A stretch of 64,000 nt of DNA from Bradyrhizobium sp. CCBAU 051011. Lineage in GTDB: Bacteria > Pseudomonadota > Alphaproteobacteria > Rhizobiales > Xanthobacteraceae. The DNA is taken from NCBI RefSeq assembly GCF_009930815.1, contig NZ_CP022222.1, forward strand, positions 3,762,501 to 3,826,500, written 5' to 3'. The notes under the pieces are model-generated. The model saw nothing but the letters and a program-made list of their open reading frames with translations, was not told the DNA's origin and made no database searches. The position numbers and the translations under genes are program-made. Below are positions 1 through 64,000 of this stretch, one piece after another. Numbering within the stretch: the first letter of the stretch is position 1; each line of letters opens with the position of its first letter.

Positions 1-269
1 ACCGTCACTTCGCGCTCGCTGACGTCGGCAAGCGCGGTGTGCATCGCCGCCCATTTGCGGCGCGCGCTGCCCTCGACGCTCGCGCCGACGTCGGCGAACA
101 ATTGCTTCGACCAGTCACGCAAGGCCTGTTTGACGATCGCGTCGGCTTTTTCCCCTCCCAGTTCAGCGCGCAACGCTCGCAACACGGGCAAAAGGACCTG
201 GGCCTGGATCCGCGTCTTGTCGAGCAGCGATAGACGGGGATCGACCATGTAGCCGTCGAGGACATTCAT
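1..269 (-). CDS. L-2-amino-thiazoline-4-carboxylic acid hydrolase-like protein (3' part missing)
   Basis: The N-terminal 89 codons of a protein that runs off the left edge. It starts MNVLDGYMVDPRLSLLDKTR at the ATG complementary to 267-269. The helical N-terminus with 'LLPVLRALRAELG' and 'ALRDWSKQLFADVG' resembles the ATC hydrolase family, which opens a thiazoline ring in bacterial L-cysteine synthesis and has many unassigned relatives. The catalytic part is outside the window, so the function is a family guess. The gene faces the same way as the catabolic block to its right but is separated from its neighbour by palindromic repeats, so it is probably a separate transcription unit. Confidence 0.5.
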   Translation of the reverse strand, partial: MNVLDGYMVDPRLSLLDKTRIQAQVLLPVLRALRAELGGEKADAIVKQALRDWSKQLFADVGASVEGSARRKWAAMHTALADVSEREVT

Positions 270-307
270 CGCCGGTTCCTTCCATGTCGCGACGCACGGG
301 CCTCTTC

Positions 308-440
308 AACCTCGCCCCGCTTGCGGGGAGAGGTCGGATTGCGGAGCAATCCGGGTGAGGGGGTACAGGTCTCACGTCGCTCAGAACCCGCGGAAGTAGC
401 CCCTCACCCCGACCCTCTCCCCGCAAGAGCGGGGAGAGGG
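308..440. repeat. GC-rich palindromic intergenic repeat, two hairpin units
   Basis: The gap between the first two genes is filled by two related palindromes. The left one pairs CTCGCCCCGC with GCGGGGAGAG around 310-332. The right one is perfect: CCCTCTCCCCGC at 413-424 pairs with GCGGGGAGAGGG at 429-440 around a four-base loop. Between them lies 'cggattgcggagcaatccg', another inverted repeat. The same core recurs at 1068-1096. This is the REP-like class of mobile palindromes common between genes in Bradyrhizobiaceae. It may act as a transcript stabiliser or terminator for the minus-strand gene ending at 462. Confidence 0.8.
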
Positions 441-461
441 AGTGGAGAGAGCTTGCGGAAA

Positions 462-845
462 TCACTCCCGCAGCTCGGTCATAAAAACCTTTTGCGCGAT
501 CTGCCAGCGGTCATCGATCTTCAGCAGCGACAGTTGATCGGTAAAGAAGCGCGGCGGGATGGCGCATTTGAGCTTGACGTAGGCCATCGTCGGACCGACG
601 AGATCGATCGACAGTATCTCGTCGTGGCGCGCCAGGCCACGCTGCTTTGGCGACGGTCTGTTCCGCACGTTGCCGAGCCAGGTGTCGCGCGGCGTGATCG
701 TCACTTCGCCGCCGTCGGTGACGCTGGTCAGTGCGCTGGTTGGATGAAAGGCGCTGGCAATCTTGTCGGCGTCGCCCTCGTGGAGACCGTCGAGATAGGA
801 GTGGATCACGCCTTCGATATTTCTGACATCGTCTGTGCCGGTCAT
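462..845 (-). CDS. NTF2-like (putative lumazine-binding, SnoaL-fold) protein
   Basis: A 127-residue protein starting MTGTDDVRNIEGVIHSYLDG at the ATG complementary to 843-845; the open frame extends upstream, but the extension looks non-coding. The alpha+beta cone layout (an N-terminal helix with 'YLDGLHEGDADKIASAFHP', then strands ending 'LLKIDDRWQIAQKVF') is typical of the NTF2-like superfamily, closest in feel to the Lumazine_bd_2 group. Such proteins are small ligand-binding proteins or enzymes. No catalytic residue can be assigned from sequence. It is flanked on both sides by palindromic repeats, so it is probably transcribed alone. Confidence 0.7.
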   Translation of the reverse strand: MTGTDDVRNIEGVIHSYLDGLHEGDADKIASAFHPTSALTSVTDGGEVTITPRDTWLGNVRNRPSPKQRGLARHDEILSIDLVGPTMAYVKLKCAIPPRFFTDQLSLLKIDDRWQIAQKVFMTELRE

Positions 846-1067
846 GAGGTCCGCTTTCTCCGTTTTTTTGATGAGCGTCCCGGCGACGACAAACGAAATC
901 AATTGAGCGGTCAACGTAGAAAATCTAATGCATGATAGTCTGCTAGTCTCATGACATTCTTCGAGCCGGGGATCAGTCATCGGCTGGTATTGCAAACGCC
1001 CATTGCTGAGGGGATGACGGAGCGCCAGCAACGCGAACTCGTTTCGGCCTGCGCCGTGCCGTCGTCT

Positions 1068-1096
1068 CCCTCTCCCCGTTCTTCACGGGGAGAGGG
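1068..1096. repeat. GC-rich palindromic repeat, third unit
   Basis: A perfect 12-base inverted repeat: CCCTCTCCCCGT at 1068-1079 and ACGGGGAGAGGG at 1085-1096 with a five-base loop, followed by 'caggggtgaggggc' as in the other units. It differs from the unit at 413-440 mainly at the loop and one compensated stem pair (C-G for T-A), which suggests selection on the hairpin. The rest of the 315-base gap 846-1160 shows no gene; upstream of the NTF2-like gene it is AT-richer than its surroundings and probably holds that gene's promoter. Confidence 0.8.
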
Positions 1097-1160
1097 CAGG
1101 GGTGAGGGGCTGTCTCCACGGGCTCGATGATGCAGCGGAGCGACCGTCATTCCGTGCGCG

Positions 1161-3833
1161 CTATCCAGCCGCGGCGTTGACCGCGATCGGCGGGGCGTCG
1201 CCACTCTCTTCCAGCTTTCGCGGCAACCCGGCGAAACCGCGCAGGGCTTCGGCCATCTTCGCGCGACCGCTGACGCCGGTGATCACCACGTCCACCATCA
1301 TTAGCGACGAGTGGATGTGACCACGCGCCTGCAGCTGCTCGACCGGCACGCCTGCGGCAGCCAGCGCCTCGGCATATTCGATGCCTTCGTCGCGCAGCGG
1401 ATCGAACTCGCAGGTTGCGACGAACGCCGGCGGCAGGTTCGCCAGATTGCCGCGCAGCGGCGATGCGCGCGGATCGGTGCGGTCGGCGGGCGAACAATAG
1501 ATGTCCCAGAACCAGAACATCAGCGCGCGCGTCAGGAAATAGCCGACCGCGTTCTCGTTGTAGGAGGGGCGGTCATACCTGCAATCGGTGACCGGGCACA
1601 CCAGGAGCTGGCCCGCGATCTCTGGGCCGCCGCGATCACGCGCGAGCTGGCAGGTGACGGCCGCGATGTTGGCGCCGGCGCTCCAGCCTGCGACCAGCAC
1701 CGGTCCTGGCCTGCCGCCGAGTTCGGCCGCGTGCTCGGCGATCCAGCGCGTTGCCGCATAGCCGTCCTCGGCCGCGGCCGGGAAGCGATGCTCGGGCGCA
1801 TGGCGATAGCCGACGCTGACGACGATCATGCCGCTGCGGCGGCAGATGTCGCGGCAGAACGGATCGTCGGATTGCTCGTCGCCCAGCACCCAGCCGCCGC
1901 CATGGAAATAGACCACGATCGGATGCGGCCCCGGCGTTGCCGGCCGATACAGGCGATACTGCAGCAGGCCATCGGCGCCGTGCACGACGCCATCGCCGAC
2001 CTCGCCGACGGGACGGCCGGGAGGACGGGCCTTGTTAAATTCGGCGAGGAAGTCGCGCGCGCCCTGCGAGCCGAGCGACTCGATTTGCGGCAGGTTCATC
2101 TCCGCCAGCATGCCCAGCACCAGCCGCACATCCGGCTGCAGGCGGACCACTTCGCCGTCGTTGCACTGCTCGGCAACATCAGGCCCGGTCAATTTGAAGC
2201 CGAGCATGCCGCGGCCGACGACCTCGTTGCAGATGCTGCGATAGGGGCCGACGCCGCCAGTATAGGGCATCACGCCCTGCGCCTTGCCGGGCACGTTGGC
2301 GCCCGTGTACCAGGTGTTGGCGAGCCGATGCAGCGTCAGCGTCGAACAATCCGCCATGTGCTGCGCCCAGCCGGCTTGTGCGGTCTCCGTCGCGTCGATC
2401 GTTGTGAAGCCGGCCTCGCGCATCGCTGCCAGCCGGTCGACCACCCAGTCGACATGCTGTTCGATCGATACCGCCATGTTCGACAGTACCGACGGGCTGC
2501 CCGGGCCCGTGATCAGGAACAGATTGGGGAAGCCGGAGACGGTGAGGCCGAGATAGGTCTGCGGGCCGTTGGCCCAGACGTCGGACAACGATTTGCCGTC
2601 GCGGCCGGTGATCGGATGCACCGCCGTGATGGCGCCGGTCATGGCGTCGAAGCCGGTGGCGAACACGATCACATCGACGTCGAACGCGCGTTTGTCGGTC
2701 GTGATGCCGGACGCCGTGATCTGTGTGATCGGCTCCTGCCGCAGGTTCACCAGCGTGACATTGGGGCGATTGTAGGTGGCGTAGTAGTTGGTATCGAGGC
2801 ACGGACGCTTGGCGCCGAACGGGTGGTCGTACGGCGTCAACGCTTCGGCCGTCTCCGGATCCTTCACAACCGCGCGGATCTTCTCGCGGATCAGATCGGC
2901 GAGCAGCCTATTGCCATCGACGTCGACGCCCTGGTCGGCCCAGAGCTGGGTCAGGATGTGGACGAGATCGCCGGCGGCCCACGCCTGCTCGAAGCGCTCG
3001 CGGCGTTCGGCGTCGCTCAACTGCCAGCTCACCGCCATCTGTTGCGGGTAGGGGACGCCCGCGAGCGACCAGCGCGCCTGCTCGCGATAGGTAGCGCGGT
3101 CGGTTTCGAAGTAGGTCTTGCGATCGTCGGGCTGCGGACCGTTATGCGCGGGCAGCGCGAAATTCGGCGTGCGCTGGAACACGGTGAGATGCGCCGCTTG
3201 CTCGGCGAGCAGCGGGATCGACTGGATGCCAGATGAGCCCGTGCCGATGACGGCGATGCGCTTGCCGGCGAGCTTGACCTCGTCATGCGGCCAGCGGCCG
3301 GTGAAATAGACCTCGCCCTTGAAGTCCTTGACGCCGTCGATCTCCGGCGGCTTCGGCGCGGAGAGGCAACCGGTCGCCATGATGTAATAGCGGCAGGAAA
3401 CGCTCGCGCCGTTGCTCGTCGTGAGCCGCCAGCGCTCCGCAGTCTGGTCCCAATTCGCCGCGGTGACCTTGGTGCCGAAGCGGATATCGCGCCGCAGGTC
3501 GTAGCGGTCGGCGACGAAGCCGAGATAGCGGAGTATTTCGGGCTGGGTTGCGTACTTCTCCGACCATTGCCACGCGCTGTCCAGATCGGGATCGAATGTG
3601 TAGCTGTAGTCGATGGTCTGGATGTCGCAGCGTGCGCCGGGATAGCGGTTCCAGTACCAGGTGCCGCCGACATCGCCGGCTTCCTCGATCACAACGGCGG
3701 AGAAGCCGGCCCTGCGCAAGCGATGCAGGAGATAAAGGCCGGCAAACCCGGCGCCGACGACGGCGACATCGACTTGCTGTGTCGTGCCGCTGTCCGCTTC
3801 AGAAGAACGTGCCGCAACCGCTGCGTCTGGCAT
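1161..3833 (-). CDS. Baeyer-Villiger-type flavin monooxygenase fused to HSL-family alpha/beta esterase
   Basis: An 890-residue two-enzyme fusion. Residues about 20-550 are a class B flavin monooxygenase: FAD dinucleotide motif GAGFAG (27-32), the BVMO signature [15 protein letters not shown] (56-70), NADPH motif GTGSSG (197-202) and an ATG-type motif 'FATGFD' near 391. Residues about 560-890 are a hormone-sensitive-lipase-like esterase with oxyanion motif HGGG (644-647), nucleophile Ser718 in GWSAG, Asp811 in 'FDPLRDEG' and a late His (839 or 841). The BVMO half would insert oxygen beside a ketone to give an ester or lactone, and the esterase half would cut it. One oddity is the fingerprint FxGxxxHxxxWP, which reads [12 protein letters not shown], with Phe177 in place of His. 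The ATG at 3831-3833 has a strong GGGAGGAG site. Confidence 0.9.
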
Positions 3834-3947
3834 GCCACTCCTCCCGTATGTTTTATTTTGGAGGAGGCTACGCCCACGGATTCAGTTTGTCATCAGGGCA
3901 AATGCAATCATTGGATGTTCGACAGGGCCTCAACGGCAGCAAGAAGT

Positions 3948-5138
3948 TCAGTTCGCGTAGAGGCCTTCGACGATCGGCAATCGCGCGGCGCGGACTGCCG
4001 GAAACAGTCCACCGATCAGGCCGACGATCAGCGCAAGCGCGACGCCTTCACCGATCAGCCAGGGACTTAGCTTGAAGTCGAATACCACCTGGGTGAAGTT
4101 GCCGCCGAGCGTCGAGGCGGTGACGCCATCGAAGATCAGATAGGTCGCAGCAGCACCTAGCAGGCCGCCGATGGCGGCGAGCAACAGCGACTCGGCCAGC
4201 GTGCCGACGAAGGCGGGAAAGCCGCCGAAGCCGATGGCGCGCAGCGTCGCGATTTCCGTGGCACGTGATGCCACCGACGAATACATCGTGTTGAGCGCGC
4301 CTGCGATCGCCCCGAGCGCCATCGCGATCGCCAGCGGCCAGCCGAGCTTCTGGATCAGATCGGTGGTTTGCGAGGCCTGCTCGGCGAAGTAGCTGGCTTC
4401 GGATTTGACGTCGAGCTTCAGCCGCGGATCGGTGTCGCTATGGTTCTTGAGATCGCTCAGCGCGGCGGGGCTGGTGAGGCGCGCGCGCACGGTCTGGACG
4501 ATGTTGTTGCGGTTGAACAGGCTCTGCACCACATTGAGATCGGCCCAGATCTCGGATTCGAACACGCTGCCGCCGGCCTCGAATACGCCGACGACGTTCC
4601 AGCGCGTGGAGCCGAACGACACGGTAGAGCCGATGTCGAATCCCTCGAACTCCCGCAGCAACGCCTTGCCGACCACTACCTCATTGCTGCCGCGATTGAA
4701 CATGCGGCCTGCGGTGATGGTAACGCCCTTGCGCAATTCGCTGCCCTGTTCGCCGATGCCGCGCAGCGGCAGATTGGCCTTAGTCTTGGTCGAACGCTTG
4801 ATGCCGTCGACCACGAGATAGAGTTCCGGCGAGATCAGGGGCTTGCCATCACTGCCGCGGGCGATGCCGGGACCGTCCTCGATCAGCCGCACCTGGTCGC
4901 GGCTCACCGTGCTGTTAATCTCGGCCTGCGAGCCGGCCCGCAGCACGATCGCAATGTCATCGGCGCCGGAGCCTGCGATGGTGCGCTGGAAGCCATTGGC
5001 CATCGCCAGGAATGCCAGCAGCACGATCACCACCAACGCGATCGCGATCACCGTCGAGAGCGAGAGCCAGCGCCGCTGCGAAATGCTCTTGAGATTGATG
5101 GCGGTGACCGCCGCGACTTGAAGCCAAAGCGAACGCAT
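3948..5138 (-). CDS. FtsX/MacB-type ABC transporter permease
   Basis: A 396-residue inner-membrane permease. It has one N-terminal transmembrane helix (about 25-47), a large periplasmic MacB_PCD-like domain (about 50-270) and three C-terminal helices. The conserved cytoplasmic motif 'ATEIATLRAIGF' sits after the second helix, as in FtsX-family permeases. It is the last gene of a four-gene exporter unit (adaptor, ATPase, permease, permease), starting two bases after its paralogue stops. Such exporters use the ATPase to drive periplasmic conformational change, moving peptides, macrolides, lipids or siderophores; the substrate here cannot be told. No outer-membrane channel gene is adjacent. Confidence 0.9.
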   Translation of the reverse strand: MRSLWLQVAAVTAINLKSISQRRWLSLSTVIAIALVVIVLLAFLAMANGFQRTIAGSGADDIAIVLRAGSQAEINSTVSRDQVRLIEDGPGIARGSDGKPLISPELYLVVDGIKRSTKTKANLPLRGIGEQGSELRKGVTITAGRMFNRGSNEVVVGKALLREFEGFDIGSTVSFGSTRWNVVGVFEAGGSVFESEIWADLNVVQSLFNRNNIVQTVRARLTSPAALSDLKNHSDTDPRLKLDVKSEASYFAEQASQTTDLIQKLGWPLAIAMALGAIAGALNTMYSSVASRATEIATLRAIGFGGFPAFVGTLAESLLLAAIGGLLGAAATYLIFDGVTASTLGGNFTQVVFDFKLSPWLIGEGVALALIVGLIGGLFPAVRAARLPIVEGLYAN

Positions 5139-5140
5139 GC

Positions 5141-6301
5141 CTATCCCCGTCCGAGCGCGGTTGCAATCTTGAGCCGCATGGCGTTGAGCGCCGGGATGAT
5201 CCCCGTGATCAGCCCAAGCGCGATCATCAGTGCCAGCCCTTGCAGCGCTATGGTTGGCGATACCGCAAAGGCGGGCGCGATGTTGGAAAGGCTGGTGCGG
5301 AGCGCCATGGCGATCAGCGCCGCAATTGCGAGGCCAGGAATGCCGCCGAGCAGCGCCAGCAATACGGATTCGCCGAGCACCATCGTTAGGATCCGCGGAC
5401 CCGAAAAGCCGAGTGTCTTCAGCACGCCGATCTCGCGAGTGCGCTCCCGGATCGACAGCGCCATGGTATTGCCGACGATCATCAGGATGGTGACGAAAGC
5501 CGCGCCAACCACCAGCAATACGATCAGCGCGATGTTGCCGAACTGGGCCGCGAACGCTTTGCCGAACGCCTTTTCGGTGTCGGTCGAGGTCTCGGCGGTG
5601 GAATTGGCGAACATCGCGTCGATCGCCTTTGCCACGCGATCGTTGTTTTCGGGCGAGGTGGTCTGAAGGATCATCCAGCCGATAGTGTCCTTGCCGAAAC
5701 TGCGGGTCTCGTCGAAATAGGGGTACTGAAACAGCAGGAAATTGGTGTCGACGTGGTCGGCCTTGCCCTTGAGGATGCCGGCAATCGTGAGATCCCAGGT
5801 GTGTCCGCCGCTCTTCTGACTGAAGATGTTGCTATTAAGAGGGATGCGGTCGCCGATCTTCCAGCCCCACTTTTGCGCCAGGCTTTCGCCGACCACCGCG
5901 CTGCCGCGGTCACGCATGAAGGCCTGAAGCTGCTCGGGCGCAACCTCGAATTCGCTGCGGTACACATCGAAATAGGTATTCGGCTCGATCGCGAGCGCCA
6001 TGATGAAGTTCTTCGGGTCCTGATAATAGCCGCCGAACCAGTTGGCGAAGGTCACCTGCCGCACTCCTTCCACCGCGCGCACGCGATTGAAGTAGGCGAT
6101 CGGCATCGGTTGAGTGAAGTTGATCTTGTTGACGGTGATCATCCTATCAGCGGCGGCGGCATCCTCGCCAGCCGTGAAGGCGCGGTAGAATCCGGCGAGC
6201 ACGCCGAAGATCATGAAGGCGATCAGGATCGACACGATCATCAGGCTGGCGCGCAATTTGCGGCGGAACAGGTTTTTTCGGACCAGGTCGAAGTCGTTCA
6301 C
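5141..6301 (-). CDS. FtsX/MacB-type ABC transporter permease (paralogue)
   Basis: A 386-residue permease of the same architecture as its downstream neighbour: helix, periplasmic domain, three helices, and 'TREIGVLKTLGFSG'. The open frame extends much further upstream, but I place the start at the GTG complementary to 6299-6301 ([14 protein letters not shown]). The GTG overlaps the TGA of the ATPase gene (GTGA), the usual sign of translational coupling, and the extension is only a shadow of the ATPase. The two non-identical permeases probably form a heterodimer, as in Lol- or Dev-type systems rather than the MacB homodimer. Confidence 0.9.
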   Translation of the reverse strand: MNDFDLVRKNLFRRKLRASLMIVSILIAFMIFGVLAGFYRAFTAGEDAAAADRMITVNKINFTQPMPIAYFNRVRAVEGVRQVTFANWFGGYYQDPKNFIMALAIEPNTYFDVYRSEFEVAPEQLQAFMRDRGSAVVGESLAQKWGWKIGDRIPLNSNIFSQKSGGHTWDLTIAGILKGKADHVDTNFLLFQYPYFDETRSFGKDTIGWMILQTTSPENNDRVAKAIDAMFANSTAETSTDTEKAFGKAFAAQFGNIALIVLLVVGAAFVTILMIVGNTMALSIRERTREIGVLKTLGFSGPRILTMVLGESVLLALLGGIPGLAIAALIAMALRTSLSNIAPAFAVSPTIALQGLALMIALGLITGIIPALNAMRLKIATALGRG

Positions 6302-6996
6302 GCGGCAAGCTCCCGTTCGACGAAACGGCCCTTGTCGAGATGCAGGACGCGCTTGGCGTAGTTGGCCGCCGCCGGGTCGTGGGTGACCATGACGATGGTC
6401 TTGCCGAGCTCGCCATTGAGCAGTTGCAGGATCGACAGGATTTCGTCGGCGGACTGACGGTCGAGGTCGCCGGTCGGCTCGTCGCACAACAGCAGGTTTG
6501 GATCGGAGACGATGGCGCGGGCAATCGCCACACGCTGCTGCTGGCCGCCCGACATTTCGCGCGGACGGTGTTTTGTGCGATCGGCGAGCCCGACCACGGA
6601 AAGCGCGGTTTGAACACGCTCCGCGCGTTCCTTGCTGCGCAATTTCGTCAGCAGCAGCGGCAGCTCCACGTTCTGCGCCGCGGTCAGCATCGGCATCAGA
6701 TTATAGAACTGGAAGATGAAGCCGATATTGGCGGCGCGCCAGGCCGCCAGCTCGCCCTCGGAGAGACCGTCGATGCGGTGGTCCGCAACCGCAATCTCGC
6801 CGGCGTCGGCGCGGTCGATGCCGCCCAGCAAGTTGAGCAGCGTGGTCTTGCCCGAACCGGACGGCCCCATGACGGCAATGAAATCGCCGCGGGGAATCGC
6901 AAGGTCGAGGTGATCGAAGATCGAGATCGTTTCCTTGCCTTTGGTGAAACGCTTAGCTACGCCGGTAAGGCGAACCATCGGATGCTCGGCTGTCAC
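6298..6996 (-). CDS. ABC transporter ATP-binding protein, MacB/LolD type
   Basis: A 232-residue ATPase. Walker A is [12 protein letters not shown], the signature is [14 protein letters not shown], and Walker B is [12 protein letters not shown], the 'EPTGDLD' ending being typical of the LolD/MacB/FtsE group that works with FtsX-like permeases. Its stop overlaps the GTG of the first permease gene, and it begins 31 bases after the adaptor gene ends. It would energise the heterodimeric permease at the inner membrane. Confidence 0.93.
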
Positions 6997-7027
6997 GCTT
7001 GTCTCCCTTGAGGATTCCGGCTGGAAG

Positions 7028-8104
7028 CTATTTCGCTGCGGTGGCTTCGGTGGCGCCCTTTGCCTTGGCGTCAGCCAGGAAGTTCACCTTCACCGCCATG
7101 TCAGGCAGAATGCGCGGGTCCTTCTTGTCGAAGCGGATGCGCACCTTCACCGTGGCCTTCTCGCGGTTCGCGGTCGGCACGATGGCAATTACCGAGGCGG
7201 GAATGGTCCAGTCCGGATAGGCATCCAGCATCGCGTTCACGGCGCCTCCGGGGGCGACCCGGCCGATGAAGGCCTCGTTGACGTCGACCTCGATTTCGAT
7301 CGAATCCATGTCGACGATGGTGCAGATGCCGGTGCGTGTGTAGCCGCCGACCGACATCGGCGAAATCATCTCGCCCGGCTGCGCGCTACGGTCGATGACG
7401 ACGCCGGCAAACGGCGCCCGGATCTTATGCTTGTCGAGCATCGAGGCGCTGCGCTTCGCGTCGATCTTGGCAGTTTCGAATTGCGATTGCGCCTGGCGCA
7501 ATTGCGCGCTGAGCACACCGACCCGGGCCTGCGCCTTGGTCAGATCGGCTTCGGTGGCAAAATTCTTTTGCGACAATGTTTGGACGCGCGTCATGATCCG
7601 GGTCGCGTCCTCCAGATCGGCGGTGATCGCGGCGATCGCGGCATCAGCCGTCTCAACGCGCGAGCGGGCCAACTCATAATCCCTTTCGGCAAGCACGCTA
7701 TCGAGCCGCGCGACGATCTGACCCTCGGTCACCGTCATGCCTTCGTCGATGAAGACCTCGACCACCTTGCCGGTGATCTCGGCCGCCACCGTCGCCTTGC
7801 GGCGCGCCACTACATAGCCGGAGGCCGCCAGGCTGCCGGCCGCCTTGTTATTCGTTGCCGGTTGCTGAGGTTGCGGCTGCTGCGCTGTCTGCGGCTGCGC
7901 GGCGGGCTGCTGTGCGGTCTGCGACGCAGTCTCTTTGGGCGGGTCTTGCCGGCTGAACTCGAACGCGCCAAAGGCGGCGAATGCGACGACGCATGCGACA
8001 ATCGCCGCGGAGATCGGCAACCAGTGGCGATTGGACCGTTCCGGCTTGTTGGCGCTGCGATCGATCGAAAGCGATCTCAGCAATTTGCTCTTGTCTTCGG
8101 TCAT
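7028..8104 (-). CDS. HlyD/MacA-type periplasmic adaptor protein
   Basis: A 358-residue membrane fusion protein. It has a short cytoplasmic N-terminus, one transmembrane helix (about residues 28-47), a Gln/Pro/Ala-rich stretch (about 58-85, 'QQPAAQPQTAQQPQPQQPA'), a biotinyl-lipoyl-like domain ('VVEVFIDEGMTVTEGQIVARLD'), a helical hairpin of about 90 residues, then a second half-lipoyl and beta-barrel domain. The length and order fit MacA/RND-type adaptors that bridge an ABC exporter to the outer membrane. It is the first gene of the exporter unit. The low-complexity Q/P stretch just outside the membrane is probably a flexible tether. Confidence 0.9.
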   Translation of the reverse strand: MTEDKSKLLRSLSIDRSANKPERSNRHWLPISAAIVACVVAFAAFGAFEFSRQDPPKETASQTAQQPAAQPQTAQQPQPQQPATNNKAAGSLAASGYVVARRKATVAAEITGKVVEVFIDEGMTVTEGQIVARLDSVLAERDYELARSRVETADAAIAAITADLEDATRIMTRVQTLSQKNFATEADLTKAQARVGVLSAQLRQAQSQFETAKIDAKRSASMLDKHKIRAPFAGVVIDRSAQPGEMISPMSVGGYTRTGICTIVDMDSIEIEVDVNEAFIGRVAPGGAVNAMLDAYPDWTIPASVIAIVPTANREKATVKVRIRFDKKDPRILPDMAVKVNFLADAKAKGATEATAAK

Positions 8105-8512
8105 CGTTCATTTCCATCCGGCTGCTCGCTGCAACTTCCGCGCGGGCAGCGTCATTCTCGCGCTGGTGGTCTCACTCACAGCCGGTTCATGTCTCGCCAA
8201 AGAAGGGGGCAGGCCTCAAGCTTTCCGTAAGGCGGCGACCCCGGCTCGGTTGTAATCCCGTTGAGCTCTCGCGAGCGCCGGGCGGCGCCCGTTTTTCGAC
8301 GAGGCGAGTTACAGGAATTTAAAGCCTAATGGCGACGGAGGCAATTCCTGAAACCAGCACGAGTTGTACGATCGGTGTTGCCAGTTGTGGCCATGAGTAT
8401 CGAGGATCCGTCGCGCAGACGCCTGTCGATCCCCGAATACGCTCAAAACTCGGCAAAATCTTGCAGCGGGAACCAGTTGCTGAAATCGGCAGTCGATGGC
8501 GAAATGTCGCGG
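8105..8512. other. Intergenic region, no gene recognised
   Basis: This 408-base gap separates the exporter unit from the catabolic block and presumably carries the exporter promoter. Open frames here are short or run antisense without codon bias. A small hairpin, CGGGC-ggc-GCCCG at 8279-8291 followed by TTTTT, would terminate plus-strand transcription, but no plus-strand gene precedes it. Confidence 0.5.
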
Positions 8513-9526
8513 TCAGCCGATCTCGATCGCCACCTTCCCGAAATGCGCGCCGCTCTCCATATGAGCAAACGCCTGTTTCGCCTGGTCGAACGTAAAGGTC
8601 CTGTCGACCACCGGCTTCATGCGACTTGTCGCGATGCCATCCACCATCGCCTGGAGGTCTTCGACCGATCCGACGGTGACACCCTGCAGCCGCTGCTGCT
8701 GCATGACCATCAACGGCAACCGCGAGTCGGACGACGGCGGCCCGGCGAGCACGCCGATGAAGGCGATGGTGCCGCCGATCCTGGTCGCCCGGATCGATTC
8801 GTTCAGCGTACCGACCCCGCCTACCTCCACGACGAGGTCGACGCCGTGGCCGCTCCACTCGCGGGCTTTCTTTCCCCAGTCGGGCGTCGCCTTGTAGTTC
8901 AAAGTGAAGTCTGCGCCGAGCGTCTTCAAACGCTCGATCTTGGCGTCGCTGGAGGAAGTTGCGATGACACGCGCGCCGCACATTTTGGCAAACTGAATGG
9001 CGAAGAGGGATACCCCGCCGGTGCCCTGTGTCAGAACGAGCTGACCGGGTCTTATCCCGCCGAGCTTGACGACCGCGCTCCAGGCCGTGACGCCGGCGCA
9101 GGGGAGAGCGGCGGCTTCGATGTCGCTGAGATGCTCCGGCGTTCTGACCAGCGCATGCTTCGGAAAGATCCGATACTGCGTGAGGACGCCGTCCACCGAG
9201 CCGCCGAGTGCAGCGCGCATCTTGGCTTCGCTCGGTTCGCCGCTGATCCAGCTTTCGAAGAAGCTGCCGATGACGCGGTCACCGGGCGCGAATTCCCGCA
9301 CGCCCGGGCCGACCTGCTCGACGACGCCGGCACCGTCTGATAGCGGCACAAGCGGAAATTTCTGGCGCGAGCCATAGCCGCCCTTGACGGTGATGAGATC
9401 GCGATAGTTCAGCGTTGCCGCTTTGATCCGGACGAGCACCTGGCCTTCGCCGGGCTCAGGCACAGGCTTGTCGACGAGGGCAAGTCCATCGATTCCGTTC
9501 GGTCCCTGCAGCTCATAGCACTTCAA
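8513..9526 (-). CDS. MDR-family NAD(P)-dependent oxidoreductase (quinone oxidoreductase/ADH-like)
   Basis: A 337-residue medium-chain dehydrogenase/reductase with a GroES-like N-terminal half ('VLVRIKAATLNYRDL', 'LSDGAGVVEQVG') and a Rossmann half ('GTGGVSLFAIQFAKMCGARV'). The 'NYRDL' motif stands where zinc-dependent ADHs keep their catalytic Cys, so this is a zinc-free quinone- or enone-reductase-type member. I choose the TTG complementary to 9524-9526 (LKCYELQGPN) because an AAGGAGA site lies seven bases upstream and homologues begin with this sequence. The frame continues upstream by 57 codons without any site. It is the last gene of the catabolic block. Confidence 0.85.
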   Translation of the reverse strand: MKCYELQGPNGIDGLALVDKPVPEPGEGQVLVRIKAATLNYRDLITVKGGYGSRQKFPLVPLSDGAGVVEQVGPGVREFAPGDRVIGSFFESWISGEPSEAKMRAALGGSVDGVLTQYRIFPKHALVRTPEHLSDIEAAALPCAGVTAWSAVVKLGGIRPGQLVLTQGTGGVSLFAIQFAKMCGARVIATSSSDAKIERLKTLGADFTLNYKATPDWGKKAREWSGHGVDLVVEVGGVGTLNESIRATRIGGTIAFIGVLAGPPSSDSRLPLMVMQQQRLQGVTVGSVEDLQAMVDGIATSRMKPVVDRTFTFDQAKQAFAHMESGAHFGKVAIEIG

Positions 9527-9599
9527 CGGAAATCTCCTTCGGCACGCTCCAGTAAGCGCAATATTGCCGCAAATGTTCCGGTTCCGCCAAGCCAGCGCG

Positions 9600-10226
9600 T
9601 CAGAATCGCGCAGCCATCTCGGCCAGCCGGCGATGCGCAGCTTCGCGTGCGGTGCGGATCGGCTCGGCTGGCCCGGTGGTCGGTCCGATCGGCACAAAGC
9701 GCACGTCGCTGACGCCGATGAAGCGCAGCGCCTCGCGCAGGTATGGCGTCGCCATGTCGATGCGGCCGCGATTCATGCCGGTGACGAAGTCGCTGCCGCT
9801 GGCAAGGATGACGACCGTCGGCCGGTCCTTGAACAGCGGCAGATACCCTTGCGCCGGATCGTAGCGGAACGCCAGCCCGGGCTGCGTGATGACGTCGATC
9901 CATTGTTTCAGCTTGTAGGGAATACCAAAATTCCACATCGGCGTCGAAATCAGCACGCGATCGGCAAGCGCGAAGCGGATCGCGATGCGCTCGGCGACCG
10001 CAAAGGCATCGCGCTGCGAATCCGTGAAAGGCCGCCCGTTGATGCGGGCATATTTGGCCTCCAGGACATAACCCTCGAATTCCGGCAGGTGATCGCGCCA
10101 CAGGTTCATCGCGTCGAGGTCCCAGTCCGGCCGTGCCTGGCGGAAGCGGTCGATAAAGATCCGCGCACCGGCGGTGGATTCCGAGTCCGCGCGCGGCGAG
10201 CAGCTCAGGTGAAAGAGTTTTGGCAT
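9600..10226 (-). CDS. FMN-dependent NAD(P)H:quinone reductase / azoreductase-like flavoprotein
   Basis: A 208-residue flavodoxin-fold protein starting MPKLFHLSCSPRADSESTAG. The early 'SCSPR..S.S' loop binds FMN phosphate, 'TPMWNFGIPYKLKQWIDV' is the AzoR/NQO motif that cups the isoalloxazine ring, and 'ASGSDF' is the second FMN loop. Family members reduce quinones or azo bonds by two-electron hydride transfer from NAD(P)H, which protects cells handling aromatic catabolites. It starts 13 bases after the upstream fusion gene ends, in line with co-transcription. Confidence 0.85.
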   Translation of the reverse strand: MPKLFHLSCSPRADSESTAGARIFIDRFRQARPDWDLDAMNLWRDHLPEFEGYVLEAKYARINGRPFTDSQRDAFAVAERIAIRFALADRVLISTPMWNFGIPYKLKQWIDVITQPGLAFRYDPAQGYLPLFKDRPTVVILASGSDFVTGMNRGRIDMATPYLREALRFIGVSDVRFVPIGPTTGPAEPIRTAREAAHRRLAEMAARF

Positions 10227-10239
10227 GGCCGGGGCCCGC

Positions 10240-11817
10240 TCATCCCAATCCCCTGATGACCGCATCGGCGTTGGTGACGACGGCGACGTTCTGCATGGCG
10301 AAGTTAATCGAGGCGCTGTGCCATTCCGCATTCATGGTCGAGCAGCAGTCTTCGGGCACGATCATGAAATAGCCCTTGTCCGCGCCGGTGCGGGCGGTGT
10401 GCTCGATCGACATGTTGGTCCAGGCGCCGGTGTTGATGATCATGTCGCGGCCGGTCGCCTTGAGGATGGTCTCCAGGCGGGTGCCTTCCCAGGCGCTCAT
10501 CCGCATCTTCTCGACGATAAAATCGCCGGCGCGCGGCTCAAGCCCCGGAACGGGAGCCGCGCCCCAGCTTCCGCGCACCATCGCGCCGCTGTCGACCAGT
10601 CCCTCGAATAGTGGCGCATTGAGTGTAACGCCGGGGGCGCCCGGCTCGACGATGAACCAGACATGGATGATGACAACGCCGCGGGCGCGTGCCGCCTCGG
10701 AAAGGCGGCGGACATTGTCGATCACGCGCTGCTGGCGCGCGTGGCCAGGCGAGCCGGAATCCGCGAATGCGCCGCCTTCCATGATGACGTCATTCTGCAG
10801 ATCCTGGATGATCATGGCGCAGCGACGCGGATCGAGTTGCATGTCGCCGCCAGTTAGCTGAGGAGGCGCGGGCGAAGCAGAGCTGGTGTCAGGACCGCTC
10901 GAAGCCCGGCCGCTCATATAAGGTTCATGGCGCGGCCCGGCTTTAACCGGGATCGCATAGACCGAGTGTGTCGCGGTCAGATAGAGCGTGCGAAAATCAG
11001 GCCCGCCCCAGGCGAGATTGGCGACGAGTTCGGGCACGCGTACCTTGCCGAGCAATTCGCCTGATGGCGAATAGACCCAGACGCCGCCTGGCGCGGTGAC
11101 CCAGATATTGCCACGCTGATCGCACTTCATGCCATCGGGCAGGCCGGGTTCGAGCTCGGAACGGATGCCGCTGGCGAAGACGCGTGCATTGGACAGCGAG
11201 CCATCGGCTTCGACGTCGAAGGTGCGGATCAGTGCCTGCACGGTGTCGTTGACGTAAAGCAGGCGTTCATCGGGTGAGAAGCAGAGGCCGTTTGGCTGGT
11301 CGAACAGATGGCGGTCGACCACGAGTTTTGGCGGGCCGCCGCCGGGCGGCACGCGAAAAACGCCCTGGAAGCCGAGCTGGCGCGGCCGCTCGACGCCGTA
11401 GACCGGCATGCGGCCGTACCAGGGATCGCTGAAATAGATCGCACCACTCGAATGGACGCAGACGTCGTTCGGGCTGTTGAGTTCCTGGTTCTCGAAATGC
11501 GAGGCAATCACCTCGCGCCTTCCGTCGGGACGTTCGCGGATCAAGGATGAAGTCGCATGCTCGCAGACGATCAGATTGAGCTCGGCATCGTAGGTCATGC
11601 CGTTGCATTTGTTCGCGGGACGCTTGACCTCGACGACGCCGCGCTTGGCGTCCCATCGCCGGCGCACATCGCCGGGCATATCCGAAAACAAGAGATAATG
11701 ATGCGTTGGATGCCAGATCGGTCCTTCCGTAAAATCAAAGCCGGTGCCGACCTGGCCAACGGGGGCATAGGGGTCGATCAGAGTCTCGAACTCGGGGCGC
11801 AGCGTGACGTGCGTCAT
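10240..11817 (-). CDS. SMP-30/gluconolactonase-like domain fused to isochorismatase-like hydrolase domain
   Basis: A 525-residue fusion. Residues 1-300 are a six-bladed SMP-30/gluconolactonase propeller with the expected metal ligands: Glu31 in 'TEGP', Asn117 in 'SPNDV', Asn190 in 'YVNDT' and Asp228 in 'LPDGM'. Residues 301-325 are a Ser/Ala/Pro linker. Residues 326-525 are an isochorismatase-like hydrolase with Asp339 ('IIQDLQND') and Lys437 ('VEKMRMSAW') of the usual Asp-Lys-Cys triad. The nucleophilic Cys position, normally in 'TNVCVE', is Ser470 here ('TNMSIEHTAR'). The propeller would hydrolyse a lactone; the second domain may hydrolyse an amide slowly through Ser, or only bind ligand. 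An internal ATG at residue 326 could allow separate expression of the second domain. Confidence 0.9.
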   Translation of the reverse strand: MTHVTLRPEFETLIDPYAPVGQVGTGFDFTEGPIWHPTHHYLLFSDMPGDVRRRWDAKRGVVEVKRPANKCNGMTYDAELNLIVCEHATSSLIRERPDGRREVIASHFENQELNSPNDVCVHSSGAIYFSDPWYGRMPVYGVERPRQLGFQGVFRVPPGGGPPKLVVDRHLFDQPNGLCFSPDERLLYVNDTVQALIRTFDVEADGSLSNARVFASGIRSELEPGLPDGMKCDQRGNIWVTAPGGVWVYSPSGELLGKVRVPELVANLAWGGPDFRTLYLTATHSVYAIPVKAGPRHEPYMSGRASSGPDTSSASPAPPQLTGGDMQLDPRRCAMIIQDLQNDVIMEGGAFADSGSPGHARQQRVIDNVRRLSEAARARGVVIIHVWFIVEPGAPGVTLNAPLFEGLVDSGAMVRGSWGAAPVPGLEPRAGDFIVEKMRMSAWEGTRLETILKATGRDMIINTGAWTNMSIEHTARTGADKGYFMIVPEDCCSTMNAEWHSASINFAMQNVAVVTNADAVIRGLG

Positions 11818-11837
11818 CGGTCCGTCCTTCTCTCGCG

Positions 11838-12686
11838 TCAGGCCGGGAACCAGTTGCGCTGGGGCAGGCTCTGCACCACGGGGCCGGGCACCTGATCGTG
11901 CAGCCGGCCGACCACATTGCCGCCTTCGATTTTTGCCGGGCGGTCGTGGACCGGGAGCAGATAGCGCGAATTGCTCAGGAGTTTTTTGATTGCCGCCTTC
12001 TCCGCGCGCTTGCTGGTGCCGTGATTGCCCGTGGTGCGCGGCTCGGCATCATGAATCTCGTGGAAGGGCGTGACGATCTGGTCATTAAAATCGTAGATCA
12101 CGTCGCCGCAGATGGTGGCGATGCCGTCAGCGGTATGAACGTGGATGTTCATGGAGCCTTCGGTGTGGGCGTTGGCGGCCTCGCAATAGATGCCCGGCAT
12201 CAGTTCGACCGGACCGGTCACTTCGAGATCGAGGAAGCGCAGCGCGCTCTTGGTGTGCAAACGGTCGATCAGGTGCTTGATATCGGGCGCCGGATACTGC
12301 GGGTGCATCAGGCCGGAGACGGAATATTCCAGCTCCTTGCGATTGAGCACCACCGTCGTGTTCATCGGAAACAAATCGTCCTTGCCGGCGTGGTCGATAT
12401 GTAGATGAGTGTGGCAGACGTAGCGGACGTCGCCCATGCGCACGCCGTGGCGCGCGAGCTGATTCTCGATCATGTTCTCGTGGAATTGCAGGCCGCGCAT
12501 GCCCAGCGTTTCCATGATCTGGTTGGAGCGATAGCCGGTGTCGACCACGACCGGATAGGGGCCGCCGACGATCAGAAAGCCGAGCGTCAGGACGCGGCGG
12601 GTACGGCCGCAATCGCGGCCGAGCACGAGAAAGCTCGATTCCAGTTCGATATCCCCGTAGTCGAGGATCTTGATCTCAAGCGGCAT
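11838..12686 (-). CDS. Metallo-beta-lactamase-fold hydrolase, AHL-lactonase-like
   Basis: A 282-residue protein with the dinuclear zinc motif HTHLHIDH (HxHxDH), a later His in 'EAANAHTEGS', the bridging Asp in 'CGDVIYD' and a terminal His ('PVHDRP'). The layout fits the AttM/AiiA-like lactonase branch of the superfamily. In this operon, beside an SMP-30 lactonase and an amidohydrolase, a role in opening a lactone or ring ester from the catabolised substrate is more likely than quorum quenching, though the latter cannot be excluded. The GGGAGGGAAC site before the ATG at 12684-12686 is strong. Confidence 0.88.
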   Translation of the reverse strand: MPLEIKILDYGDIELESSFLVLGRDCGRTRRVLTLGFLIVGGPYPVVVDTGYRSNQIMETLGMRGLQFHENMIENQLARHGVRMGDVRYVCHTHLHIDHAGKDDLFPMNTTVVLNRKELEYSVSGLMHPQYPAPDIKHLIDRLHTKSALRFLDLEVTGPVELMPGIYCEAANAHTEGSMNIHVHTADGIATICGDVIYDFNDQIVTPFHEIHDAEPRTTGNHGTSKRAEKAAIKKLLSNSRYLLPVHDRPAKIEGGNVVGRLHDQVPGPVVQSLPQRNWFPA

Positions 12687-12728
12687 ATGTTCCCTCCCAT
12701 ATTCTTTTAATTGTCGATACGCGCGCCG

Positions 12729-13619
12729 TCATCGGTCTAGCCGGTAGACGCGCATGGCAGTCGTTCGCAGAACGGCGTCGCGCTGATCGGCGGCAAGCGA
12801 GGCCGTGGCGGCGAGAAAGGCGTCAATCAACTCGCGATAGGTCGTCCAGAGTTTTTCGATCGGAAAATTGGAGCCGAACAGGCAGCGATCGGCGCCGAAG
12901 ATCGCCACCGTATCGGTGAGAATGGAGGCGATGTGCACGGGATCGTTGCGATGGATGAAGGTGCCGAGGCCGGAGAGTTTTGAGACGACGTTCGGGCAGG
13001 CGGCGAGCCGGGTCATGCCGTCAGGCCACGCCGATCGGCCCTGCGGCGAGAGGTCTTCCAGCATGCCGGCGTGCTGCAGGATGAAGGTGACATCGGGACA
13101 GGATTCGGCGAGGCCCGCAGCATCCGCCATCTGCGGCGCGAACACCTGCAGGTCGAAGCTGAAGCCATAATCGGGGAGCCGCGCGATATTGCGCCGGATT
13201 TTTGGATCGGCGCAGAGGTCCGGTCGGGCCGCAAAGCGATAGAGCGGGTTTTCGTGCCAGTGCAATTGCATGCGCACGCCGCGCACTAACGGATAGTGCG
13301 CGAGACGATCGAGCTGCGGGCGGACATCGTCGACGTTGAAATCGGCGTAGGAGACGATCGCGTGTGGCCAGCCATGATCCTTCGCGGTTTCCTGCACCCA
13401 GGCGGTTTCGTCCTCGAAGCGGTCGTTGGCCCAGTTGGTCTGCACATAGACCGAGCGGGTCACGCCGGAGCCCGCGAGATCATCGAGATATTCCTGGATC
13501 GGATAGTCGCGCCGGATCGGCTCGTAGGGGCCGAAGATGCGCGGCTGCATCGGACCAACAAGCCAGGGCAGGTCAGCCTGACGCCAGATATGATGATGGG
13601 CATCGACGATGTCGGTCAC
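12729..13619 (-). CDS. Amidohydrolase-family TIM-barrel hydrolase (PDC-hydrolase-like)
   Basis: A 296-residue amidohydrolase_2 protein. It begins MTDIVDAHHHIW, the metal-binding HxH at the end of strand 1, and ends with 'FGSNFPIEKLW', the Asn/Asp region at strand 8. It resembles 2-pyrone-4,6-dicarboxylate hydrolases and L-fuconolactone hydrolases, which open cyclic esters. The start ATG overlaps the stop of the VWA gene (ATGA), so it is translationally coupled to the Mo-hydroxylase maturation genes. This ties ring opening to hydroxylation. Confidence 0.87.
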   Translation of the reverse strand: MTDIVDAHHHIWRQADLPWLVGPMQPRIFGPYEPIRRDYPIQEYLDDLAGSGVTRSVYVQTNWANDRFEDETAWVQETAKDHGWPHAIVSYADFNVDDVRPQLDRLAHYPLVRGVRMQLHWHENPLYRFAARPDLCADPKIRRNIARLPDYGFSFDLQVFAPQMADAAGLAESCPDVTFILQHAGMLEDLSPQGRSAWPDGMTRLAACPNVVSKLSGLGTFIHRNDPVHIASILTDTVAIFGADRCLFGSNFPIEKLWTTYRELIDAFLAATASLAADQRDAVLRTTAMRVYRLDR

Positions 13620-14734
13620 GCGGCCTTCCTTTGTCCAAGCGAGAGAACGTGTGAAACGATCGCGGCTGATGATCCGCCGTCGACCAGATCATCCACGAAA
13701 TGGCGGATTGCGATCAGCGCTTCGGTCTGCGGTTGAAAACCGGGACCTGTGGCGAGCGGCGTCAGCCAGCTCAGCCGCCAGGCGCGCTGCGACAATTTTG
13801 CGACGGCATCGCGCAACGCAGAGGGATCGCCGCGCTCGAGGCCGTCGGACAGGATGACGACCGCGGCGCCGCGCGCATAGCCGCCGAACCGGGGCACCGC
13901 CAGGAACGCCTGCAGCGCATCGCCGATCCGGGTGCCGCCGTCCCAGTCGCTGACTAGATGGGCGGCGGCCGACAGCGCCTGCTCGCGCCGCTTGAGGCGG
14001 AGCGCGCGGCTGACACGGGTGAGCCGGGTGCCGAAGGTGAACACCTCGACATTGGGAGCCGCATGTACCACGGCATGCGCAAGCTTCATATTGTCGTCGG
14101 TCCGCCCCTTCATTGAACCGGAAACGTCGATCAGCAACAAAACCTTGCGCGGGCGGGTGCGCCGTTTCAGCCGGCCGAGCCGCAGCACCTCGCCGTCATT
14201 GCGCACGCTCTCACGCAAGGTGCGGCGGAGATCAGCCCAAGGGCCGCGCCGGGCGCGCATGCGCCGGTGGCCGCGCCGCCGGGGCAGACGCGTGGGCGCC
14301 TCGCGTGCAAGCCGGCGCAGGGCATCGCCGGTTTGGCTTGGCGCGAAGCGGCGTTCGACCAGCGCCTCGGCGCGGGCTGCAACAAGCCCGGATTCATTGG
14401 CCTCGTCGGCCAGCAATGTTTCGTCTTGGCCGCGGCCTTCCTCCTGCAGACGAACCACTTCTTCATCTTCCGCGCCGGCATGATCCACCGCCTCGCTGCC
14501 GAGGAAATGAAGGTCGAACAGCCGATCGTAGGTCGCGCGGCGCTCGGGAGGCGGGGCGAGTGTCGCCAGCCCGGCCTGCCGGATCGATTCCATGCTGCGC
14601 GGGCCGAGAAGCTCGATCGCTGCGAGGAACGCCGTTGTCTGTTCCGGCGCGACCGCGAAGCCGTTGACGCGCAGCAACGCGACAAAGGACACGAAGACGC
14701 CGGCGGCGCGCGGTAATCGAAATTCGTCGCTCAC
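13616..14734 (-). CDS. coxE: VWA-domain protein, CoxE-like
   Basis: A 372-residue protein with an Arg-rich middle and a C-terminal von Willebrand A domain. The MIDAS motif is 'LLIDVSGSMKG' (DxSxS), followed by 'GGTRIGDAL' and 'ILSDGLERGD'. CoxE with CoxD matures the molybdenum centre of form I CO dehydrogenase; related pairs accompany other Mo hydroxylases. I take the GTG complementary to 14732-14734, which overlaps the TGA of the MoxR gene (GTGA); the longer frame upstream is a shadow of that gene. The position between the ATPase and the amidohydrolase gene supports one operon. Confidence 0.87.
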   Translation of the reverse strand: MSDEFRLPRAAGVFVSFVALLRVNGFAVAPEQTTAFLAAIELLGPRSMESIRQAGLATLAPPPERRATYDRLFDLHFLGSEAVDHAGAEDEEVVRLQEEGRGQDETLLADEANESGLVAARAEALVERRFAPSQTGDALRRLAREAPTRLPRRRGHRRMRARRGPWADLRRTLRESVRNDGEVLRLGRLKRRTRPRKVLLLIDVSGSMKGRTDDNMKLAHAVVHAAPNVEVFTFGTRLTRVSRALRLKRREQALSAAAHLVSDWDGGTRIGDALQAFLAVPRFGGYARGAAVVILSDGLERGDPSALRDAVAKLSQRAWRLSWLTPLATGPGFQPQTEALIAIRHFVDDLVDGGSSAAIVSHVLSLGQRKAA

Positions 14735-15612
14735 GCGGCAGCCTCCGCAATCAGGGCGTCGAGCCGGCCAGAGATAAAGGTGAGATCCTCCTCGTCCTTC
14801 AGCGCGACGCCAATCGAGCGCTTGAAGGCGTCCGGCCAGCGCGCGCCGCGCGCGTGCAACAGCGTGGCCGCTTCCGCCCAGTCCACGGCTTCCGCAATGC
14901 CCGGCGCCTTGCTCAGCGGCTCGCGCCGCAGCTTGCCGACGGCGGCGACGACGGCACGCGCCGTGGATTCGGCAACGCTCGATGCCCGCATCATCACAAT
15001 GCGCGCCTCGCGCTCGGCGGTGGGATAATCGATCCAGTGATAGACGCAGCGGCGACGCAACGCTTCGTGCAGGTCGCGAGTGCGGTTTGAGGTCAGCACG
15101 ACGACGGGGCGCTCGGCGGCGCGGACCGTGCCGCGTTCGGGGATCGAAATCTGGAAGTCGGAGAGGAATTCGAGCAGGAAGGCCTCGAATTCCTGGTCGG
15201 CGCGGTCGATTTCGTCGATCAGCAGCACGGTGGAGTCGGGCGCGCGCAACGCGGCGAGCATCGGCCGCTCGATCAGAAAAGTCTCGCCGTAGATGTCGAT
15301 GCTTTCCTCGCCGGCCTGGCGGATCGCCAGCATCTGGCGCGGATAGTTCCACTCGTAGAGCGCGGCTGATGCGTCAATACCTTCATAGCATTGCAGGCGG
15401 ATCAGGCGGCGGCCGAGCACGGCGGCGATCGCCTTGGCGGCTTCGGTCTTGCCGACGCCGGGCGCGCCTTCGAGCAGCAGCGGCTTGCCGAGCGCCAGCC
15501 CTAGATAGGCCGCCGTGGCCAAACCGTCGTCGGCGAGGTAATACGCCGTGCGCAAGGCTCGTTCGAGCGCCTCCGGACTATCGATGCCGACGATGTTGCC
15601 GCGTACCACCAT
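14731..15612 (-). CDS. coxD: MoxR-type AAA+ ATPase, CoxD-like
   Basis: A 293-residue AAA+ ATPase. Walker A is GAPGVGKTEAAK, Walker B is LLIDEIDRAD, sensor 1 is 'LTSNRTRDL', and an arginine-rich segment 'LRRRCVYHWIDYP' follows, all typical of MoxR. With its coupled VWA partner it should act as a chaperone that remodels or inserts sulfur into the Mo centre of the hydroxylase encoded just upstream. It begins nine bases after the Mo-subunit gene ends. CoxD specialisation is inferred from context, since MoxR proteins serve many clients. Confidence 0.88.
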   Translation of the reverse strand: MVVRGNIVGIDSPEALERALRTAYYLADDGLATAAYLGLALGKPLLLEGAPGVGKTEAAKAIAAVLGRRLIRLQCYEGIDASAALYEWNYPRQMLAIRQAGEESIDIYGETFLIERPMLAALRAPDSTVLLIDEIDRADQEFEAFLLEFLSDFQISIPERGTVRAAERPVVVLTSNRTRDLHEALRRRCVYHWIDYPTAEREARIVMMRASSVAESTARAVVAAVGKLRREPLSKAPGIAEAVDWAEAATLLHARGARWPDAFKRSIGVALKDEEDLTFISGRLDALIAEAAA

Positions 15613-15621
15613 GGAAAGACC

Positions 15622-16644
15622 TCAGCGCCGCGCTTGCGGCCGCGCGCCGCCCTGCGCCTTGATTGCCCGCAAGACTTTCTCCGGAGTGATCGGCAGTTCA
15701 TCCATCCGCACGCCGACGGCATTGAAGATGGCGTTGGCGACCGCCGGCAGCACCGGGTTGGCGCACATTTCGCCGGGGCCCTTGGCGCCGAACGGCCCGT
15801 CGGCAGCAGGACGTTCCAGCACCGCGATATCGTGCGGGCAGATGTCGCCGGGGCCGGGCATCAGATATTCGACGAAGTCGCGCGGGCCATGCGCCGGATC
15901 GGGATAATAAGGCTCGGGTGTTTCAAACAGCGCGTGGCTTACTCCCATCCACGCACCACCGACGAGCTGTTGCTCGACGAGCCGCGGATTGAGCGCGCGA
16001 CCCAGTTCATATGCGCTGTCCATGCGCACCATCGCGACCTCGCCGGTCTCGTCGTCGACCTCGACCTCGGCGACCAAGCAGGCGTGCGCGTAACAGGTGG
16101 CGGGCGACATTTCGCCGGTCTCGGGGTTCACCTCCGACAACGGCACCAGAAAAATGCCGCGTCCGGATATCGTCTTGCCCTGCTTGAACTGCGCCGCGAT
16201 GGCGACGTCCTTGGTCGAGATCGAGCGGTGCGGCGCGCCCTTGACGTGGATATTGCCGCGCCCGTCGGTGTCGAGGTCGGCGGCATTGACTTCCAGTTCC
16301 TCGGCGGCGGCCTCCATCATGACGCCGCGCGCCTCCTTGGCCGCCGCCATGACAGCATTGCCGACGCGATGGGTGCCGCGCGACGCGAACGAGCCCATGC
16401 AATGCGGACCGGTGTCGGAGTCGGCGGTATCGACATAGACATCCTCGACCGGCACGCCGAGCGTTTCGGCGCAGATCTGCCGCGTCACTGATTTCATGCC
16501 CTGGCCGAGATCGATCGACGACAGCGACACCGTGAACTTGCCGCTGGGGTTGGAATGAACCAGCGCCTGGCTGGGGTCGCCGCCGAGATTCATGCCGATG
16601 GGATAGTTGATCGAGGCGATGCCGCGTCCGCGATGTTTGGCCAT
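15622..16644 (-). CDS. Molybdenum hydroxylase Mo-binding subunit, C-terminal half (separate gene)
   Basis: A 340-residue protein starting MAKHRGRGIASINYPIGMNL. It matches the C-terminal half of xanthine-dehydrogenase-family Mo subunits: 'SSIDLGQGMKSVTRQICAE' (Mo-cofactor domain, GQG motif), 'GSFASRGTH' and 'FGAKGPGE', whose Glu is the catalytic base of the family. It lacks the N-terminal half, which lies in the gene directly upstream. Its ATG (16642-16644) has a perfect AGGAGG site at 16653-16658, eight bases away, inside the end of that gene. The two products most likely assemble into one Mo subunit. See the finding on the split. Confidence 0.88.
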   Translation of the reverse strand: MAKHRGRGIASINYPIGMNLGGDPSQALVHSNPSGKFTVSLSSIDLGQGMKSVTRQICAETLGVPVEDVYVDTADSDTGPHCMGSFASRGTHRVGNAVMAAAKEARGVMMEAAAEELEVNAADLDTDGRGNIHVKGAPHRSISTKDVAIAAQFKQGKTISGRGIFLVPLSEVNPETGEMSPATCYAHACLVAEVEVDDETGEVAMVRMDSAYELGRALNPRLVEQQLVGGAWMGVSHALFETPEPYYPDPAHGPRDFVEYLMPGPGDICPHDIAVLERPAADGPFGAKGPGEMCANPVLPAVANAIFNAVGVRMDELPITPEKVLRAIKAQGGARPQARR

Positions 16645-16646
16645 GG

Positions 16647-18230
16647 TCAGCGCCTCCTGGTGCCGAAGACGGAGGAGAAGCGGGTGGCGCCGTGAGACGA
16701 CGGCGGCGCCTGCGGCCTTGGAGGAGGGGGTGGCGCGGGAGGCGGCGGCTCGTGGATCGGTGCAGGAGACGCGCGATCGTAGGTGGTCCGCTGCTGCGAG
16801 ACGGCGGCGCGCTGCGGCACCGGTTCGAGCGGCGTCGGCGATATCGCCGCGCGGCTGCCGCCGCCGTCCTTGCGCGACGACATCCGCTTCACCTCCTCGC
16901 GCAGCGGCCATTTTGCTTTCTCGGCGGCGACCTGCACGCATTCGATCAATGCGGTGTTTTTCGCCTCGCGCCGGTGCGCCTTCATGTCACCGTCGCGATA
17001 GGCATTGAGGATGCGGAACTCCATCGGATCGATACCGACCAGATGCGCGAGCTTGTCCATCTGGCATTCGAGCGCAAAGTCCATCGCCGTGACACCGAAG
17101 CCGCGCATCGCGGTCGCCGGCGTCCGGTTGGTGAACACGCAGTAGACGTCGCCATGGACGTTCGGGATCGTATAGGGGCCCGGCAGGTGAGCCACGCATT
17201 TGACGACGGCGTAACTTGAGAGCCGGGTATAGGCACCGCTGTCGAAATAGGCGCGGATCTTGCGGGCGACGATGCGGCCGTCGCGCATCACGCCGTCCTT
17301 GATGTAGATGCGCTCGGCGCCGCGCGGGGAGCCGAATTGCATCTCCTCCTCGCGGCCGAGTTGATAGCGCACCGGACGCCCGGTCAGCATCGCGCCGAGA
17401 ATGGCGAGCGGCTCGGTTAGCGTATCGACCTTGCCACCAAAACCGCCGCCGACGGTGCCGCCGATGAAATGGAAGGTGTTGGAGGGGACGTCGAGGATTT
17501 TTGCGCAGGTATCGAGCGAGAAGAATAGTGCCTGTGTTGAGGTATACACGACGTAGCGTCCATTGGTGTCGGGCGCTGCGATCGAGCCATTGGTTTCGGT
17601 CGGCGCATGCTCGATCGGCGACATCTGATAGCGCTGTTCGAGCACATGGTCGGCTTCCGCAAAACCGCGCTCGACATCGCCGAAGCGCAGCTTCTGATGG
17701 TCGTAGACATCGTGATAGACGAAGGTGTTCCTGGGATAGGTTTCGTTGACGACGGGCGCGCCGGATTTCAAGGCGTCCTCGACGTCGAACACGGCGGGTA
17801 GCGGTTCATAGTCGACACGCACTTTTGCGATGGCCTCATAGGCCTCACGCGGGCTGTCGGCAACGACAGCGACGATCGGCTCGCCCTTGTAGCGCACCTT
17901 GTCGACGGCGAGCGACGGCTCGTCGTCCTTGCCGAAGTTGATCAGGCTTAGCAGGGTGTTGAGATTGACCGGCACGTCGGCACCCCGGATGATGCGCCGC
18001 ACGCCGGGCGACCGTTCCGCTTCCATCGTGTCGATGCGGCGCAGGCGGGCATGCGCATGCGGGCTGCGCAGTACCTTCAGATGCAGCATGCCCTGCAGCT
18101 TGTGATCGTCAAAATAGGTCGAGGTGCCCGTGACATGGCCGAGCATGTCCTGGCGCTGCGTGCCCTTTCCGATCTCTTTCAAATTATCATCGCGCTCGTC
18201 GGCGAAGATGTCCTTGCGCAGTTCCAGCAT
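16647..18230 (-). CDS. Molybdenum hydroxylase Mo-binding subunit, N-terminal half with Pro-rich tail
   Basis: A 527-residue protein. Residues about 1-449 cover the a/b hammerhead domain and the first Mo-cofactor domain of the xanthine dehydrogenase family ('GGTVGGGFGGK', 'ATAMRGFGVTAMDF'). The active-site loop is the xanthine-dehydrogenase type, not the AYRCSFR loop of CO dehydrogenase, so this is not CoxL. Residues about 450-527 are a low-complexity tail with runs of proline ('EPPPPAPPPPPRP') ending in an Arg cluster, where a normal subunit would continue into the second half. The TGA at 16647-16649 is two bases before the next gene's ATG, in a different frame. Confidence 0.88.
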   Translation of the reverse strand: MLELRKDIFADERDDNLKEIGKGTQRQDMLGHVTGTSTYFDDHKLQGMLHLKVLRSPHAHARLRRIDTMEAERSPGVRRIIRGADVPVNLNTLLSLINFGKDDEPSLAVDKVRYKGEPIVAVVADSPREAYEAIAKVRVDYEPLPAVFDVEDALKSGAPVVNETYPRNTFVYHDVYDHQKLRFGDVERGFAEADHVLEQRYQMSPIEHAPTETNGSIAAPDTNGRYVVYTSTQALFFSLDTCAKILDVPSNTFHFIGGTVGGGFGGKVDTLTEPLAILGAMLTGRPVRYQLGREEEMQFGSPRGAERIYIKDGVMRDGRIVARKIRAYFDSGAYTRLSSYAVVKCVAHLPGPYTIPNVHGDVYCVFTNRTPATAMRGFGVTAMDFALECQMDKLAHLVGIDPMEFRILNAYRDGDMKAHRREAKNTALIECVQVAAEKAKWPLREEVKRMSSRKDGGGSRAAISPTPLEPVPQRAAVSQQRTTYDRASPAPIHEPPPPAPPPPPRPQAPPSSHGATRFSSVFGTRRR

Positions 18231-18241
18231 GGTCGTTCCCT

Positions 18242-18721
18242 CTAGGCGCGGGCGCGTCCGCTCGTGGCGGCGGCGAGGACGGCGTTGATGATCGGCTCGT
18301 AGCCGGTGCAGCGGCAGATGTTGCCCGAGATCGCCTCGATGACCTCAGCGCGGGTCGGCGAAGGGTTGCGGTCGAGCAGCGCTTTCGCCGCCATCAGCAT
18401 GCCGGGCGTGCAGTAGCCGCACTGCGCCGCGAACTGCTCCATGAAGGCACGCTGCAGCGGATGCAGGTTGGGTCCATCCTTCAGCCCGTCGAGCGTTTCG
18501 ATCGAGCGGCCGTTCACGGTTTCCGCCAGCGTCAGGCAGGATAGATGCAGTTCGCCGTCGATCAGCACGCTGCAGGCGCCGCAGCCGCCCTGGCCGCAGC
18601 CGAATTTCGGCGTCATGTCGCCGATCAATTCGCGCAGCGCGACCAGGAGATTGACGCCACCGTCGACGAACAAGGCGACGTCGCGGCCATTGTGACGAAA
18701 CTGGAGCGGGGTCTTGGTCAT
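18242..18721 (-). CDS. Molybdenum hydroxylase [2Fe-2S] small subunit
   Basis: A 159-residue iron-sulfur subunit. The N-terminal plant-ferredoxin-like domain has 'GCGQGGCGACSVL' plus a fourth Cys ('LSCLTL'). The C-terminal four-helix domain has 'CGYCTPGML' and 'CRCTGY', giving two [2Fe-2S] clusters that pass electrons from the Mo site to FAD. The length and motifs are standard for CoxS/XdhA-type small subunits. It lies between the FAD subunit and Mo subunit genes, with gaps of 6 and 11 bases, so M-S-L order is kept as in cox operons. Confidence 0.95.
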   Translation of the reverse strand: MTKTPLQFRHNGRDVALFVDGGVNLLVALRELIGDMTPKFGCGQGGCGACSVLIDGELHLSCLTLAETVNGRSIETLDGLKDGPNLHPLQRAFMEQFAAQCGYCTPGMLMAAKALLDRNPSPTRAEVIEAISGNICRCTGYEPIINAVLAAATSGRARA

Positions 18722-18727
18722 GATTGC

Positions 18728-19546
18728 TTACTCCAGGCCCGACAGCAGGCGGCGAAGATGAACGCCGACGATCTCGCGGCGATACCAGGCGCTGCCAAGG
18801 GCGTTGTCTGCGGGCGATACGCTCTCTGTTGCGGCCGCGGCGGCAGCGCTGATTGCGGAATCGTCAAGCGAGCGTCCTTCCAGGGCGCGCTCGGAGGCTC
18901 TGGCGCGAATTTGCGTCGCGGCCATCGAGCCGAGGGCGATGCGGGCGCCTGAAATTCGGCCGCCGCTCAACGGCAGGTGCGCCGCCAGCGTGATCACCGA
19001 GCCGCCCTTCGGCTTGATGCGGGCGATCTTACGATAACGGAAGGCCTCAGTGCTCGCTGGTCTCTGACAGGAAACCGCCAGCACCAGCGCGCCGCTTTGG
19101 CGTTCGCGGGATTGCAAAAATTCCTCGATCGGCATGTCGCGGGCGCCCAGGCCGCCCTGCACCGACACGGCGGCGTCGAGCGCGAGCAGCGCGACGGTGA
19201 AGTCGCCATAGGGGGTGGGCGCGAACAGATTGCCGCCCACCGTGCCCATATTGCGCACGGCCGGCCCGCCGATCGAACGCGCAGGCGCGTGCAGAAAGGC
19301 AAGATCGCGCTCGGCCAGAATTCTTGCGAAGGTGACGCCGGCGCCGAGCGTGACCCGCGAGCTGGCCACGTCGATGCGGGACAGCGCCTGATCGGTCGCA
19401 CGCACGACGGTCGAGATCGAGACGTCGCCTTCGTTGAGCGCGCGCATGACCAGCGTGCCGCCGCCGAGATAGCGCGCGCTACGGTCGGACGACAATGCTG
19501 AGGCCGCCTCGCCGAAGCTTGCAAATGTCTTCACCGTGACGGGCAT
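18728..19546 (-). CDS. Molybdenum hydroxylase FAD-binding medium subunit
   Basis: A 272-residue FAD subunit of the CoxM/XdhB family. The FAD-pyrophosphate motifs are 'RYLGGGTLVMRALNEG' and 'GTVGGNLFAPTPYGD', and a CO-dehydrogenase flavoprotein C-terminal domain occupies about residues 170-272. It receives electrons from the iron-sulfur subunit and hands them to an acceptor not identified here. First of the three structural genes, it lies 16 bases after the SRPBCC gene. Confidence 0.93.
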   Translation of the reverse strand: MPVTVKTFASFGEAASALSSDRSARYLGGGTLVMRALNEGDVSISTVVRATDQALSRIDVASSRVTLGAGVTFARILAERDLAFLHAPARSIGGPAVRNMGTVGGNLFAPTPYGDFTVALLALDAAVSVQGGLGARDMPIEEFLQSRERQSGALVLAVSCQRPASTEAFRYRKIARIKPKGGSVITLAAHLPLSGGRISGARIALGSMAATQIRARASERALEGRSLDDSAISAAAAAATESVSPADNALGSAWYRREIVGVHLRRLLSGLE

Positions 19547-19562
19547 CGTGGCTCCTCCGCTT

Positions 19563-20006
19563 TCATGCGGCCTCCTTCAGATGCCGGCGAATGGCGTCGA
19601 AGCCGGCTTGATAGATCTGTTCCGCGACCATCTGCGTCAGCCGCTCGGCATCCGCAGGCCGCGTGGTGAACCTGGATTCCCAGTGCCAGAAGGTGCGGTC
19701 GCCGTCGGTGACCGGCAGCAGGCGGACATGGGCGACATAGTTGAACATCGGGATCGGCGTATCGAGCAGGCAATAGCTGAAGGTCTGTTCGAGGTCCGAC
19801 AGCGCCAGCAATTGCTCGCGCAGCTCCGAGCCATCCTGCAGCTTGAAGCGCCTGACACAGCCGATCTTGTCGGAGGCCTGCGCGCGCTCGATCGTGCTGG
19901 TCGCCACCGCCGGATGCCAGCGGTCGTGGCCGTTGAAATCGCGCAGCACGTTCCAGACCGCGCCGGTCGGCGCGTCGAGGATCGTGCTTTTGACGATATG
20001 CGGCAC
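19563..20006 (-). CDS. SRPBCC-family (Bet v1/polyketide cyclase-like) protein B
   Basis: A 147-residue START-like helix-grip protein. It shares the frame 'W...RDFNG...WHPA...DKIGC.R.F...G..L.E.L..LSD' with the gene immediately upstream, so the two are tandem paralogues, roughly 40 per cent alike by eye. In cox operons an SRPBCC protein (CoxG) recruits the enzyme to the membrane or to quinones. These two could do that, or bind the hydrophobic substrate. It ends 16 bases before the FAD subunit gene. There is no signal peptide or membrane segment. Confidence 0.85.
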   Translation of the reverse strand: MPHIVKSTILDAPTGAVWNVLRDFNGHDRWHPAVATSTIERAQASDKIGCVRRFKLQDGSELREQLLALSDLEQTFSYCLLDTPIPMFNYVAHVRLLPVTDGDRTFWHWESRFTTRPADAERLTQMVAEQIYQAGFDAIRRHLKEAA

Positions 20007-20007
20007 G

Positions 20008-20445
20008 CTAGCCTCCGAAGGCGCGCTTCAGCGCGTCGAATCCGCCCTGGAACACGCCCAAGCCGATATTGTTGACGAGTTCGTTCTCCCGCTCCGGCGC
20101 GCAGTCGAACTCGGCGGTCCATTCGAGAAAGGTCTGGTCGCCGTCGGTCACCGGCGTCAGCCGCAAGGTAGCGACGTAGTTCTCCACCCCCATCGGCGAT
20201 TCCAGAATGGAGTAGGTGCAGAACATGTCGTAGTCCGAGAGCCCGAGCAGCTTTTCGCGAATGCGATCGCCGTTGCGCAGGCGAAAATCGCGCACGCAGC
20301 CGATCTTGTCGGCGGGCTCCCCGCCCTCGATGCGGCTCTCCGCGATCGCGGGATGCCAGTTGGGCATCCCGTTGAAATCACGCACGCGCGCCCAGACGCG
20401 GTCGTTGCGTGCGTTGACGACGGTGGAGACGTAGACGCGGGCCAT
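20008..20445 (-). CDS. SRPBCC-family (Bet v1/polyketide cyclase-like) protein A
   Basis: A 145-residue soluble helix-grip protein starting MARVYVSTVVNARNDRVW, with 'VRDFNGMPNWHPAIAES' and 'DGDQTFLEWTAEFDCAPERE'. It is the upstream member of a tandem pair, one base apart from its paralogue and nine bases after the flotillin gene. That two ligand-binding SRPBCC genes sit directly between a membrane-scaffold protein and a Mo hydroxylase suggests they link enzyme, membrane and lipophilic substrate, but this is inference. Confidence 0.85.
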   Translation of the reverse strand: MARVYVSTVVNARNDRVWARVRDFNGMPNWHPAIAESRIEGGEPADKIGCVRDFRLRNGDRIREKLLGLSDYDMFCTYSILESPMGVENYVATLRLTPVTDGDQTFLEWTAEFDCAPERENELVNNIGLGVFQGGFDALKRAFGG

Positions 20446-20454
20446 GGCGTGTTC

Positions 20455-23352
20455 TTACCCTTTCTTGCGCGGTCCGCGTTCGGCGGCCGGCGCGCCGGTG
20501 GCGTCGGGGGCTGGGGGTGCATCGGGCTTGCTCGGGCCGGCCTTGCGCGCCGATTCCTTGATGCCCTGCATGTCGCGCGCTTCGCGAATGAGGCCGGGCA
20601 TCTTGGCGAGGCTGCCGCCCTCGACGCCGATGTCGGAGAGAATCGAGTCGATCAGCGGCGCCTGCACGCGATAACGCAGCGCCGAGTCGATCACCTCGTC
20701 GGTGGCGCTGCGGCCGCCACCACCGCCCGTGCCATTGCCGTTCAGGCCGTCGACACTGAGAATCCGGATGCCCTCGATCTTTTCCATCGGTTTGACGCTC
20801 TCGCGCACGATGCCCTCGATGCGGTCGAGCAGCTTGCGGCGGAACAGCGAGTAGCGCGCCTGGTCGGTGAGCACGTTTTCGGCTTCGTTGAGCAGCCGTT
20901 GCGCCTCGGCCTCGACGGCGGCGCGCACGCGCTCGGCTTCGGCCGCGATCCTTGTTTCCTCGGCTTGCTTCTCTGCAAGCAGCACCTCGATGGTCTTGCG
21001 CCGCTTGGCGATCTCGCTTTCGCGGGCGGTGACGACGCGCTCGGCCGCCTCGGTCGCCCCCACGCGTGCATCCTCGGCTGCCACCTTGGCGGCGGATTCC
21101 TCCAGCGACTTCTGATAGAGGGCGATCGCCTTTTCCATCAGCGCCGTTTCGACTTCCTTCTCGCGATCGACTTCCAGTTTGCGCAGGTCGCGCTCGCGGC
21201 CGATGCGCGCTTCGTCGAGGCCACGGTCAGAGGCGATGCGGGCGCGCTCGACTTCCTCGCGGGAGGCGATCTCGGCTTCCTGCAGCGCCTGGACGCGGGC
21301 GACTTCGAGCTGTTCGATCGCGCGCCGGCGGGAAAGCCGGGCCGCTTCGAGCGCCTGTTCGCGCGAGACATCTGTTGTCTCGACTTCCTTGCGCGCGATG
21401 ATCTCGGCCTGCTTGACCTGACGGTCGGCGTCGATCCGCTCGGAGCGCTTGGCAGCGAGCGCAATCACGCGCTCCTCGTCGGCGATCTCAACCGCTCTCT
21501 TCTGGTCGATATTGAGCACCTCGCGCGTCCTGGACGAGGCGATACGCTCGGCCTCCAGCGCCAGTTCGACCTCGACGCGCCGCCGTTCGATCGCATCGCG
21601 CCGCTTGAGTTCGGCGGTCTCAATGGATTCGGTGCGCTCGATCTCCAGTCCCCGTGTTTCCTTCTCGGCCCGGATGCGCTGGGCGGCGATTACCTTCTCC
21701 TGGGCAATGCGCGCGGCCTCGATGGCTTCGCGCGAGGCGATGTCAGCTTCCTCGATCGTGCGGTTGCGCGCGATTTCGAGCGAGCGAACACGCTCTTCCT
21801 GGGCAATACGTGAGGCTTCCGTTGCCTCGCGCGCGGTGATCCCTGCGACTTCCAGCGCCTGGTTGCGTTCGATTTCCAGCTTGCGGGTGGAGTGCTCGGC
21901 GCCGATCCGCTCCGCGGCCAGCGTCCGCTCTCGCGCAATCCGTGCCGCTTCCACCGCCTTCTGCGCCTCGATCTCTGCTTCCTGAATGATGCGAACCTGC
22001 GCAATCTCCAGCGAGCGGGTGCGCTCATCGGAGGCGATGCGCTCGACGTTGACGATCGTGGTCTGGGCGATGCGCGCCTTCTCGGTCGCCTCGCGCGCCG
22101 CGATTTCGGCTTCCTCGACCGCGCGGGTGCGTTCGATCTCGCGCCTGCGGGTTTCCTCCTCATTGGCGATCCGCGCGTCGGTGATGACGCGATCCTGCTG
22201 GATGCGCGCCTTCTCGACGGCTTCGCGTGCGGTGATCTCGGCTTCCTCGACCGATCGCGTGCGTTCGATGTCACGTTGCCGAACCTCGCGCTCGGAGGCG
22301 ATGCGGGCGGTATCGACCGCGCGCTGGTTGGCAATTTTGGCCTTTTCGATTTCCTCGCGCGCGAGTAGTTCCTTTTCCTCGACTGCGCGCGTCCGCTCGA
22401 TCTCGCGGTGTCTTGTTTCCCGCTCGGAGGCGATGCGGGCTTCGGCGATCGCAAGCTCGTTGGCGATGCGGGCCTTCTCGATCGCCTCGCGGGCGGAAAT
22501 CTGCGCCTGTTCGGCCTCGGTCTCGCGCAATGCGCGTTCGCGCGCCACTTCCGTGCGCTGCAGCGCGCGGCGCATCTCGATGTCACGTTCCTGTTCGAGG
22601 CGGGCGGTCTCGCTTTCGCGCTCGATCTCCAGTGCCTGCCGTTCGGCTTCGAGGTTGCGGGAGCGGATCTTGATCATCGAATCCTGTTCGATGTCGTTGC
22701 GCAGCTTGCGCCTGGCCTCGATGTCCTCCATCAGGCGGGTCAGACCCTCGGCGTCGAACCGGTTCGACGGATTGAAATATTCCAGGTCGGTCTGGTCGAG
22801 GTCGGTGATGGCGACGGATTCGAGCTCAAGTCCATTCTGGGCCAGCGCCTCGGCGGCGGCGGCCTTGACGCGGGCGACATATTCGCCGCGTTGCTCGTGC
22901 ATCTGCTCCATGGTCATTTCCGCGGCGACCGAGCGGATTGCCGAAACGAATTTACCGGACAGCAAAGCGTGCAACTGCTCGGGTTCGAGCGTGCGCCTTC
23001 CGAGCGTGGCCGCGGCAATCGCGACCGCCTCGCGGGTCGGCTGCACCCGCACATAGAAATCGGCCTCGATGTCGATGCGCATGCGGTCGCGGGTGATGAC
23101 GGCGTCATGCTTGGACCGCACGATGCCCATCGGCAGCACGTTCATGTTGACGGGCGTATAGTCGTGAATGAACGGCAGCACGAAGGCGCCGCCGTTGATC
23201 ACGACGCGTTCGCCCAACAGACCGGTGCGGACGAAGGACACCTCCTTCGACGAACGGTGGTAGAGCCAGTTCACGATATAGACGACGATGGCGATCACGA
23301 CGATCGCAACAATCAGCCAGAGGATCAACTCGCCAACCAGAGTCCCCGACAT
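20455..23352 (-). CDS. Giant flotillin/SPFH-domain membrane scaffold protein with hendecad coiled coil
   Basis: A 965-residue protein. One transmembrane helix lies at about 9-30, then an SPFH/band 7 domain (about 35-210, 'LLGERVVINGGAFVLPFIHDY', 'DIEADFYVRV', 'AITDLDQTDLEYFNP'), then an unbroken charged helix to about 790, a flotillin-like C-terminal domain ('QRLLNEAENVLTDQARYSLF') and a Gly-rich and Pro/Ala-rich tail. Ordinary flotillins are 420-680 residues; the extra length is a hendecad-repeat coiled coil. SPFH proteins oligomerise into membrane domes or microdomains that corral other proteins. This gene sits between the uptake genes and the Mo-hydroxylase genes, nine bases before the first SRPBCC gene, so a scaffold for that pathway is the natural reading. 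Confidence 0.9.
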   Translation of the reverse strand: MSGTLVGELILWLIVAIVVIAIVVYIVNWLYHRSSKEVSFVRTGLLGERVVINGGAFVLPFIHDYTPVNMNVLPMGIVRSKHDAVITRDRMRIDIEADFYVRVQPTREAVAIAAATLGRRTLEPEQLHALLSGKFVSAIRSVAAEMTMEQMHEQRGEYVARVKAAAAEALAQNGLELESVAITDLDQTDLEYFNPSNRFDAEGLTRLMEDIEARRKLRNDIEQDSMIKIRSRNLEAERQALEIERESETARLEQERDIEMRRALQRTEVARERALRETEAEQAQISAREAIEKARIANELAIAEARIASERETRHREIERTRAVEEKELLAREEIEKAKIANQRAVDTARIASEREVRQRDIERTRSVEEAEITAREAVEKARIQQDRVITDARIANEEETRRREIERTRAVEEAEIAAREATEKARIAQTTIVNVERIASDERTRSLEIAQVRIIQEAEIEAQKAVEAARIARERTLAAERIGAEHSTRKLEIERNQALEVAGITAREATEASRIAQEERVRSLEIARNRTIEEADIASREAIEAARIAQEKVIAAQRIRAEKETRGLEIERTESIETAELKRRDAIERRRVEVELALEAERIASSRTREVLNIDQKRAVEIADEERVIALAAKRSERIDADRQVKQAEIIARKEVETTDVSREQALEAARLSRRRAIEQLEVARVQALQEAEIASREEVERARIASDRGLDEARIGRERDLRKLEVDREKEVETALMEKAIALYQKSLEESAAKVAAEDARVGATEAAERVVTARESEIAKRRKTIEVLLAEKQAEETRIAAEAERVRAAVEAEAQRLLNEAENVLTDQARYSLFRRKLLDRIEGIVRESVKPMEKIEGIRILSVDGLNGNGTGGGGGRSATDEVIDSALRYRVQAPLIDSILSDIGVEGGSLAKMPGLIREARDMQGIKESARKAGPSKPDAPPAPDATGAPAAERGPRKKG
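21604..22494 (-). repeat. Tandem 132-base coding repeats (44-residue units of four hendecads)
   Basis: Flotillin residues 287-583 consist of diverged 44-residue units starting at 287, 331, 375, 419 and 463, each opening with a variant of AREAIEKARIA and ending near RTRAVEEAEI. The unit at 507 is 33 residues long, exactly one 11-residue block short, after which the register resumes at 540. Hendecads continue less regularly to about residue 740. The period of 11, with Ile at position 10 of most blocks, is that of right-handed or straight coiled coils. Confidence 0.9.
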
Positions 23353-23376
23353 CTTCTCCTCCCTTTGGTCTCGGCG

Positions 23377-24210
23377 TTATCGCGCGCCGATCGCCTTGAA
23401 TTTACGAACCTGTTCCGTGAGCGCCCGCTCCACCGGCAGGCGCTCCATCGAGGAGGCACCGTAGAAGCCGTGGCACTTGCGCGTGTGTTTCATGATGAAG
23501 TCGGCATCATCTGGCTCGGCGATGGGGCCGCCATGGGCCAGCACGAGTATGTCCGGATTGACGCTGAGCGCCGCCGATGCCCAGGTGTCGATCTGTTCCG
23601 GACAGTCTTCGAGCTTCGGCGCGGTGTGCGCCCCGATCGCGCCGCCGGTGGTCAGGCCGAGATGGCAGACGATGATGTCGGCGCCCGCGATCGCCATCGC
23701 GGTCGCCTGGCTCTCGCTGAACACATAGGGTGTGGTCAGCATGTCCTTGTCGCGCGCCTTGGCGATCATGTCGATCTCCAGCGCGTACGACATGCCGGTC
23801 TCTTCGAGATTGGCGCGAAACACGCCGTCAATCAGCCCGACGGTCGGAAAGTTCTGCACGCCGGCAAAGCCCAGCGCCTTGAGCTGATCGAGGAAGGTAT
23901 CCATGTCGCGGAACGGGTCCGTGCCGTTGACGCCGGCCAGCACTGGCGTCCTGGTCACGACCGGGAGCACCTCGCCGGCCATCTCCACCACGATGGCATT
24001 GGCGTCGCCGTAAGGCATCAGGCCGGCGAGAGAGCCGCGTCCGGCCATGCGGTAGCGACCGGAATTGTAGATGACGATCAGGTCGACGCCGCCGGCCTCC
24101 TCGCATTTGGCTGATAGCCCCGTGCCGGCGCCGCCGCCGACGATCGGCTCGCCCTTGGCGGCCATGGTGCGGAACTTCTTCAGGATGGCTGAACGTTCGA
24201 ATTTCGCCAT
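23377..24210 (-). CDS. TIM-barrel 'phosphoenolpyruvate hydrolase family' protein (Tm-1 C-terminal-like)
   Basis: A 277-residue protein of the PEP_hydrolase (PF09370-like) family, starting [20 protein letters not shown], with '[20 protein letters not shown]', '[15 protein letters not shown]', '[13 protein letters not shown]' and '[12 protein letters not shown]'. The fold is a phosphate-binding TIM barrel. No reaction is firmly assigned to these proteins. In plants the tomato Tm-1 protein carries a UPF0261 domain followed by such a barrel. Here the barrel is a separate gene, two bases after the gene that carries the UPF0261 domain. Its start is set by the ATG at 24208-24210. Confidence 0.85.
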
Positions 24211-24212
24211 GG

Positions 24213-26450
24213 TCACCTCGCGACTTTCCGACGTGTCCCCGGGCGTCCGACCAGAGGGCGGAGCGCGTTGACGATGGCGGATGCAAATTCGGGCTCGTTG
24301 ATGTGGCGCTTGATGCGGATGAGCTGGCGGTTGCCGGTCTGGCGTACGCTGCGTTCCAGCGCGGTAAACAGCGCCGCATCCGCCTCCGGATCCCAGAACG
24401 GCTGGCCCGGTGCATCGAGTGCGGAGACGCCGCCTTCGGGGAGAAAGAAACGTACCGGCCCGTCCATGCGGTTGAGCTTGTCGCCGATCCAGCGCCCCAT
24501 CCGGTCGTTCTCTTCCGGCGTGGTGCGCATCAAGGTCACCTGCGGATTGTGAACGTGGAATTTGCGCTGGCGATAGCGATCGGGAATGGTGTCGGGCCCG
24601 CCGAAATTGACCATGTCGAGCGCGCCGACCGAGCCGATGAAGGGCAGGCGGCTGCGGATGATCGCACCAAAGCGGTCGTCGGTGGCGGGGAATACGCCGC
24701 CCATCAGGAGATCGCAGACTTCCGTCGTCGTGAGATCGACGACGGCGGCGAGCATTCCGGAATCGACCAGCTTCTCCATCGAGCGGCCGCCGACGCCGGT
24801 GGCGTGGAAGACGAGGCATTCGAAATCGTTGCGCAGGTCGGCCGCGATCTTCTGCACGGCCGGCGTCGTCACGCCGAACATGGTGATGCCGATAGCCGGC
24901 AGATCGGCCTGCGCCCTGCGCTCATTCGCGGCCTGATTGTCGAGACGCGCCTTCACCATGCCGGCGATGGCGTTGGCGCCGTTGGCGAGAACGGCGCGCG
25001 AGATCGAGTTGAGGCCCTGCACGTCGGTGACCGAATACATCATGGTGATATCGGCAGGGCCTACATAGGGTCCGACATCTCCCGATGCGACCGACGAGAT
25101 GATGAGCTTTGGCACGCCGACGGGAAGGGCGCGCATGCCTGGCGCGACCAGCGAGGCGCCGCCGGAGCCGCCCGCTGAAATAATGCCGGCGACATTGCCC
25201 TGACGGCGCAGCCAGTTGGCGAAGGCATCCGCCATCGCGGAGACCGACGCGCCGCGATCGGCGCCGAACACGCTCGACCCGCCACGCCCATGGTTGAGCG
25301 CGATTTCCTGCGCGGAGACGTCGCAGGTGGAGAGCTTGCCGCTGGTGGAGACGTCGACCAGGCGCGTCCGCAAGCCCTGACCGGCGATCACGTCGCGGAT
25401 AAAGCGTAGCTCTTCGCCCTTGGTATCGAGCGTTCCGACGACGAGGACGACGGGTGGTCCGGACGCGCTTGGTACGATGGCGCCGGCCTGGCGCCTTTGC
25501 CGGGTGGCGTCTTCGATGCGCGTAACGCCTGCCGAAAGCGTGCGCGCTGCGCCCTCGATGCGCGCAATGGGGGCCGGCTGCGACCAACGTGTCGGCAAGG
25601 TGGGATTGGAGATATAGATCCGGACTGGCGCTGTGCTTGACGCGCGCGGCGGCACGGGACGCGCCTTGGCCTCGGCGCTGGCATCGGCGGCGTCGATATC
25701 CGAGTCCGGCTCGGCATGGACTCCAACGACACCGACGCCAAGCAGGCGTTGCTGCAATTCGCGGTCGGCCGCCAGGCGCGCGGAGTCGATGATGCGGTTG
25801 ACGCGGCCATTGACCATGATGGCCACATTTTTGGAGATCGCGGTGGCGACGCCGATATTCTGCTCGATCACCAGTACCGACATGTCGCCGTCTTCGCCGA
25901 GGCGCACCAGCATGTCCTCGACCTGGGCGACGATGACAGGCGCCAGCCCTTCGGTCGGCTCGTCCATGATGAGAAGCTGCGGATTGGTGAGAAGCGCGCG
26001 AGAGATCGCCAGCATCTGCTGCTCGCCGCCGGAGAGCTGGCCGCCGCCATGGTCCTTGCGCTCGGCAAGGCGGGGAAATGTTTCGTAGATGCGATCGATG
26101 GTCCAGGCGCCGCGGCGCATGCTGGCTGCCAATCGCAAGTGTTCGTCGACGCTGAGCGACCGCCACAACCGACGTCCCTGCGGCACATAGCCGACGCCCG
26201 CTTGCGCGATCCGCGCCGGGCTGAGGCGGGTGATGTCCTCGCCGCGGACGCGGACCGAACCGCCGCTCGCCCGCAGCAGACCCATGATGGTCTTGCACAG
26301 CGTGGTCTTGCCCATGCCGTTACGGCCGACCACCGAGAACACGCCGGAATCCAGCGTCAGGTCGACGCCTTGCAGCGCATGCGAATGGCCGTAATAGACA
26401 TCAAGGCCCCTGACTTCGAGCGCGGGTGCGGAGCGGCGGACCTCACTCAT
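24213..26450 (-). CDS. LivF-type ABC ATPase fused to Tm-1-like/UPF0261 ATP-binding domain
   Basis: A 745-residue fusion. Residues about 8-240 are a branched-chain-amino-acid-type ABC ATPase: '[16 protein letters not shown]', '[17 protein letters not shown]', '[13 protein letters not shown]'. Residues about 240-330 are a poorly conserved Ala/Arg/Pro linker. Residues about 335-735 are a complete UPF0261/Tm-1-like domain: '[14 protein letters not shown]', '[13 protein letters not shown]', '[13 protein letters not shown]', '[19 protein letters not shown]'. The first half pairs with LivG to drive uptake. The second has a described ATP-binding fold but no settled activity. Fusing it to the transporter motor suggests that transport is coupled to modification or sensing of the substrate. 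The start overlaps livG by eight bases. Confidence 0.92.
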
Positions 26451-27225
26451 GGCCGGCCCCCAGATAGAGTTCCTGCACCTCCGGGTCGGCCTCGATCTCG
26501 TGCGGCAGACCCTCCTTGAAGACGCGGCCGTTGTGCATCATCGTGACGCTTTCGACGACGCGCAGCGCGACATCCATGTCGTGCTCGATGATGATGTAGC
26601 CGATGTGGGCGGGCAGCGACGTCAGGATTTCGATCAGCTCGCGCCGCTCGGTGGGGGAGAGGCCCGCGGCCGGTTCGTCGAACAGGATGAAACGCGGGGC
26701 GCCGGCGAGTGCGAGCGCGATCTCGAGCTGCCGCTGCTGGCCGTGCGCGAGTTCCGCGACGCGCTGCTCCCTGACCGCTGTCAGGTGCACGGCCTGGATC
26801 AGGGCTTCAGTCGCATGCATGAGGGCGTCGTTCGTGCCCGGACGCAGTACGGAAAATCGTCCGCGGGAAACGCCGCGGCAGGCTAGATAGACATTGTCCC
26901 GCACCGTGAGGCCGGGGAATAGCGCTGAAATCTGGTAGGTGCGGCGGAGGCCGCGCCTGATCCGCTCATAGGGCGGGAAGTGGGTAATGTCCTCGCCGAA
27001 GAAGCGGATGGTGCCGGATGACGGCGGAAAATCACCGGTCACGCAATTGAACAGCGTGGTCTTGCCGGCGCCGTTGGAGCCGAGCACGGCGCGGCGTTCG
27101 CCCGGGCGAACCGTGATGGTGACGTCGGTCAGTGCCGCGAGCGCGCCGAACAGCCGCGTCACGCCGCGCAGTTCCAGCGCAGCGCCGGCAGCCACCGATG
27201 AAAAGCGTGGCGCGGCGTTATCCAT
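26443..27225 (-). CDS. livG: Branched-chain amino acid-type ABC transporter ATP-binding protein (LivG)
   Basis: A 260-residue ATPase: Walker A 'LGSNGAGKTTLFNCVTG', signature 'LAHGQQRQLEIALALA', Walker B 'FILFDEPAAGLSP', then the H-loop 'IIIEHDMDV'. The signature begins AHGQQ rather than SGGQ, which is normal for LivG. It overlaps livM upstream and the LivF fusion downstream by eight bases each, so the ATPases are made in step. HAAT-family systems also carry aromatic acids, amides and urea, which fits a catabolic operon. Confidence 0.93.
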   Translation of the reverse strand: MDNAAPRFSSVAAGAALELRGVTRLFGALAALTDVTITVRPGERRAVLGSNGAGKTTLFNCVTGDFPPSSGTIRFFGEDITHFPPYERIRRGLRRTYQISALFPGLTVRDNVYLACRGVSRGRFSVLRPGTNDALMHATEALIQAVHLTAVREQRVAELAHGQQRQLEIALALAGAPRFILFDEPAAGLSPTERRELIEILTSLPAHIGYIIIEHDMDVALRVVESVTMMHNGRVFKEGLPHEIEADPEVQELYLGAGHE

Positions 27226-28303
27226 GCGGCTTCCCTCCGCCCGGACGAGCGTCAGTGGCAGCGCGGCGGCGCCAGCGCCAGCGCTCCCACAGTCCGATCA
27301 CGCCATCCGACGACCAGAACACGATGGCGAGGAAGCCGAGCCCGATCAGCAGCCGGAAGCGGTTGCCGTCGAGACCGAACTTGACCAGCAGATCGAGCGC
27401 GAAGGTGCGCAGGATGACGAAGATGAAGGCGCCGATATAGGGGCCGACGGGACGGCTGATGCCGCCGACCACGGCAATAATCAGGATGTCGATGCAGGCG
27501 CCGACGCTGACCGAGCCGGGCGAGATCTGCCGGTAGTTCCAGACCTGCAGGACGCCGCCGAGTGCGGCGATGAAGGCCGCGAACGCGTAGGCTGCCACGC
27601 GGTGCGCGTTGACATTGAAACCGAGCGCCGCCATGCGGCGGGGATTGTCGCGCACGCCCTGCAGCGCGAGGCCGAACGGCGCGAGCGAGACATATTGAAC
27701 GGCGAAATAGCAGAGCGCCGCGACGACGAGCGTGACGTAGTAGAAGGGGATGTCGGAACGCCAGTCGACGCCCCAGAATTTCGGCGTCGCGACCGTGTTG
27801 ATGCCGGTATGGCCGCCGAAGATCGCCCAGTTCTGGTTGGTGAAATAGTAGAAGGCCGCGCCGATCGCGAGGGTGATCATGATGGTGTAGATGCCCTCGG
27901 TGCGCACCGCGAGCGCGCCGCCGAGCGTGCCGAAGGCGGTCGCGAGCACCAGCGCCATCGGCGTTGCCAGCCACCACGGCCAACCGAGGCTGATATTGGT
28001 GTTGGCGCTCATGCCGAACACCGCGACCATATAGGCGGCAAAGCCGGCGACGGTGAGCTGCATCAGACTGACCATGCCGCCATAGCCAGCGAGGAACATC
28101 AGGCTGAGGGCGATAGTCCCGAGGATCATCGTCGTGGCGAAGATCTCGATCAGGAAGAACCCGTTGGCGATGAACGGCATGATCAGCAGGATCACGCCGA
28201 CCAGCCAGACAGTCGGCTTGTTGAATTCCGGCCATGCCAGCAAGGCTGCGCGCGCCGCTGCCGGCTGACTGATCTGAGGTTGGGCGCCCTGGATCAGCGA
28301 CAT
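27218..28303 (-). CDS. livM: Branched-chain amino acid-type ABC transporter permease (LivM)
   Basis: A 361-residue LivM-type permease with about ten predicted hydrophobic helices. The conserved cytoplasmic loop 'GLALQGVRDNPRRMAALGFN' is the coupling loop to the ATPases. It starts one base after the livH stop (28305) and overlaps livG. The C-terminal tail is Arg-rich. Substrate specificity is not readable from the permease. Confidence 0.93.
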   Translation of the reverse strand: MSLIQGAQPQISQPAAARAALLAWPEFNKPTVWLVGVILLIMPFIANGFFLIEIFATTMILGTIALSLMFLAGYGGMVSLMQLTVAGFAAYMVAVFGMSANTNISLGWPWWLATPMALVLATAFGTLGGALAVRTEGIYTIMITLAIGAAFYYFTNQNWAIFGGHTGINTVATPKFWGVDWRSDIPFYYVTLVVAALCYFAVQYVSLAPFGLALQGVRDNPRRMAALGFNVNAHRVAAYAFAAFIAALGGVLQVWNYRQISPGSVSVGACIDILIIAVVGGISRPVGPYIGAFIFVILRTFALDLLVKFGLDGNRFRLLIGLGFLAIVFWSSDGVIGLWERWRWRRRAATDARPGGGKPHG

Positions 28304-28304
28304 G

Positions 28305-29315
28305 TCAGCGCCTCGCCAGAAGGCCCTGCGGCCGCAGCGCCAGCACCAGCACCATGATGAGGAAGGTCACTACGATCGCGTAGGTCGGGATGTAGACGGA
28401 GCCAAGCTGTTCGGCGAGACCGATGATGACGGCGCCCAGCGCAGCTCCCGGGATTGATCCCATGCCCCCGACGATCACGACGACGAGCGACGCCAGCAGA
28501 AAGCGGGTGTCCTCGCCCGGCGAGATCGACTGGAACGTGCCGCCGACGACGCCCGCGATGCCGGCAAGCCCGGCGCCCAGCGCGAACACGGCCACGAAGA
28601 CGAGCTGGATCGGCACGCCGGTGGCGGCGAGCATGTCGCGGTCATCGACACCGGCGCGCACCATCATGCCGACGCGGGTCCGGTTGAGCGCCAGCCACAT
28701 CGCGATGCCGATCACGACGGCCGCGACGAAGATCACGAGCCGCACCAGCGGATAGCGCAGATACACCGCCTCGCCGGAGGATCTGACCGCGGTGACCAGC
28801 GGCAATTCGACCGGGCCGACCAGCCAGCTCGGGGTCTGGATCTGATAGAAATCGCCGCCGAATGCCCACAGCATCAGATCGGCAAACACGATCGAGAGCC
28901 CGATCGTGACCATGGTCTGGCGCAGATCCTGCCCTTCCATGCGGCGGAAGACCACGATTTGCAGCACGATGCCGACCAGGGCGACACCGAGAAACGCGAT
29001 GATGAAGCCGAGGATCCAGGAGCCGGTCCAGGCGCTGATGGCGTAACCGATGTAGCCGCCGAACAGATAGAGCGAGCCATGCGCCAGATTGACGTTGCGC
29101 ATCAGCCCGAAGATCAGCGTGAAGCCGCTCGCGACCAGGAAGTAGAGGCCGCCGAGCGTGATGCCGTTGAAGACGGCGTTGAGAAAGACCCGCTTCCTGC
29201 CGAATGCCTCTTCGAGGCCGGGTGGCCAGACGGCAAGGATTAGCCACAACAGCACCGCGACCGCGACAAGTGCGATCAGCGCCCATGCCGGATGGCGTTC
29301 GATGAATCTTGTCAC
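28305..29315 (-). CDS. livH: Branched-chain amino acid-type ABC transporter permease (LivH)
   Basis: A LivH-type permease of 336 residues from the GTG complementary to 29313-29315 (VTRFIERHPAW), with 'LIFGLMRNVNLAHGSLYLFGGYIGY' as the family hallmark and 'IAMWLALNRTRVGMMVRAGVDD' as the coupling loop. An alternative ATG at 29385-29387 would add 24 mostly basic residues. I prefer the GTG because the membrane helix then follows about ten residues in, as in relatives, but neither has a strong ribosome site. The gene ends just before livM. Confidence 0.88.
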   Translation of the reverse strand: MTRFIERHPAWALIALVAVAVLLWLILAVWPPGLEEAFGRKRVFLNAVFNGITLGGLYFLVASGFTLIFGLMRNVNLAHGSLYLFGGYIGYAISAWTGSWILGFIIAFLGVALVGIVLQIVVFRRMEGQDLRQTMVTIGLSIVFADLMLWAFGGDFYQIQTPSWLVGPVELPLVTAVRSSGEAVYLRYPLVRLVIFVAAVVIGIAMWLALNRTRVGMMVRAGVDDRDMLAATGVPIQLVFVAVFALGAGLAGIAGVVGGTFQSISPGEDTRFLLASLVVVIVGGMGSIPGAALGAVIIGLAEQLGSVYIPTYAIVVTFLIMVLVLALRPQGLLARR

Positions 29316-29445
29316 GGTAGCAGCGCGGCCGTCACCATGCCGTCCTCCCAGACGCCGCGGCCGTTTCGGCTCGCGTTTTGGGACCATCCTAATGGGGCCG
29401 CGGACCTTGCACTTGATTGTCAGTATCTTTTCGCGCGCTCTGCGC

Positions 29446-30273
29446 TCAGGGGCGCAACACTTTGGCGGCGCGGCGGTATTCCGTCGGCGCCATTCCGACA
29501 TTGGCGGCGAAGAAACGGGTGAAACCGCTTTGGGAGGAGAAGCCGAGATCGAAACCGATATCGGCGATCGGCACCTCGGTCGCGACGAGCGCGTCCAGCG
29601 CCTGTTCCATGATCAGTGTATTGAGATAGAGGTTCGGGGTGACGCCGGTCTGGGTGCGGAACAGCCGGTAGAAGTGCGGGCGCGACAGCCCGGACGCCCG
29701 CGCGATCGAATCCAGCTCGATCTCCGCGCCCGGGCTTTCGGACATCAGCTTGATGGATTTGCGGACGCGAAAGTCGGTGATGGCGCTGGCGGTGCGCGTC
29801 TCCTGCACCGGCTCGGAACTCTGCCAGCTCTCGTCATAGCAACCGTCGATCAACTGCCTGAGTTCGCAATCCAGACTGCTCAGCGACGGTGCGCCGCAGA
29901 CCAGCGCCGCGGTTCGCCTGATATGCCTGTCGAGGGCGACCGTGCGCTTGAAGCAGGTGTGGCCGAACCGCAGGCCGTGAGCCCGCGCCGCGTCGGGCGC
30001 GAACCATTCGGCGTTGACGTAGAGCACGAAGAAGATCGCGCCGTTCTCCACATCGGTCGGGACAAAATTGTGTGGTTCCCAGGGGTTGATGGCAACAATG
30101 GAATCTTCTGCGAGAAGCCATCGCTCATCGCACACATCAATGCGCGCCGGCGTTCCACCGACATGAAAGATCAGGTGCCCTTCACGATGCGCGTGCATGT
30201 TGAAGGGGCGGTTCAACTGATAGACCGTCGCGCGACCGAACCGGCCGTGGAAGACGGCGAGAGCCTTGCTCAT
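29446..30273 (-). CDS. AraC-family transcriptional regulator
   Basis: A 275-residue regulator. An N-terminal cupin-like sensor ('FNMHAHREGHLIFHVGG', 'WEPHNFVP') is followed by a C-terminal double helix-turn-helix ('ELDSIARASGLSRPHFYRLF', 'VPIADIGFDLGFSSQSGFTRFF'). The second helix-turn-helix is textbook AraC/XylS. It lies on the same strand between the binding-protein gene and livHMGF, so it is probably autoregulated and controls the operon in response to the imported compound or a derivative. About 130 bases separate it from livH, room for an internal promoter. Confidence 0.9.
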   Translation of the reverse strand: MSKALAVFHGRFGRATVYQLNRPFNMHAHREGHLIFHVGGTPARIDVCDERWLLAEDSIVAINPWEPHNFVPTDVENGAIFFVLYVNAEWFAPDAARAHGLRFGHTCFKRTVALDRHIRRTAALVCGAPSLSSLDCELRQLIDGCYDESWQSSEPVQETRTASAITDFRVRKSIKLMSESPGAEIELDSIARASGLSRPHFYRLFRTQTGVTPNLYLNTLIMEQALDALVATEVPIADIGFDLGFSSQSGFTRFFAANVGMAPTEYRRAAKVLRP

Positions 30274-30370
30274 GCCTTCCCTCCCGCGGGATGTTCTTGT
30301 CTTTTCAACCAGCGTTCAACATCCGCCGCGAGAATGCAAGGGAAGATCATGTCCAGGTTCGGGCCCGAGT

Positions 30371-30394
30371 GGACCCCGGCGCCTGACCGGGGCC
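30371..30394 (-). terminator. Possible terminator or attenuator after the livK-type gene
   Basis: An inverted repeat GGACCCCGG - CCGGGGCCC with a seven-base loop lies just downstream of the binding-protein gene (minus strand). There is no clear T-run, so it may slow or partly stop transcription. Such hairpins after liv and other binding-protein genes commonly let the binding protein be made in excess over the permeases. Confidence 0.45.
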
Positions 30395-30414
30395 CGTTCG
30401 CAAATGCGAAGAAC

Positions 30415-31665
30415 TCAGTACTTCTTGCACTCCGGAACCGTTCGGCTCGGCAACCCGATCTTGGAGAACACCGCGGGGTCGTAGCCGAGCGTCTGGTTGA
30501 CGTTCGGGATCACCTTCACGACCTTGCTGAACAAGGCGCCCTTGCCGTCATCCACCACTTCGGTGACGAAATTGGTGCCGATGGCCTGGCGGTTGGAGTC
30601 GAGCTTGATCTTGCCGTTGGGCGCGTCGAGCTCGATCTTGGCCAGCGCTTCTCTGTATTTCGCCTGGTTGTTGCTGAGATCGCCGTTGACCTGACGCAGC
30701 GCGAGGATCAGCGCCGCCGTCGAGTTGTAGTAGTTGGTGGCAAGCAGTGACGGGCTTGGGAACCGCTTGTTCGGTGGGAACGCGTCCTGATAGGCCTTCA
30801 CGAACTTCTGCCAACCCGGATCTTCCCAGGTATCGGCCTGGCCGCTCGCGGCAATGGTGCCGATCAGCGCATTCTTGGCGTTGCCCTTGGCCGAAAGAAT
30901 GGTCTGGTCGACCATGATCGAGCCGCCCATCAGACGAGCCTTGCCGCCGGCCTGCTGGTATTGGTTCAGGAAATTGACGGCGTCGGCGCCGCCGAGGCCG
31001 AGATAGATCGCATCGACATCGTCGGGAAGAGCAGCAATGACGGAGGCGAAATCCTTCGTTCCGAGCGGCACCCATTGCCGGTTCGTGACCTGTCCGCCGG
31101 CGCCGCAGAACTCCAGCACAAGTCCGAACACCTGGGTGTAGATGAACGAATAGTCGTCGCCGACCGTCGCTATTTTTTTATAGCCTTTGGTTTCATAGGC
31201 GTATTTGCCGAGGCCGACCTGCCATTGGGCGCCGTCCATGTTGTAGCGGTAGAAGTTCGGCGCCGGGTCGACATAAGTCGTCTCCTGTGCGCCGGAAGCG
31301 GCGTTGATGAAGGTTAGCTCCGGACGCGTCTTGGCAAAGTTCTTGACCGCGATGCCTTCGTCGCCGGACAGGGGTGAAAGCAGGATCTGGACCTTGTCCT
31401 GTTCGATCAGCTTGCGTACGGCACGAACCGCGGAATCGGGCGTGGCATCCGTCGAGGCGATGATGAATTCGATTTCCTTGTCGCCGACCTTCTTGCCGAG
31501 CGTGTTGATCGCCGTCTGATGTCCGCGTATGCCGTCCTCGCCGAGCACGGTATAGGTACCTTCGAGTGTCGCGGTAACGCCGACCTTGATTTTCTCTTGG
31601 GCTATGGCGGCGCCGGAAAGCAACAGGCTGCTCAGCGCGACCAGTCCCGCACAGCTTTTAAACAT
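30415..31665 (-). CDS. ABC transporter periplasmic substrate-binding protein (LivK/HAAT type)
   Basis: A 416-residue type I periplasmic binding protein with a Sec signal peptide cut after 'SGAAIAQ' and the family's opening 'KIKVGVTATLEGTYTVLGEDG'. It is longer than LivK (about 370) and resembles the amide/urea and aromatic-acid binding branch. A strong GGGAGGGG site precedes the ATG. It is the first gene of the block, so its promoter should lie in the 325 bases to its right. The ligand is the key unknown for the whole cluster. Confidence 0.92.
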   Translation of the reverse strand: MFKSCAGLVALSSLLLSGAAIAQEKIKVGVTATLEGTYTVLGEDGIRGHQTAINTLGKKVGDKEIEFIIASTDATPDSAVRAVRKLIEQDKVQILLSPLSGDEGIAVKNFAKTRPELTFINAASGAQETTYVDPAPNFYRYNMDGAQWQVGLGKYAYETKGYKKIATVGDDYSFIYTQVFGLVLEFCGAGGQVTNRQWVPLGTKDFASVIAALPDDVDAIYLGLGGADAVNFLNQYQQAGGKARLMGGSIMVDQTILSAKGNAKNALIGTIAASGQADTWEDPGWQKFVKAYQDAFPPNKRFPSPSLLATNYYNSTAALILALRQVNGDLSNNQAKYREALAKIELDAPNGKIKLDSNRQAIGTNFVTEVVDDGKGALFSKVVKVIPNVNQTLGYDPAVFSKIGLPSRTVPECKKY

Positions 31666-31990
31666 CGAACCCCTCCCTTGTATCGCCGGTTTTTCTATCG
31701 TCAGGTCGTTCCAAACTCGCCATGCCGTGGATGACCGATTGCTTGATCGTGCAGCCGGAATGCATGGCGAGCGGGACCGCCGGGCGAAAACTAGCTGATG
31801 ACGAGGGCGACGCGCGCAGCTTCACCTGCCACAACTTGACCGGTAGTCTCATTTTGCATGTTGCGCCGCGACGAGGTTTGCAGTGATAGAAGGCGGCGAT
31901 TGAAGATGGCGGAGCGCAAAGACGACGCAATAAGTCCCTGATTTTGCTGGCAAGCCATGCTGTTTGGAAGTTGGCGTTTCCGCAGAACGA
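31666..31990. other. Divergent intergenic region, probable promoter of the catabolic block
   Basis: These 325 bases separate the minus-strand catabolic block from the plus-strand DUF2066 gene. No gene is supported. AraC targets are usually degenerate direct repeats, and I could not identify one with confidence. Two converging promoters are expected here on gene layout alone. Confidence 0.4.
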
Positions 31991-32842
31991 ATGCCCAAGA
32001 ACAAACACATGACCGAAAAGAACAACATTCCCGAACGGAACCGCGAGATAGTCAGGACATCTCTTGCAGCCGCCTTGATCTGGTGCGCCGGCAGCATGGC
32101 CGCCGTGGGCGCCGAGCTTTATCGCACGAAGGTCACTGCGACGGGGCAGGGCGAAGCAAACCGCATCGCCGGCTTTGCGACATGTCTGGAAGACGTCCTC
32201 ATCAAGGTATCCGGCGCGCAGAAGCTCGCCGGCGACCGGCGGTTGGCGGCCTACAAGTCGAAAGCAAAGGATTTCGTCACGACATTCAGCTATCGCGACC
32301 AGTTTTTGGGCAAGCCGATCCGCGACGAGCAGGGCACCCGCGATCGGCCCTACGACCTGACGGTCGATTTTGAGGAAAGCAAGATCGACGAGCTTCTCAA
32401 GAAGCTCGGCCTCAAGCCCTGGCTGTCACGCCGTCCGGTGCTCGCGGTCTTTGTCGCGATGGAGCAGGGCCCAAGGAACTACATCGTGACCATAGATGGA
32501 ACCCAGTCCGACCTGCAGCGCGACGTGTTGCTCGCCGCGGCAGACAAGCGCGGCATGCTGATCGTGTTGCCCGGCGCGGCGGCATTGACGAAATCGAACA
32601 TCACTGGCGAGACACTCGGGACGACGCCGTTGTCGGCGCTTGCGCCTGTTGCAGCCGAGCAGGACGCGGAGGCCAACCTGACCGGGCGACTGGTCTGGGA
32701 TGATCGGCAGCTCGGCTGGGCCACGCAGTGGCAGATCGATTGGGCCGGCCGGACGCACCGCTGGCAGGTCCGCGGCGTCACATTCGATGAAGCCTTCCGG
32801 CGTGGCATCGGCGGCGCGGCTGAAGTTTTGTCCGGGCAGTAG
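31991..32842 (+). CDS. DUF2066 domain-containing exported protein
   Basis: A protein of about 283 residues. A basic N-terminus and hydrophobic stretch ('TSLAAALIWCAGSMAAVGA') form a signal peptide, and the mature part starts 'AELYRTKVTATGQGEANRIA', the hallmark of DUF2066, with 'CLEDVLIKVSGAQKLAGD' next. The family has no known function. The start is uncertain between ATG 31991 and ATG 32009; both keep the signal peptide and neither has a strong ribosome site. No neighbour is functionally linked. Confidence 0.8.
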   Translation: MPKNKHMTEKNNIPERNREIVRTSLAAALIWCAGSMAAVGAELYRTKVTATGQGEANRIAGFATCLEDVLIKVSGAQKLAGDRRLAAYKSKAKDFVTTFSYRDQFLGKPIRDEQGTRDRPYDLTVDFEESKIDELLKKLGLKPWLSRRPVLAVFVAMEQGPRNYIVTIDGTQSDLQRDVLLAAADKRGMLIVLPGAAALTKSNITGETLGTTPLSALAPVAAEQDAEANLTGRLVWDDRQLGWATQWQIDWAGRTHRWQVRGVTFDEAFRRGIGGAAEVLSGQ

Positions 32843-32885
32843 CGGCGAAAGCAGCCGGCTGCGTCAGGATGATCCGTGTCGGGGA

Positions 32886-34323
32886 TTATTTCGAGGTCTG
32901 ACCGGCCGGCCCCCAGCCGCGGAGCCAAAGTGCAGATGCGACGATGCCGCCGGAAATCAGCGAGCCTGCGGCGACCACGATGAAGAGCTCACGTAAACCT
33001 CCGCCAAGTCCGGCAACGACGATCCAGCCCAGCCCCGCCGCGACGAGCAGCCGGACGGTCCCTCCGATCACCGGTCACATCACGCGGCCCGCCCCTTGGC
33101 CTGCGAAATAGAGCAGCATCCCGAGACCGGCTACACCGTAAAATGGTGCGACGATGCGGAAATAGGTCGAGCCGGCGGCAAGAACCTCGGGCTCGGTGCT
33201 GAACAGCGACAGCCAGGCGTGTGGAAATATTGTCACGACAAGTCCGAGCAGTTCGGTGACACCGGCTGCAAATAACGCGGCAATCCATGCGATGCGCTCC
33301 GCCCTTCCGATCTGGCCCGCTCCGATGTTCACGCCGACCATGGTGAGCGCCGCGCTGCCCAGCGCGAACAGCAGCGGAATCTGGATGTAATCGAGGCGCG
33401 ACGCGATCCCGTAGCCTGCGATGGCGTCAGTGCCGAACAGCCCGACGGCGCCGGTGACCAGAACGACGGTCAGATTGGACTGGATGGTGCCGACGGCCGA
33501 CAACCCGCCGACGCCGAGGATATCACCGAGCAGCCGCCACTTGACGAGGCGTATATCGAAAGGCAGGCGCAGCGAGGTCCGGGCCGAGCGCATGTAGGCG
33601 ATCAGCACGAGCGCGCCGACGAGATAGTAGACGATAACGGCAATGCCGGCCCCCGTCACGCCGAGCCGCGGAAACGGCCCCCAGCCGAAGATCAAGGCCG
33701 GCGAAAGCGGAAGCAGCACGAACACGCCTAGCAGAATGACGGCAGCCGGCGCGACCGTGTTGCCGGCGCCGCGAAGCGCCGCCGCCAGAAGGCTGACAAA
33801 TTCAGACCAGGGCCGCGCCGAAGAAGATGACGTGGCCATATTCGAGCGCCGCGTCGAGCGCTCCGGCCTGGCCGCCGAGCAGCCGGTAGACAGCCTCGCC
33901 AAACAGCCATTCCGCACCGGCAAAGACCATTCCGAATATAATGGCGAGAACGAGCGCGTTCAGCGCAAGTGCTTCGGCTTCGGCCACCTTGCCGGCGCCG
34001 ATCGCGCGCGCGATGGCTGACGCGACGCCGCCGCCGATGCCGCCGTTCGACATCATCTGCATCAGCATGAAGATGGGAAACACCAGCGTGACGCCCGCCA
34101 GGGCTTCCGTGCCGAGGAAGCTGACGAAATAGGTCTCCGCGATCCCGACAAAGGTTTGCACGATCATGACCACGAGGGTCGGCAAAGCGAGTTTCAGGAG
34201 CGTCGGCAGGATCGGGCCGTCGAGCATCGCCTTCTTGACGTTCACCGCGTCGTTTTCTTTCCGGCTGCCGGCTATGGCCACCGGTCGGGGTAGGAACGGT
34301 TGTTGGGAGGGCAGAGTTGTCAT
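32886..34323 (-). pseudogene. MATE-family efflux transporter gene, disrupted by a frameshift and a nonsense codon
   Basis: Three open segments together encode a full-length (about 478-residue) MATE transporter. The first runs from the ATG at 34321-34323 to a TGA at 33802-33804. The second continues in another frame ('EFVSLLAAALRGAGN') to a TGA at 33075-33077, and the last ('PVIGGTVRLLVAAGLGW') follows in the same frame as the second. One extra base near 33804 explains the first break exactly: removing it joins 'FFGAALV' to 'EFVSLL' with family-like spacing. The TGA at 33075-33077 stands where MATE proteins usually have Trp, so TGG to TGA is likely. The start overlaps the hydrolase stop (ATGA). 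Decay is otherwise minimal, so the damage is recent or a sequencing error. Confidence 0.85.
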
Positions 34324-35435
34324 CAGCGCCTCGGCAGGTCTCGAATGAATTCCACCAGCGCGGCGCTGACCTCGTTCGGTCGCTCCTGCTGGGTCCAGTG
34401 GCCACAGCCGGGGAGCATCTGAATCTTGCGCAGGCCGGGAACGAAATTCTTCTGGTTGGCCAGCAACTGGTCCGTTCCGGGAAAGGAAAGCAGGAAGTCG
34501 CGATCGCCTGCGATGTAGAGCGCCGGGACGGACACCTGCAGGCCGGCAATCGCGCCGGTGATTTCCCAGTTGCGATCGATGTTGCGGTAGTAGTTGAGCG
34601 CGCCCCGGAAGCCGGTTCGCTTGAACTCCTCGCCGTAAAAGTCGATGTCGCTTTCGCCGAGCCAGGATGGCAGGGTTTTGGGCGCGCCGGGTCCTTGCAG
34701 AAATCCGCCGCCCTTCGGCACCATGCCGAGGCTCAGTGCAGGTCCGCCGGCGGCGACGGCTGCGCGAGCTGCAGCTACGCCATCGCCGGACGCGCCGAAC
34801 AGCATGTTGCGAATAGTCGCGCGCGGATCGCGTCCCAGCTCCGCCTCGGCAGGACCCGGCTCCATGAAATAGAGCTGATAGAATTGCGCAGTCTCCGTGC
34901 GCGGCATGAGGCTGGTCGGCGGCGCCTTGCCGCGCGGGCGGAACGGGACGCTGAGCGCGGCGACTGCCCAGAAGCGGTCGGGCCGCATCAGGGCCGCCTG
35001 CCAGGCGATGCTGGCACCCCAGTCGTGACCGACGATGACGGCCGTCGCCGCGCCCAGGGCATCGAGAATGCCGACCATGTCGCCGACGAGGTGCAGGATC
35101 GTGTACTGATCGATCGCCTGCGGCGCGTCGCTCTTGCCGTAACCGCGCAAGTCGGGCGCGACGACACGGAAGCCGGCGGCGGCCAGCGCGTCGATCTGAT
35201 GCCGCCAGGAGAACCAGGATTCGGGAAAACCGTGCACCAGCAGCACCAGCGGTCCTTCGCCCTGTTCAGCGATGTTGAGGCGGATGCCGTTGCATTCGAT
35301 GATCCGTTGCGTCGTGTTGCTCATTTTTCGGTCTGGCTCCGAAGTTGCTGCGAATGCATTTGCCGAGATCGCGTCAGGCGCGATCCGGAATGCGAGCGGC
35401 GCCAATGCCATGGCCAATAGCTGGCGTCTGTTCAT
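34323..35435 (-). CDS. Exported alpha/beta hydrolase, epoxide-hydrolase-like
   Basis: A 370-residue hydrolase with an N-terminal [16 protein letters not shown] leader (short Tat-like or Sec signal, mature from about residue 30). The epoxide hydrolase motif HGFPESWFSWRHQ carries the oxyanion HG.P, 'VGHDWGASIAW' carries the nucleophile Asp in the soluble-epoxide-hydrolase motif GHDWG, and 'GCGHWTQQERP' carries the catalytic His. An Asp nucleophile points to epoxide hydrolase or dehalogenase chemistry rather than esterase. The ATG at 35433-35435 has a GGAGGA site. It is divergent from the TetR gene, with operators between, and translationally coupled to the broken MATE gene, which suggests a detoxification pair. 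Confidence 0.88.
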   Translation of the reverse strand: MNRRQLLAMALAPLAFRIAPDAISANAFAATSEPDRKMSNTTQRIIECNGIRLNIAEQGEGPLVLLVHGFPESWFSWRHQIDALAAAGFRVVAPDLRGYGKSDAPQAIDQYTILHLVGDMVGILDALGAATAVIVGHDWGASIAWQAALMRPDRFWAVAALSVPFRPRGKAPPTSLMPRTETAQFYQLYFMEPGPAEAELGRDPRATIRNMLFGASGDGVAAARAAVAAGGPALSLGMVPKGGGFLQGPGAPKTLPSWLGESDIDFYGEEFKRTGFRGALNYYRNIDRNWEITGAIAGLQVSVPALYIAGDRDFLLSFPGTDQLLANQKNFVPGLRKIQMLPGCGHWTQQERPNEVSAALVEFIRDLPRR

Positions 35436-35497
35436 GATGTTTCCTCCGACTAGGCCTCCGCAGCGATTCACGGCGCCTTTACCGCATCGGTCGCCTC

Positions 35498-35546
35498 TGG
35501 TACTGTATGGTACCATAAGATTCGATATAAGGTACCATCTGGTACC
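35498..35546. promoter_or_regulatory. Paired GGTAC operator sites between hydrolase and TetR genes
   Basis: Four GGTAC boxes start at 35499, 35509, 35531 and 35541. They form two pairs whose members are each 10 bases apart (one helical turn), with the pairs 32 bases apart. The second box is the centre of a perfect palindrome TATGGTACCATA (35506-35517). The cluster lies in the 134-base divergent gap and is the obvious binding site for the adjacent TetR regulator, repressing both directions. Confidence 0.75.
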
Positions 35547-35569
35547 AAGTCAAGCAGGAATTGATACCG

Positions 35570-36211
35570 ATGAGTCCAAGGGTGAAGCCGCGCGAGGAGG
35601 AAGCCGACGGCGCCGCCGTCCGGAAGAGGATTCTCGGCGCGGCTTTTTCGGCGTTCATGGAAGGCGGCTACGCGCAGACCAGCACGCTGGAGATCGCGAC
35701 GCGCGCGCGCGTCTCGAAACGCGAGCTCTATTCGCTGTTCGGCAACAAGGAAGCGATGCTGGTCGCTTGCATCACCGAACGCGCCCAACGGTTGAAAGCG
35801 CCGGCCGATCTGCCCGAACTACGCGACAGGGAAACGCTGGCCAACGTTCTTATCGGATTTGGAACGAAGCTTCTGACGGAAACGACCGATCCGGTTGTCG
35901 TCGCCGTGTTCCGGCTGGCGATATCGGAAACCGTGCATGCCCCGAGGGTCGCGGAAGTGCTGGAATCGATCGCGCGCGGGCCTACGCGCGATTCACTCTG
36001 CGAGATCATGGCCAAGGCCAGGTCAGCGGGGCTTTGCGATGGCGATCCCGACACGATGACCGAACAATTTCTGGGGCTGCTCTGGGGTGACCTGATGACA
36101 GGCCTGTTGCTTCAGGCGGCCGATCGCCCGAGCAACGGCGAAATCGCGCGCCGGGCTAGAGAGGCAACGATGGGTGTTCTCCACCTCCATCCGGGTGACT
36201 CGAGTCGATGA
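35570..36211 (+). CDS. TetR/AcrR-family transcriptional repressor
   Basis: A 213-residue regulator with an N-terminal TetR helix-turn-helix ('RILGAAFSAFMEGGYAQTST', 'ATRARVSKRELYSLFGNKEAM') and a C-terminal ligand domain resembling TetR_C groups that bind hydrophobic compounds. I take ATG 35570 (MSPRVKPREEE) rather than an upstream TTG. It is divergent from the epoxide-hydrolase gene and should repress it and itself through the GGTAC boxes. The likely inducer is an epoxide, a related xenobiotic or a solvent-like compound exported by the once-intact MATE pump. Confidence 0.9.
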   Translation: MSPRVKPREEEADGAAVRKRILGAAFSAFMEGGYAQTSTLEIATRARVSKRELYSLFGNKEAMLVACITERAQRLKAPADLPELRDRETLANVLIGFGTKLLTETTDPVVVAVFRLAISETVHAPRVAEVLESIARGPTRDSLCEIMAKARSAGLCDGDPDTMTEQFLGLLWGDLMTGLLLQAADRPSNGEIARRAREATMGVLHLHPGDSSR

Positions 36212-36260
36212 GTGGAGGCCGAAGTTTAATCTCGCTCGCCAACGTCGCCGCAAAAAGAAT

Positions 36261-36287
36261 AGCGTCCGGCGATCGACGCCGGACGCT
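36261..36287 (-). terminator. Strong intrinsic terminator of the TRAP operon
   Basis: A perfect 11-base stem, AGCGTCCGGCG (36261-36271) with CGCCGGACGCT (36277-36287) and a five-base loop, is followed on the minus strand by ATTCTTTTTG. It lies 25 bases past the end of the TRAP binding-protein gene. It also faces the end of the TetR gene but has no T-run in that direction. Confidence 0.88.
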
Positions 36288-36311
36288 ACAAGCGCACAAT
36301 AAAAAAGGGCT

Positions 36312-37286
36312 TTACTTCTTATACGTGGCGATCACGGCCTCGCCATCGGCGCCGGCCTTCTTGAGCCAATCGGCCGTCAACTGCTCGCCGATCTTCTCCA
36401 GGCCGGACTTCAGTGCCGGAGGCGGCGGCAGCACCTTCATCTTGTTGGCCTGAAGCTGTTCGAGATACCATTTTGCCTTTTCTTCCGCGAGCTTCCAGCC
36501 GCGCTCTTCGGCGACCGCCGCCGCCTTCAGGATCGCGTCCTGGGTCGGCTTGTCGAGTGCGTCGAACGCCGCCTTGTTCACGAAGGTGACGTTCTTCGGA
36601 ATCCAGGCCTGCGTATCGTAGAAGTGGGTCATGGTTTCCCAGGACTTGCTGTCGTAGCCGGTCGAGCCCGAGGTCATGAACGCGTTCACGACGCCGGTGG
36701 CCAGCGCCTGCGGCAGTTCTGCGGCCTGGATGGTGACCGGCTGGGCGCCGACAAGCTCGGCGATGCGCGAGGTGCCGACGTTATAGGCGCGCCACTTCAG
36801 GCCTTTCATATCCTCAACCGTGTTGAGATCCTTCTTGGCGTAAATGCCTTGCGGTCCCCACGGCACCGCGAACAGAAGCATCAAGCCTTGCGAGGCGAGC
36901 TTCTTTTCGATCGCGGGTTTCGACGCGAGCCACAGCTTCTTGGCTGCCGGGTAGCTCGTCGACAGGAAGGGGATGACGTCGATGCCGAACATCGGATCTT
37001 CGTTTTCGTGCAGCGAGATCAGAACCTCGCCCGCCTGCGCCTGGCCGGTCGCGACCGCGCGCTTGATTTCCGGCGCCTTGAACAGCGATGCCGCGGGATG
37101 CACGGTGATCTGCAGCTTGTTGCCGGTGGCATCGGCAACGTCCTTGGCAAATGCGATCAGGTTCACCGAATGCGGATTGTCCGCCGGATAGGCCGCGGGG
37201 AGATTCCATTTTGTCTGCGCCATTGCGGGAGCGGCAAGCGCCGCGACGCAGGCGGCCATTGCGCAGGTCTTTATAAGTTTGAACAT
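36312..37286 (-). CDS. TRAP transporter substrate-binding protein (DctP family)
   Basis: A 324-residue periplasmic protein with a signal peptide ending 'ALAAPAMAQ', then 'KWNLPAAYPADNPHSVNLIAF', the usual start of DctP-type receptors. The carboxylate-binding Arg region 'LKWRAYNVGTSRIAELVGAQPV' is present. It imports a carboxylate (dicarboxylate, keto acid or similar) with the two permease subunits upstream, driven by sodium or proton gradient. The order Q-M-P is kept and a strong terminator follows. The ligand is not determined. Confidence 0.92.
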   Translation of the reverse strand: MFKLIKTCAMAACVAALAAPAMAQTKWNLPAAYPADNPHSVNLIAFAKDVADATGNKLQITVHPAASLFKAPEIKRAVATGQAQAGEVLISLHENEDPMFGIDVIPFLSTSYPAAKKLWLASKPAIEKKLASQGLMLLFAVPWGPQGIYAKKDLNTVEDMKGLKWRAYNVGTSRIAELVGAQPVTIQAAELPQALATGVVNAFMTSGSTGYDSKSWETMTHFYDTQAWIPKNVTFVNKAAFDALDKPTQDAILKAAAVAEERGWKLAEEKAKWYLEQLQANKMKVLPPPPALKSGLEKIGEQLTADWLKKAGADGEAVIATYKK

Positions 37287-37299
37287 GACAAATACCTCT

Positions 37300-38607
37300 C
37301 TAGCCAGGGAACGCTATCCGCGGCAGCAGCATCACGATATCAGGAAAAACCGTGATGATGGCAACCGCCAGAACGAGTAAAAAGAAGAACGGCAGGGCGG
37401 CCTTGGCGACCGTGTTGGAATCCTTGCCGCTCATGGTCTGCAGGACGAACAGGTTGAAGCCGACGGGCGGAGAGACTTCCGCCATTTCAACCACCAGCAC
37501 CAGGAAAATGCCGAACCAGATCAGATCGAACCCGGCCTGCTTCACCATCGGAATGACGATGGCGGTGGTCAGCACGATCATGGAGATGCCATCGAGCGCC
37601 GCGCCGAGCACGATGTACATGACGGTGAGCGCCGCGATCAGCGCATAGGGGCTGAGCTGGAGGCTGTTCACCCAGTTCGCGAGCGCCAAGGGGATGCCGG
37701 TATAGGCCATCGACGTGCCCATGTAGGAGGCGCCCGCCAGGATCAGCAGGATCATACAGTTGACCCGCGTCGCGCCCATGACGCTCGCCCAGAACGATTG
37801 CCAGGTCAGCGCGCCTTGCCACCATGCGATCGCGAGTGCCCCCAATACTCCCCAGGCTGCGCATTCCGTCGCCGTCGCCCAGCCCATCAGCAACGACAGA
37901 AAAACGAAGACGATCAGCAGCAGACAAGGAATAAGATTGAGCGATTCTGAGATGCGCCTGCGAAGGCTCATGGGCGGATCGGCCGGCGGCGTGCGGTTCG
38001 GATTGGCGAGCGACCACACTGCGATGTAGCCGGAATAGAGCGCCATCACCAACAGGCCCGGCAGAAATCCGGCGAGGAAAACCTGGATGATGGAGACGTT
38101 CGCCTGCACGGCGTAGACCACCATGGTGATCGACGGCGGGATCAGAATGCCGAGCGTTCCCGCACCGGCCAGAGAGCCGAGGCTCAGGTTTTCGTCATAG
38201 CCGCGCTTCTTCAATTCCGGCAGGGCGATCTTGGCCACCGTGGCGCAGGTCGCGGCTGACGATCCCGACACCGAACCGAACACGCCGCAGGCGAGTACAT
38301 TGACATGCATGAGTCGGCCCGGCAGCCAGTTCAGCCACGGCGCAAATCCGCGAAACATTTCCTCCGACAGGCGCGTTCGGAATAGAATCTCGCCCATCCA
38401 GATGAAGAGCGGCAACGCGGCGAGTGACCACGACGCACTGTTGCCCCACACCGTTGTCGCAAGCACGCTGCCGGCCGGAATGGCGCCGCCGGCGAATTGC
38501 ATGCCGGCCCATCCCGTCGCCATCAAGGCGACGCCGATCCAGACGCCGGCACCGAGCAGCAGCGCAAGAAATCCGAGCAGGATGGCGGCGATGGAGAGCA
38601 GCTCCAT
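37300..38607 (-). CDS. dctM: TRAP transporter large permease subunit (DctM)
   Basis: A 435-residue, about 12-helix permease of the DctM family, starting MELLSIAAILLGFLALLLG, with 'FGSVSGSSAATCATVAKIALPELKKRGYD' and 'GTLGILIPPSITMVVY' as family hallmarks and 'VEMAEVSPPVGFNLFVLQ' near the end. The start is at the ATG complementary to 38605-38607, one base after the small subunit stops; the longer frame is a shadow of that gene. Confidence 0.95.
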   Translation of the reverse strand: MELLSIAAILLGFLALLLGAGVWIGVALMATGWAGMQFAGGAIPAGSVLATTVWGNSASWSLAALPLFIWMGEILFRTRLSEEMFRGFAPWLNWLPGRLMHVNVLACGVFGSVSGSSAATCATVAKIALPELKKRGYDENLSLGSLAGAGTLGILIPPSITMVVYAVQANVSIIQVFLAGFLPGLLVMALYSGYIAVWSLANPNRTPPADPPMSLRRRISESLNLIPCLLLIVFVFLSLLMGWATATECAAWGVLGALAIAWWQGALTWQSFWASVMGATRVNCMILLILAGASYMGTSMAYTGIPLALANWVNSLQLSPYALIAALTVMYIVLGAALDGISMIVLTTAIVIPMVKQAGFDLIWFGIFLVLVVEMAEVSPPVGFNLFVLQTMSGKDSNTVAKAALPFFFLLVLAVAIITVFPDIVMLLPRIAFPG

Positions 38608-38608
38608 G

Positions 38609-39154
38609 TCAGACCCCGCTCTGCATGGCGCGCTCGACGATTTCCTCAGCGCTCCGCGGTTTCGGCAATTCGTAGCGCGGCGCAAAGCCGCGCAGGACAT
38701 GGACCAGCTCGTCCACAAACGCGATAAAGAGAATCACCAGGCCGCCGCTGTAGCCGAGTTGCGGAATCCACAGCGGCACCGCAATGACGCCTTGCGAAAT
38801 GTCGGAAAATTTAAGCGATTGCCAGGTCATGATCGCGGCATGCCACGCGAAAAAGCCGATGAAGCCGACGCCGATCAGAAGCGCTGCGATCTCGACATAA
38901 TGGCGGACATTGTCGCTGAGACGGTCGATCAGCAGGCCGACGCGGATCATCTCGCCGTGCTTGAACGTGTGCGCGAGCCCAAGGAAGGCGGTTGCCGCCA
39001 TGCACCATGAGATGAAATCATCGCCCGCCGGAATATTGATACCGAGCGGCCGGCCGCCCGACAGCAGCAGCATCAGCACAAAAATTGCAATGAGGAAGAG
39101 GCCGGCGAGATAGCCGGAGAGAAGATAGAGTCGATCAAGAAACACGCGGATCAT
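38609..39154 (-). CDS. dctQ: TRAP transporter small permease subunit (DctQ)
   Basis: A 181-residue, four-helix DctQ-family protein starting MIRVFLDRLYLLSGYLAGLF, with the typical 'FKHGEMIRVGLLIDRLSDNVRHYVE' motif that contacts the large subunit. It is the first gene of the TRAP operon. A candidate sigma-54 promoter at 39193-39208 would give a leader of about 28 bases containing an AAGG ribosome site. Confidence 0.93.
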   Translation of the reverse strand: MIRVFLDRLYLLSGYLAGLFLIAIFVLMLLLSGGRPLGINIPAGDDFISWCMAATAFLGLAHTFKHGEMIRVGLLIDRLSDNVRHYVEIAALLIGVGFIGFFAWHAAIMTWQSLKFSDISQGVIAVPLWIPQLGYSGGLVILFIAFVDELVHVLRGFAPRYELPKPRSAEEIVERAMQSGV

Positions 39155-39192
39155 ATTTAGGTCCTTACCCCCTCGCACGCTTATCGCCGGGA

Positions 39193-39208
39193 AGCAATAG
39201 ACGTACCA
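39193..39208 (-). promoter_or_regulatory. dctQ: Candidate sigma-54 (RpoN) promoter of the TRAP operon
   Basis: On the minus strand the sequence reads TGGTACG-TCTA-TTGCT, one mismatch from the sigma-54 consensus TGGCACG-N4-TTGCW, with the invariant GG and GC at the right spacing. The start site would lie near 39182, 28 bases before the ATG. A small palindrome CTGA-AAA-TCAG at 39271-39281 is a possible activator site. The rest of the gap 39155-39653 shows no gene. Confidence 0.7.
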
Positions 39209-39653
39209 ATTCCCGTGGCCGTTCCCTTCCAGAAGGGCGGGCCGATTTTGGCCGGGCCGAAAGCAGCTGGCTGAAAATCAGTCCCCAGAAGGGGTAGGTT
39301 TCCGGAGTTGCGCGAGGACGTCAAGGCGGGAGGGGCAAATCCTGCGGATGCGGGTAGGATACGTCGCGACGGCGCTAGTCACCTTGGGGGGCCGTTTCTT
39401 CGCTCTCACTTCGTGCGAGTTGCGCCGGAGGTGCCCCACTTCTTCCTTCCGTTTCCGCTTGGCTTGCCGAACCGTAGTTTGCGGGTTGCGGCGCTTTCAG
39501 GATGTGAACGCGAGATGCACAACCTGTGGGTCGTGGTCCCAGCGAGTTAGCCGAACTTTGTCCTGATGTTCGGATAGTCCACCGCGGTGCTGTTCGAGGT
39601 TCTGCTCAAGAGGATCGAGCATCTCGGCGCGATTGCCGCTCTGGGGATGTTCT

Positions 39654-40337
39654 TCAGTGTTGTAAATCGTAGCTAGCGAGCTTGTCCCGGTCGCGCAGAA
39701 CGATTTGTCGCTGGCTTTTGCCGATGAAGCTGAGAACGCCGAGATCGTGCAGCCGCGACAGGGCGCGCGATATCGTCTCCAGCGTCAGCCCGAGATAGTC
39801 GGCGATGTCGCGCCGGCACATCGGCAGCGCGAGAATGCCTGCCGCCGTTGATCGGCGGTCCATCTCGATCAAGAATGCCGCGACGCGCTCCAGCGACGTT
39901 TTGCGTCCCAGTAGCAGCATGTGATCTTCGGCGTGCCGGAGATTGCTCGTCGTCATGCTGAGCAGATTGCGGGCCACCTTCGCATTGCTCTCGGCCACCA
40001 GCTCGAGGCTGCGCCGTTTCAGCAGGCGAACGGTGGTGTCGATGATTGCTTCGGCGGTAAAGCGATGCTCCGTCCCGATCTCGAGCCCGAAAATATCGCC
40101 GACGAGGTGGAAGGCGCCGATCTGACGGCGACCATCTGAGAGCAGTTTGTAGCTCCGTACGGCGCCGGCCGCGACCTGGTAAACATAGTCGGCCGGCTCC
40201 TTCTCGCCGAAGATTTCGGCACCCTTCTTGTAGCTGAATTCGTTCAAATTGATTCTGATCGGCGCCCCGCTTTTGGGGTCGTACTCTCCAAAAATGCCAG
40301 GGAATTCAGCAAAGCTGGTACTGACGCGGGCAAGCAT
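39654..40337 (-). CDS. Crp/Fnr-family regulator, FixK-like
   Basis: A 227-residue regulator: a cyclic-nucleotide-type beta-roll, a long dimer helix, then a winged helix-turn-helix 'CRRDIADYLGLTLETISRAL'. The recognition helix carries the E-x-x-S-R pattern that reads TTGAT half-sites, as in Fnr and FixK. It has a single Cys, so it lacks the four-Cys iron-sulfur sensor of Fnr and is FixK-like. The ATG at 40335-40337 has a GAGGAGA site. It is divergent from the histidine-kinase gene. Perfect FixK-type boxes at 44310 and 46530 are candidate targets. Confidence 0.9.
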   Translation of the reverse strand: MLARVSTSFAEFPGIFGEYDPKSGAPIRINLNEFSYKKGAEIFGEKEPADYVYQVAAGAVRSYKLLSDGRRQIGAFHLVGDIFGLEIGTEHRFTAEAIIDTTVRLLKRRSLELVAESNAKVARNLLSMTTSNLRHAEDHMLLLGRKTSLERVAAFLIEMDRRSTAAGILALPMCRRDIADYLGLTLETISRALSRLHDLGVLSFIGKSQRQIVLRDRDKLASYDLQH

Positions 40338-40483
40338 GGACCATCTCCTCGATCGAACGAGCCGATCACGCAAGTGGTGGCCTCGATTTTTTTCTAACTG
40401 TAGAATGCGACGCTGCTGCCACATTCTGCGAAAATTGTTTCACAATGGGAGGCCATTCTCGCGATCAGCGGCCGGCGGTCCAT

Positions 40484-40497
40484 TGTCCCTGAGGACA
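40484..40497. promoter_or_regulatory. TGTCC-N4-GGACA palindrome, candidate response-regulator site (copy 1)
   Basis: TGTCC (40484-40488), CTGA, GGACA (40493-40497). The palindrome lies in the divergent gap between the FixK-like gene and the histidine kinase, 112 bases before the kinase ATG. The same ten fixed bases recur at 43076-43089, just after the cognate response-regulator gene. An additional ATTGT-TTC-ACAAT palindrome is at 40434-40446. Confidence 0.6.
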
Positions 40498-40608
40498 GGT
40501 CGGATGCGTCAATATGGCTGCCACGGATGCGATACTCTACGATTGCATACCGGGTGTTCGCGACCGCCGCCGGATGCTAGTTTTGCCCGTGCTAGATTCA
40601 GGGGCGCC

Positions 40609-42441
40609 ATGGTCTGGATCATCGGGTGGATTGTAGGGCTGATCGCTTTGCTGGCACCGATTTGTGTCTCGGCACAGCAGGCGCGGCCGCATTCCGTCCT
40701 CGTGCTCGATCAATCGGATTTGCGCGGACCGTTCCATTATCAGCTTTGGTCGGGAATGCGCGGGGTGCTCGATGCCCGCGCCGGTGTGCGCGTGACGATC
40801 TACGGCGAGAACCTCGATCTGCCCCGCTTCGGCGGAGCCGCCTATACGGAAAGCCTGAAGCGGCATCTCAAGGAAAAATACCGGGATCGACCGATCGATG
40901 TCATCGTGGCAATGGGCAGGGGAATGCTCGAGCATACGTTGCGCTGGCGCGCAGAATTGTGGCCGGACACTCCCGTCGTATTCGCCATGCTGGACGAGAG
41001 TGATCTTGCGAAGCTCGAGGGGCAAGCGGGAGTAACGGGAGTCATTCTCAAGAATTCTCTGGCGGGGACCATCAAAGCCGCGCGGGCGGTGGTGCCCGAC
41101 CTCGACACCGTTGCTCTGGTGGGGGATGCCTGGGAGCGGCAGGCTCTTTTCAGTCACTGGTCTGAGGAAATTCCCGCCGCAACATCCGGCTTGAACGTGA
41201 TCGATATCGTTGGGCAGAAGATGTCCGACATCCGCAAACGGGTTTCCGAATTGCCGGAGCGGAGCGCCATCATCTATACAGGCGTGTTCTCGGACGGCGA
41301 GGGCACATTCTATCCCGCGGCGACTGCGTTCGGGATGATTGCCGAAAAGGCCAACCGCCCCATCATCGTCGGCGCCGAACCGCTTTTGGCCGTGGGGGGA
41401 ATCGGAGGATATGTCCTGATCGCGACGGAGATCGGCGCGGAGGCCGCGAAAATCGCGCTGCGCATTCTCAACGGCGAACGCGCCGGAGAGATCTCTCCGG
41501 TAAGCGGCGGCGTGAAGCCGCTCTTCAACTGGCAGCAAATGCAGCGCTGGAATGTCAGCGAATCCAGCCTGCCCGAAAGCGGCGAAATTCGCTTCCGCGA
41601 GCAGACGTTCCTGGAGAGATATCGCTGGCAGAGCTTGGCCGTCGTGGCGGCGCTGTTGCTCCAGGCGGGGCTGATCACGTTCCTGCTGCATGAGCGGCAC
41701 TTGCGGCGCGATGCCGAGGTGGAATCGCGCAATCGGATGTCCGAACTCGCTCACGTCAATCGGAATGCGACGGCTGGCGAATTGTCCTCCTCGATCGCGC
41801 ACGAGCTCAATCAGCCATTGGGCTCGATCCTGACCAACGCCGAGACCGCCGAATTGATCCTGAAGTCGGATAATCCCGATCTCGGAGAAGTCAGGGAAAT
41901 CCTCGCCGACATCAAACGCGATGATCAGCGCGCCGGCGAGGTGATCCGCCGGCTGCGCGCTTTCCTGAAGCGGACGCCATTCGAGACTCGAGAGATCGAT
42001 CTCAACGAGATCATGAGCGAGACGTTCAAGTTCCTGTCGGTGCAGGCCTCGGTGCGCAATGTTGCCTTGTACCTGCAGACTGCACCGGGCGCGTTGCGCA
42101 TCAAGGGCGATCCGGTTCAGTTGCAGCAGGTCGTGCTGAACCTGGTCGTCAACAGCATGGATGCCATGAGCGCAATGCCCTACGGCCGCACCGTGATAGG
42201 CCGCACGGAATTGAACGGCGGGTCCACGATAGAGATTTCGATTTCCGATTCCGGCCCCGGCATCCCTTCCGACAAGATCGGTCAGGTGTTCGACCCGTTC
42301 TTCACTACCAAGGACCAGGGCATGGGGATCGGGCTTTCCATCGCGCGCAGCATCATCCTGGCCCACAAGGGAAATATCTGGGCCGAGAATCAGAGCGGCG
42401 GTGGTGCGACGTTTCATTTCACGCTTCCATTGGCGGCATAG
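40609..42441 (+). CDS. Sensor histidine kinase with ABC-type solute-binding sensor domain
   Basis: A 610-residue membrane kinase. A signal/anchor helix (1-20) precedes a periplasmic domain (about 25-320) that resembles the ABC_sub_bind (PF04392-like) solute-binding family ('HSVLVLDQSDLRGPFHYQLW', 'PIIVGAEPLLAVGGIGGYV'). A second membrane helix (about 341-360) leads to a HisKA domain with phospho-acceptor His398 ('SSIAHELNQPLGSILTN') and a HATPase domain ('QVVLNLVVNSMDAM', 'DSGPGIP', 'GMGIGLSIA'). A soluble-ligand sensor is built directly into the kinase. I chose ATG 40609 because it gives a clean signal sequence; the frame upstream is not coding. The response regulator follows after nine bases. 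Confidence 0.9.
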   Translation: MVWIIGWIVGLIALLAPICVSAQQARPHSVLVLDQSDLRGPFHYQLWSGMRGVLDARAGVRVTIYGENLDLPRFGGAAYTESLKRHLKEKYRDRPIDVIVAMGRGMLEHTLRWRAELWPDTPVVFAMLDESDLAKLEGQAGVTGVILKNSLAGTIKAARAVVPDLDTVALVGDAWERQALFSHWSEEIPAATSGLNVIDIVGQKMSDIRKRVSELPERSAIIYTGVFSDGEGTFYPAATAFGMIAEKANRPIIVGAEPLLAVGGIGGYVLIATEIGAEAAKIALRILNGERAGEISPVSGGVKPLFNWQQMQRWNVSESSLPESGEIRFREQTFLERYRWQSLAVVAALLLQAGLITFLLHERHLRRDAEVESRNRMSELAHVNRNATAGELSSSIAHELNQPLGSILTNAETAELILKSDNPDLGEVREILADIKRDDQRAGEVIRRLRAFLKRTPFETREIDLNEIMSETFKFLSVQASVRNVALYLQTAPGALRIKGDPVQLQQVVLNLVVNSMDAMSAMPYGRTVIGRTELNGGSTIEISISDSGPGIPSDKIGQVFDPFFTTKDQGMGIGLSIARSIILAHKGNIWAENQSGGGATFHFTLPLAA

Positions 42442-42450
42442 GAGTTGAGG

Positions 42451-43062
42451 TTGCAGGGGCACGTTCACGTCGTCGATGACGATGCTTCGTTCCGGACCGC
42501 GATCGAGCGACGTCTGAAACTCGCCGGCTATCAGGTCGCGACCTATCCGTCGGCGCAGCAACTGCTCGACTGCCTGCCGGATGACAACGAGCCCGGCTGT
42601 ATCCTGCTCGACGTGCAGATACCCGGCCTGAGCGGCCCTGAATTGCAGGGACGCCTGAACGAACTCGGCTTGACGTTGCCGATCGTATTCCTGACCGGGC
42701 ATGCCGACACGCCGACGACGGTGCGGACCATCAAGGCCGGCGCGGAAGACTTCCTCACCAAGCCGGTGGAATCAGAGCAGCTGCTCGGCGCCATTGAGCG
42801 AGCGATGGCGCGTCATGCCACCGTGCGCGATGAACGGTCCAGGCTGGGAGAGGTGCGAGCGCTGGCGACGGAACTGACGCCGCGCGAGCGGCAGGTGTTC
42901 GGCCTCGTCGTGCGCGGCAAGCTGAACAAGCAAATCGCTCATGAGCTCGGCACGACGGAGCGCACCATCAAGGCGCATCGCCATCAGGTGATGGAGAAGA
43001 TGAAGGCGCGATCTTTGGCTGAACTGGTGACGCTGGCCGAGCGGCTCGGCGTGCTCAGCTGA
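42451..43062 (+). CDS. FixJ/NarL-type two-component response regulator
   Basis: A 203-residue regulator. The receiver domain has the acidic pair 'VVDDD', phospho-acceptor in 'ILLDVQIPGLSG', Thr in 'FLTGHAD' and Lys in 'FLTKPVE'. The C-terminal LuxR-type helix-turn-helix includes 'LTPRERQVFGLVVRGKLNKQIAHELGTTERTIKAHRHQ', as in FixJ. I prefer the TTG at 42451 because AGGAG sits six bases before it, although a TTG at 42445 is also possible. It partners the kinase directly upstream. The TGTCC-N4-GGACA palindromes that bracket the pair are plausible targets. Confidence 0.92.
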   Translation: MQGHVHVVDDDASFRTAIERRLKLAGYQVATYPSAQQLLDCLPDDNEPGCILLDVQIPGLSGPELQGRLNELGLTLPIVFLTGHADTPTTVRTIKAGAEDFLTKPVESEQLLGAIERAMARHATVRDERSRLGEVRALATELTPRERQVFGLVVRGKLNKQIAHELGTTERTIKAHRHQVMEKMKARSLAELVTLAERLGVLS

Positions 43063-43075
43063 TACGTACGGAACC

Positions 43076-43089
43076 TGTCCGGAAGGACA
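43076..43089. promoter_or_regulatory. TGTCC-N4-GGACA palindrome (copy 2)
   Basis: TGTCC (43076-43080), GGAA, GGACA (43085-43089), with flanking C and G extending the stem to six base pairs. It lies 14 bases after the response-regulator stop and 13 bases before a TTGACA -35 element, so it could be an operator for the next gene, a weak terminator, or both. No T-run follows. Confidence 0.6.
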
Positions 43090-43101
43090 GTGTGAAGTTC
43101 T

Positions 43102-43131
43102 TTGACAGGTAGTATCCTAGTCACCGATAAA
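43102..43131 (+). promoter_or_regulatory. Sigma-70 type promoter of the lone receiver gene
   Basis: TTGACA at 43102-43107 is a perfect -35. A -10-like GATAAA at 43126-43131 follows at 18 bases. The receiver gene starts about 110 bases further on. The TGTCC-N4-GGACA palindrome abuts the -35 from upstream, the place for an activator. Confidence 0.6.
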
Positions 43132-43244
43132 ACCCGAGAACCCCGGTGGTTGAATAGGCGGGAACCTTCGTCCATTCCAAAAGTTTAGCCGGGCAGCCTA
43201 GAGGCTATGCCGAGCGTTCCCGTAACAACTGAAAGCCGAGCAGC

Positions 43245-43619
43245 TTGTTGCAGCGCAAAGCCGTTTTTATCGTTGATGATGACCCCTCCATGCTGAAGGG
43301 CCTGCGCCGGCTGCTCGGGGTGCATGGTTTTGAAACTGTGCCGTTTGAAACAGCAGATGCCCTGAAGGATCATGACAATTTCGAACAGGCCTTCTGCCTC
43401 GTGCTCGATGTCAACCTGAGCGACGGATCGGGCATCGAGCTGCGCCATCAGTTGGCGGAAGCGGGCGTGAACGTGCCGGTCATCTATATCACCGGCAATG
43501 ACAGCGACGCCACGCGCATGGCCGCCTTCGCCTCCGGGTGCATCGCTTACCTGACAAAGCCGTTTACCGCGACGTCGCTGATCGAGCCTATCCAGCGGGC
43601 TGCCGCCGCTGCTGCCTAG
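43245..43619 (+). CDS. Stand-alone receiver-domain response regulator
   Basis: A 124-residue single receiver domain: acidic pair 'IVDDDPS', phospho-acceptor Asp in 'LVLDVNLSDGSG', Thr in 'YITGND' and Lys in 'YLTKPF'. There is no output domain. It probably starts at one of two adjacent TTG codons (43245 or 43248). Such proteins relay phosphate or modulate a neighbouring kinase. Its position right after the kinase/FixJ pair, with its own promoter near a shared palindrome, suggests a phosphate sink or feedback element for that pair. Confidence 0.88.
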   Translation: MLQRKAVFIVDDDPSMLKGLRRLLGVHGFETVPFETADALKDHDNFEQAFCLVLDVNLSDGSGIELRHQLAEAGVNVPVIYITGNDSDATRMAAFASGCIAYLTKPFTATSLIEPIQRAAAAAA

Positions 43620-43785
43620 TTCATTCTTCGATCTTCTGCTCTCTCCGGTTCGCCGATCAGTGCAGAACTAGCTGCATCGCCGGCAATGCAGGTATTGGTG
43701 GGCGCCTGGTGAAAGGAATCCTGTGTTCCGGTCCATTGTCCTTGGATATGCGCAATGATTCCCGGTTCAATGGCGATCGGTCCCG

Positions 43786-44238
43786 CTAGCCGTCCCAGCT
43801 TATGGTGATGCTGATGTCGCCGGGCACGTCACCGGAAAAATCGACGATCTGATAGCGGATGCGATAGCCGCGCGGCTGCAGATAATCGCTCCAGAGCTGG
43901 AAGATCTCCTTGGGGATTCCGTTCAGCGTCTTTTCCCAGCCTTCTTCCATCTGGTTGATGGCTCGGCCGCGATCGCTGCACAGCGTATTCGGGAAACGGT
44001 AGAGCTGCACCTCCGTCAAGCCGTTGCGCACTGCACGGTGGATCACGGTCGAGGCGAGCTTGACCTTCTCATCCTCGGACAGACCCGACGGTCGGCTCAG
44101 CTTCTCGATCAGGGCATACTTCTCGGCTTCTGCCGCAGCCAGCCGCTTGACCATCTCGTCGGCCTTTTGCACCTCCTTCAGCGCCGCCTGCTTCTGGATT
44201 TCCTTCGCGCTGGGGATCAGGTCGTCGATCTTGGCCAT
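43786..44238 (-). CDS. Conserved-looking hypothetical protein with N-terminal coiled coil
   Basis: A 150-residue soluble protein starting MAKIDDLIPSAKEIQKQAAL, with an AGGAGC site before the ATG at 44236-44238. Residues about 8-60 form a charged amphipathic helix, and the C-terminal 80 residues look globular, ending 'VPGDISITISWDG'. No family was recognised. It is divergent from the HlyD operon, with a perfect FixK box centred about 78 bases from both starts, so it is probably controlled by oxygen or redox state. Confidence 0.75.
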   Translation of the reverse strand: MAKIDDLIPSAKEIQKQAALKEVQKADEMVKRLAAAEAEKYALIEKLSRPSGLSEDEKVKLASTVIHRAVRNGLTEVQLYRFPNTLCSDRGRAINQMEEGWEKTLNGIPKEIFQLWSDYLQPRGYRIRYQIVDFSGDVPGDISITISWDG

Positions 44239-44309
44239 GTACGTCGCTCCTGAATGACCGTTCACAGCATTGGGCGCTCAACGTTACGGCTGGCGCCGCG
44301 GAGCACTTC

Positions 44310-44323
44310 TTGATTCAGATCAA
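44310..44323. promoter_or_regulatory. Perfect FixK/Fnr box between divergent genes
   Basis: TTGAT-TCAG-ATCAA matches the FixK/Fnr consensus TTGAT-N4-ATCAA exactly. Its centre (44316.5) is 78 bases from the ATG of the minus-strand hypothetical gene and 79 bases from the TTG of the plus-strand membrane-protein gene. A palindrome placed midway could activate both directions. The FixK-like regulator encoded 4 kb to the left is the natural candidate to bind it. Confidence 0.85.
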
Positions 44324-44395
44324 GCATTGGGAGACCATAGCTCCCACTCTGCGCAATGCGCAGTCTTCGGGCGACCTGACAGGGGAGTACGAGCT

Positions 44396-44851
44396 TTGAG
44401 CGAACAGATGCATCCGGCAGCGCCACACCATCTGCCGTTCTTTGTCCCTGGTCCGGACGGATCGGACACCCTGATGGTGGTGATGGGGATTTTCCTTGTG
44501 GCCGTCATCCTATGGGTCGGCACCCTGTACTGGAAATTGCATAGCCTGCCGGAGCGCATGGCGCACCGGACGCATAAGCTGCAGTTCGAGATCGTCGCCG
44601 TTCTCGGCTTGATCTCGCTCTTTACCCACATGCATATCTTCTGGATTGCGGGCCTGTTGCTCGCGATGATCGATCTGCCGGATTTCGGCACGCCGCTGCG
44701 CAGCATCGCGGGATCGGTCGAGCGTATTGCCGATGCGGCGCCTGGCCCGCCGCTTGACGAAGAAAAGTTCGAAAATGTCCCGGCGCAGGCCGACGGTCGT
44801 GGCGCCACAAAGGAAGCCGCCGCCAAGCAGGAGGTGCACACCCATGCTTGA
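44396..44851 (+). CDS. Small two-helix membrane protein, partner of HlyD-type adaptor
   Basis: A 151-residue protein with two hydrophobic helices ('TLMVVMGIFLVAVILWVGTL' and 'IVAVLGLISLFTHMHIFWIA') and a charged C-terminal tail. I place the start at TTG 44396 because AGGGGAG lies nine bases upstream; ATG 44408 is too far from it. It overlaps the adaptor gene by eight bases, so the two products are made together and probably work together. No family name is claimed. A perfect FixK box lies 73 bases upstream. Confidence 0.8.
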   Translation: MSEQMHPAAPHHLPFFVPGPDGSDTLMVVMGIFLVAVILWVGTLYWKLHSLPERMAHRTHKLQFEIVAVLGLISLFTHMHIFWIAGLLLAMIDLPDFGTPLRSIAGSVERIADAAPGPPLDEEKFENVPAQADGRGATKEAAAKQEVHTHA

Positions 44852-46076
44852 GCTGATGATCTGCTCGCTTGTGACGATCCTGCCCGACTATCTCTATCGC
44901 CGCTATGCCCAGGGCAAACGGTTCGGCAAGGAGATCACGTTCTTTTCGGTCTGGTATGAACTGCGCTGGGGCATCACCGGCTGCCTGATGCTGACCATCG
45001 GGTTGATCACGATGATCTTCTACTACCATCCCTCGACGACATCGGCGGCGATCTACTTCCGCACGGTGCCGATCCTTCCCGAAGGCTCGGGCCGCGTTGC
45101 CGAGGTGAATGTCGGCTTCAGCGAGGCGGTGAAGAAGGGCGACGTCCTCTTCAGGCTTGATAGTTCGAAACAGCAGGCGGCCCTCGAGACGGCCAAGCGG
45201 AAGATTGCCGAGGTCGATGCGGCGTTGATGAGCGCGCGCTCCGATGTCGTCAAGGCGGAAGCTCAGATCGGCGAAGCGAAAGCCAACCACCAGCAGGCCA
45301 AGGACGAACTGGAGGTCAAGAGCGAGTTGCAGCGCCGCAATCCCGGCATCGTGCCGCAACGCGACATCGAGAAGCTGCAGGTGCTGGTCGATCAGCGGCA
45401 GTCCGGCGTCGATGCTGCGAATGCCGTCAAGGAGTCGGCGGTGTTGCGCGTCTCAACGCTGCTGCCCGCCGAGAAAGCGAGCGCCGAGGCCGCGATGGCG
45501 CAGGCGCAGGTCGACCTCGACAAGACCTACGTTCGAGCAGGCGTCGATGGTCGCGTGGAGCAATTCCTCGTGCGCACCGGCGACGTCGTCAATCAGTTGA
45601 TGCGGCCGGCCGGAGTGTTGATTCCGGAAGGCGCAGGGCGGAGCGTGCTGCAGGCCGGGTTCGGCCAGATCGAGGCCCAGGTCATGAAACCGGGCATGGT
45701 CGCGGAAGCAACCTGCATCTCGAAACCCTGGGTGATTATTCCGCTCGTTGTTACCAGCGTGCAGGACTATATCGCCGCGGGCCAGTTCCGCTCCGGCGAA
45801 CAACTGATCGATCCGCAGAGTCTGCGGCAGCCGGGTACGATCCTCGCCTTCCTGGAGCCGCTGTACAAGGGCGGTCTTGAAGGGGTCACGCCGGGCTCTA
45901 GCTGCATCGTCAATGCCTATACCAGCAATCACGACGTGATCGCCGACCCGAAGACCGGCGCGCTGAAAGGCTTCGCCCTGCATGCCGTCGATGCGACCGG
46001 CCTGGTGCATGCGCTTCTGCTGCGCATCCAGGCGCTGCTGCTGCCGGTCAAGACGCTGGTGCTGAGCGGTCACTGA
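44844..46076 (+). CDS. HlyD-family membrane fusion protein
   Basis: A 410-residue adaptor. A cytoplasmic N-terminus of about 45 residues and one membrane helix ('GITGCLMLTIGLITMIFYY') precede a lipoyl-like domain ('EGSGRVAEVNVGFSEAVKKG'), an alpha hairpin rich in Ala/Lys/Glu (about 125-250), and a second lipoyl half ('TYVRAGVDGRVEQFLVRTGDVV'). This resembles EmrA/YibH-type adaptors rather than MacA. No inner-membrane pump gene is next to it. The small membrane protein upstream and the exported protein downstream are its only neighbours. YibH-like adaptors are often found with a small membrane protein (YiaW/DUF3302 type), which may be the arrangement here. Confidence 0.88.
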   Translation: MLELMICSLVTILPDYLYRRYAQGKRFGKEITFFSVWYELRWGITGCLMLTIGLITMIFYYHPSTTSAAIYFRTVPILPEGSGRVAEVNVGFSEAVKKGDVLFRLDSSKQQAALETAKRKIAEVDAALMSARSDVVKAEAQIGEAKANHQQAKDELEVKSELQRRNPGIVPQRDIEKLQVLVDQRQSGVDAANAVKESAVLRVSTLLPAEKASAEAAMAQAQVDLDKTYVRAGVDGRVEQFLVRTGDVVNQLMRPAGVLIPEGAGRSVLQAGFGQIEAQVMKPGMVAEATCISKPWVIIPLVVTSVQDYIAAGQFRSGEQLIDPQSLRQPGTILAFLEPLYKGGLEGVTPGSSCIVNAYTSNHDVIADPKTGALKGFALHAVDATGLVHALLLRIQALLLPVKTLVLSGH

Positions 46077-46089
46077 GGGGAAAGATGAG

Positions 46090-46506
46090 ATGAATTGCTT
46101 CCACACCAATGCCGTATCTGCGGCGCTCCTGCTTGGCGTCTCGATCGGACTTTGCGGTTCTGCCGGCGCTTTCGATCTCAATGGAGCCTGGGCAAGCGAT
46201 CCGGACAACTGTTCCAAGGTGTTCATGCGCAAGGGCACACAAGTGACTTTCACCGACATGTCCGACGTGTATGGCGGCGGCTTCATCGTGGAGGGCGACC
46301 AGATCACCGGAAAATTCGCGCGCTGCCGCATCAAGGCAAAGAAGGATGAAGGGGCGACCATCAATCTCCTCGCGGCCTGCGCCTCCGACATCATGCTGCA
46401 AAGCGTACAGTTCAATCTCAGGGAAGTGGACGCCAACACCGTCATGCGCCTGTTTCCGGGGATGTCCGGCATGGAAATCAAATACGCGCGCTGTCCGGCG
46501 CTGTAG
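46090..46506 (+). CDS. Small exported hypothetical protein
   Basis: A 138-residue protein with a signal peptide ('AALLLGVSIGLCGSAGA') and a mature part of about 110 residues that starts 'FDLNGAWASDPDNCSKVFM', a lipocalin-like or 'DUF' pattern of small periplasmic proteins. Four Cys in the mature part could form two disulfides. It follows the adaptor gene by 13 bases with a GAGGGGAAAG site, so it belongs to the same FixK-box operon. No function can be assigned. Confidence 0.78.
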   Translation: MNCFHTNAVSAALLLGVSIGLCGSAGAFDLNGAWASDPDNCSKVFMRKGTQVTFTDMSDVYGGGFIVEGDQITGKFARCRIKAKKDEGATINLLAACASDIMLQSVQFNLREVDANTVMRLFPGMSGMEIKYARCPAL

Positions 46507-46529
46507 CGGAACTCCGGTCGGTCGATGCC

Positions 46530-46543
46530 TTGATTCAGGTCAA
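46530..46543. promoter_or_regulatory. Second FixK/Fnr-type box, without an obvious target gene
   Basis: TTGAT-TCAG-GTCAA fits the consensus TTGAY-N4-RTCAA and shares its spacer with the box at 44310. It lies just after the exported-protein gene in the 367-base gap 46507-46873. The only plus-strand frame downstream (from 46679) encodes a hydrophobic start and then runs antisense into the SIS gene, so the target may be lost, be a short RNA, or be that small frame. Confidence 0.65.
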
Positions 46544-46873
46544 GGCCGCTACTCGCCAGTGGTGCCGGATGATCGAAGGGGAGCTTCGCTGGCACCGGTC
46601 GGCTTGATGTCGAACGAGCCTCGCCAAGGGCGGCTGATCGGATCGTCCGCCGCCTGATGCACTGCCCGAGCACGCCGCATGAACCCGATGAGATTGCCGA
46701 CCTGGCTGCGGATCGCCTTGGTGGCCGGCCTGTTCCTGCTGGTCGCAGGCAACAAGACGGGTACCGCGATTTCGTTTTTGAACGCGGGCGAAAGCCGGTC
46801 GCCGCTTGACGGTCGAATTGCGTTGACCGCACGGGCGCCATGTCTGGTGCCCCCGCTTTCGTTCAGTCCGCCG

Positions 46874-47887
46874 TCAAAACGTCTCGGTAATCTTGCTCAG
46901 GCGAGGGGGACGATCCGGGTCGAATCCGCAGGCGCGCGCTGTCTGTTCGATCATCCGATAGGCCGGAACGAGCATGGTGATCGGGTCGGTGGCGGGGTCA
47001 TCCTCGGCCAGCCAGGGCAGCGAGCCATGCGGCCCGCCGCATAGATGCAGCGCGATCTCCTGCGCGCGCAATTCTTCTGCCAGCGCGTCAACAGTAGCCG
47101 CCGTTTCATCCCTGAGGCGCATCATGACAACCGGCGTGCGCGATGACAACGCGGCGCGCGGCCCATGCTGCAGCTCCGCGGCGCTCAGACCAATGGAAGG
47201 CAGGCGCAGGATTTCCGAAAGTTTGAGCGCGATCTCCCGCGCCGAGCCGAGACCAAGACCCCGCGCCGCCACAAACACGGCTGACGCCTTGGCGAGATCA
47301 TCGGCAATCTCGGACCAGTCGAGCGCCAGCGCGCTGTGCAGGCGCTCGGGCAGCCTGTCGAGGGCTGACCGCAGCGCCCGATCTTCCGCCAGCTCGGCAA
47401 CAAGTTCGGCGCCAGCGGCCATCGAGCCGATCACGGTCTTGGTCGCCGCCACGGAGTGCTCTTGGCCGGCTTCGATCGGAACGACGAACTCGGCTTCGTC
47501 AGCTACCGGCGACGACGTCGCATTGACGATAGCGATGGTGCGGGCGCCCGCGGCGCGCGCCGACCTGGTCGCCGCGACGAGATCGGGGCTGCGCCCGGAT
47601 TGCGAGATCACGATGAACAGCGCATGGCGCAGCATCAAGGGCGTGCGAAATGCCGTGATCACCGAAGGAGCGCTGGCTGAGACGGGAAGGCGAAGCCGCG
47701 TCTCGACGAGGTATCTTAAGAAAACCCCGGCATGCCCGGAGCTTCCGCGGCCGCACACGACGCACAGGGGGGCAGAGCCAATCCCAATTCGCTGCGCGAT
47801 GTCGCGCGTGGCGGGGCGGTTGCGAACAATGTTGGCGACAACATCCGCGCTTTCCCCGATTTCGCTCGCCATTGCGGATGACGTCAC
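46874..47887 (-). CDS. SIS-domain sugar isomerase/deaminase (GlmS C-terminal/NagB-II-like)
   Basis: A 337-residue protein with two SIS domains: 'CVVCGRGSSGHAGVFLRYLVE' and 'FIVISQSGRSPDLVAATR' in the first, 'VFVAARGLGLGSAREIALKLSE' and 'ELQHGPRAAL' in the second. It resembles the isomerase half of glucosamine-6-phosphate synthase without the glutaminase domain, the pattern of NagB-II deaminases. It should convert glucosamine-6-phosphate to fructose-6-phosphate and ammonia, closing the route from NagA. It overlaps murQ by four bases. Confidence 0.88.
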   Translation of the reverse strand: MTSSAMASEIGESADVVANIVRNRPATRDIAQRIGIGSAPLCVVCGRGSSGHAGVFLRYLVETRLRLPVSASAPSVITAFRTPLMLRHALFIVISQSGRSPDLVAATRSARAAGARTIAIVNATSSPVADEAEFVVPIEAGQEHSVAATKTVIGSMAAGAELVAELAEDRALRSALDRLPERLHSALALDWSEIADDLAKASAVFVAARGLGLGSAREIALKLSEILRLPSIGLSAAELQHGPRAALSSRTPVVMMRLRDETAATVDALAEELRAQEIALHLCGGPHGSLPWLAEDDPATDPITMLVPAYRMIEQTARACGFDPDRPPRLSKITETF

Positions 47888-48876
47888 GGCTCAACCGCTC
47901 CGCCTTGCTTGCGTGCCGCCGCTGCCTTGGGATGCCGGTCATGATCCTTGGTGAGCTCGGCAAACACGCGCCGAAGGTTGCCGTCACAGTTTTTCAGAAT
48001 GGTCTCGGCATCAACCCTGTCGACACCCAACGCCAGAAGGCTTGCCGTCTTGATGTCTCCCTCGGCCTGCTCAAGCGAGCGTGCCGCGTGCGACGGATCG
48101 CAGCGGGCGATTTGCGCCACCATGGCCTCGGCGCGCCGCTTCAGCTTGGCATTGGTCGGCTGCATGTTGACCATCATGCCGCGATACACCCGGCCAAGGC
48201 GCAGCATGATCCCCGACGAAATCAGGTTGAGCACAACTTTCTGGGCTGTGCCTGCCTTCATCCGGGTGGAGCCGGCGATCAGCTCGCGGCCGGTCTCGAT
48301 CAGGATCGGAAACTTTGCCGATTCCAGCAGCGCGGTGCCGGGATTGTTGGCGATACCGATCGTCACTGCACCGAAAGAGCCTGCCTGCTGCAGCGCCGCG
48401 ACTGTGAATGGCGTTGTCCCGCTGGCAGCAACGGCGATCACCACGTCGTGCGGTGTGAGCCGCGCGGCATTGATCTGCGCGACTGCATCATCGACATCAT
48501 CCTCCGCGCCCTCGATGCTGGTAACGAACGCGCTGTCGCCGCCGGCGACGATGAAACGGACGCGCTCCCTGGGCCAGGCGAAGGTCGGCATCAGCTCGGC
48601 GCCATCCTGGACCGCCACGCGGCTCGAGGTGCCGGCGCCGACATACACGATGCGACCGCGATCGCCCAGCGCCGCCTTGGCCGCTTCGGTCGCCGCAGTG
48701 ATCGCGGGAAGGGCGTGACCAATCGCCGCGACTGCCGCAAGCTGGCCCTCCCACATCGCTTCCATCGCTGACGTCAGCGACCATGCATCAAGATCGGCAA
48801 AGCGGGGATCGACTTCTTCGGTGGCCATATAGTTGATCCATGTGCCATCAAACGCGGAACTTCGAAGCCTGTTCAT
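47884..48876 (-). CDS. murQ: N-acetylmuramic acid 6-phosphate etherase
   Basis: A SIS-fold lyase that cleaves D-lactate from MurNAc-6-phosphate to give GlcNAc-6-phosphate. 'IVYVGAGTSSRVAVQDGAEL', 'AVAASGTTPFTVAAL' and 'AGSTRMKAGTAQKVVLNLI' are MurQ hallmarks, with the catalytic Glu in the first motif region ('QDGAEL'). The start is either ATG 48876 (330 residues, overlapping the kinase gene) or ATG 48828 (MATEEVDPRF, 314 residues); family length favours the shorter, operon overlap the longer. Peptidoglycan recycling is the clear context. Confidence 0.9.
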   Translation of the reverse strand: MNRLRSSAFDGTWINYMATEEVDPRFADLDAWSLTSAMEAMWEGQLAAVAAIGHALPAITAATEAAKAALGDRGRIVYVGAGTSSRVAVQDGAELMPTFAWPRERVRFIVAGGDSAFVTSIEGAEDDVDDAVAQINAARLTPHDVVIAVAASGTTPFTVAALQQAGSFGAVTIGIANNPGTALLESAKFPILIETGRELIAGSTRMKAGTAQKVVLNLISSGIMLRLGRVYRGMMVNMQPTNAKLKRRAEAMVAQIARCDPSHAARSLEQAEGDIKTASLLALGVDRVDAETILKNCDGNLRRVFAELTKDHDRHPKAAAARKQGGAVEP

Positions 48877-49795
48877 GGTCAGATTCTCTGTCCGTCTCTG
48901 TCTCCGTTTCCCTCTTGGGCAGGTCAAGCCGTCCTCGCGCCAGCAGAAGCGCGCCGGCCGCCGCGTCGGCATCGGGACGCCTCAGGCGAGCGCGCAGGTC
49001 AGGCGTCAGCCAGGGCGTCATGGCATCGGCCAGCCCGCCCACCAGCGAGAGTCGGTCAATTCCCCTCGCCAGGAACAGATCGAGCAGATCGCCAATGGCA
49101 TCGGCCGCACGTTCGACGATGCGACGGCCGACCGGATCGCCCTGATTGGCGTGTCGCATCACGATCGGCGCAAACGCAGCGTAGTCTGCGGCCCTGGCTT
49201 CTTCAGACCAAGCCACCGCCTGATAAGGATCATGATCGAATGCGCCCAGCACCTCTGAAAGCAATGGGGTCAGTTCGCCGCGGCGATCCGCGGCCCGCAG
49301 CGCCAGTCGAACGACGTGGAGGCCGATATCGGCACCGCTGCCTTCGTCCGACACAGGAAAACCGTAGCCGGCGATACGGATTTCGCGACCGTCGATCAGG
49401 CCGACGCCGACCGAACCTGTGCCGGCTACCACGATGGCCCCGTCCGCGCCGCTATGGGCGCCGAGACAGGCCGCGAGGCCGTCGCTGGTGAAGATGACGG
49501 ACGCAAAGGGATGCGCGATCTTGTTGAGCGCCGCTTCCGCGCCCCGGCGACCAAGACCGGCAAGGCCAATTCCGGCGTGCATTCGCGCGAAATCCTCGTG
49601 CGTCAGTCCGGCCTGTGCGGCGGCCGCTTCGGTGGCCTCCATGATCGACCGCCAGGCCTTCTCGAAGCCAATCCGCGTCGTGGCAGGCCCCGAGCTCGCT
49701 GTTCCGAGTACCCCGCCGTTTTCGTCTTCGATCCGGGCGCGGCAGCGAGTTCCGCCGCCATCAATGCCGAGATACGTGGTACCTTTTGTTCCCAT
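48848..49795 (-). CDS. BadF/BcrA-type ATPase, N-acetylglucosamine (or MurNAc) kinase
   Basis: A 315-residue ASKHA-fold kinase. The phosphate-1 motif is 'YLGIDGGGTRCRARI', phosphate-2 is 'AIVVAGTGSVGVGL', 'GFPVSDEGSGADIG' is the GlcNAc-kinase signature, and the adenosine motif is 'RLSLVGGLADAMTP'. It should phosphorylate GlcNAc or a related amino sugar before MurQ or NagA acts. The C-terminus ends in an odd Glu/Thr/Arg stretch ('KRETETETDRESDHEQ') encoded by short CGTCTCTGTCTC-like repeats, apparently a recent extension. Confidence 0.88.
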   Translation of the reverse strand: MGTKGTTYLGIDGGGTRCRARIEDENGGVLGTASSGPATTRIGFEKAWRSIMEATEAAAAQAGLTHEDFARMHAGIGLAGLGRRGAEAALNKIAHPFASVIFTSDGLAACLGAHSGADGAIVVAGTGSVGVGLIDGREIRIAGYGFPVSDEGSGADIGLHVVRLALRAADRRGELTPLLSEVLGAFDHDPYQAVAWSEEARAADYAAFAPIVMRHANQGDPVGRRIVERAADAIGDLLDLFLARGIDRLSLVGGLADAMTPWLTPDLRARLRRPDADAAAGALLLARGRLDLPKRETETETDRESDHEQASKFRV

Positions 49796-49865
49796 GGAAA
49801 GTTAACGCGAAGGTTTCCCTCCGGGTCCTCCCGAGCTCCTTGGTGTACATATGAAGTCTTGTGCA

Positions 49866-49884
49866 GGACTCGTCTCACGAGTCC
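49866..49884. promoter_or_regulatory. Palindrome in the divergent kinase/nagA promoter region
   Basis: GGACTCG-TCTCA-CGAGTCC is a perfect seven-base inverted repeat in the 111-base gap between the divergent amino-sugar genes, 23 bases before the nagA start. It may be an operator controlling both directions, or a leader hairpin of nagA. No regulator gene lies within the locus. Confidence 0.55.
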
Positions 49885-49906
49885 GTGACTTATCCTTCTC
49901 GGATCA

Positions 49907-51094
49907 ATGCTGATGGGCCATTTGGGTTCTTCCTCCCTCACGGTTGCCGCGCAGCGCATCTTTGATGGTGCCGACATGCGCGGGCCGGGGGCGGTCAGGA
50001 TCTCACAGGGGCGGATTGAAAGCATCACTTTCGGCGAGGCGGCGGCGCGGGCCTCAATCCAGCTTCCCGCGGACGCGATCCTCGCACCCGGATTCATCGA
50101 CATCCAGGTGAACGGAGGCGGAGGCGTTCTTCTCAACGACCAGCCCACGGAGGCTGGCGTTCGACGCATCGTTGAGGCGCACCGCAAGGCGGGGACCACG
50201 GGCTGCTTGCCGACCCTCATCACCGATCGCAGCGAGGTCATCGAGCGATTGGCTGCGGTCGCCGAGGCCAGTCTGAAGATTCCCGGTGTTCTCGGCTTTC
50301 ATCTGGAAGGACCGGCCCTCAACCGGTCTCGCAAGGGCATTCATCCGGAGGCCGAGATACGCGTGCCCGATCAGCGCGATCTGGCCGCGATCAAGCGTTT
50401 TGGGGGATGCGGCCGCTCCATGGTGACCCTGGCCCCGGAATGCGTGCCCGCGTCCATGATCGATGAATTGATCGGCGCCGGGTTGCGTATCGCCGCCGGC
50501 CATAGCGACGCCACCGCGACCCAAATCGGGCCGGCGGTCGATCGCGGTGTCTCGGGGGTGACCCATCTGTTCAATGCCATGTCGCAGCTAAACGCCCGGC
50601 AGCCGGGCTTGGTCGGCGCCGCACTTGATGATGACCGGCTGTTTGCAGGGATCATCTGCGATGGCATCCACGTTGATCGCGCCGCTTTGTGTGTGGCCTT
50701 CCGCTGCAAGGGGCGCGACCGCTTGATGCTGGTCACCGATGCCATGCCATTGGTAGGTACGAACGACCGGCAATTCGTGCTGCAGGGAAGGCAGATCACG
50801 TTGCACGAAAATCGCCTGACCGGTCCCGATGGCACACTCGCGGGCGCGCACCTCACCATGATCGAGGCGGTGCGCAACGCTGTTGCGCTGCTCGGAATCT
50901 CCCTTGCAGATGCCCTCATCATGGCCTCGCGGACTTCAGCGGCATTCCTGGGCCTTGAGTCCGAGCTTGGACGGATCGCGCCCGGATACCGCGCCGACCT
51001 TGTCGCCTTCAATCCGAACTTTGAAGTCGTCGGCACGTGGATAGGCGGTGTCGGTTCGATGGACGACGCGAGCGAAGCTTCTCAAGGAGGCTAG
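49907..51094 (+). CDS. nagA: N-acetylglucosamine-6-phosphate deacetylase
   Basis: A 395-residue amidohydrolase that removes acetate from GlcNAc-6-phosphate. It has 'PGFIDIQVNGGGGVLLND', 'LGFHLEGPALNRSRKGIHP' (metal-binding Glu), 'IAAGHSDATATQI' and 'GVTHLFNAMSQL' (metal-binding His residues), and 'LMLVTDAMPLVG' (catalytic Asp). All active-site motifs are intact. The start is ATG 49907 or the nearby ATG 49913. It is divergent from the kinase-murQ-SIS genes, and together these form a complete amino-sugar route to fructose-6-phosphate. Confidence 0.93.
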   Translation: MLMGHLGSSSLTVAAQRIFDGADMRGPGAVRISQGRIESITFGEAAARASIQLPADAILAPGFIDIQVNGGGGVLLNDQPTEAGVRRIVEAHRKAGTTGCLPTLITDRSEVIERLAAVAEASLKIPGVLGFHLEGPALNRSRKGIHPEAEIRVPDQRDLAAIKRFGGCGRSMVTLAPECVPASMIDELIGAGLRIAAGHSDATATQIGPAVDRGVSGVTHLFNAMSQLNARQPGLVGAALDDDRLFAGIICDGIHVDRAALCVAFRCKGRDRLMLVTDAMPLVGTNDRQFVLQGRQITLHENRLTGPDGTLAGAHLTMIEAVRNAVALLGISLADALIMASRTSAAFLGLESELGRIAPGYRADLVAFNPNFEVVGTWIGGVGSMDDASEASQGG

Positions 51095-52297
51095 ATGCGA
51101 AACCATCCCATCATCGTGCAAAAATATGGCGGTGTCTGCCTTGAAACACCGGCGAAAATTCGCGCGGTTGCGCGCAGTCTCGCTGATCTGCATGGCCGTG
51201 GTCATCGTGTCGTGGCGATCGTCTCGGCCATGGGCAAGACCACCGACCAATTGATCCAGATGGCTTATCAGGTCAGCCCTGCTCCCAATCGCCGTGAACT
51301 CGACATGCTGCTAACGACCGGTGAGCGCATCAGCATGTCACTGATGAGCATGGCACTTGCCGATCTCGGCGTGCCCGCGATCAGCTTCACCGGCAGCCAG
51401 GCCGGCGTGATGACCGACGACTCCCATTCCTCCGCGCGCATTCTGGATGTACGGCCCATTCGCGTGCGCGAGGAACTTGATCGTGGGCGCGTTGTGGTGT
51501 TGGCAGGATTTCAGGGCGTGAACCCGGCGACCCGGGAGATCACCACGCTGGGCCGGGGCGGCAGCGATACCACGGCCGTTGCGATGGCCGCAGCATTGAA
51601 GGCCGAACGCTGTGAAATCATCAAGGAGGTCGACGGAATTTGTTCGGCCGATCCGCGCATCGTGCCGGACGCAAAACCCCTGCGGCAAGTGGACTTCGCA
51701 TCCCTGTCGGAGATGTGCTTCTGGGGTGCAAAGGTCCTGCATTTTCGCAGCGTAGAGCTGGCGCAAAGTCAGGATGTACCTCTGGTTCTCAAGCGGTGGG
51801 GTGGCGTTGAACACAGTACGCAAGTGATGAAAGAGGTTGCAGGCATGGAAAATGGAAAAGCTCTGGCCGTCAATTCGATCGCGCGCATTGAGCATGTGGA
51901 AATCGATTCCAAAGATCTCAATCATGGTTTCGAGAAGTTCGCGCAGCATCTCAAGCAGAACAGTCTGTCCTGGCCGCAACTCCTCGACTCCGGCTTCACC
52001 GCTGGAAAAACCAGCATAACCGTGGCCTGCGATTCAGAGTGGCTTGATGCGCTGTTGCGCACGCTGGAGCAGAGCCAGGATCTGCGCAAGCAGCGCGAGG
52101 CTTCAAGCGCGGTGACTCTCACCTGCTTCGGTGCCATTTTGCCGGAATTGCCGTTCACCGCGTTGCAGGTTCTCGCACATCACGGGATTGTCTCCGACAA
52201 GTACGCGATGTCGCCAAATTCGGTCAGCCTGTTTGTCCCCGTGGAGACTCGGGAAGCCGCGGTTAAGGCGTTGCATTCGCTTGTCCAGCAAACATAG
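51095..52297 (+). CDS. Aspartokinase-family protein (atypical paralogue)
   Basis: A 400-residue member of the amino-acid-kinase family, closest to aspartate kinase. '[20 protein letters not shown]', 'LAGFQGV' and '[21 protein letters not shown]' are intact, followed by '[13 protein letters not shown]'. The N-terminal motif, normally KFGGTSV, reads QKYGGVCLE. The C-terminal ACT region (about 270-400) looks degenerate, which hints at loss of lysine/threonine feedback. The ATG follows the nagA stop with no gap, so it is co-transcribed with an amino-sugar gene. It might serve diaminopimelate supply for peptidoglycan or act on another acidic substrate. Confidence 0.87.
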
Positions 52298-52516
52298 GTT
52301 CAGCGGCGAGAGCAGCCAGCCAAGTCCGGCCGATAGCCGAGTGTCCCTGGCACAAGTCTGGTCGTGGCTCCCCCCCGTCGACGCGACCATCGCACAGGCA
52401 CGCACGTCGTAAGCCTCGCTTAGTTCGAGCAAATGTGAACGTCGGCTCCTTGCGGACATTGAGGCCGCCCCAGCGAACGAAACCAACGCTCCTCAACCCT
52501 AACCTTCGTGGAGACC

Positions 52517-52547
52517 GCGGCGTGGGCGGTCCATCCGCCCACGCCGC
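52517..52547 (-). terminator. Long GC hairpin after the cyclase gene
   Basis: A perfect 13-base stem, GCGGCGTGGGCGG with CCGCCCACGCCGC and the loop TCCAT, lies 13 bases past the end of the minus-strand cyclase gene. The T-run is missing, but stem strength and position suggest a terminator. The aspartokinase gene ends 220 bases to the left, so it may also serve that side. The rest of 52298-52560 holds nothing recognisable. Confidence 0.6.
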
Positions 52548-52560
52548 CAATGCGCCCTCG

Positions 52561-53655
52561 TTATGTGATCGCGATCGGGCAGCCGTTGCTTCCCGTTGCG
52601 CCCTTTATCGGGGCAGGAGTGAAGCTGTAGACGAACTGGTACTTCCTGTCGGCGATGAGCTCGTCGAAGATCAGGTTCTCATGGTTGAGTATCCCGTGCT
52701 TCGTCTGCAACTCGCTATGGACCGCGAAGGCGAGCGACTTGTCTGGATTGGGCACCACTTCGACCGCCCAGGTGTCAGCCGCGGTCAGCGCGAGGTCCTT
52801 TTCGATCACCCATCTGGCGGCGTCGAGACCGATGCCCGGCTCTCCGCTATTGTAGCGATCATTGTTCTTCATCCACAGCGAACCCCAGCCGGTGTGGAAC
52901 ATGATCGCGTCGCCCGGCTTGATGTCGCTTTCGGGAATGTTCTGCTTCTGCAGCGCCGCCTTGATATCGGCTGTGGTAATCTCCTGGCCGGCGTCCATCA
53001 TCCCGCCCTTGAGCGCGACCATGTCGATCAGATGAGCGCGGGTGAAGAGCGGCTTGAGCTTCTCGGTGCCGAGCTTCTTGAGACCGTACGCGTCGCCGAT
53101 CTCTGCGGCGGTGAAGCCGTTGTAGAAACGCATCTCGCTCTTGTCGCCGTCCTTGCCCATCTGGATGCCGATGTGGCCGAGACCATCGAACTGCGTGCCG
53201 GTCTGGCCGATCTCAGTGGCGAGAAACTCGTCATGATACACAAGCTTGTTGTCGCCGAACGGGCCGCCGGTCGGCCCCCCGGGAATGCGCAGCGAGAACG
53301 CGCGCGCGCCGAACAGCGGCATGCCCTGTTCGTAGACACGACCGATCTTGTAGATCTTGCCATCCTTGATCCATTTCACCGCGTCGAGGACCTTCGCCGG
53401 GGTGATGTGGTTGGATGCGCCGGCCTCGTCGTCCTTGCCCCATTTTGAGGGCCACCAGGGCCTGTCTACTCCCTTGGGCATGGAGGTGGCGGTCTGCGCC
53501 TGCGCTGCGGTGACCGGCGCGAGCGAGAACTTGCCATGCATCGCGCCTGCGAGCGCCGCTCCCGCAGCGCCGGCCAGGCCGGCTGTGCGGAGCAACGTGC
53601 GGCGATCGGTTGCCATCTCGCCTTTCTGCTCTTCGCCCCTGACTTCATCGTCCAT
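52561..53655 (-). CDS. Tat-exported cyclase-family (kynurenine-formamidase-like) metal-dependent hydrolase
   Basis: A 364-residue protein with a Tat signal ('TDRRTLLRTAGLAGAAGAALAG') and a cyclase/KFase domain: 'GTQFDGLGHIGIQ' matches the family's HxGTHxDxPxH-type metal site, with 'VALKGGMMDAGQEITTADI' and 'FHTGWGSLW' downstream. Such enzymes hydrolyse formamides, cyclic imides or lactones with Mn or Zn. The start is ATG 53655, or ATG 14 codons later directly before the twin arginine. The exported location implies an external or periplasmic substrate. Confidence 0.85.
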   Translation of the reverse strand: MDDEVRGEEQKGEMATDRRTLLRTAGLAGAAGAALAGAMHGKFSLAPVTAAQAQTATSMPKGVDRPWWPSKWGKDDEAGASNHITPAKVLDAVKWIKDGKIYKIGRVYEQGMPLFGARAFSLRIPGGPTGGPFGDNKLVYHDEFLATEIGQTGTQFDGLGHIGIQMGKDGDKSEMRFYNGFTAAEIGDAYGLKKLGTEKLKPLFTRAHLIDMVALKGGMMDAGQEITTADIKAALQKQNIPESDIKPGDAIMFHTGWGSLWMKNNDRYNSGEPGIGLDAARWVIEKDLALTAADTWAVEVVPNPDKSLAFAVHSELQTKHGILNHENLIFDELIADRKYQFVYSFTPAPIKGATGSNGCPIAIT

Positions 53656-53773
53656 CGTTCCCTCCCAGATTGTGCCCAGGAAGCTGGGCTTAAAGATTTA
53701 TTTTCGACAATGCTCCTCCTCCGCTAGGCTGTTGTCCAGCGACAAAAATAAGACGGTTGAGATGAGGGCGCCG

Positions 53774-54826
53774 ATGAGCCTGTTCGAGAACGACAAGTCA
53801 GCCGAGCGGCTGCCGGTATCGCTGATCACCGGCTTTCTTGGCAGCGGCAAGACCACGCTGCTCAATCGGCTGCTGCGCCACGACGCCATGGGGGACAGCG
53901 CCGTCATCATCAACGAATACGGCGAAACCGCTCTCGACCATCTCCTGGTCGAGAGCATCGACGGCGAGGTGGCTGTGCTCGCGAGCGGTTGTATTTGCTG
54001 CACAATCCGCAGCGACCTCGAAGAGACGCTGCGCGCGCTCCTGGTGAAGCGCGACCGCGGCGAGGTGCCGCCATTTCGCCGTATTCTCATCGAGACCACA
54101 GGTCTGGCAGATCCTGCCCCGATCGTTCAGCTTCTTCTGAACAATCCATTGGTCTCGCATTTCCTGCGGCTCGATACAGTCGTGACCACAGTCGATGCGG
54201 TCAACGCCGTTCATCAGCTCGATCGTCAATACGAGGCGGTGAAACAGGTAGCGCTTGCAGACCGCCTGCTGATCACCAAGTCTGATTTGGTCAGCAACAC
54301 TGCCGCATTGTATCAGCGTCTCGGCCGGCTCAATCCCGGCGCCAGGATCGAACGCGTAATGCATGGCGAGATCGATCCGGCGGCGCTATTCGGCGCCGGC
54401 CTGGTCGATCCCGAGAAGAAAGCGATCGACGTTGCGCGCTGGCTCAGCGAGCAGGCATTCGCAGGATCCTGCGAGGCGGTGCACGAGCACACAGGTCACG
54501 ACCATCACAGCCACGATGCATCGATCACCAGCTTCTTGCTTGCCTTCGACGAACCGCTCGACTGGATGGCCGTTTCGCGCTGGCTCGCATATCTGCGCAG
54601 TGCGCGCGGGGAGGACCTGCTGCGGGTCAAAGGGATTCTCAATCTTCTCGGGGAGCCGACGCCGATCGTGATCCACGGCGTGCACCATGTCTTCCATCCG
54701 CCGGTGGCGCTCCCCGCATGGCCCGATGCCGACCGCCGCTCTCGTATCGTGTTCATCACCCGCGGCATCGCGCGCCAAGAGGCGCTCGATCTGTGGGAGG
54801 CGGGCCGAGCGGCTGCCAGCGGTTAG
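53774..54826 (+). CDS. CobW/COG0523-family metal-chaperone GTPase
   Basis: A 350-residue G3E GTPase. Walker A is '[15 protein letters not shown]', the metal-binding motif is 'GCICCTI' (CxCC), Walker B region 'IETTGLADPAPI', the guanine motif is 'ITKSDL', and a His-rich stretch 'HEHTGHDHHSHD' precedes the CobW C-terminal domain. Family members deliver Zn, Co or Fe to client enzymes. ATG 53774 has AGGG at the right distance. It is divergent from the Tat-exported metal-dependent cyclase gene, which could be its client, although the export route makes that uncertain. Confidence 0.9.
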   Translation: MSLFENDKSAERLPVSLITGFLGSGKTTLLNRLLRHDAMGDSAVIINEYGETALDHLLVESIDGEVAVLASGCICCTIRSDLEETLRALLVKRDRGEVPPFRRILIETTGLADPAPIVQLLLNNPLVSHFLRLDTVVTTVDAVNAVHQLDRQYEAVKQVALADRLLITKSDLVSNTAALYQRLGRLNPGARIERVMHGEIDPAALFGAGLVDPEKKAIDVARWLSEQAFAGSCEAVHEHTGHDHHSHDASITSFLLAFDEPLDWMAVSRWLAYLRSARGEDLLRVKGILNLLGEPTPIVIHGVHHVFHPPVALPAWPDADRRSRIVFITRGIARQEALDLWEAGRAAASG

Positions 54827-54877
54827 TTACAGCGCGGCCGACGTAGTCAAAAGCTGATTGCAAGATCGTAGCCGTTT

Positions 54878-55095
54878 GATGCGACAAGCTACGGCCGCGC
54901 GGCGATCGATTTCACCAAGAAGTACCTGCCTCGCTTTCAAGAGCCAGATTCTGACGGAAGACTACCACCGGTACGCCTGTAACCTCTGACGAACTGCCGT
55001 TTTGGCTTGAGCGCGGCGTGCGTTACTTCTATGTCCATTCCGATCCGTTCCTTCGCGTCGGTCTGGCAAATGTCAGAAAAATGCTGGGACGGTAA
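54878..55095 (+). pseudogene. Decayed gene remnant, possibly HpcH/HpaI-type aldolase
   Basis: Two short plus-strand frames without starts read like real protein. One is 'SYGRAAIDFTKKYLPRFQEP' to a stop at 54980. The other is 'LPFWLERGVRYFYVHSDPFL' followed by a plausible C-terminus, ending at the TAA of 55093-55095. The second resembles the last 40 residues of HpcH/HpaI aldolases, which close with a 'G.R....SD...L......VR' pattern. It sits directly before sugar-acid dehydrogenase genes, where an aldolase would make sense. The N-terminal part of the gene is absent. Confidence 0.35.
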
Positions 55096-55122
55096 TTCCG
55101 CACGCATGGAGAAGGTCCGGCC

Positions 55123-55890
55123 GTGGCATTTGAACTTTTCAATCTCGCAGGCAAGCGCGCCCTCGTCACCGGATCGTCGCAAGGGATCGGGCTTGCGCTG
55201 GCGCGCGGGCTCGCCGAACACGGCGCTTCCGTCATCCTGAATGGCCGCGATCGCAGCAAGCTTGACGCCGCGGTAGCGAGCCTGACGGCCGGCGGGCACA
55301 AGGTTGCCGTGGCCGGTTTCGACGTGACCGTCGCCGAGGCCGTTCGTGAAGGCGTTGCCAGCATCGAACAAACGGTCGGACCGATCGACATCCTCGTCAA
55401 CAATGCCGGCATGCAGTTTCGCTCGCCGCTGGAGGATTTTCCGGCGGAGAAATGGGAGCTACTGCTCAGGACCAATGTCTCCAGCGCTTTCTACGTCGGT
55501 CAGGCCGTGGCGCGCCATATGATCCCGCGCGGAAAGGGCAAGATCATCAACATCGCTTCGGTGCAGAGCGAACTGGCTCGCCCCGGCATTGCGCCGTATA
55601 CGGCGACCAAGGGCGCGATCAAGAACCTGACGCGCGGCATGTGCACCGATTGGGCGAAGTACGGCCTCCAGGTCAATGCGATCGCGCCGGGCTACTTCAA
55701 GACTCCCCTGAATCAGGCGCTGGTCGACGATCCCGCCTTCACGGCCTGGCTGGAAAAGCGGACGCCGGCCTCACGCTGGGGCAATGTGGACGAACTGATC
55801 GGCGCCGCCGTCTTTTTGTCGGGAGATGCATCGTCCTTCGTCAATGGGCATACGCTCTATGTCGATGGCGGCATCACCACCAGTCTGTGA
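55123..55890 (+). CDS. idnO: SDR-family gluconate 5-dehydrogenase-like oxidoreductase
   Basis: A 255-residue short-chain dehydrogenase. The NAD(P) motif is 'GSSQGIGLALARGLAEHG' (GxxxGIG), 'LVNNAGMQ' is the NNAG motif, the catalytic Ser is in 'INIASVQSE', and Tyr and Lys are in 'YTATKGAIKN' (YxxxK). The sequence is close to gluconate 5-dehydrogenases, which interconvert gluconate and 5-keto-gluconate. The GTG at 55123 follows a GGAGAAGG site. It forms a two-gene unit with the zinc dehydrogenase 73 bases downstream. Confidence 0.88.
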   Translation: MAFELFNLAGKRALVTGSSQGIGLALARGLAEHGASVILNGRDRSKLDAAVASLTAGGHKVAVAGFDVTVAEAVREGVASIEQTVGPIDILVNNAGMQFRSPLEDFPAEKWELLLRTNVSSAFYVGQAVARHMIPRGKGKIINIASVQSELARPGIAPYTATKGAIKNLTRGMCTDWAKYGLQVNAIAPGYFKTPLNQALVDDPAFTAWLEKRTPASRWGNVDELIGAAVFLSGDASSFVNGHTLYVDGGITTSL

Positions 55891-55963
55891 TCAAAGATGC
55901 GCGGTTAAGGCGCGCGCTGTGCCGGCGCCGCAGTGATCGCGTCCATCGTCTGAGGAGAAAGCC

Positions 55964-56995
55964 ATGAAAGCCGTCGTCATTCACGCTGCGCGCGATCTGC
56001 GGGTCGAGGAGCGCGAGCCAGAGAAAGTGGGGCCGGGTCAGGTCGAGGTCGCCATCGAGGCGGGCGGCATTTGCGGCTCTGATCTGCATTACTTCAACCA
56101 CGGCGGTTTCGGCACGGTGCGGATTCGCGAGCCGATGATCCTGGGTCACGAGATCGCCGGCACGATCAAGGCGACCGGCGCCGGCGTATCTCAATTCGCG
56201 GTCGGCGACCGCGTGGCCATTTCGCCAAGCAGGCCCTGCAATGCCTGCCAGTACTGTCTGCAGGGTTTGCAAAATCAGTGCCTGAACATGCGCTTCTATG
56301 GCAGCGCCATGCCGATGCCGCACATTCAAGGCGCATTTCGCCAGCGTCTCGTCGCCGAGGAATGGCAATGCCACCGGGTGGGCGAGGGCGTTTCGATCAA
56401 CGAAGCCGCCTTTGCCGAGCCGTTCGCCGTTACCCTGCATGCGGTCGCTCGCGCAGGCTCGCTGCTGGGTAAACGCGTTCTCGTCACCGGCTGCGGTCCA
56501 ATCGGCGCGCTGACCATCATTGCCGCGCGTGCGCACGGCGCGCGGGAAATCGTGGCGACCGACGTGATGGATGCGGTGTTGAAAAAGGCAGAGCAGATCG
56601 GAGCCGACAGCGCCATCAATGTGGCGAAGGAGCCGGAGCGGCTGGGTGCCTTTGCTGCCAACAAGGGCTATTTCGACGTGCACTTCGAAGCATCAGGCAA
56701 TGAGCGGGCGATCCGCTCGGGCCTCGATGTGTTGAAGCCGCGCGGCGTGCTGCTGCAGCTCGGGCTCGGCGGCGACATATCCATTCCCCAGAACACGGTG
56801 GTCGCCAAGGAGATCGAGGTCCGCGGCACCTTCAGGTTCCACGAAGAGTTCGGCTTGGCCGTCGACCTCATCAACCGGCGGGCCGTCGACATGAAGCCGC
56901 TGCTGACGGGTTGCTATGGGCTCGAGGAGGTGCAAACGGCCTTTGAATTGGCAGGTGACCGCAGCCGGTCCATGAAGGTGCAGTTGAGCTTCTGA
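55964..56995 (+). CDS. idnD: Zinc-dependent MDR dehydrogenase, L-idonate 5-dehydrogenase-like
   Basis: A 343-residue zinc alcohol dehydrogenase. The catalytic zinc ligands are in 'GGICGSDLHYF' and 'LGHEIAGTI', and the structural zinc loop is 'RPCNACQYCLQGLQNQC' (four Cys). The Rossmann motif is 'VTGCGPIGALTIIAARAHGA'. With the SDR gene upstream it makes an idonate to 5-keto-gluconate to gluconate route. A GAGGAGAAAG site precedes the ATG. It ends 20 bases from the convergent lipA gene. Confidence 0.88.
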   Translation: MKAVVIHAARDLRVEEREPEKVGPGQVEVAIEAGGICGSDLHYFNHGGFGTVRIREPMILGHEIAGTIKATGAGVSQFAVGDRVAISPSRPCNACQYCLQGLQNQCLNMRFYGSAMPMPHIQGAFRQRLVAEEWQCHRVGEGVSINEAAFAEPFAVTLHAVARAGSLLGKRVLVTGCGPIGALTIIAARAHGAREIVATDVMDAVLKKAEQIGADSAINVAKEPERLGAFAANKGYFDVHFEASGNERAIRSGLDVLKPRGVLLQLGLGGDISIPQNTVVAKEIEVRGTFRFHEEFGLAVDLINRRAVDMKPLLTGCYGLEEVQTAFELAGDRSRSMKVQLSF

Positions 56996-57015
56996 CGGTT
57001 GGCCGCACCGGCCCG

Positions 57016-57984
57016 CTAGCCACGCCGGCGCTCGCGTAGTTTGCGGAAGTCGTCTCCGGCGTGGTGCGAGGAACGCGTCAGCGGCGTGGCGGAGACCAGC
57101 AGAAAGCCCTTGGCGTAGGCGACCTTCTCATAGGCCTCGAATTCGTCAGGGGGCACGAAGCGCATGACAGCGTGGTGCTTGCGCGTGGGCTGGAGATACT
57201 GGCCGATGGTCAGGAAATCGACGTCGGCGGAACGAAGGTCGTCCATCAACTGCAGGACTTCGCTGCGCTCTTCGCCGAGGCCGGCCATGATCCCGGACTT
57301 GGTGAAGATCTGCGCGTCGAGTTCCTTCACGCGCTGCAGCAGCCGCACCGAATGGAAATAGCGCGCGCCAGGCCGCACCGTCAGATATTTCGATGGCACC
57401 GTCTCCAGATTGTGGTTGAACACATCGGGTTTCGCCGCAACGACGGTTTCGAGCGCGCCCTTCTTGCGGAGAAAATCCGGAGTCAGGATTTCGACGGTCG
57501 TACCCGGGCTTGTAGCGCGGATGGCGGCAATCGTCGCAGCGAAATGCGCGGCACCGCCGTCGGCAAGGTCGTCACGATCGACCGAGGTAACGACGACATG
57601 CTCCAGTCCCAGCTTGGCCACCGCTTCGGCGACCTTGTTCGGCTCATCGGCGTCGAGCGGACCGGGCAGACCGGTGCGGACGTTGCAGAACGCGCAGGCG
57701 CGCGTGCACGTATCGCCCATGATCATGAAGGTCGCGTGCTTCTTCGCCCAGCACTCGCCAATATTGGGACAACTGGCTTCCTCGCAGACGGTGACGAGTT
57801 TGTTCTCGCGCACGATGCGCTTCGTCTCGGCCCATTCGGCGGAGCCGGGTGCTTTCACGCGGATCCACGCAGGCTTGCTCTGTATGGGCGTGTCGGGGCG
57901 GTTGGCCTTTTCAGGGTGGCGTTGCCTCTCGGGCCGCATCTTCTCTCGCGGATCGTTATTGAGGAGGTCGAGCACGACAGTCAT
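57016..57984 (-). CDS. lipA: Lipoyl synthase
   Basis: A 322-residue radical-SAM enzyme that inserts two sulfurs into protein-bound octanoate. The auxiliary cluster motif '[12 protein letters not shown]' (CX4CX5C) and radical-SAM motif '[10 protein letters not shown]' (CX3CX2C) are intact, and the C-terminal Ser ligand lies in 'LTRSSHHA'. I choose the ATG at 57982-57984 ([12 protein letters not shown]); the open frame runs 102 codons further, but that part is non-coding in character. It is divergent from the pyruvate dehydrogenase operon, whose three lipoyl domains it would modify. Confidence 0.96.
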
Positions 57985-58319
57985 TTGGTCAGCCCTGTGA
58001 ATGCACCGTCGCGGACATTCAGCTATCCAAGCGAACTTCGTCAATTCGATTCTTCGTCCTCTCATCAGCACCCCTCTCACGACCGGTCGCCGCGTTGTGC
58101 GGGCACTCTCGGTTCGTGCGCGCGGGCCGGTTTCCGATTTCGAGCCTTGCATTTGGAACCCGTCGCCACGCCTGTCCGACATTTCGGGTGATCCTTCCGG
58201 CCCGTTTTCCGGAGCTTCGGACAGATCCGGACCGATCGCATCGGAGGGCGCGACGGCTTGCATCGCAATCTCAAGCAAAATGAAAGGCATGCGCGCGATT
58301 GGCTGCGCATTGCGTGGTC

Positions 58320-58335
58320 TGGCACGAATGCTGCT
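58320..58335 (+). promoter_or_regulatory. aceE: Candidate sigma-54 (RpoN) promoter upstream of aceE
   Basis: TGGCACG-AATG-CTGCT has one mismatch to TGGCACG-N4-TTGCW and correct GG/GC spacing. The start site would fall near 58346, leaving a leader of about 180 bases before aceE. A split inverted repeat TGTCCGA (58173-58179) and TCGGACA (58217-58223) lies 100-150 bases upstream, the normal place for an enhancer-binding activator. The gap 57985-58524 otherwise shows no gene. Confidence 0.6.
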
Positions 58336-58524
58336 TGGGTATGCAAAAGAAGCAAAAGCTCAAGAACAAACGATGCGAGGGGACGTTCAGATGCCAGCCA
58401 GTATTCAACTGATCACCTAGAGCGACAGGCGGTACCGCCTGTGTGGCATTGCGCTTCCGCACGCCCGCGGAACGCAATGAGCGTTGACGCTTGACTTCGG
58501 CTTGGCATGCAAAGGGAGAAGGTA

Positions 58525-61212
58525 ATGAAGGTCGCGGACGCGCAAGATCTGGATCCGCAGGAAACCCGGGAGTGGCTGGATGCCTTGTCGGCAGTCCGGG
58601 GCCATCGCGGCAATGACCGGGCCGAGTTCGTCGTCAACGCGGTGCTGGACGCCGCACGGCGTGGCGGCCTTCAGGTAGAGCAGTCGCTGACGACGCCCTA
58701 CTGCAACACGATCCCGCCGGATCGGCAGCCGGCACTGCCGGGCGATCGCGCGATCGAGCACAAGCTTCGCTCGATCATCCGGTGGAACGCCCTTGCGATC
58801 GTTCTGCGCGCCAACAAGGAGAGCTCGGAGCTTGGCGGCCATATCGCGAGCTTTCAGTCGGCTGCGACGCTCTACGATATCGGCTACGGCCACTTCTGGC
58901 ACGCGCCGACAGACAGCCATGGCGGCGATCTGATCTTCGTGCAGGGGCACTGCTCGCCTGGCATCTACGCGCGCGCCTTTCTCGAAGGGCGGCTGAGCGA
59001 GGAACAGCTTCTCAGCTTCAGGCAGGAGACCGGCGGCGAGGGCTTGTCGAGCTATCCGCACCCTTGGCTCATGCCGGATTTCTGGCAGTTCCCGACGGTG
59101 TCGATGGGACTGGGGCCCTTGATGGCGATCTATCAGGCCCGGTTCCTGAAGTATCTCCAGAACCACAAGCTGGCCGAGACATCGAATCGCAAGGTCTGGG
59201 CCTTCATGGGCGACGGCGAAACCGACGAGCCGGAATCGCTCGGCGCGATTTCGCTCGCCGGCCGCGAAAATCTCGACAATCTGATCTTCGTCATCAACTG
59301 CAACCTCCAGCGGCTCGACGGGCCCGTCCGTGGCAACGGCAAGATCGTCCAGGAGCTCGAGAGTGTTTTCCGCGGCGCCGGCTGGAACGTCATCAAGGTG
59401 CTGTGGGGCTCGGGCTGGGATCGTCTGCTCGAAAAGGACACGAGCGGATTGCTGCTGAAGCGCATGGAGGAGTGCGTCGACGGCGAGTATCAGGATTTCA
59501 AGAGCAAGAGCGGCGCCTATATCCGCGAGCACTTCTTCGGCAAGTACGATGAACTGAAACAGCTTGTCGCCGACATGAGCGACGATGAGATCTGGAAGCT
59601 CGCGCGCGGCGGCCATGATCCGGAAAAGGTCTTCGCGGCCTACGCAGCAGCGGTAAACCACAAGGGCCAGCCGACGGTGATCCTGCCGAAAACCGTCAAG
59701 GGCTACGGCATGGGCGAATCCGGCGAAGGCCAGATGATCGCGCATCAGGCTAAGAAGATGACGCAGGACGCGCTGCGCGGCTTCCGCGACCGCTTCCAGG
59801 TGCCGGTTGCCGACAATGACCTGGCGAAGGTCCCTTTCCTCCGCCTGCCGGAAGACAGCCCGGAGATGAAGTATTTCCGCGCACAGCGCGAAAAGCTCGG
59901 CGGCAGCCTGCCGCAGCGCCGGCGCAAGTCTGCCTCCCTGCAAATTCCGCCGCTGTCGACGTTCCAGCGGCTGCTCGACGCTACCGGCGACCGCGAGATC
60001 TCGACCACGATGGCCTTCGTGCAGATGCTCGGCACCCTCGTGCGCGACAAGGCGATCGGCAAGCACATCGTGCCGATCGTGCCGGACGAATCCCGTACCT
60101 TCGGCATGGAGGGCATGTTCCGCCAGCTCGGCATCTATTCGTCGGTCGGCCAGCTCTACCGGCCGCAGGATGCCGATCAGCTGATGTACTACCGCGAGGA
60201 CAAGAGCGGGCAGGTTCTGCAGGAGGGCATCAACGAAGGCGGCGCCATGTCGAGCTGGATCGTCGCCGCGACGTCCTACAGCACGAACAACGTGCCGATG
60301 ATTCCGTTCTATATCTACTATTCGATGTTCGGTCTGCAGCGCGTCGGCGACCTCGCCTGGCTCGCCGGCGACATGCGTGCACGCGGGTTCCTGCTCGGCG
60401 GTACCGCCGGGCGCACCACGCTCAACGGCGAAGGGCTGCAGCATGAGGACGGCCACAGCCACGTCCTCGCCAGCACTATCCCGAACTGCATCTCCTACGA
60501 TCCGACCTTTGCCTATGAGGTCGTGACGATCGTCCGCGAAGGCATGCGCCGCATGTACGAAGCGCAGGAGGATGTCTACTACTACATCACGCTGATGAAC
60601 GAGAACTATCCGCATCCCTCGCTCGCCGACGCCGGCAAGAGGGCGGAGGAGGGAATTCTCAAGGGACTCTATCTCCTGAAGAGCGGCGGCGAGACGCCGA
60701 AGAAGGGGCTTCGCGTCCAGCTCGTCGGCTCGGGAACGATCCTGCGCGAGGTGATCGCGGCCGCCGGTCTGCTGAAGGCGGACTTCGGCGTCACCGCTGA
60801 CGTCTGGAGCGCGACCAGCTTCAACGAACTGCGCCGTGACGGTATGGCGTCAGAGCGCTGGAACCTGCTGCACCCGACCGAGCCGCGCCGCAAGAGCTGG
60901 GTGGAAACGCAGCTTGATGGACATCCCGGGCCGGTCGTGGCCTCCACCGACTACATGCGCAACTACCCCGATCAGATTCGGGAATATGTGCAAGCGGCCG
61001 GGCGTCGATACGTCGTGCTCGGCACGGACGGTTTTGGCCGCAGCGACTATCGCGTAAAGCTGCGAAAATTCTTCGAGGTCGACCGGCATTACGTCGCCGT
61101 CGCTGCGCTCAAGGCGCTCGCCGACGACGGAGCGATCAAGCCGGCAGTCGTGGCCGACGCCATCGCCAAATACAAAATCGACGCCGGGCGTGCTGCGCCC
61201 TGGACCGTGTGA
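58525..61212 (+). CDS. aceE: Pyruvate dehydrogenase E1 component, homodimeric type
   Basis: An 895-residue single-chain E1 that decarboxylates pyruvate with thiamine diphosphate and acetylates lipoyl groups. The thiamine motif is 'GDGETDEPESLGAI' (GDG) ending in 'VINCNLQRLDGPV' (NCN). 'IVPDESRTFGMEGMF' and 'YREDKSGQVLQEGI' are AceE hallmarks. I take ATG 58525 (MKVADAQDLDPQ), preceded by GGGAGAAGG, over ATG 58507. Most alphaproteobacteria use the two-chain PdhA/PdhB type, so this is a second, proteobacterial AceE-type complex. Confidence 0.96.
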   Translation: MKVADAQDLDPQETREWLDALSAVRGHRGNDRAEFVVNAVLDAARRGGLQVEQSLTTPYCNTIPPDRQPALPGDRAIEHKLRSIIRWNALAIVLRANKESSELGGHIASFQSAATLYDIGYGHFWHAPTDSHGGDLIFVQGHCSPGIYARAFLEGRLSEEQLLSFRQETGGEGLSSYPHPWLMPDFWQFPTVSMGLGPLMAIYQARFLKYLQNHKLAETSNRKVWAFMGDGETDEPESLGAISLAGRENLDNLIFVINCNLQRLDGPVRGNGKIVQELESVFRGAGWNVIKVLWGSGWDRLLEKDTSGLLLKRMEECVDGEYQDFKSKSGAYIREHFFGKYDELKQLVADMSDDEIWKLARGGHDPEKVFAAYAAAVNHKGQPTVILPKTVKGYGMGESGEGQMIAHQAKKMTQDALRGFRDRFQVPVADNDLAKVPFLRLPEDSPEMKYFRAQREKLGGSLPQRRRKSASLQIPPLSTFQRLLDATGDREISTTMAFVQMLGTLVRDKAIGKHIVPIVPDESRTFGMEGMFRQLGIYSSVGQLYRPQDADQLMYYREDKSGQVLQEGINEGGAMSSWIVAATSYSTNNVPMIPFYIYYSMFGLQRVGDLAWLAGDMRARGFLLGGTAGRTTLNGEGLQHEDGHSHVLASTIPNCISYDPTFAYEVVTIVREGMRRMYEAQEDVYYYITLMNENYPHPSLADAGKRAEEGILKGLYLLKSGGETPKKGLRVQLVGSGTILREVIAAAGLLKADFGVTADVWSATSFNELRRDGMASERWNLLHPTEPRRKSWVETQLDGHPGPVVASTDYMRNYPDQIREYVQAAGRRYVVLGTDGFGRSDYRVKLRKFFEVDRHYVAVAALKALADDGAIKPAVVADAIAKYKIDAGRAAPWTV

Positions 61213-61236
61213 GCCAGCGGAGCCGAGGACAGAGCG

Positions 61237-62802
61237 ATGAGTGGTCTGATCGACATCAAGGTTCCCGACATCGGTGACTTCAAGGACGTCCCGGTAATCG
61301 AGGTCTTCGTCAAGCCGGGCGACAGGGTGAAGGCCGAGGATCCGCTGGTTGCGCTGGAGTCGGACAAGGCGACCATGGAGGTGCCGTCGCCGCGCGAGGG
61401 CGTGGTGAAGTCGGTGATCGCCAAGGTTGGCGACAAGGTAAGCGAAGGCGCTGTGATCGTGCAGTTCGAGGGCGCCGGCGCGGAGCAGGCCGAGGCTCGC
61501 CCTGTCGTCAGCGCTCCGCCGTCGCCGGTCAGCGCACCGGCTGGAGTCGCCGAGGTGCGCGTCCCCGATATCGGCGACTTCAAGGACGTTCCGGTCATCG
61601 AAATCTTCGTCAAACCCGGCGATAGCGTGAAAGCGGAGGATCCGCTGATCGCGCTCGAGTCGGACAAAGCGACGATGGAAGTGCCGGCGCCTCTCTCGGG
61701 CACCGTGCGCGAGATCAAGGTCAAGACCGGCGACAAGGTCAGCGAAGGCTCGATCATCCTGTCGCTCGCAACTGGGGCAGCACCTTTGCAGGCCGACATC
61801 CCTCCCGTGTCACCGCCTGCGTCCTCGTCGGCCACCGCCGCTGGAACGGCGGTGGTCGGCGCCTTTGACGAAAAAAGCTTCGCGCTCGCCTATGCCGGTC
61901 CGGCGGTGCGCAAGCTGGCGCGCGAACTGGGCGTCGATCTCGGCAAGGTGAAGGGCTCGGGCAATCACGGCCGTACTCTGCGTGAAGACGTCGAGGCCTT
62001 CGGTAAGGGCGGCGCGGCGCCGGCCAAGCCGCAAGCAGCGACCGCAAGCGGAGGCGGCGTTGGCGGCATTGACCTTCTGCCCTGGCCCAAGGTCGATTTC
62101 GCAAAATTCGGGCCGGTCGAGCGCAAGGAGCTCGGCCGCATCAAGAAGATTTCCGCGGCCAATCTGCACCGCAACTGGGTCGTCATCCCGCACGTCACGA
62201 CCCACGACGAGGCTGATATCACCGATCTCGAACAATTCCGTGTTCAGATGAACAAGGAGCTGGAGAAGAGCGGCGTAAAGCTCTCGCTCCTGCCGTTCAT
62301 GGTCAAAGCCGCTGTAGCGACGCTGCAGAAGTTCCCGGAATTCAATGCGAGCCTCGATGGCGACGCGCTCGTCTACAAGAACTACTGGCACATCGGCTTT
62401 GCCGCTGATACGCCGAATGGCCTGATGGTGCCGGTCATCCGCGATGCCGACAAGAAATCGGTGCCGGAAATCGCCAAGGAGATGAACGCCCTCGCCAAGC
62501 TCGCGCGCGAAGGCAAGATCAAGCCCGACCAGATGCAGGGCGGGACTTTCTCGATCTCCTCGCTCGGCGGCATCGGCGGCATCTATTTCACGCCGATCAT
62601 CAACGCGCCCGAGGTCGCGATCATGGGCGTCTGCAAGGGCTACTGGAAGCAGCACTCCTCCGACGGCAAGACATCGGACTGGCGGCTGACGCTACCGCTG
62701 TCACTGTCCTGGGATCACCGCGTCATCGACGGCGCCGCGGCGGCGCGCTTCAACGTGTACTTCGCCAGCGTGCTCGCCGATTTGCGGCGCGTGCTGTTCT
62801 GA
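61237..62802 (+). CDS. aceF: Dihydrolipoamide acetyltransferase (pyruvate dehydrogenase E2)
   Basis: A 521-residue E2 with two N-terminal lipoyl domains, each with the lipoylated Lys in '[10 protein letters not shown]' (residues about 46 and 149), Ala/Pro-rich linkers, a subunit-binding domain ('[20 protein letters not shown]') and the catalytic core ending with '[15 protein letters not shown]' (the HxxxDG active site). It transfers the acetyl group to CoA and forms the core of the complex. It starts 24 bases after aceE. Confidence 0.96.
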
Positions 62803-62818
62803 GATCGGGGGAAGCAGC

Positions 62819-64000
62819 ATGGCTCAGCAGATCGAAGTGAAGGTCCCCGATATCGGCGACTTCAAGGACGTTGCGGTGATCGAGGTCATGGTGAAGCCCG
62901 GCGAGACCGTCGCGGTCGACACCAGCCTCATCATGGTCGAGTCCGACAAGGCGTCGATGGAGATTCCGTCCTCGCATGCCGGCGTCGTCAAGGAGGTCAG
63001 GGTCAAGGTTGACGACAAAGTCAGCGAAGGCTCGACAATCCTCGTGCTGGAGGCGGAGAGCGCGGCGGCCGCGCCCAAACCCGCGCCAGCAGCGCAGCCG
63101 GCGGCGACCGCCAGCCCGCCGCCGGCTGCACCTTCCGCCGCGTCCTATTCCGGCAAGGCGGATATCGAATGCGACATGCTGGTGCTGGGTGCCGGTCCCG
63201 GCGGTTACTCGGCTGCCTTCCGCGCCGCCGATCTCGGCATGAAGACCGTGCTGGTAGAGCGTTACGATACGCTCGGAGGCGTGTGTCTCAATGTCGGCTG
63301 TATCCCGAGCAAGGCGCTGCTGCATACGGCGTCCGTGATCGACGAGGTCAGGCATCTCCCCGACCATGGCATTTCTTTTGGAGCACCGCAGATTGAGCTT
63401 GGCAAGCTGCGCGCGTTCAAGGACGGCGTGATCAAGAAACTGACGGGCGGCCTCGCCGGCATGGCGAAGGCACGCAAGGTCGAGGTTGCGACCGGCGTCG
63501 GCGCCTTCCTCGACCCGCATCATCTCGAGATTGTCTCGGCCGGAGGCAAGAAGACGGTCAAGTTCGCCCACGCCATCATCGCTGCCGGCAGCCAGGCCGT
63601 GAAACTGCCGTTTCTGCCTGAGGATCCGCGCATCGTCGATTCGACCGGCGCGCTGGAGCTGAAATCGATCCCTAAGCGCATGCTGGTGATCGGCGGCGGC
63701 ATCATCGGACTCGAAATGGCGACGGTCTATTCGACGCTCGGCGCGCGCATCGACGTTGTCGAAATGCTCGACGGCCTGATGCAGGGGGCCGACCGTGACC
63801 TGGTCAAGGTCTGGGAGAAGATGAACGCGGGCCGTTTCGAGAAGGTCATGCTGAAGACCAGGACGGTGGGCGCGAAGGCGACCGAGGCCGGAATCGAGGT
63901 GAGCTTCGAGGGCGAGCAGGCGCCCGCCGGATCGCAGGTCTACGACCTCGTTCTCGTGTCGATCGGCCGCAGCCCGAACGGCAAGAAGATCGGCGCTGAA
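62819..64000 (+). CDS. lpdA: Dihydrolipoyl dehydrogenase with N-terminal lipoyl domain (3' end outside window)
   Basis: The first 394 codons of an E3. Residues about 1-80 are a lipoyl domain with '[10 protein letters not shown]', nearly the same as the E2 lipoyl domains. An Ala/Pro linker follows (about 80-110), then the flavoprotein: FAD motif '[19 protein letters not shown]', redox disulfide '[15 protein letters not shown]' and NAD motif '[19 protein letters not shown]'. Lipoyl-E3 fusions accompany AceE-type complexes in beta- and some alphaproteobacteria. It starts 16 bases after aceF with a GGGGGAAG site. Confidence 0.95.

Follow-up and report, generated by a model that had tools for sequence, protein, structure and literature searches.

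A conserved gene cluster of Bradyrhizobium combines an importer, a long flotillin and a split molybdenum hydroxylase with a conserved C-terminal peptide

Comparison of related sequences strongly supports the view that a run of genes in Bradyrhizobium sp. CCBAU 051011, whose order is conserved across the genus (though not in every member) and in 11 further families, would act as one functional unit. We give about an even chance to the more specific reading that it is a single inherited catabolic unit in which a Mo hydroxylase is tethered by a C-terminal tail to a scaffold or to the membrane. The window analyzed is a 64,000-nt stretch of NZ_CP022222.1 (3,762,501-3,826,500), and the numbering below refers to positions within it. 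The run is an uninterrupted series of genes, all on the minus strand, that spans 23 kb (8513-31665); the initial annotation had named its enzyme classes, which ORF and Pfam calls bear out, but had counted 19 genes where our recount gives 21. In related Mo-type loci the median gaps between neighbors from LivH to the SMP-30 lactonase gene (SGL) are -8 to +26 bases (n = 5-86, gene starts chosen by script), and gaps fall within -60 to 150 bases in 63 of 86 cases for LivH-LivM, 78 of 86 for SRP2-SRP1 and in nearly all pairs elsewhere. The spacing between the AraC-family regulator gene and LivH is looser (median 122.5 bases; 150 bases or less in 36/66), and an internal promoter is therefore possible at this point.

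Pfam identifies a complete HAAT/LIV ABC transporter set, comprising a periplasmic substrate-binding protein (SBP, PF13458; 30415-31665), LivH-type (28305-29387, probable start ATG 29387) and LivM-type (27218-28303) permeases, a LivG-type ATPase (26443-27225) and LivF, with the AraC-family regulator encoded at 29446-30273. The SBP relatives in the PDB, of which 4zpj is nearest by sequence, were searched for a clue to the substrate and gave no clear ligand. LivF is fused to UPF0261, the counterpart of the N-terminal part of Tm-1, in a protein of 745 residues (24213-26450), and the UPF0261 portion, with both its N and C domains, matches Tm-1 structures in the PDB (3wry, E 3.9e-97). The next gene encodes the Tm-1 partner, a PEP-hydrolase-like TIM barrel of 277 residues (23377-24210, Pfam). 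The two families had been recognized from the start, to which we add that UPF0261 is covalently joined to the ATPase. LivF and UPF0261 share one ORF in 125 of the 127 loci checked; both exceptions are the same genome present twice (G046, which is also L078), in which they are separate ORFs, so the fusion is not indispensable. As LivF carries UPF0261 and the partner is encoded by the next gene, uptake would be physically joined to the first intracellular step. A paralogous locus has the importer permeases, TIM barrel, SRPBCC and UPF0261 and gave no flotillin match, and this handling step can thus run without a scaffold.

The flotillin gene (20455-23352) encodes 965 residues, with PF01145 (SPFH/Band 7) and PF15975 (Flot) above cut-off, and Pfam together with a weak monomer model (pLDDT 66) indicates an N-terminal membrane helix, SPFH, a mostly helical region of about 600 residues and Flot. 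It is followed by two genes for SRPBCC proteins, SRP2 (20008-20445) and SRP1 (19563-20006), which match PF10604 only (SRP2 also PF03364, weakly) with E up to 0.01, the COXG family not being found among their Pfam matches. SRP2 has a helix-grip fold, and the 50 fold matches listed of 1,613 are 7tmu/XoxI-type proteins, PYL receptors and lachrymatory-factor synthase, with CoxG absent among these 50. On both counts we rejected a CoxG-like quinone shuttle.

A sister cluster without Mo genes retains the importer, the LivF::UPF0261 fusion, the flotillin and the SRPBCC pair. In 12 of 14 of its loci SRP1 lies within an ORF of 484-511 residues that also matches an MDR dehydrogenase (checked by Pfam on L138 only). 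Such an arrangement suggests, at the level of sequence, that a fixed core for uptake, scaffolding and carriage accepts exchangeable oxidative enzymes, and the two cluster types, with one core and different oxidases, offer a natural comparison for the function of that core. The flotillin was found in 17 of the 18 class-sample genomes with a full-length fusion, the exception being a 3.4-kb contig, so that it does travel with the SRPBCC genes and the UPF0261 fusion, as it had been proposed to check; it accompanies the Mo genes in the Mo-type cluster but not in the sister cluster. The flotillin is 872-1165 residues long in Mo-type loci vs 558-734 in the sister cluster, a difference that coincides with one tree split and is therefore close to one evolutionary event. 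Among 76 named loci, the flotillin gene as assembled reads as interrupted in two (L031, L036). We placed no weight on database fusions of flotillin with SRPBCC, of flotillin with TIM barrel and of the two Mo halves; the joins in P0246, P0255 and P0063 are garbled and resemble frameshifts, and P0153, P0079 and P0115 are rare variants of ambiguous status. Mo genes adjoin locus L147, at 32% identity.

The Mo hydroxylase had been assigned to the xanthine-dehydrogenase family, and this assignment stands, except that the large subunit is actually encoded by two genes. By Pfam, the FAD subunit (PF00941/PF03450; 18728-19546) and the [2Fe-2S] subunit (Fer2 and Fer2_2, PF00111/PF01799; 18242-18721) have genes of their own. 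The N-terminal half of the large subunit, MoL_N (527 residues; 16647-18230), and the C-terminal half, MoL_C (340 residues; 15622-16644), are in different frames, and MoL_C has its own ATG behind AGGAGG. All 105 loci with both halves are split, a count that includes possible repeats of named genomes (84 pairs remain after dropping 33 locus ids). The split is thus no local frameshift, and together with the MoL_C ribosome-binding site in the window it rules out a pseudogene. The top PDB matches of the halves are 3hrd_A and 3hrd_B, the NdhL and NdhM chains of a split nicotinate dehydrogenase, presumably from Eubacterium barkeri. FGAKGPGE of MoL_C aligns to FGAKGVGE of 3hrd_B, so that the position of the Glu, which we take to be the catalytic residue, is conserved. 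The CoxL model TIGR02416 scored 168.5 and 110.5 bits for the halves vs 991 for whole CoxL, far below cut-off, and no other listed NCBIfam model reached cut-off for either half. Two genes for proteins resembling maturation factors follow, a CoxD/MadB-like AAA ATPase (14731-15612) and a CoxE-like VWA protein (13616-14734, probable start GTG 14734), both from Pfam.

MoL_N ends in a variable Pro/Ala-rich linker and a conserved peptide, mostly RFSSVFGTRRR (codons at 16650-16682), in 105/105 loci and, among the homologs listed, in 107 of 120. The last 11 alignment columns are as conserved as the MoL_N core; the linker is less so. Among 92 full-length tails picked for beginning RFSSV, four to five codons are in use at each of three positions (the first Arg, the first Ser and the Val), synonymous variety that led us to reject a pure ribosome-binding-site constraint on RFSSVFG. 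The Arg codons overlap the Shine-Dalgarno sequence of the next gene, and part of the conservation of Arg-Arg-Arg is therefore at the RNA level; a pure ribosome-binding-site constraint on these residues is weakened by L133 and L137, which retain the three residues though the Shine-Dalgarno stands after the stop. The length of the linker did not correlate with that of the flotillin in 15 loci (Spearman -0.11, p 0.69). An RFSSV at the LivG N-terminus is not conserved, and we rejected the idea that it repeats the tag.

The tail could belong to one catabolic operon and have no relation to the flotillin, aiding instead the assembly of the split halves or maturation by the CoxD/E-like proteins, and its position exactly at the split point, adjoining the partner gene, would suit such a role. 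We think this unlikely: the peptide is absent from the four split relatives found outside the cluster, which terminate at the core in all three cases with 49-52% identity and carry an unrelated extension in the fourth (35-38%), NdhL (425 residues) is likewise tail-less, and a linker of 58-163 residues is tether-like rather than a structural insert. About equally improbable, in our judgment, is that the tail anchors the enzyme directly to the membrane while the flotillin acts independently, for example on the transporter. The basic and aromatic composition of the peptide (RF..VF..RRR) is consistent with an anchor, and in a passage of one report CoxG is proposed to carry the Mo hydroxylase of CO dehydrogenase to the membrane (PMC4240915), but the recurrence of Ser-Ser and Gly at the same positions would be unexpected for a plain anchor.

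Five further genes complete the run, encoding an Amidohydro_2 hydrolase that is fuconolactonase-like below cut-off (12729-13619), a metallo-beta-lactamase-fold hydrolase (11838-12686), an SMP-30 lactonase fused to an isochorismatase-like amidase (10240-11817), a flavodoxin-fold FMN reductase (9600-10226) and an MDR dehydrogenase (ADH; 8513-9526). Lactonase and isochorismatase form one ORF here and in 17/17 loci where both were delimited. The resemblance of the lactamase-fold protein to AHL lactonases and 4-pyridoxolactonase, below cut-offs, might suggest that the unit removes a toxic or signaling lactone or amide instead of supporting growth. This is rather less probable still, as the presence of an importer and a dedicated binding protein speaks for use of the compound, and the conserved block, as judged from the window genes tested across relatives, contains no efflux gene.

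Of 80 named loci, 68 have every gene of the block from LivH to CoxE in the conserved order, and in 11 of the remaining 12 the order is kept as far as the sequence extends. The initial annotation would have been overturned by gene order confined to this strain; the order was instead maintained genus-wide and in 12 loci from 11 other families of the class. The full-length LivF::UPF0261 marker occurs in 46 of 60 same-genus genomes, with one further genome having separate ORFs. The FMN reductase is present in all 17 Bradyrhizobium loci that extend so far (L116-L132) and was seen only in that genus, most distant loci ending before its position. ADH, at the downstream end, is lineage-specific and occurs in 8 of these 17 loci. 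That the neighbors belong to separate pathways and are co-located by chance or lineage inertia is very improbable, for although the ADH end varies and 13/60 same-genus genomes lack the full-length fusion, order is kept at 39-88% protein identity in the 11 other families, and the LivF::UPF0261, lactonase::isochorismatase and SRP1::dehydrogenase fusions link parts of two cluster types. A literature search (open-licence PMC) for the cluster or the fusion returned no match, only a single unrelated review on milk vesicles.

In the reading that we prefer, of one catabolic unit with a tethered Mo enzyme, the importer would take up a small, probably hydrophobic cyclic compound, which LivF::UPF0261 and the TIM barrel would pass from import into its first intracellular handling. 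The two PYL-like-fold SRPBCC proteins may shield or pass on the ligand, the split Mo hydroxylase, matured by the CoxD/E-like pair, would hydroxylate it, and the lactonases and amidases would then open the product. The long flotillin would be the scaffold, with the Mo hydroxylase held to it or to its membrane patch through the peptide at the linker end; in the sister cluster, the SRPBCC-dehydrogenase fusion would take the place of the Mo enzyme. A putative heterocyclic substrate fits the nicotinate-dehydrogenase-like enzyme and the hydrolases. That the flotillin may organize the enzymes is a specific and testable idea because of the conserved Mo-subunit tail and the SRPBCC-oxidoreductase fusion. 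Bacterial microcompartments and encapsulins are loaded via terminal peptides. More tentatively, and we consider it doubtful, the flotillin might form a cage in or on which the RFSSVFGTRRR-type tag docks the Mo hydroxylase, with LivF::UPF0261 handing imported substrate directly to the SRPBCC carriers and flotillin length varying with the enzyme module; the flotillin would then enclose a catabolic pathway at the membrane, and the tag would serve as an address for loading.

As in Tm-1 and Tm-1-like proteins, UPF0261 has a TIM-barrel partner, but it is joined here to the LIV-transporter ATPase and in Tm-1 to the TIM barrel. Our search of open-licence PMC found no account of the bacterial reaction of this pair, for which the covalent tie to an importer ATPase provides a concrete context; a portion of PMC5028733 describes how the two have co-evolved in bacteria. 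As in nicotinate dehydrogenase (3hrd), two polypeptides make up the Mo large subunit, with separate FAD and FeS genes here, whereas NdhL has no C-terminal linker or peptide (its alignment to MoL_N stops at 416 of 425). Nicotinate dehydrogenase acts on nicotinate and has selenium at the Mo; the enzyme here is accompanied by CoxD/E-like genes, a transporter and a flotillin, and its substrate may differ. To our knowledge, the cox cluster of CO dehydrogenase has neither a transporter nor a flotillin. In the excerpt of PMC4240915 considered, AAA and VWA genes of maturation type (CoxD and CoxE) and an SRPBCC neighbor (CoxG) accompany its Mo hydroxylase, as here, but our Mo halves fail the CoxL cut-off and our SRPBCC proteins are PF10604, not COXG. 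The flotillin shares its membrane helix, SPFH, long helical region and Flot with flotillin/YqiK-type SPFH proteins and differs from them in the roughly 600-residue extent of its helical region and its fixed slot within a putative catabolic operon. We know of few bacterial flotillins with defined clients. Human flotillin forms a membrane cage of 44 subunits, according to a section of PMC11260169, and SPFH loci of P. aeruginosa adjoin NfeD or other genes, according to part of PMC13086221; for the flotillin described here, gene order singles out a small set of partners, and one of these carries a conserved peptide amenable to deletion or transfer.

The genome carrying the window is 9.1 Mb in a single contig, and a reading of ORFs and domains between positions 8513 and 31665 identified 21 genes that follow one another on the minus strand without interruption. 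The run begins with genes for a substrate-binding protein (SBP), an AraC regulator, LivH, LivM, LivG and a LivF ATPase fused to UPF0261 (LivF::UPF0261), followed by a PEP-hydrolase-like TIM barrel, a 965-residue flotillin, two SRPBCC proteins (SRP1 and SRP2) and the FAD and FeS subunits. The Mo hydroxylase large subunit comes next as two genes (MoL_N and MoL_C, its N- and C-terminal halves), then CoxD-like and CoxE-like proteins, and the run closes with an amidohydrolase, a lactamase-fold hydrolase, an SMP-30 lactonase::isochorismatase fusion (SGL), an FMN reductase and an MDR dehydrogenase (ADH). From LivH to SGL, neighbouring genes have median intergenic distances of -8 to +26 bases, and the run is presumably co-transcribed. 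The AAA and VWA pair at 13616-15612 has MadB/MadC as its nearest NCBIfam models, with scores below the cut-offs. Around the cluster, MacB/FtsX-type permease genes and an HlyD-type membrane fusion gene lie ~400 bases downstream on the same strand (3948-8104), TRAP transporter genes DctP and DctM lie upstream (36312-38718), two SIS-domain proteins, an amidohydrolase, an amino-acid-kinase-family protein and a putative cyclase are grouped at 46874-53655, and a radical SAM protein matching the lipoyl-synthase N-terminal domain is encoded at 57016-58290.

To examine gene order, loci in named records were retrieved via the TIM-barrel gene, taking the best 80 of 570 matches (77 titled Bradyrhizobium). 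The 14-gene run from LivH to CoxE was complete and ordered in 68 of these 80 loci, and in a further 11 the order was kept as far as the locus extends. The remaining locus, L031, stops early, and its order is only apparently disturbed, because its SRP1 and SRP2 matches coincide. As the query was taken from the cluster, this set says nothing on the share of genomes without it; for that, full-length LivF::UPF0261 was used as a marker, which was present in 46 of 60 same-genus genomes (own genome counted) and absent from 13, and was found in 7 of 40 sampled genomes of other families of the order, with one more cut by a contig end. Outside the genus, the order with Mo genes (Mo-type) was found at 12 loci from 11 other families (L093-L096, L098-L100, L133, L134, L135, L137 and L149, with L135 and L137 from one family), where protein identities were 39-50% for AraC, 46-59% for CoxE and the FAD subunit and 53-88% for the remaining proteins; the lactamase-fold gene is missing from L134. 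The end of the run is more restricted: the FMN reductase was present in all 17 Bradyrhizobium loci extending that far, 8 of which also have ADH, and at no other loci, most distant ones ending earlier. A record titled Frankia sp. RB7 (L057) also has the Bradyrhizobium cluster, with proteins 79-94% identical (MoL_C excluded), and its genome is probably mislabelled.

A sister type, found at 14 loci from 11 families (L136, L138-L147 and L150-L152), keeps the core with the Mo genes missing from it, in the order LivH, LivM, SBP, LivG, LivF::UPF0261, TIM barrel, flotillin, SRP2, SRP1; the order is rearranged in L146, and a TIM-barrel match is missing there from L150 and L151 (L101 and L148 were too short to be typed). 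In 12 of the 14, SRP1 is part of a 484-511-residue ORF that also matches MDR dehydrogenase, as confirmed by Pfam for L138; of the other two, L146 is unfused and L152 is cut by a contig end. When LivG, LivF::UPF0261, the TIM barrel and SRP2 of 31 loci (18 Mo-type and, with L146 omitted, 13 of the 14 Mo-less) were placed in an unrooted tree, the Mo-less loci formed a single clade with support of 1.000. The constant part is therefore the importer, UPF0261, flotillin and SRPBCC pair, mostly with the TIM barrel, and the oxidative part is exchanged between types. FAA hydrolase, alpha/beta hydrolase and amidohydrolase genes come after the core in L138, and in L147 a Mo hydroxylase operon (4836-8167, ~32% identity) adjoins it on the opposite strand.

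Full-length LivF::UPF0261 occurred in 18 of 385 genomes sampled across the class, and among 398 genomes drawn from the phylum every instance fell within one class, the cluster's own. One genome, G046 (L078 and L102), encodes LivF and UPF0261 in separate ORFs that lie ~690 bases farther apart than usual. Flotillin (E <= 1e-90) accompanied the fusion in 17 of the 18 genomes, the exception (G438) being a contig of 3,359 bases that stops just past LivF::UPF0261. Flotillin matches were found in 31 of the 385 genomes, so the family is broader than the cluster, and it may extend past the class, as two close relatives (P0245 and P0307) are in records named Gammaproteobacteria and Arenicellales. The protein measures 872-1165 residues in 15 Mo-type loci outside the named set, whereas it has 558-734 in the 14 Mo-less loci, a contrast that rests on a single split of the tree; across 76 named loci its length goes up to 975 residues (917 in L080), and its frame is broken, as assembled, in L031 and L036.

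MoL_N (527 residues) ends with its stop at 16647; MoL_C, in a different frame and preceded by AGGAGG, begins at 16644. The split was present in all 105 loci containing both halves (84 pairs once loci possibly duplicating named genomes were removed). Past its core, MoL_N carries a linker of 58-163 residues, with a Pro and Ala content of 28-57% in 18 representatives, and closes with a terminal peptide that reads RFSSVFGTRRR in 87 of the 105 loci and as a close variant in the other 18. Among the best 120 of 5,089 database homologs, 107 end in this peptide type; of the other 13, three are fused to MoL_C, one ends RFSSVVGRSR and the majority of the rest are apparently truncated or frameshifted. Across the 18 representatives, the last 11 residues are as conserved as the core (mean column identity 0.82 against 0.80), and the linker is less so (0.51). 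In most loci the Arg codons of the peptide coincide with the ribosome-binding site of the downstream gene, yet L133 and L137, where the site falls past the stop, keep the three Arg; the residues ahead of them use many synonymous codons. In split relatives at 49-52% identity (L153, L154 and L155) MoL_N ends at the core, and there were no flotillin or SRPBCC matches in the 14.0, 4.6 and 19.9 kb examined, the 4.6-kb locus being weak evidence. A more distant split relative, L156 (35-38%), has some residues beyond the core, ending EEEVA, and likewise no flotillin or SRPBCC match in 19.9 kb.

We propose that the cluster would take up, handle, oxidise and ring-open one class of compounds, its putative substrate, as a system kept at the membrane, much as the initial annotation suggested. 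The sharpest prediction to come from this reading is that the MoL_N peptide would bind either flotillin itself or a partner bound to flotillin. The SRP2 structure model (pLDDT 93) has 7tmu and XoxI-type proteins as its nearest folds, then (best 50 of 1,613 matches) plant abscisic-acid receptors, whose closed pocket binds a small terpenoid, and the model fits a ligand carrier, with the direction of transfer presumptive. Paralogous loci in two same-genus relatives (L109 and L110) have LivH, LivM, TIM barrel, SRPBCC and UPF0261 together, with no flotillin or Mo gene matches at these loci; SRPBCC and the UPF0261 pair thus go together even without the scaffold.

Co-evolution of UPF0261 and TIM-barrel genes is described in a study of Tm-1-like proteins (PMC5028733), in the text of which the term "ABC transporter" was not found. 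Among open-licence PMC articles none joined any two of Tm-1-like ATP-binding, phosphoenolpyruvate/PEP hydrolase and flotillin; of UPF0261, Tm-1-like, ABC transporter, xanthine dehydrogenase and flotillin, three co-occurred only in an apparently unrelated milk-vesicle review, and one paper naming both flotillin and Bradyrhizobium mentions flotillin just once, in a proteomic context. MoL_N and MoL_C find their best PDB matches in the large and the medium Mo subunit, respectively, of nicotinate dehydrogenase, whose catalytic Glu position is preserved here. By sequence profile the flotillin aligns with human flotillins across the SPFH part, and its monomer model (pLDDT only 66) shows, besides an SPFH domain, a membrane helix at residues 3-33 and long helices within 218-825. 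The human complex is described as a cage of 44 subunits that measures 32 nm across and 22 nm in height (PMC11260169), and by analogy the cluster flotillin may build a taller one.
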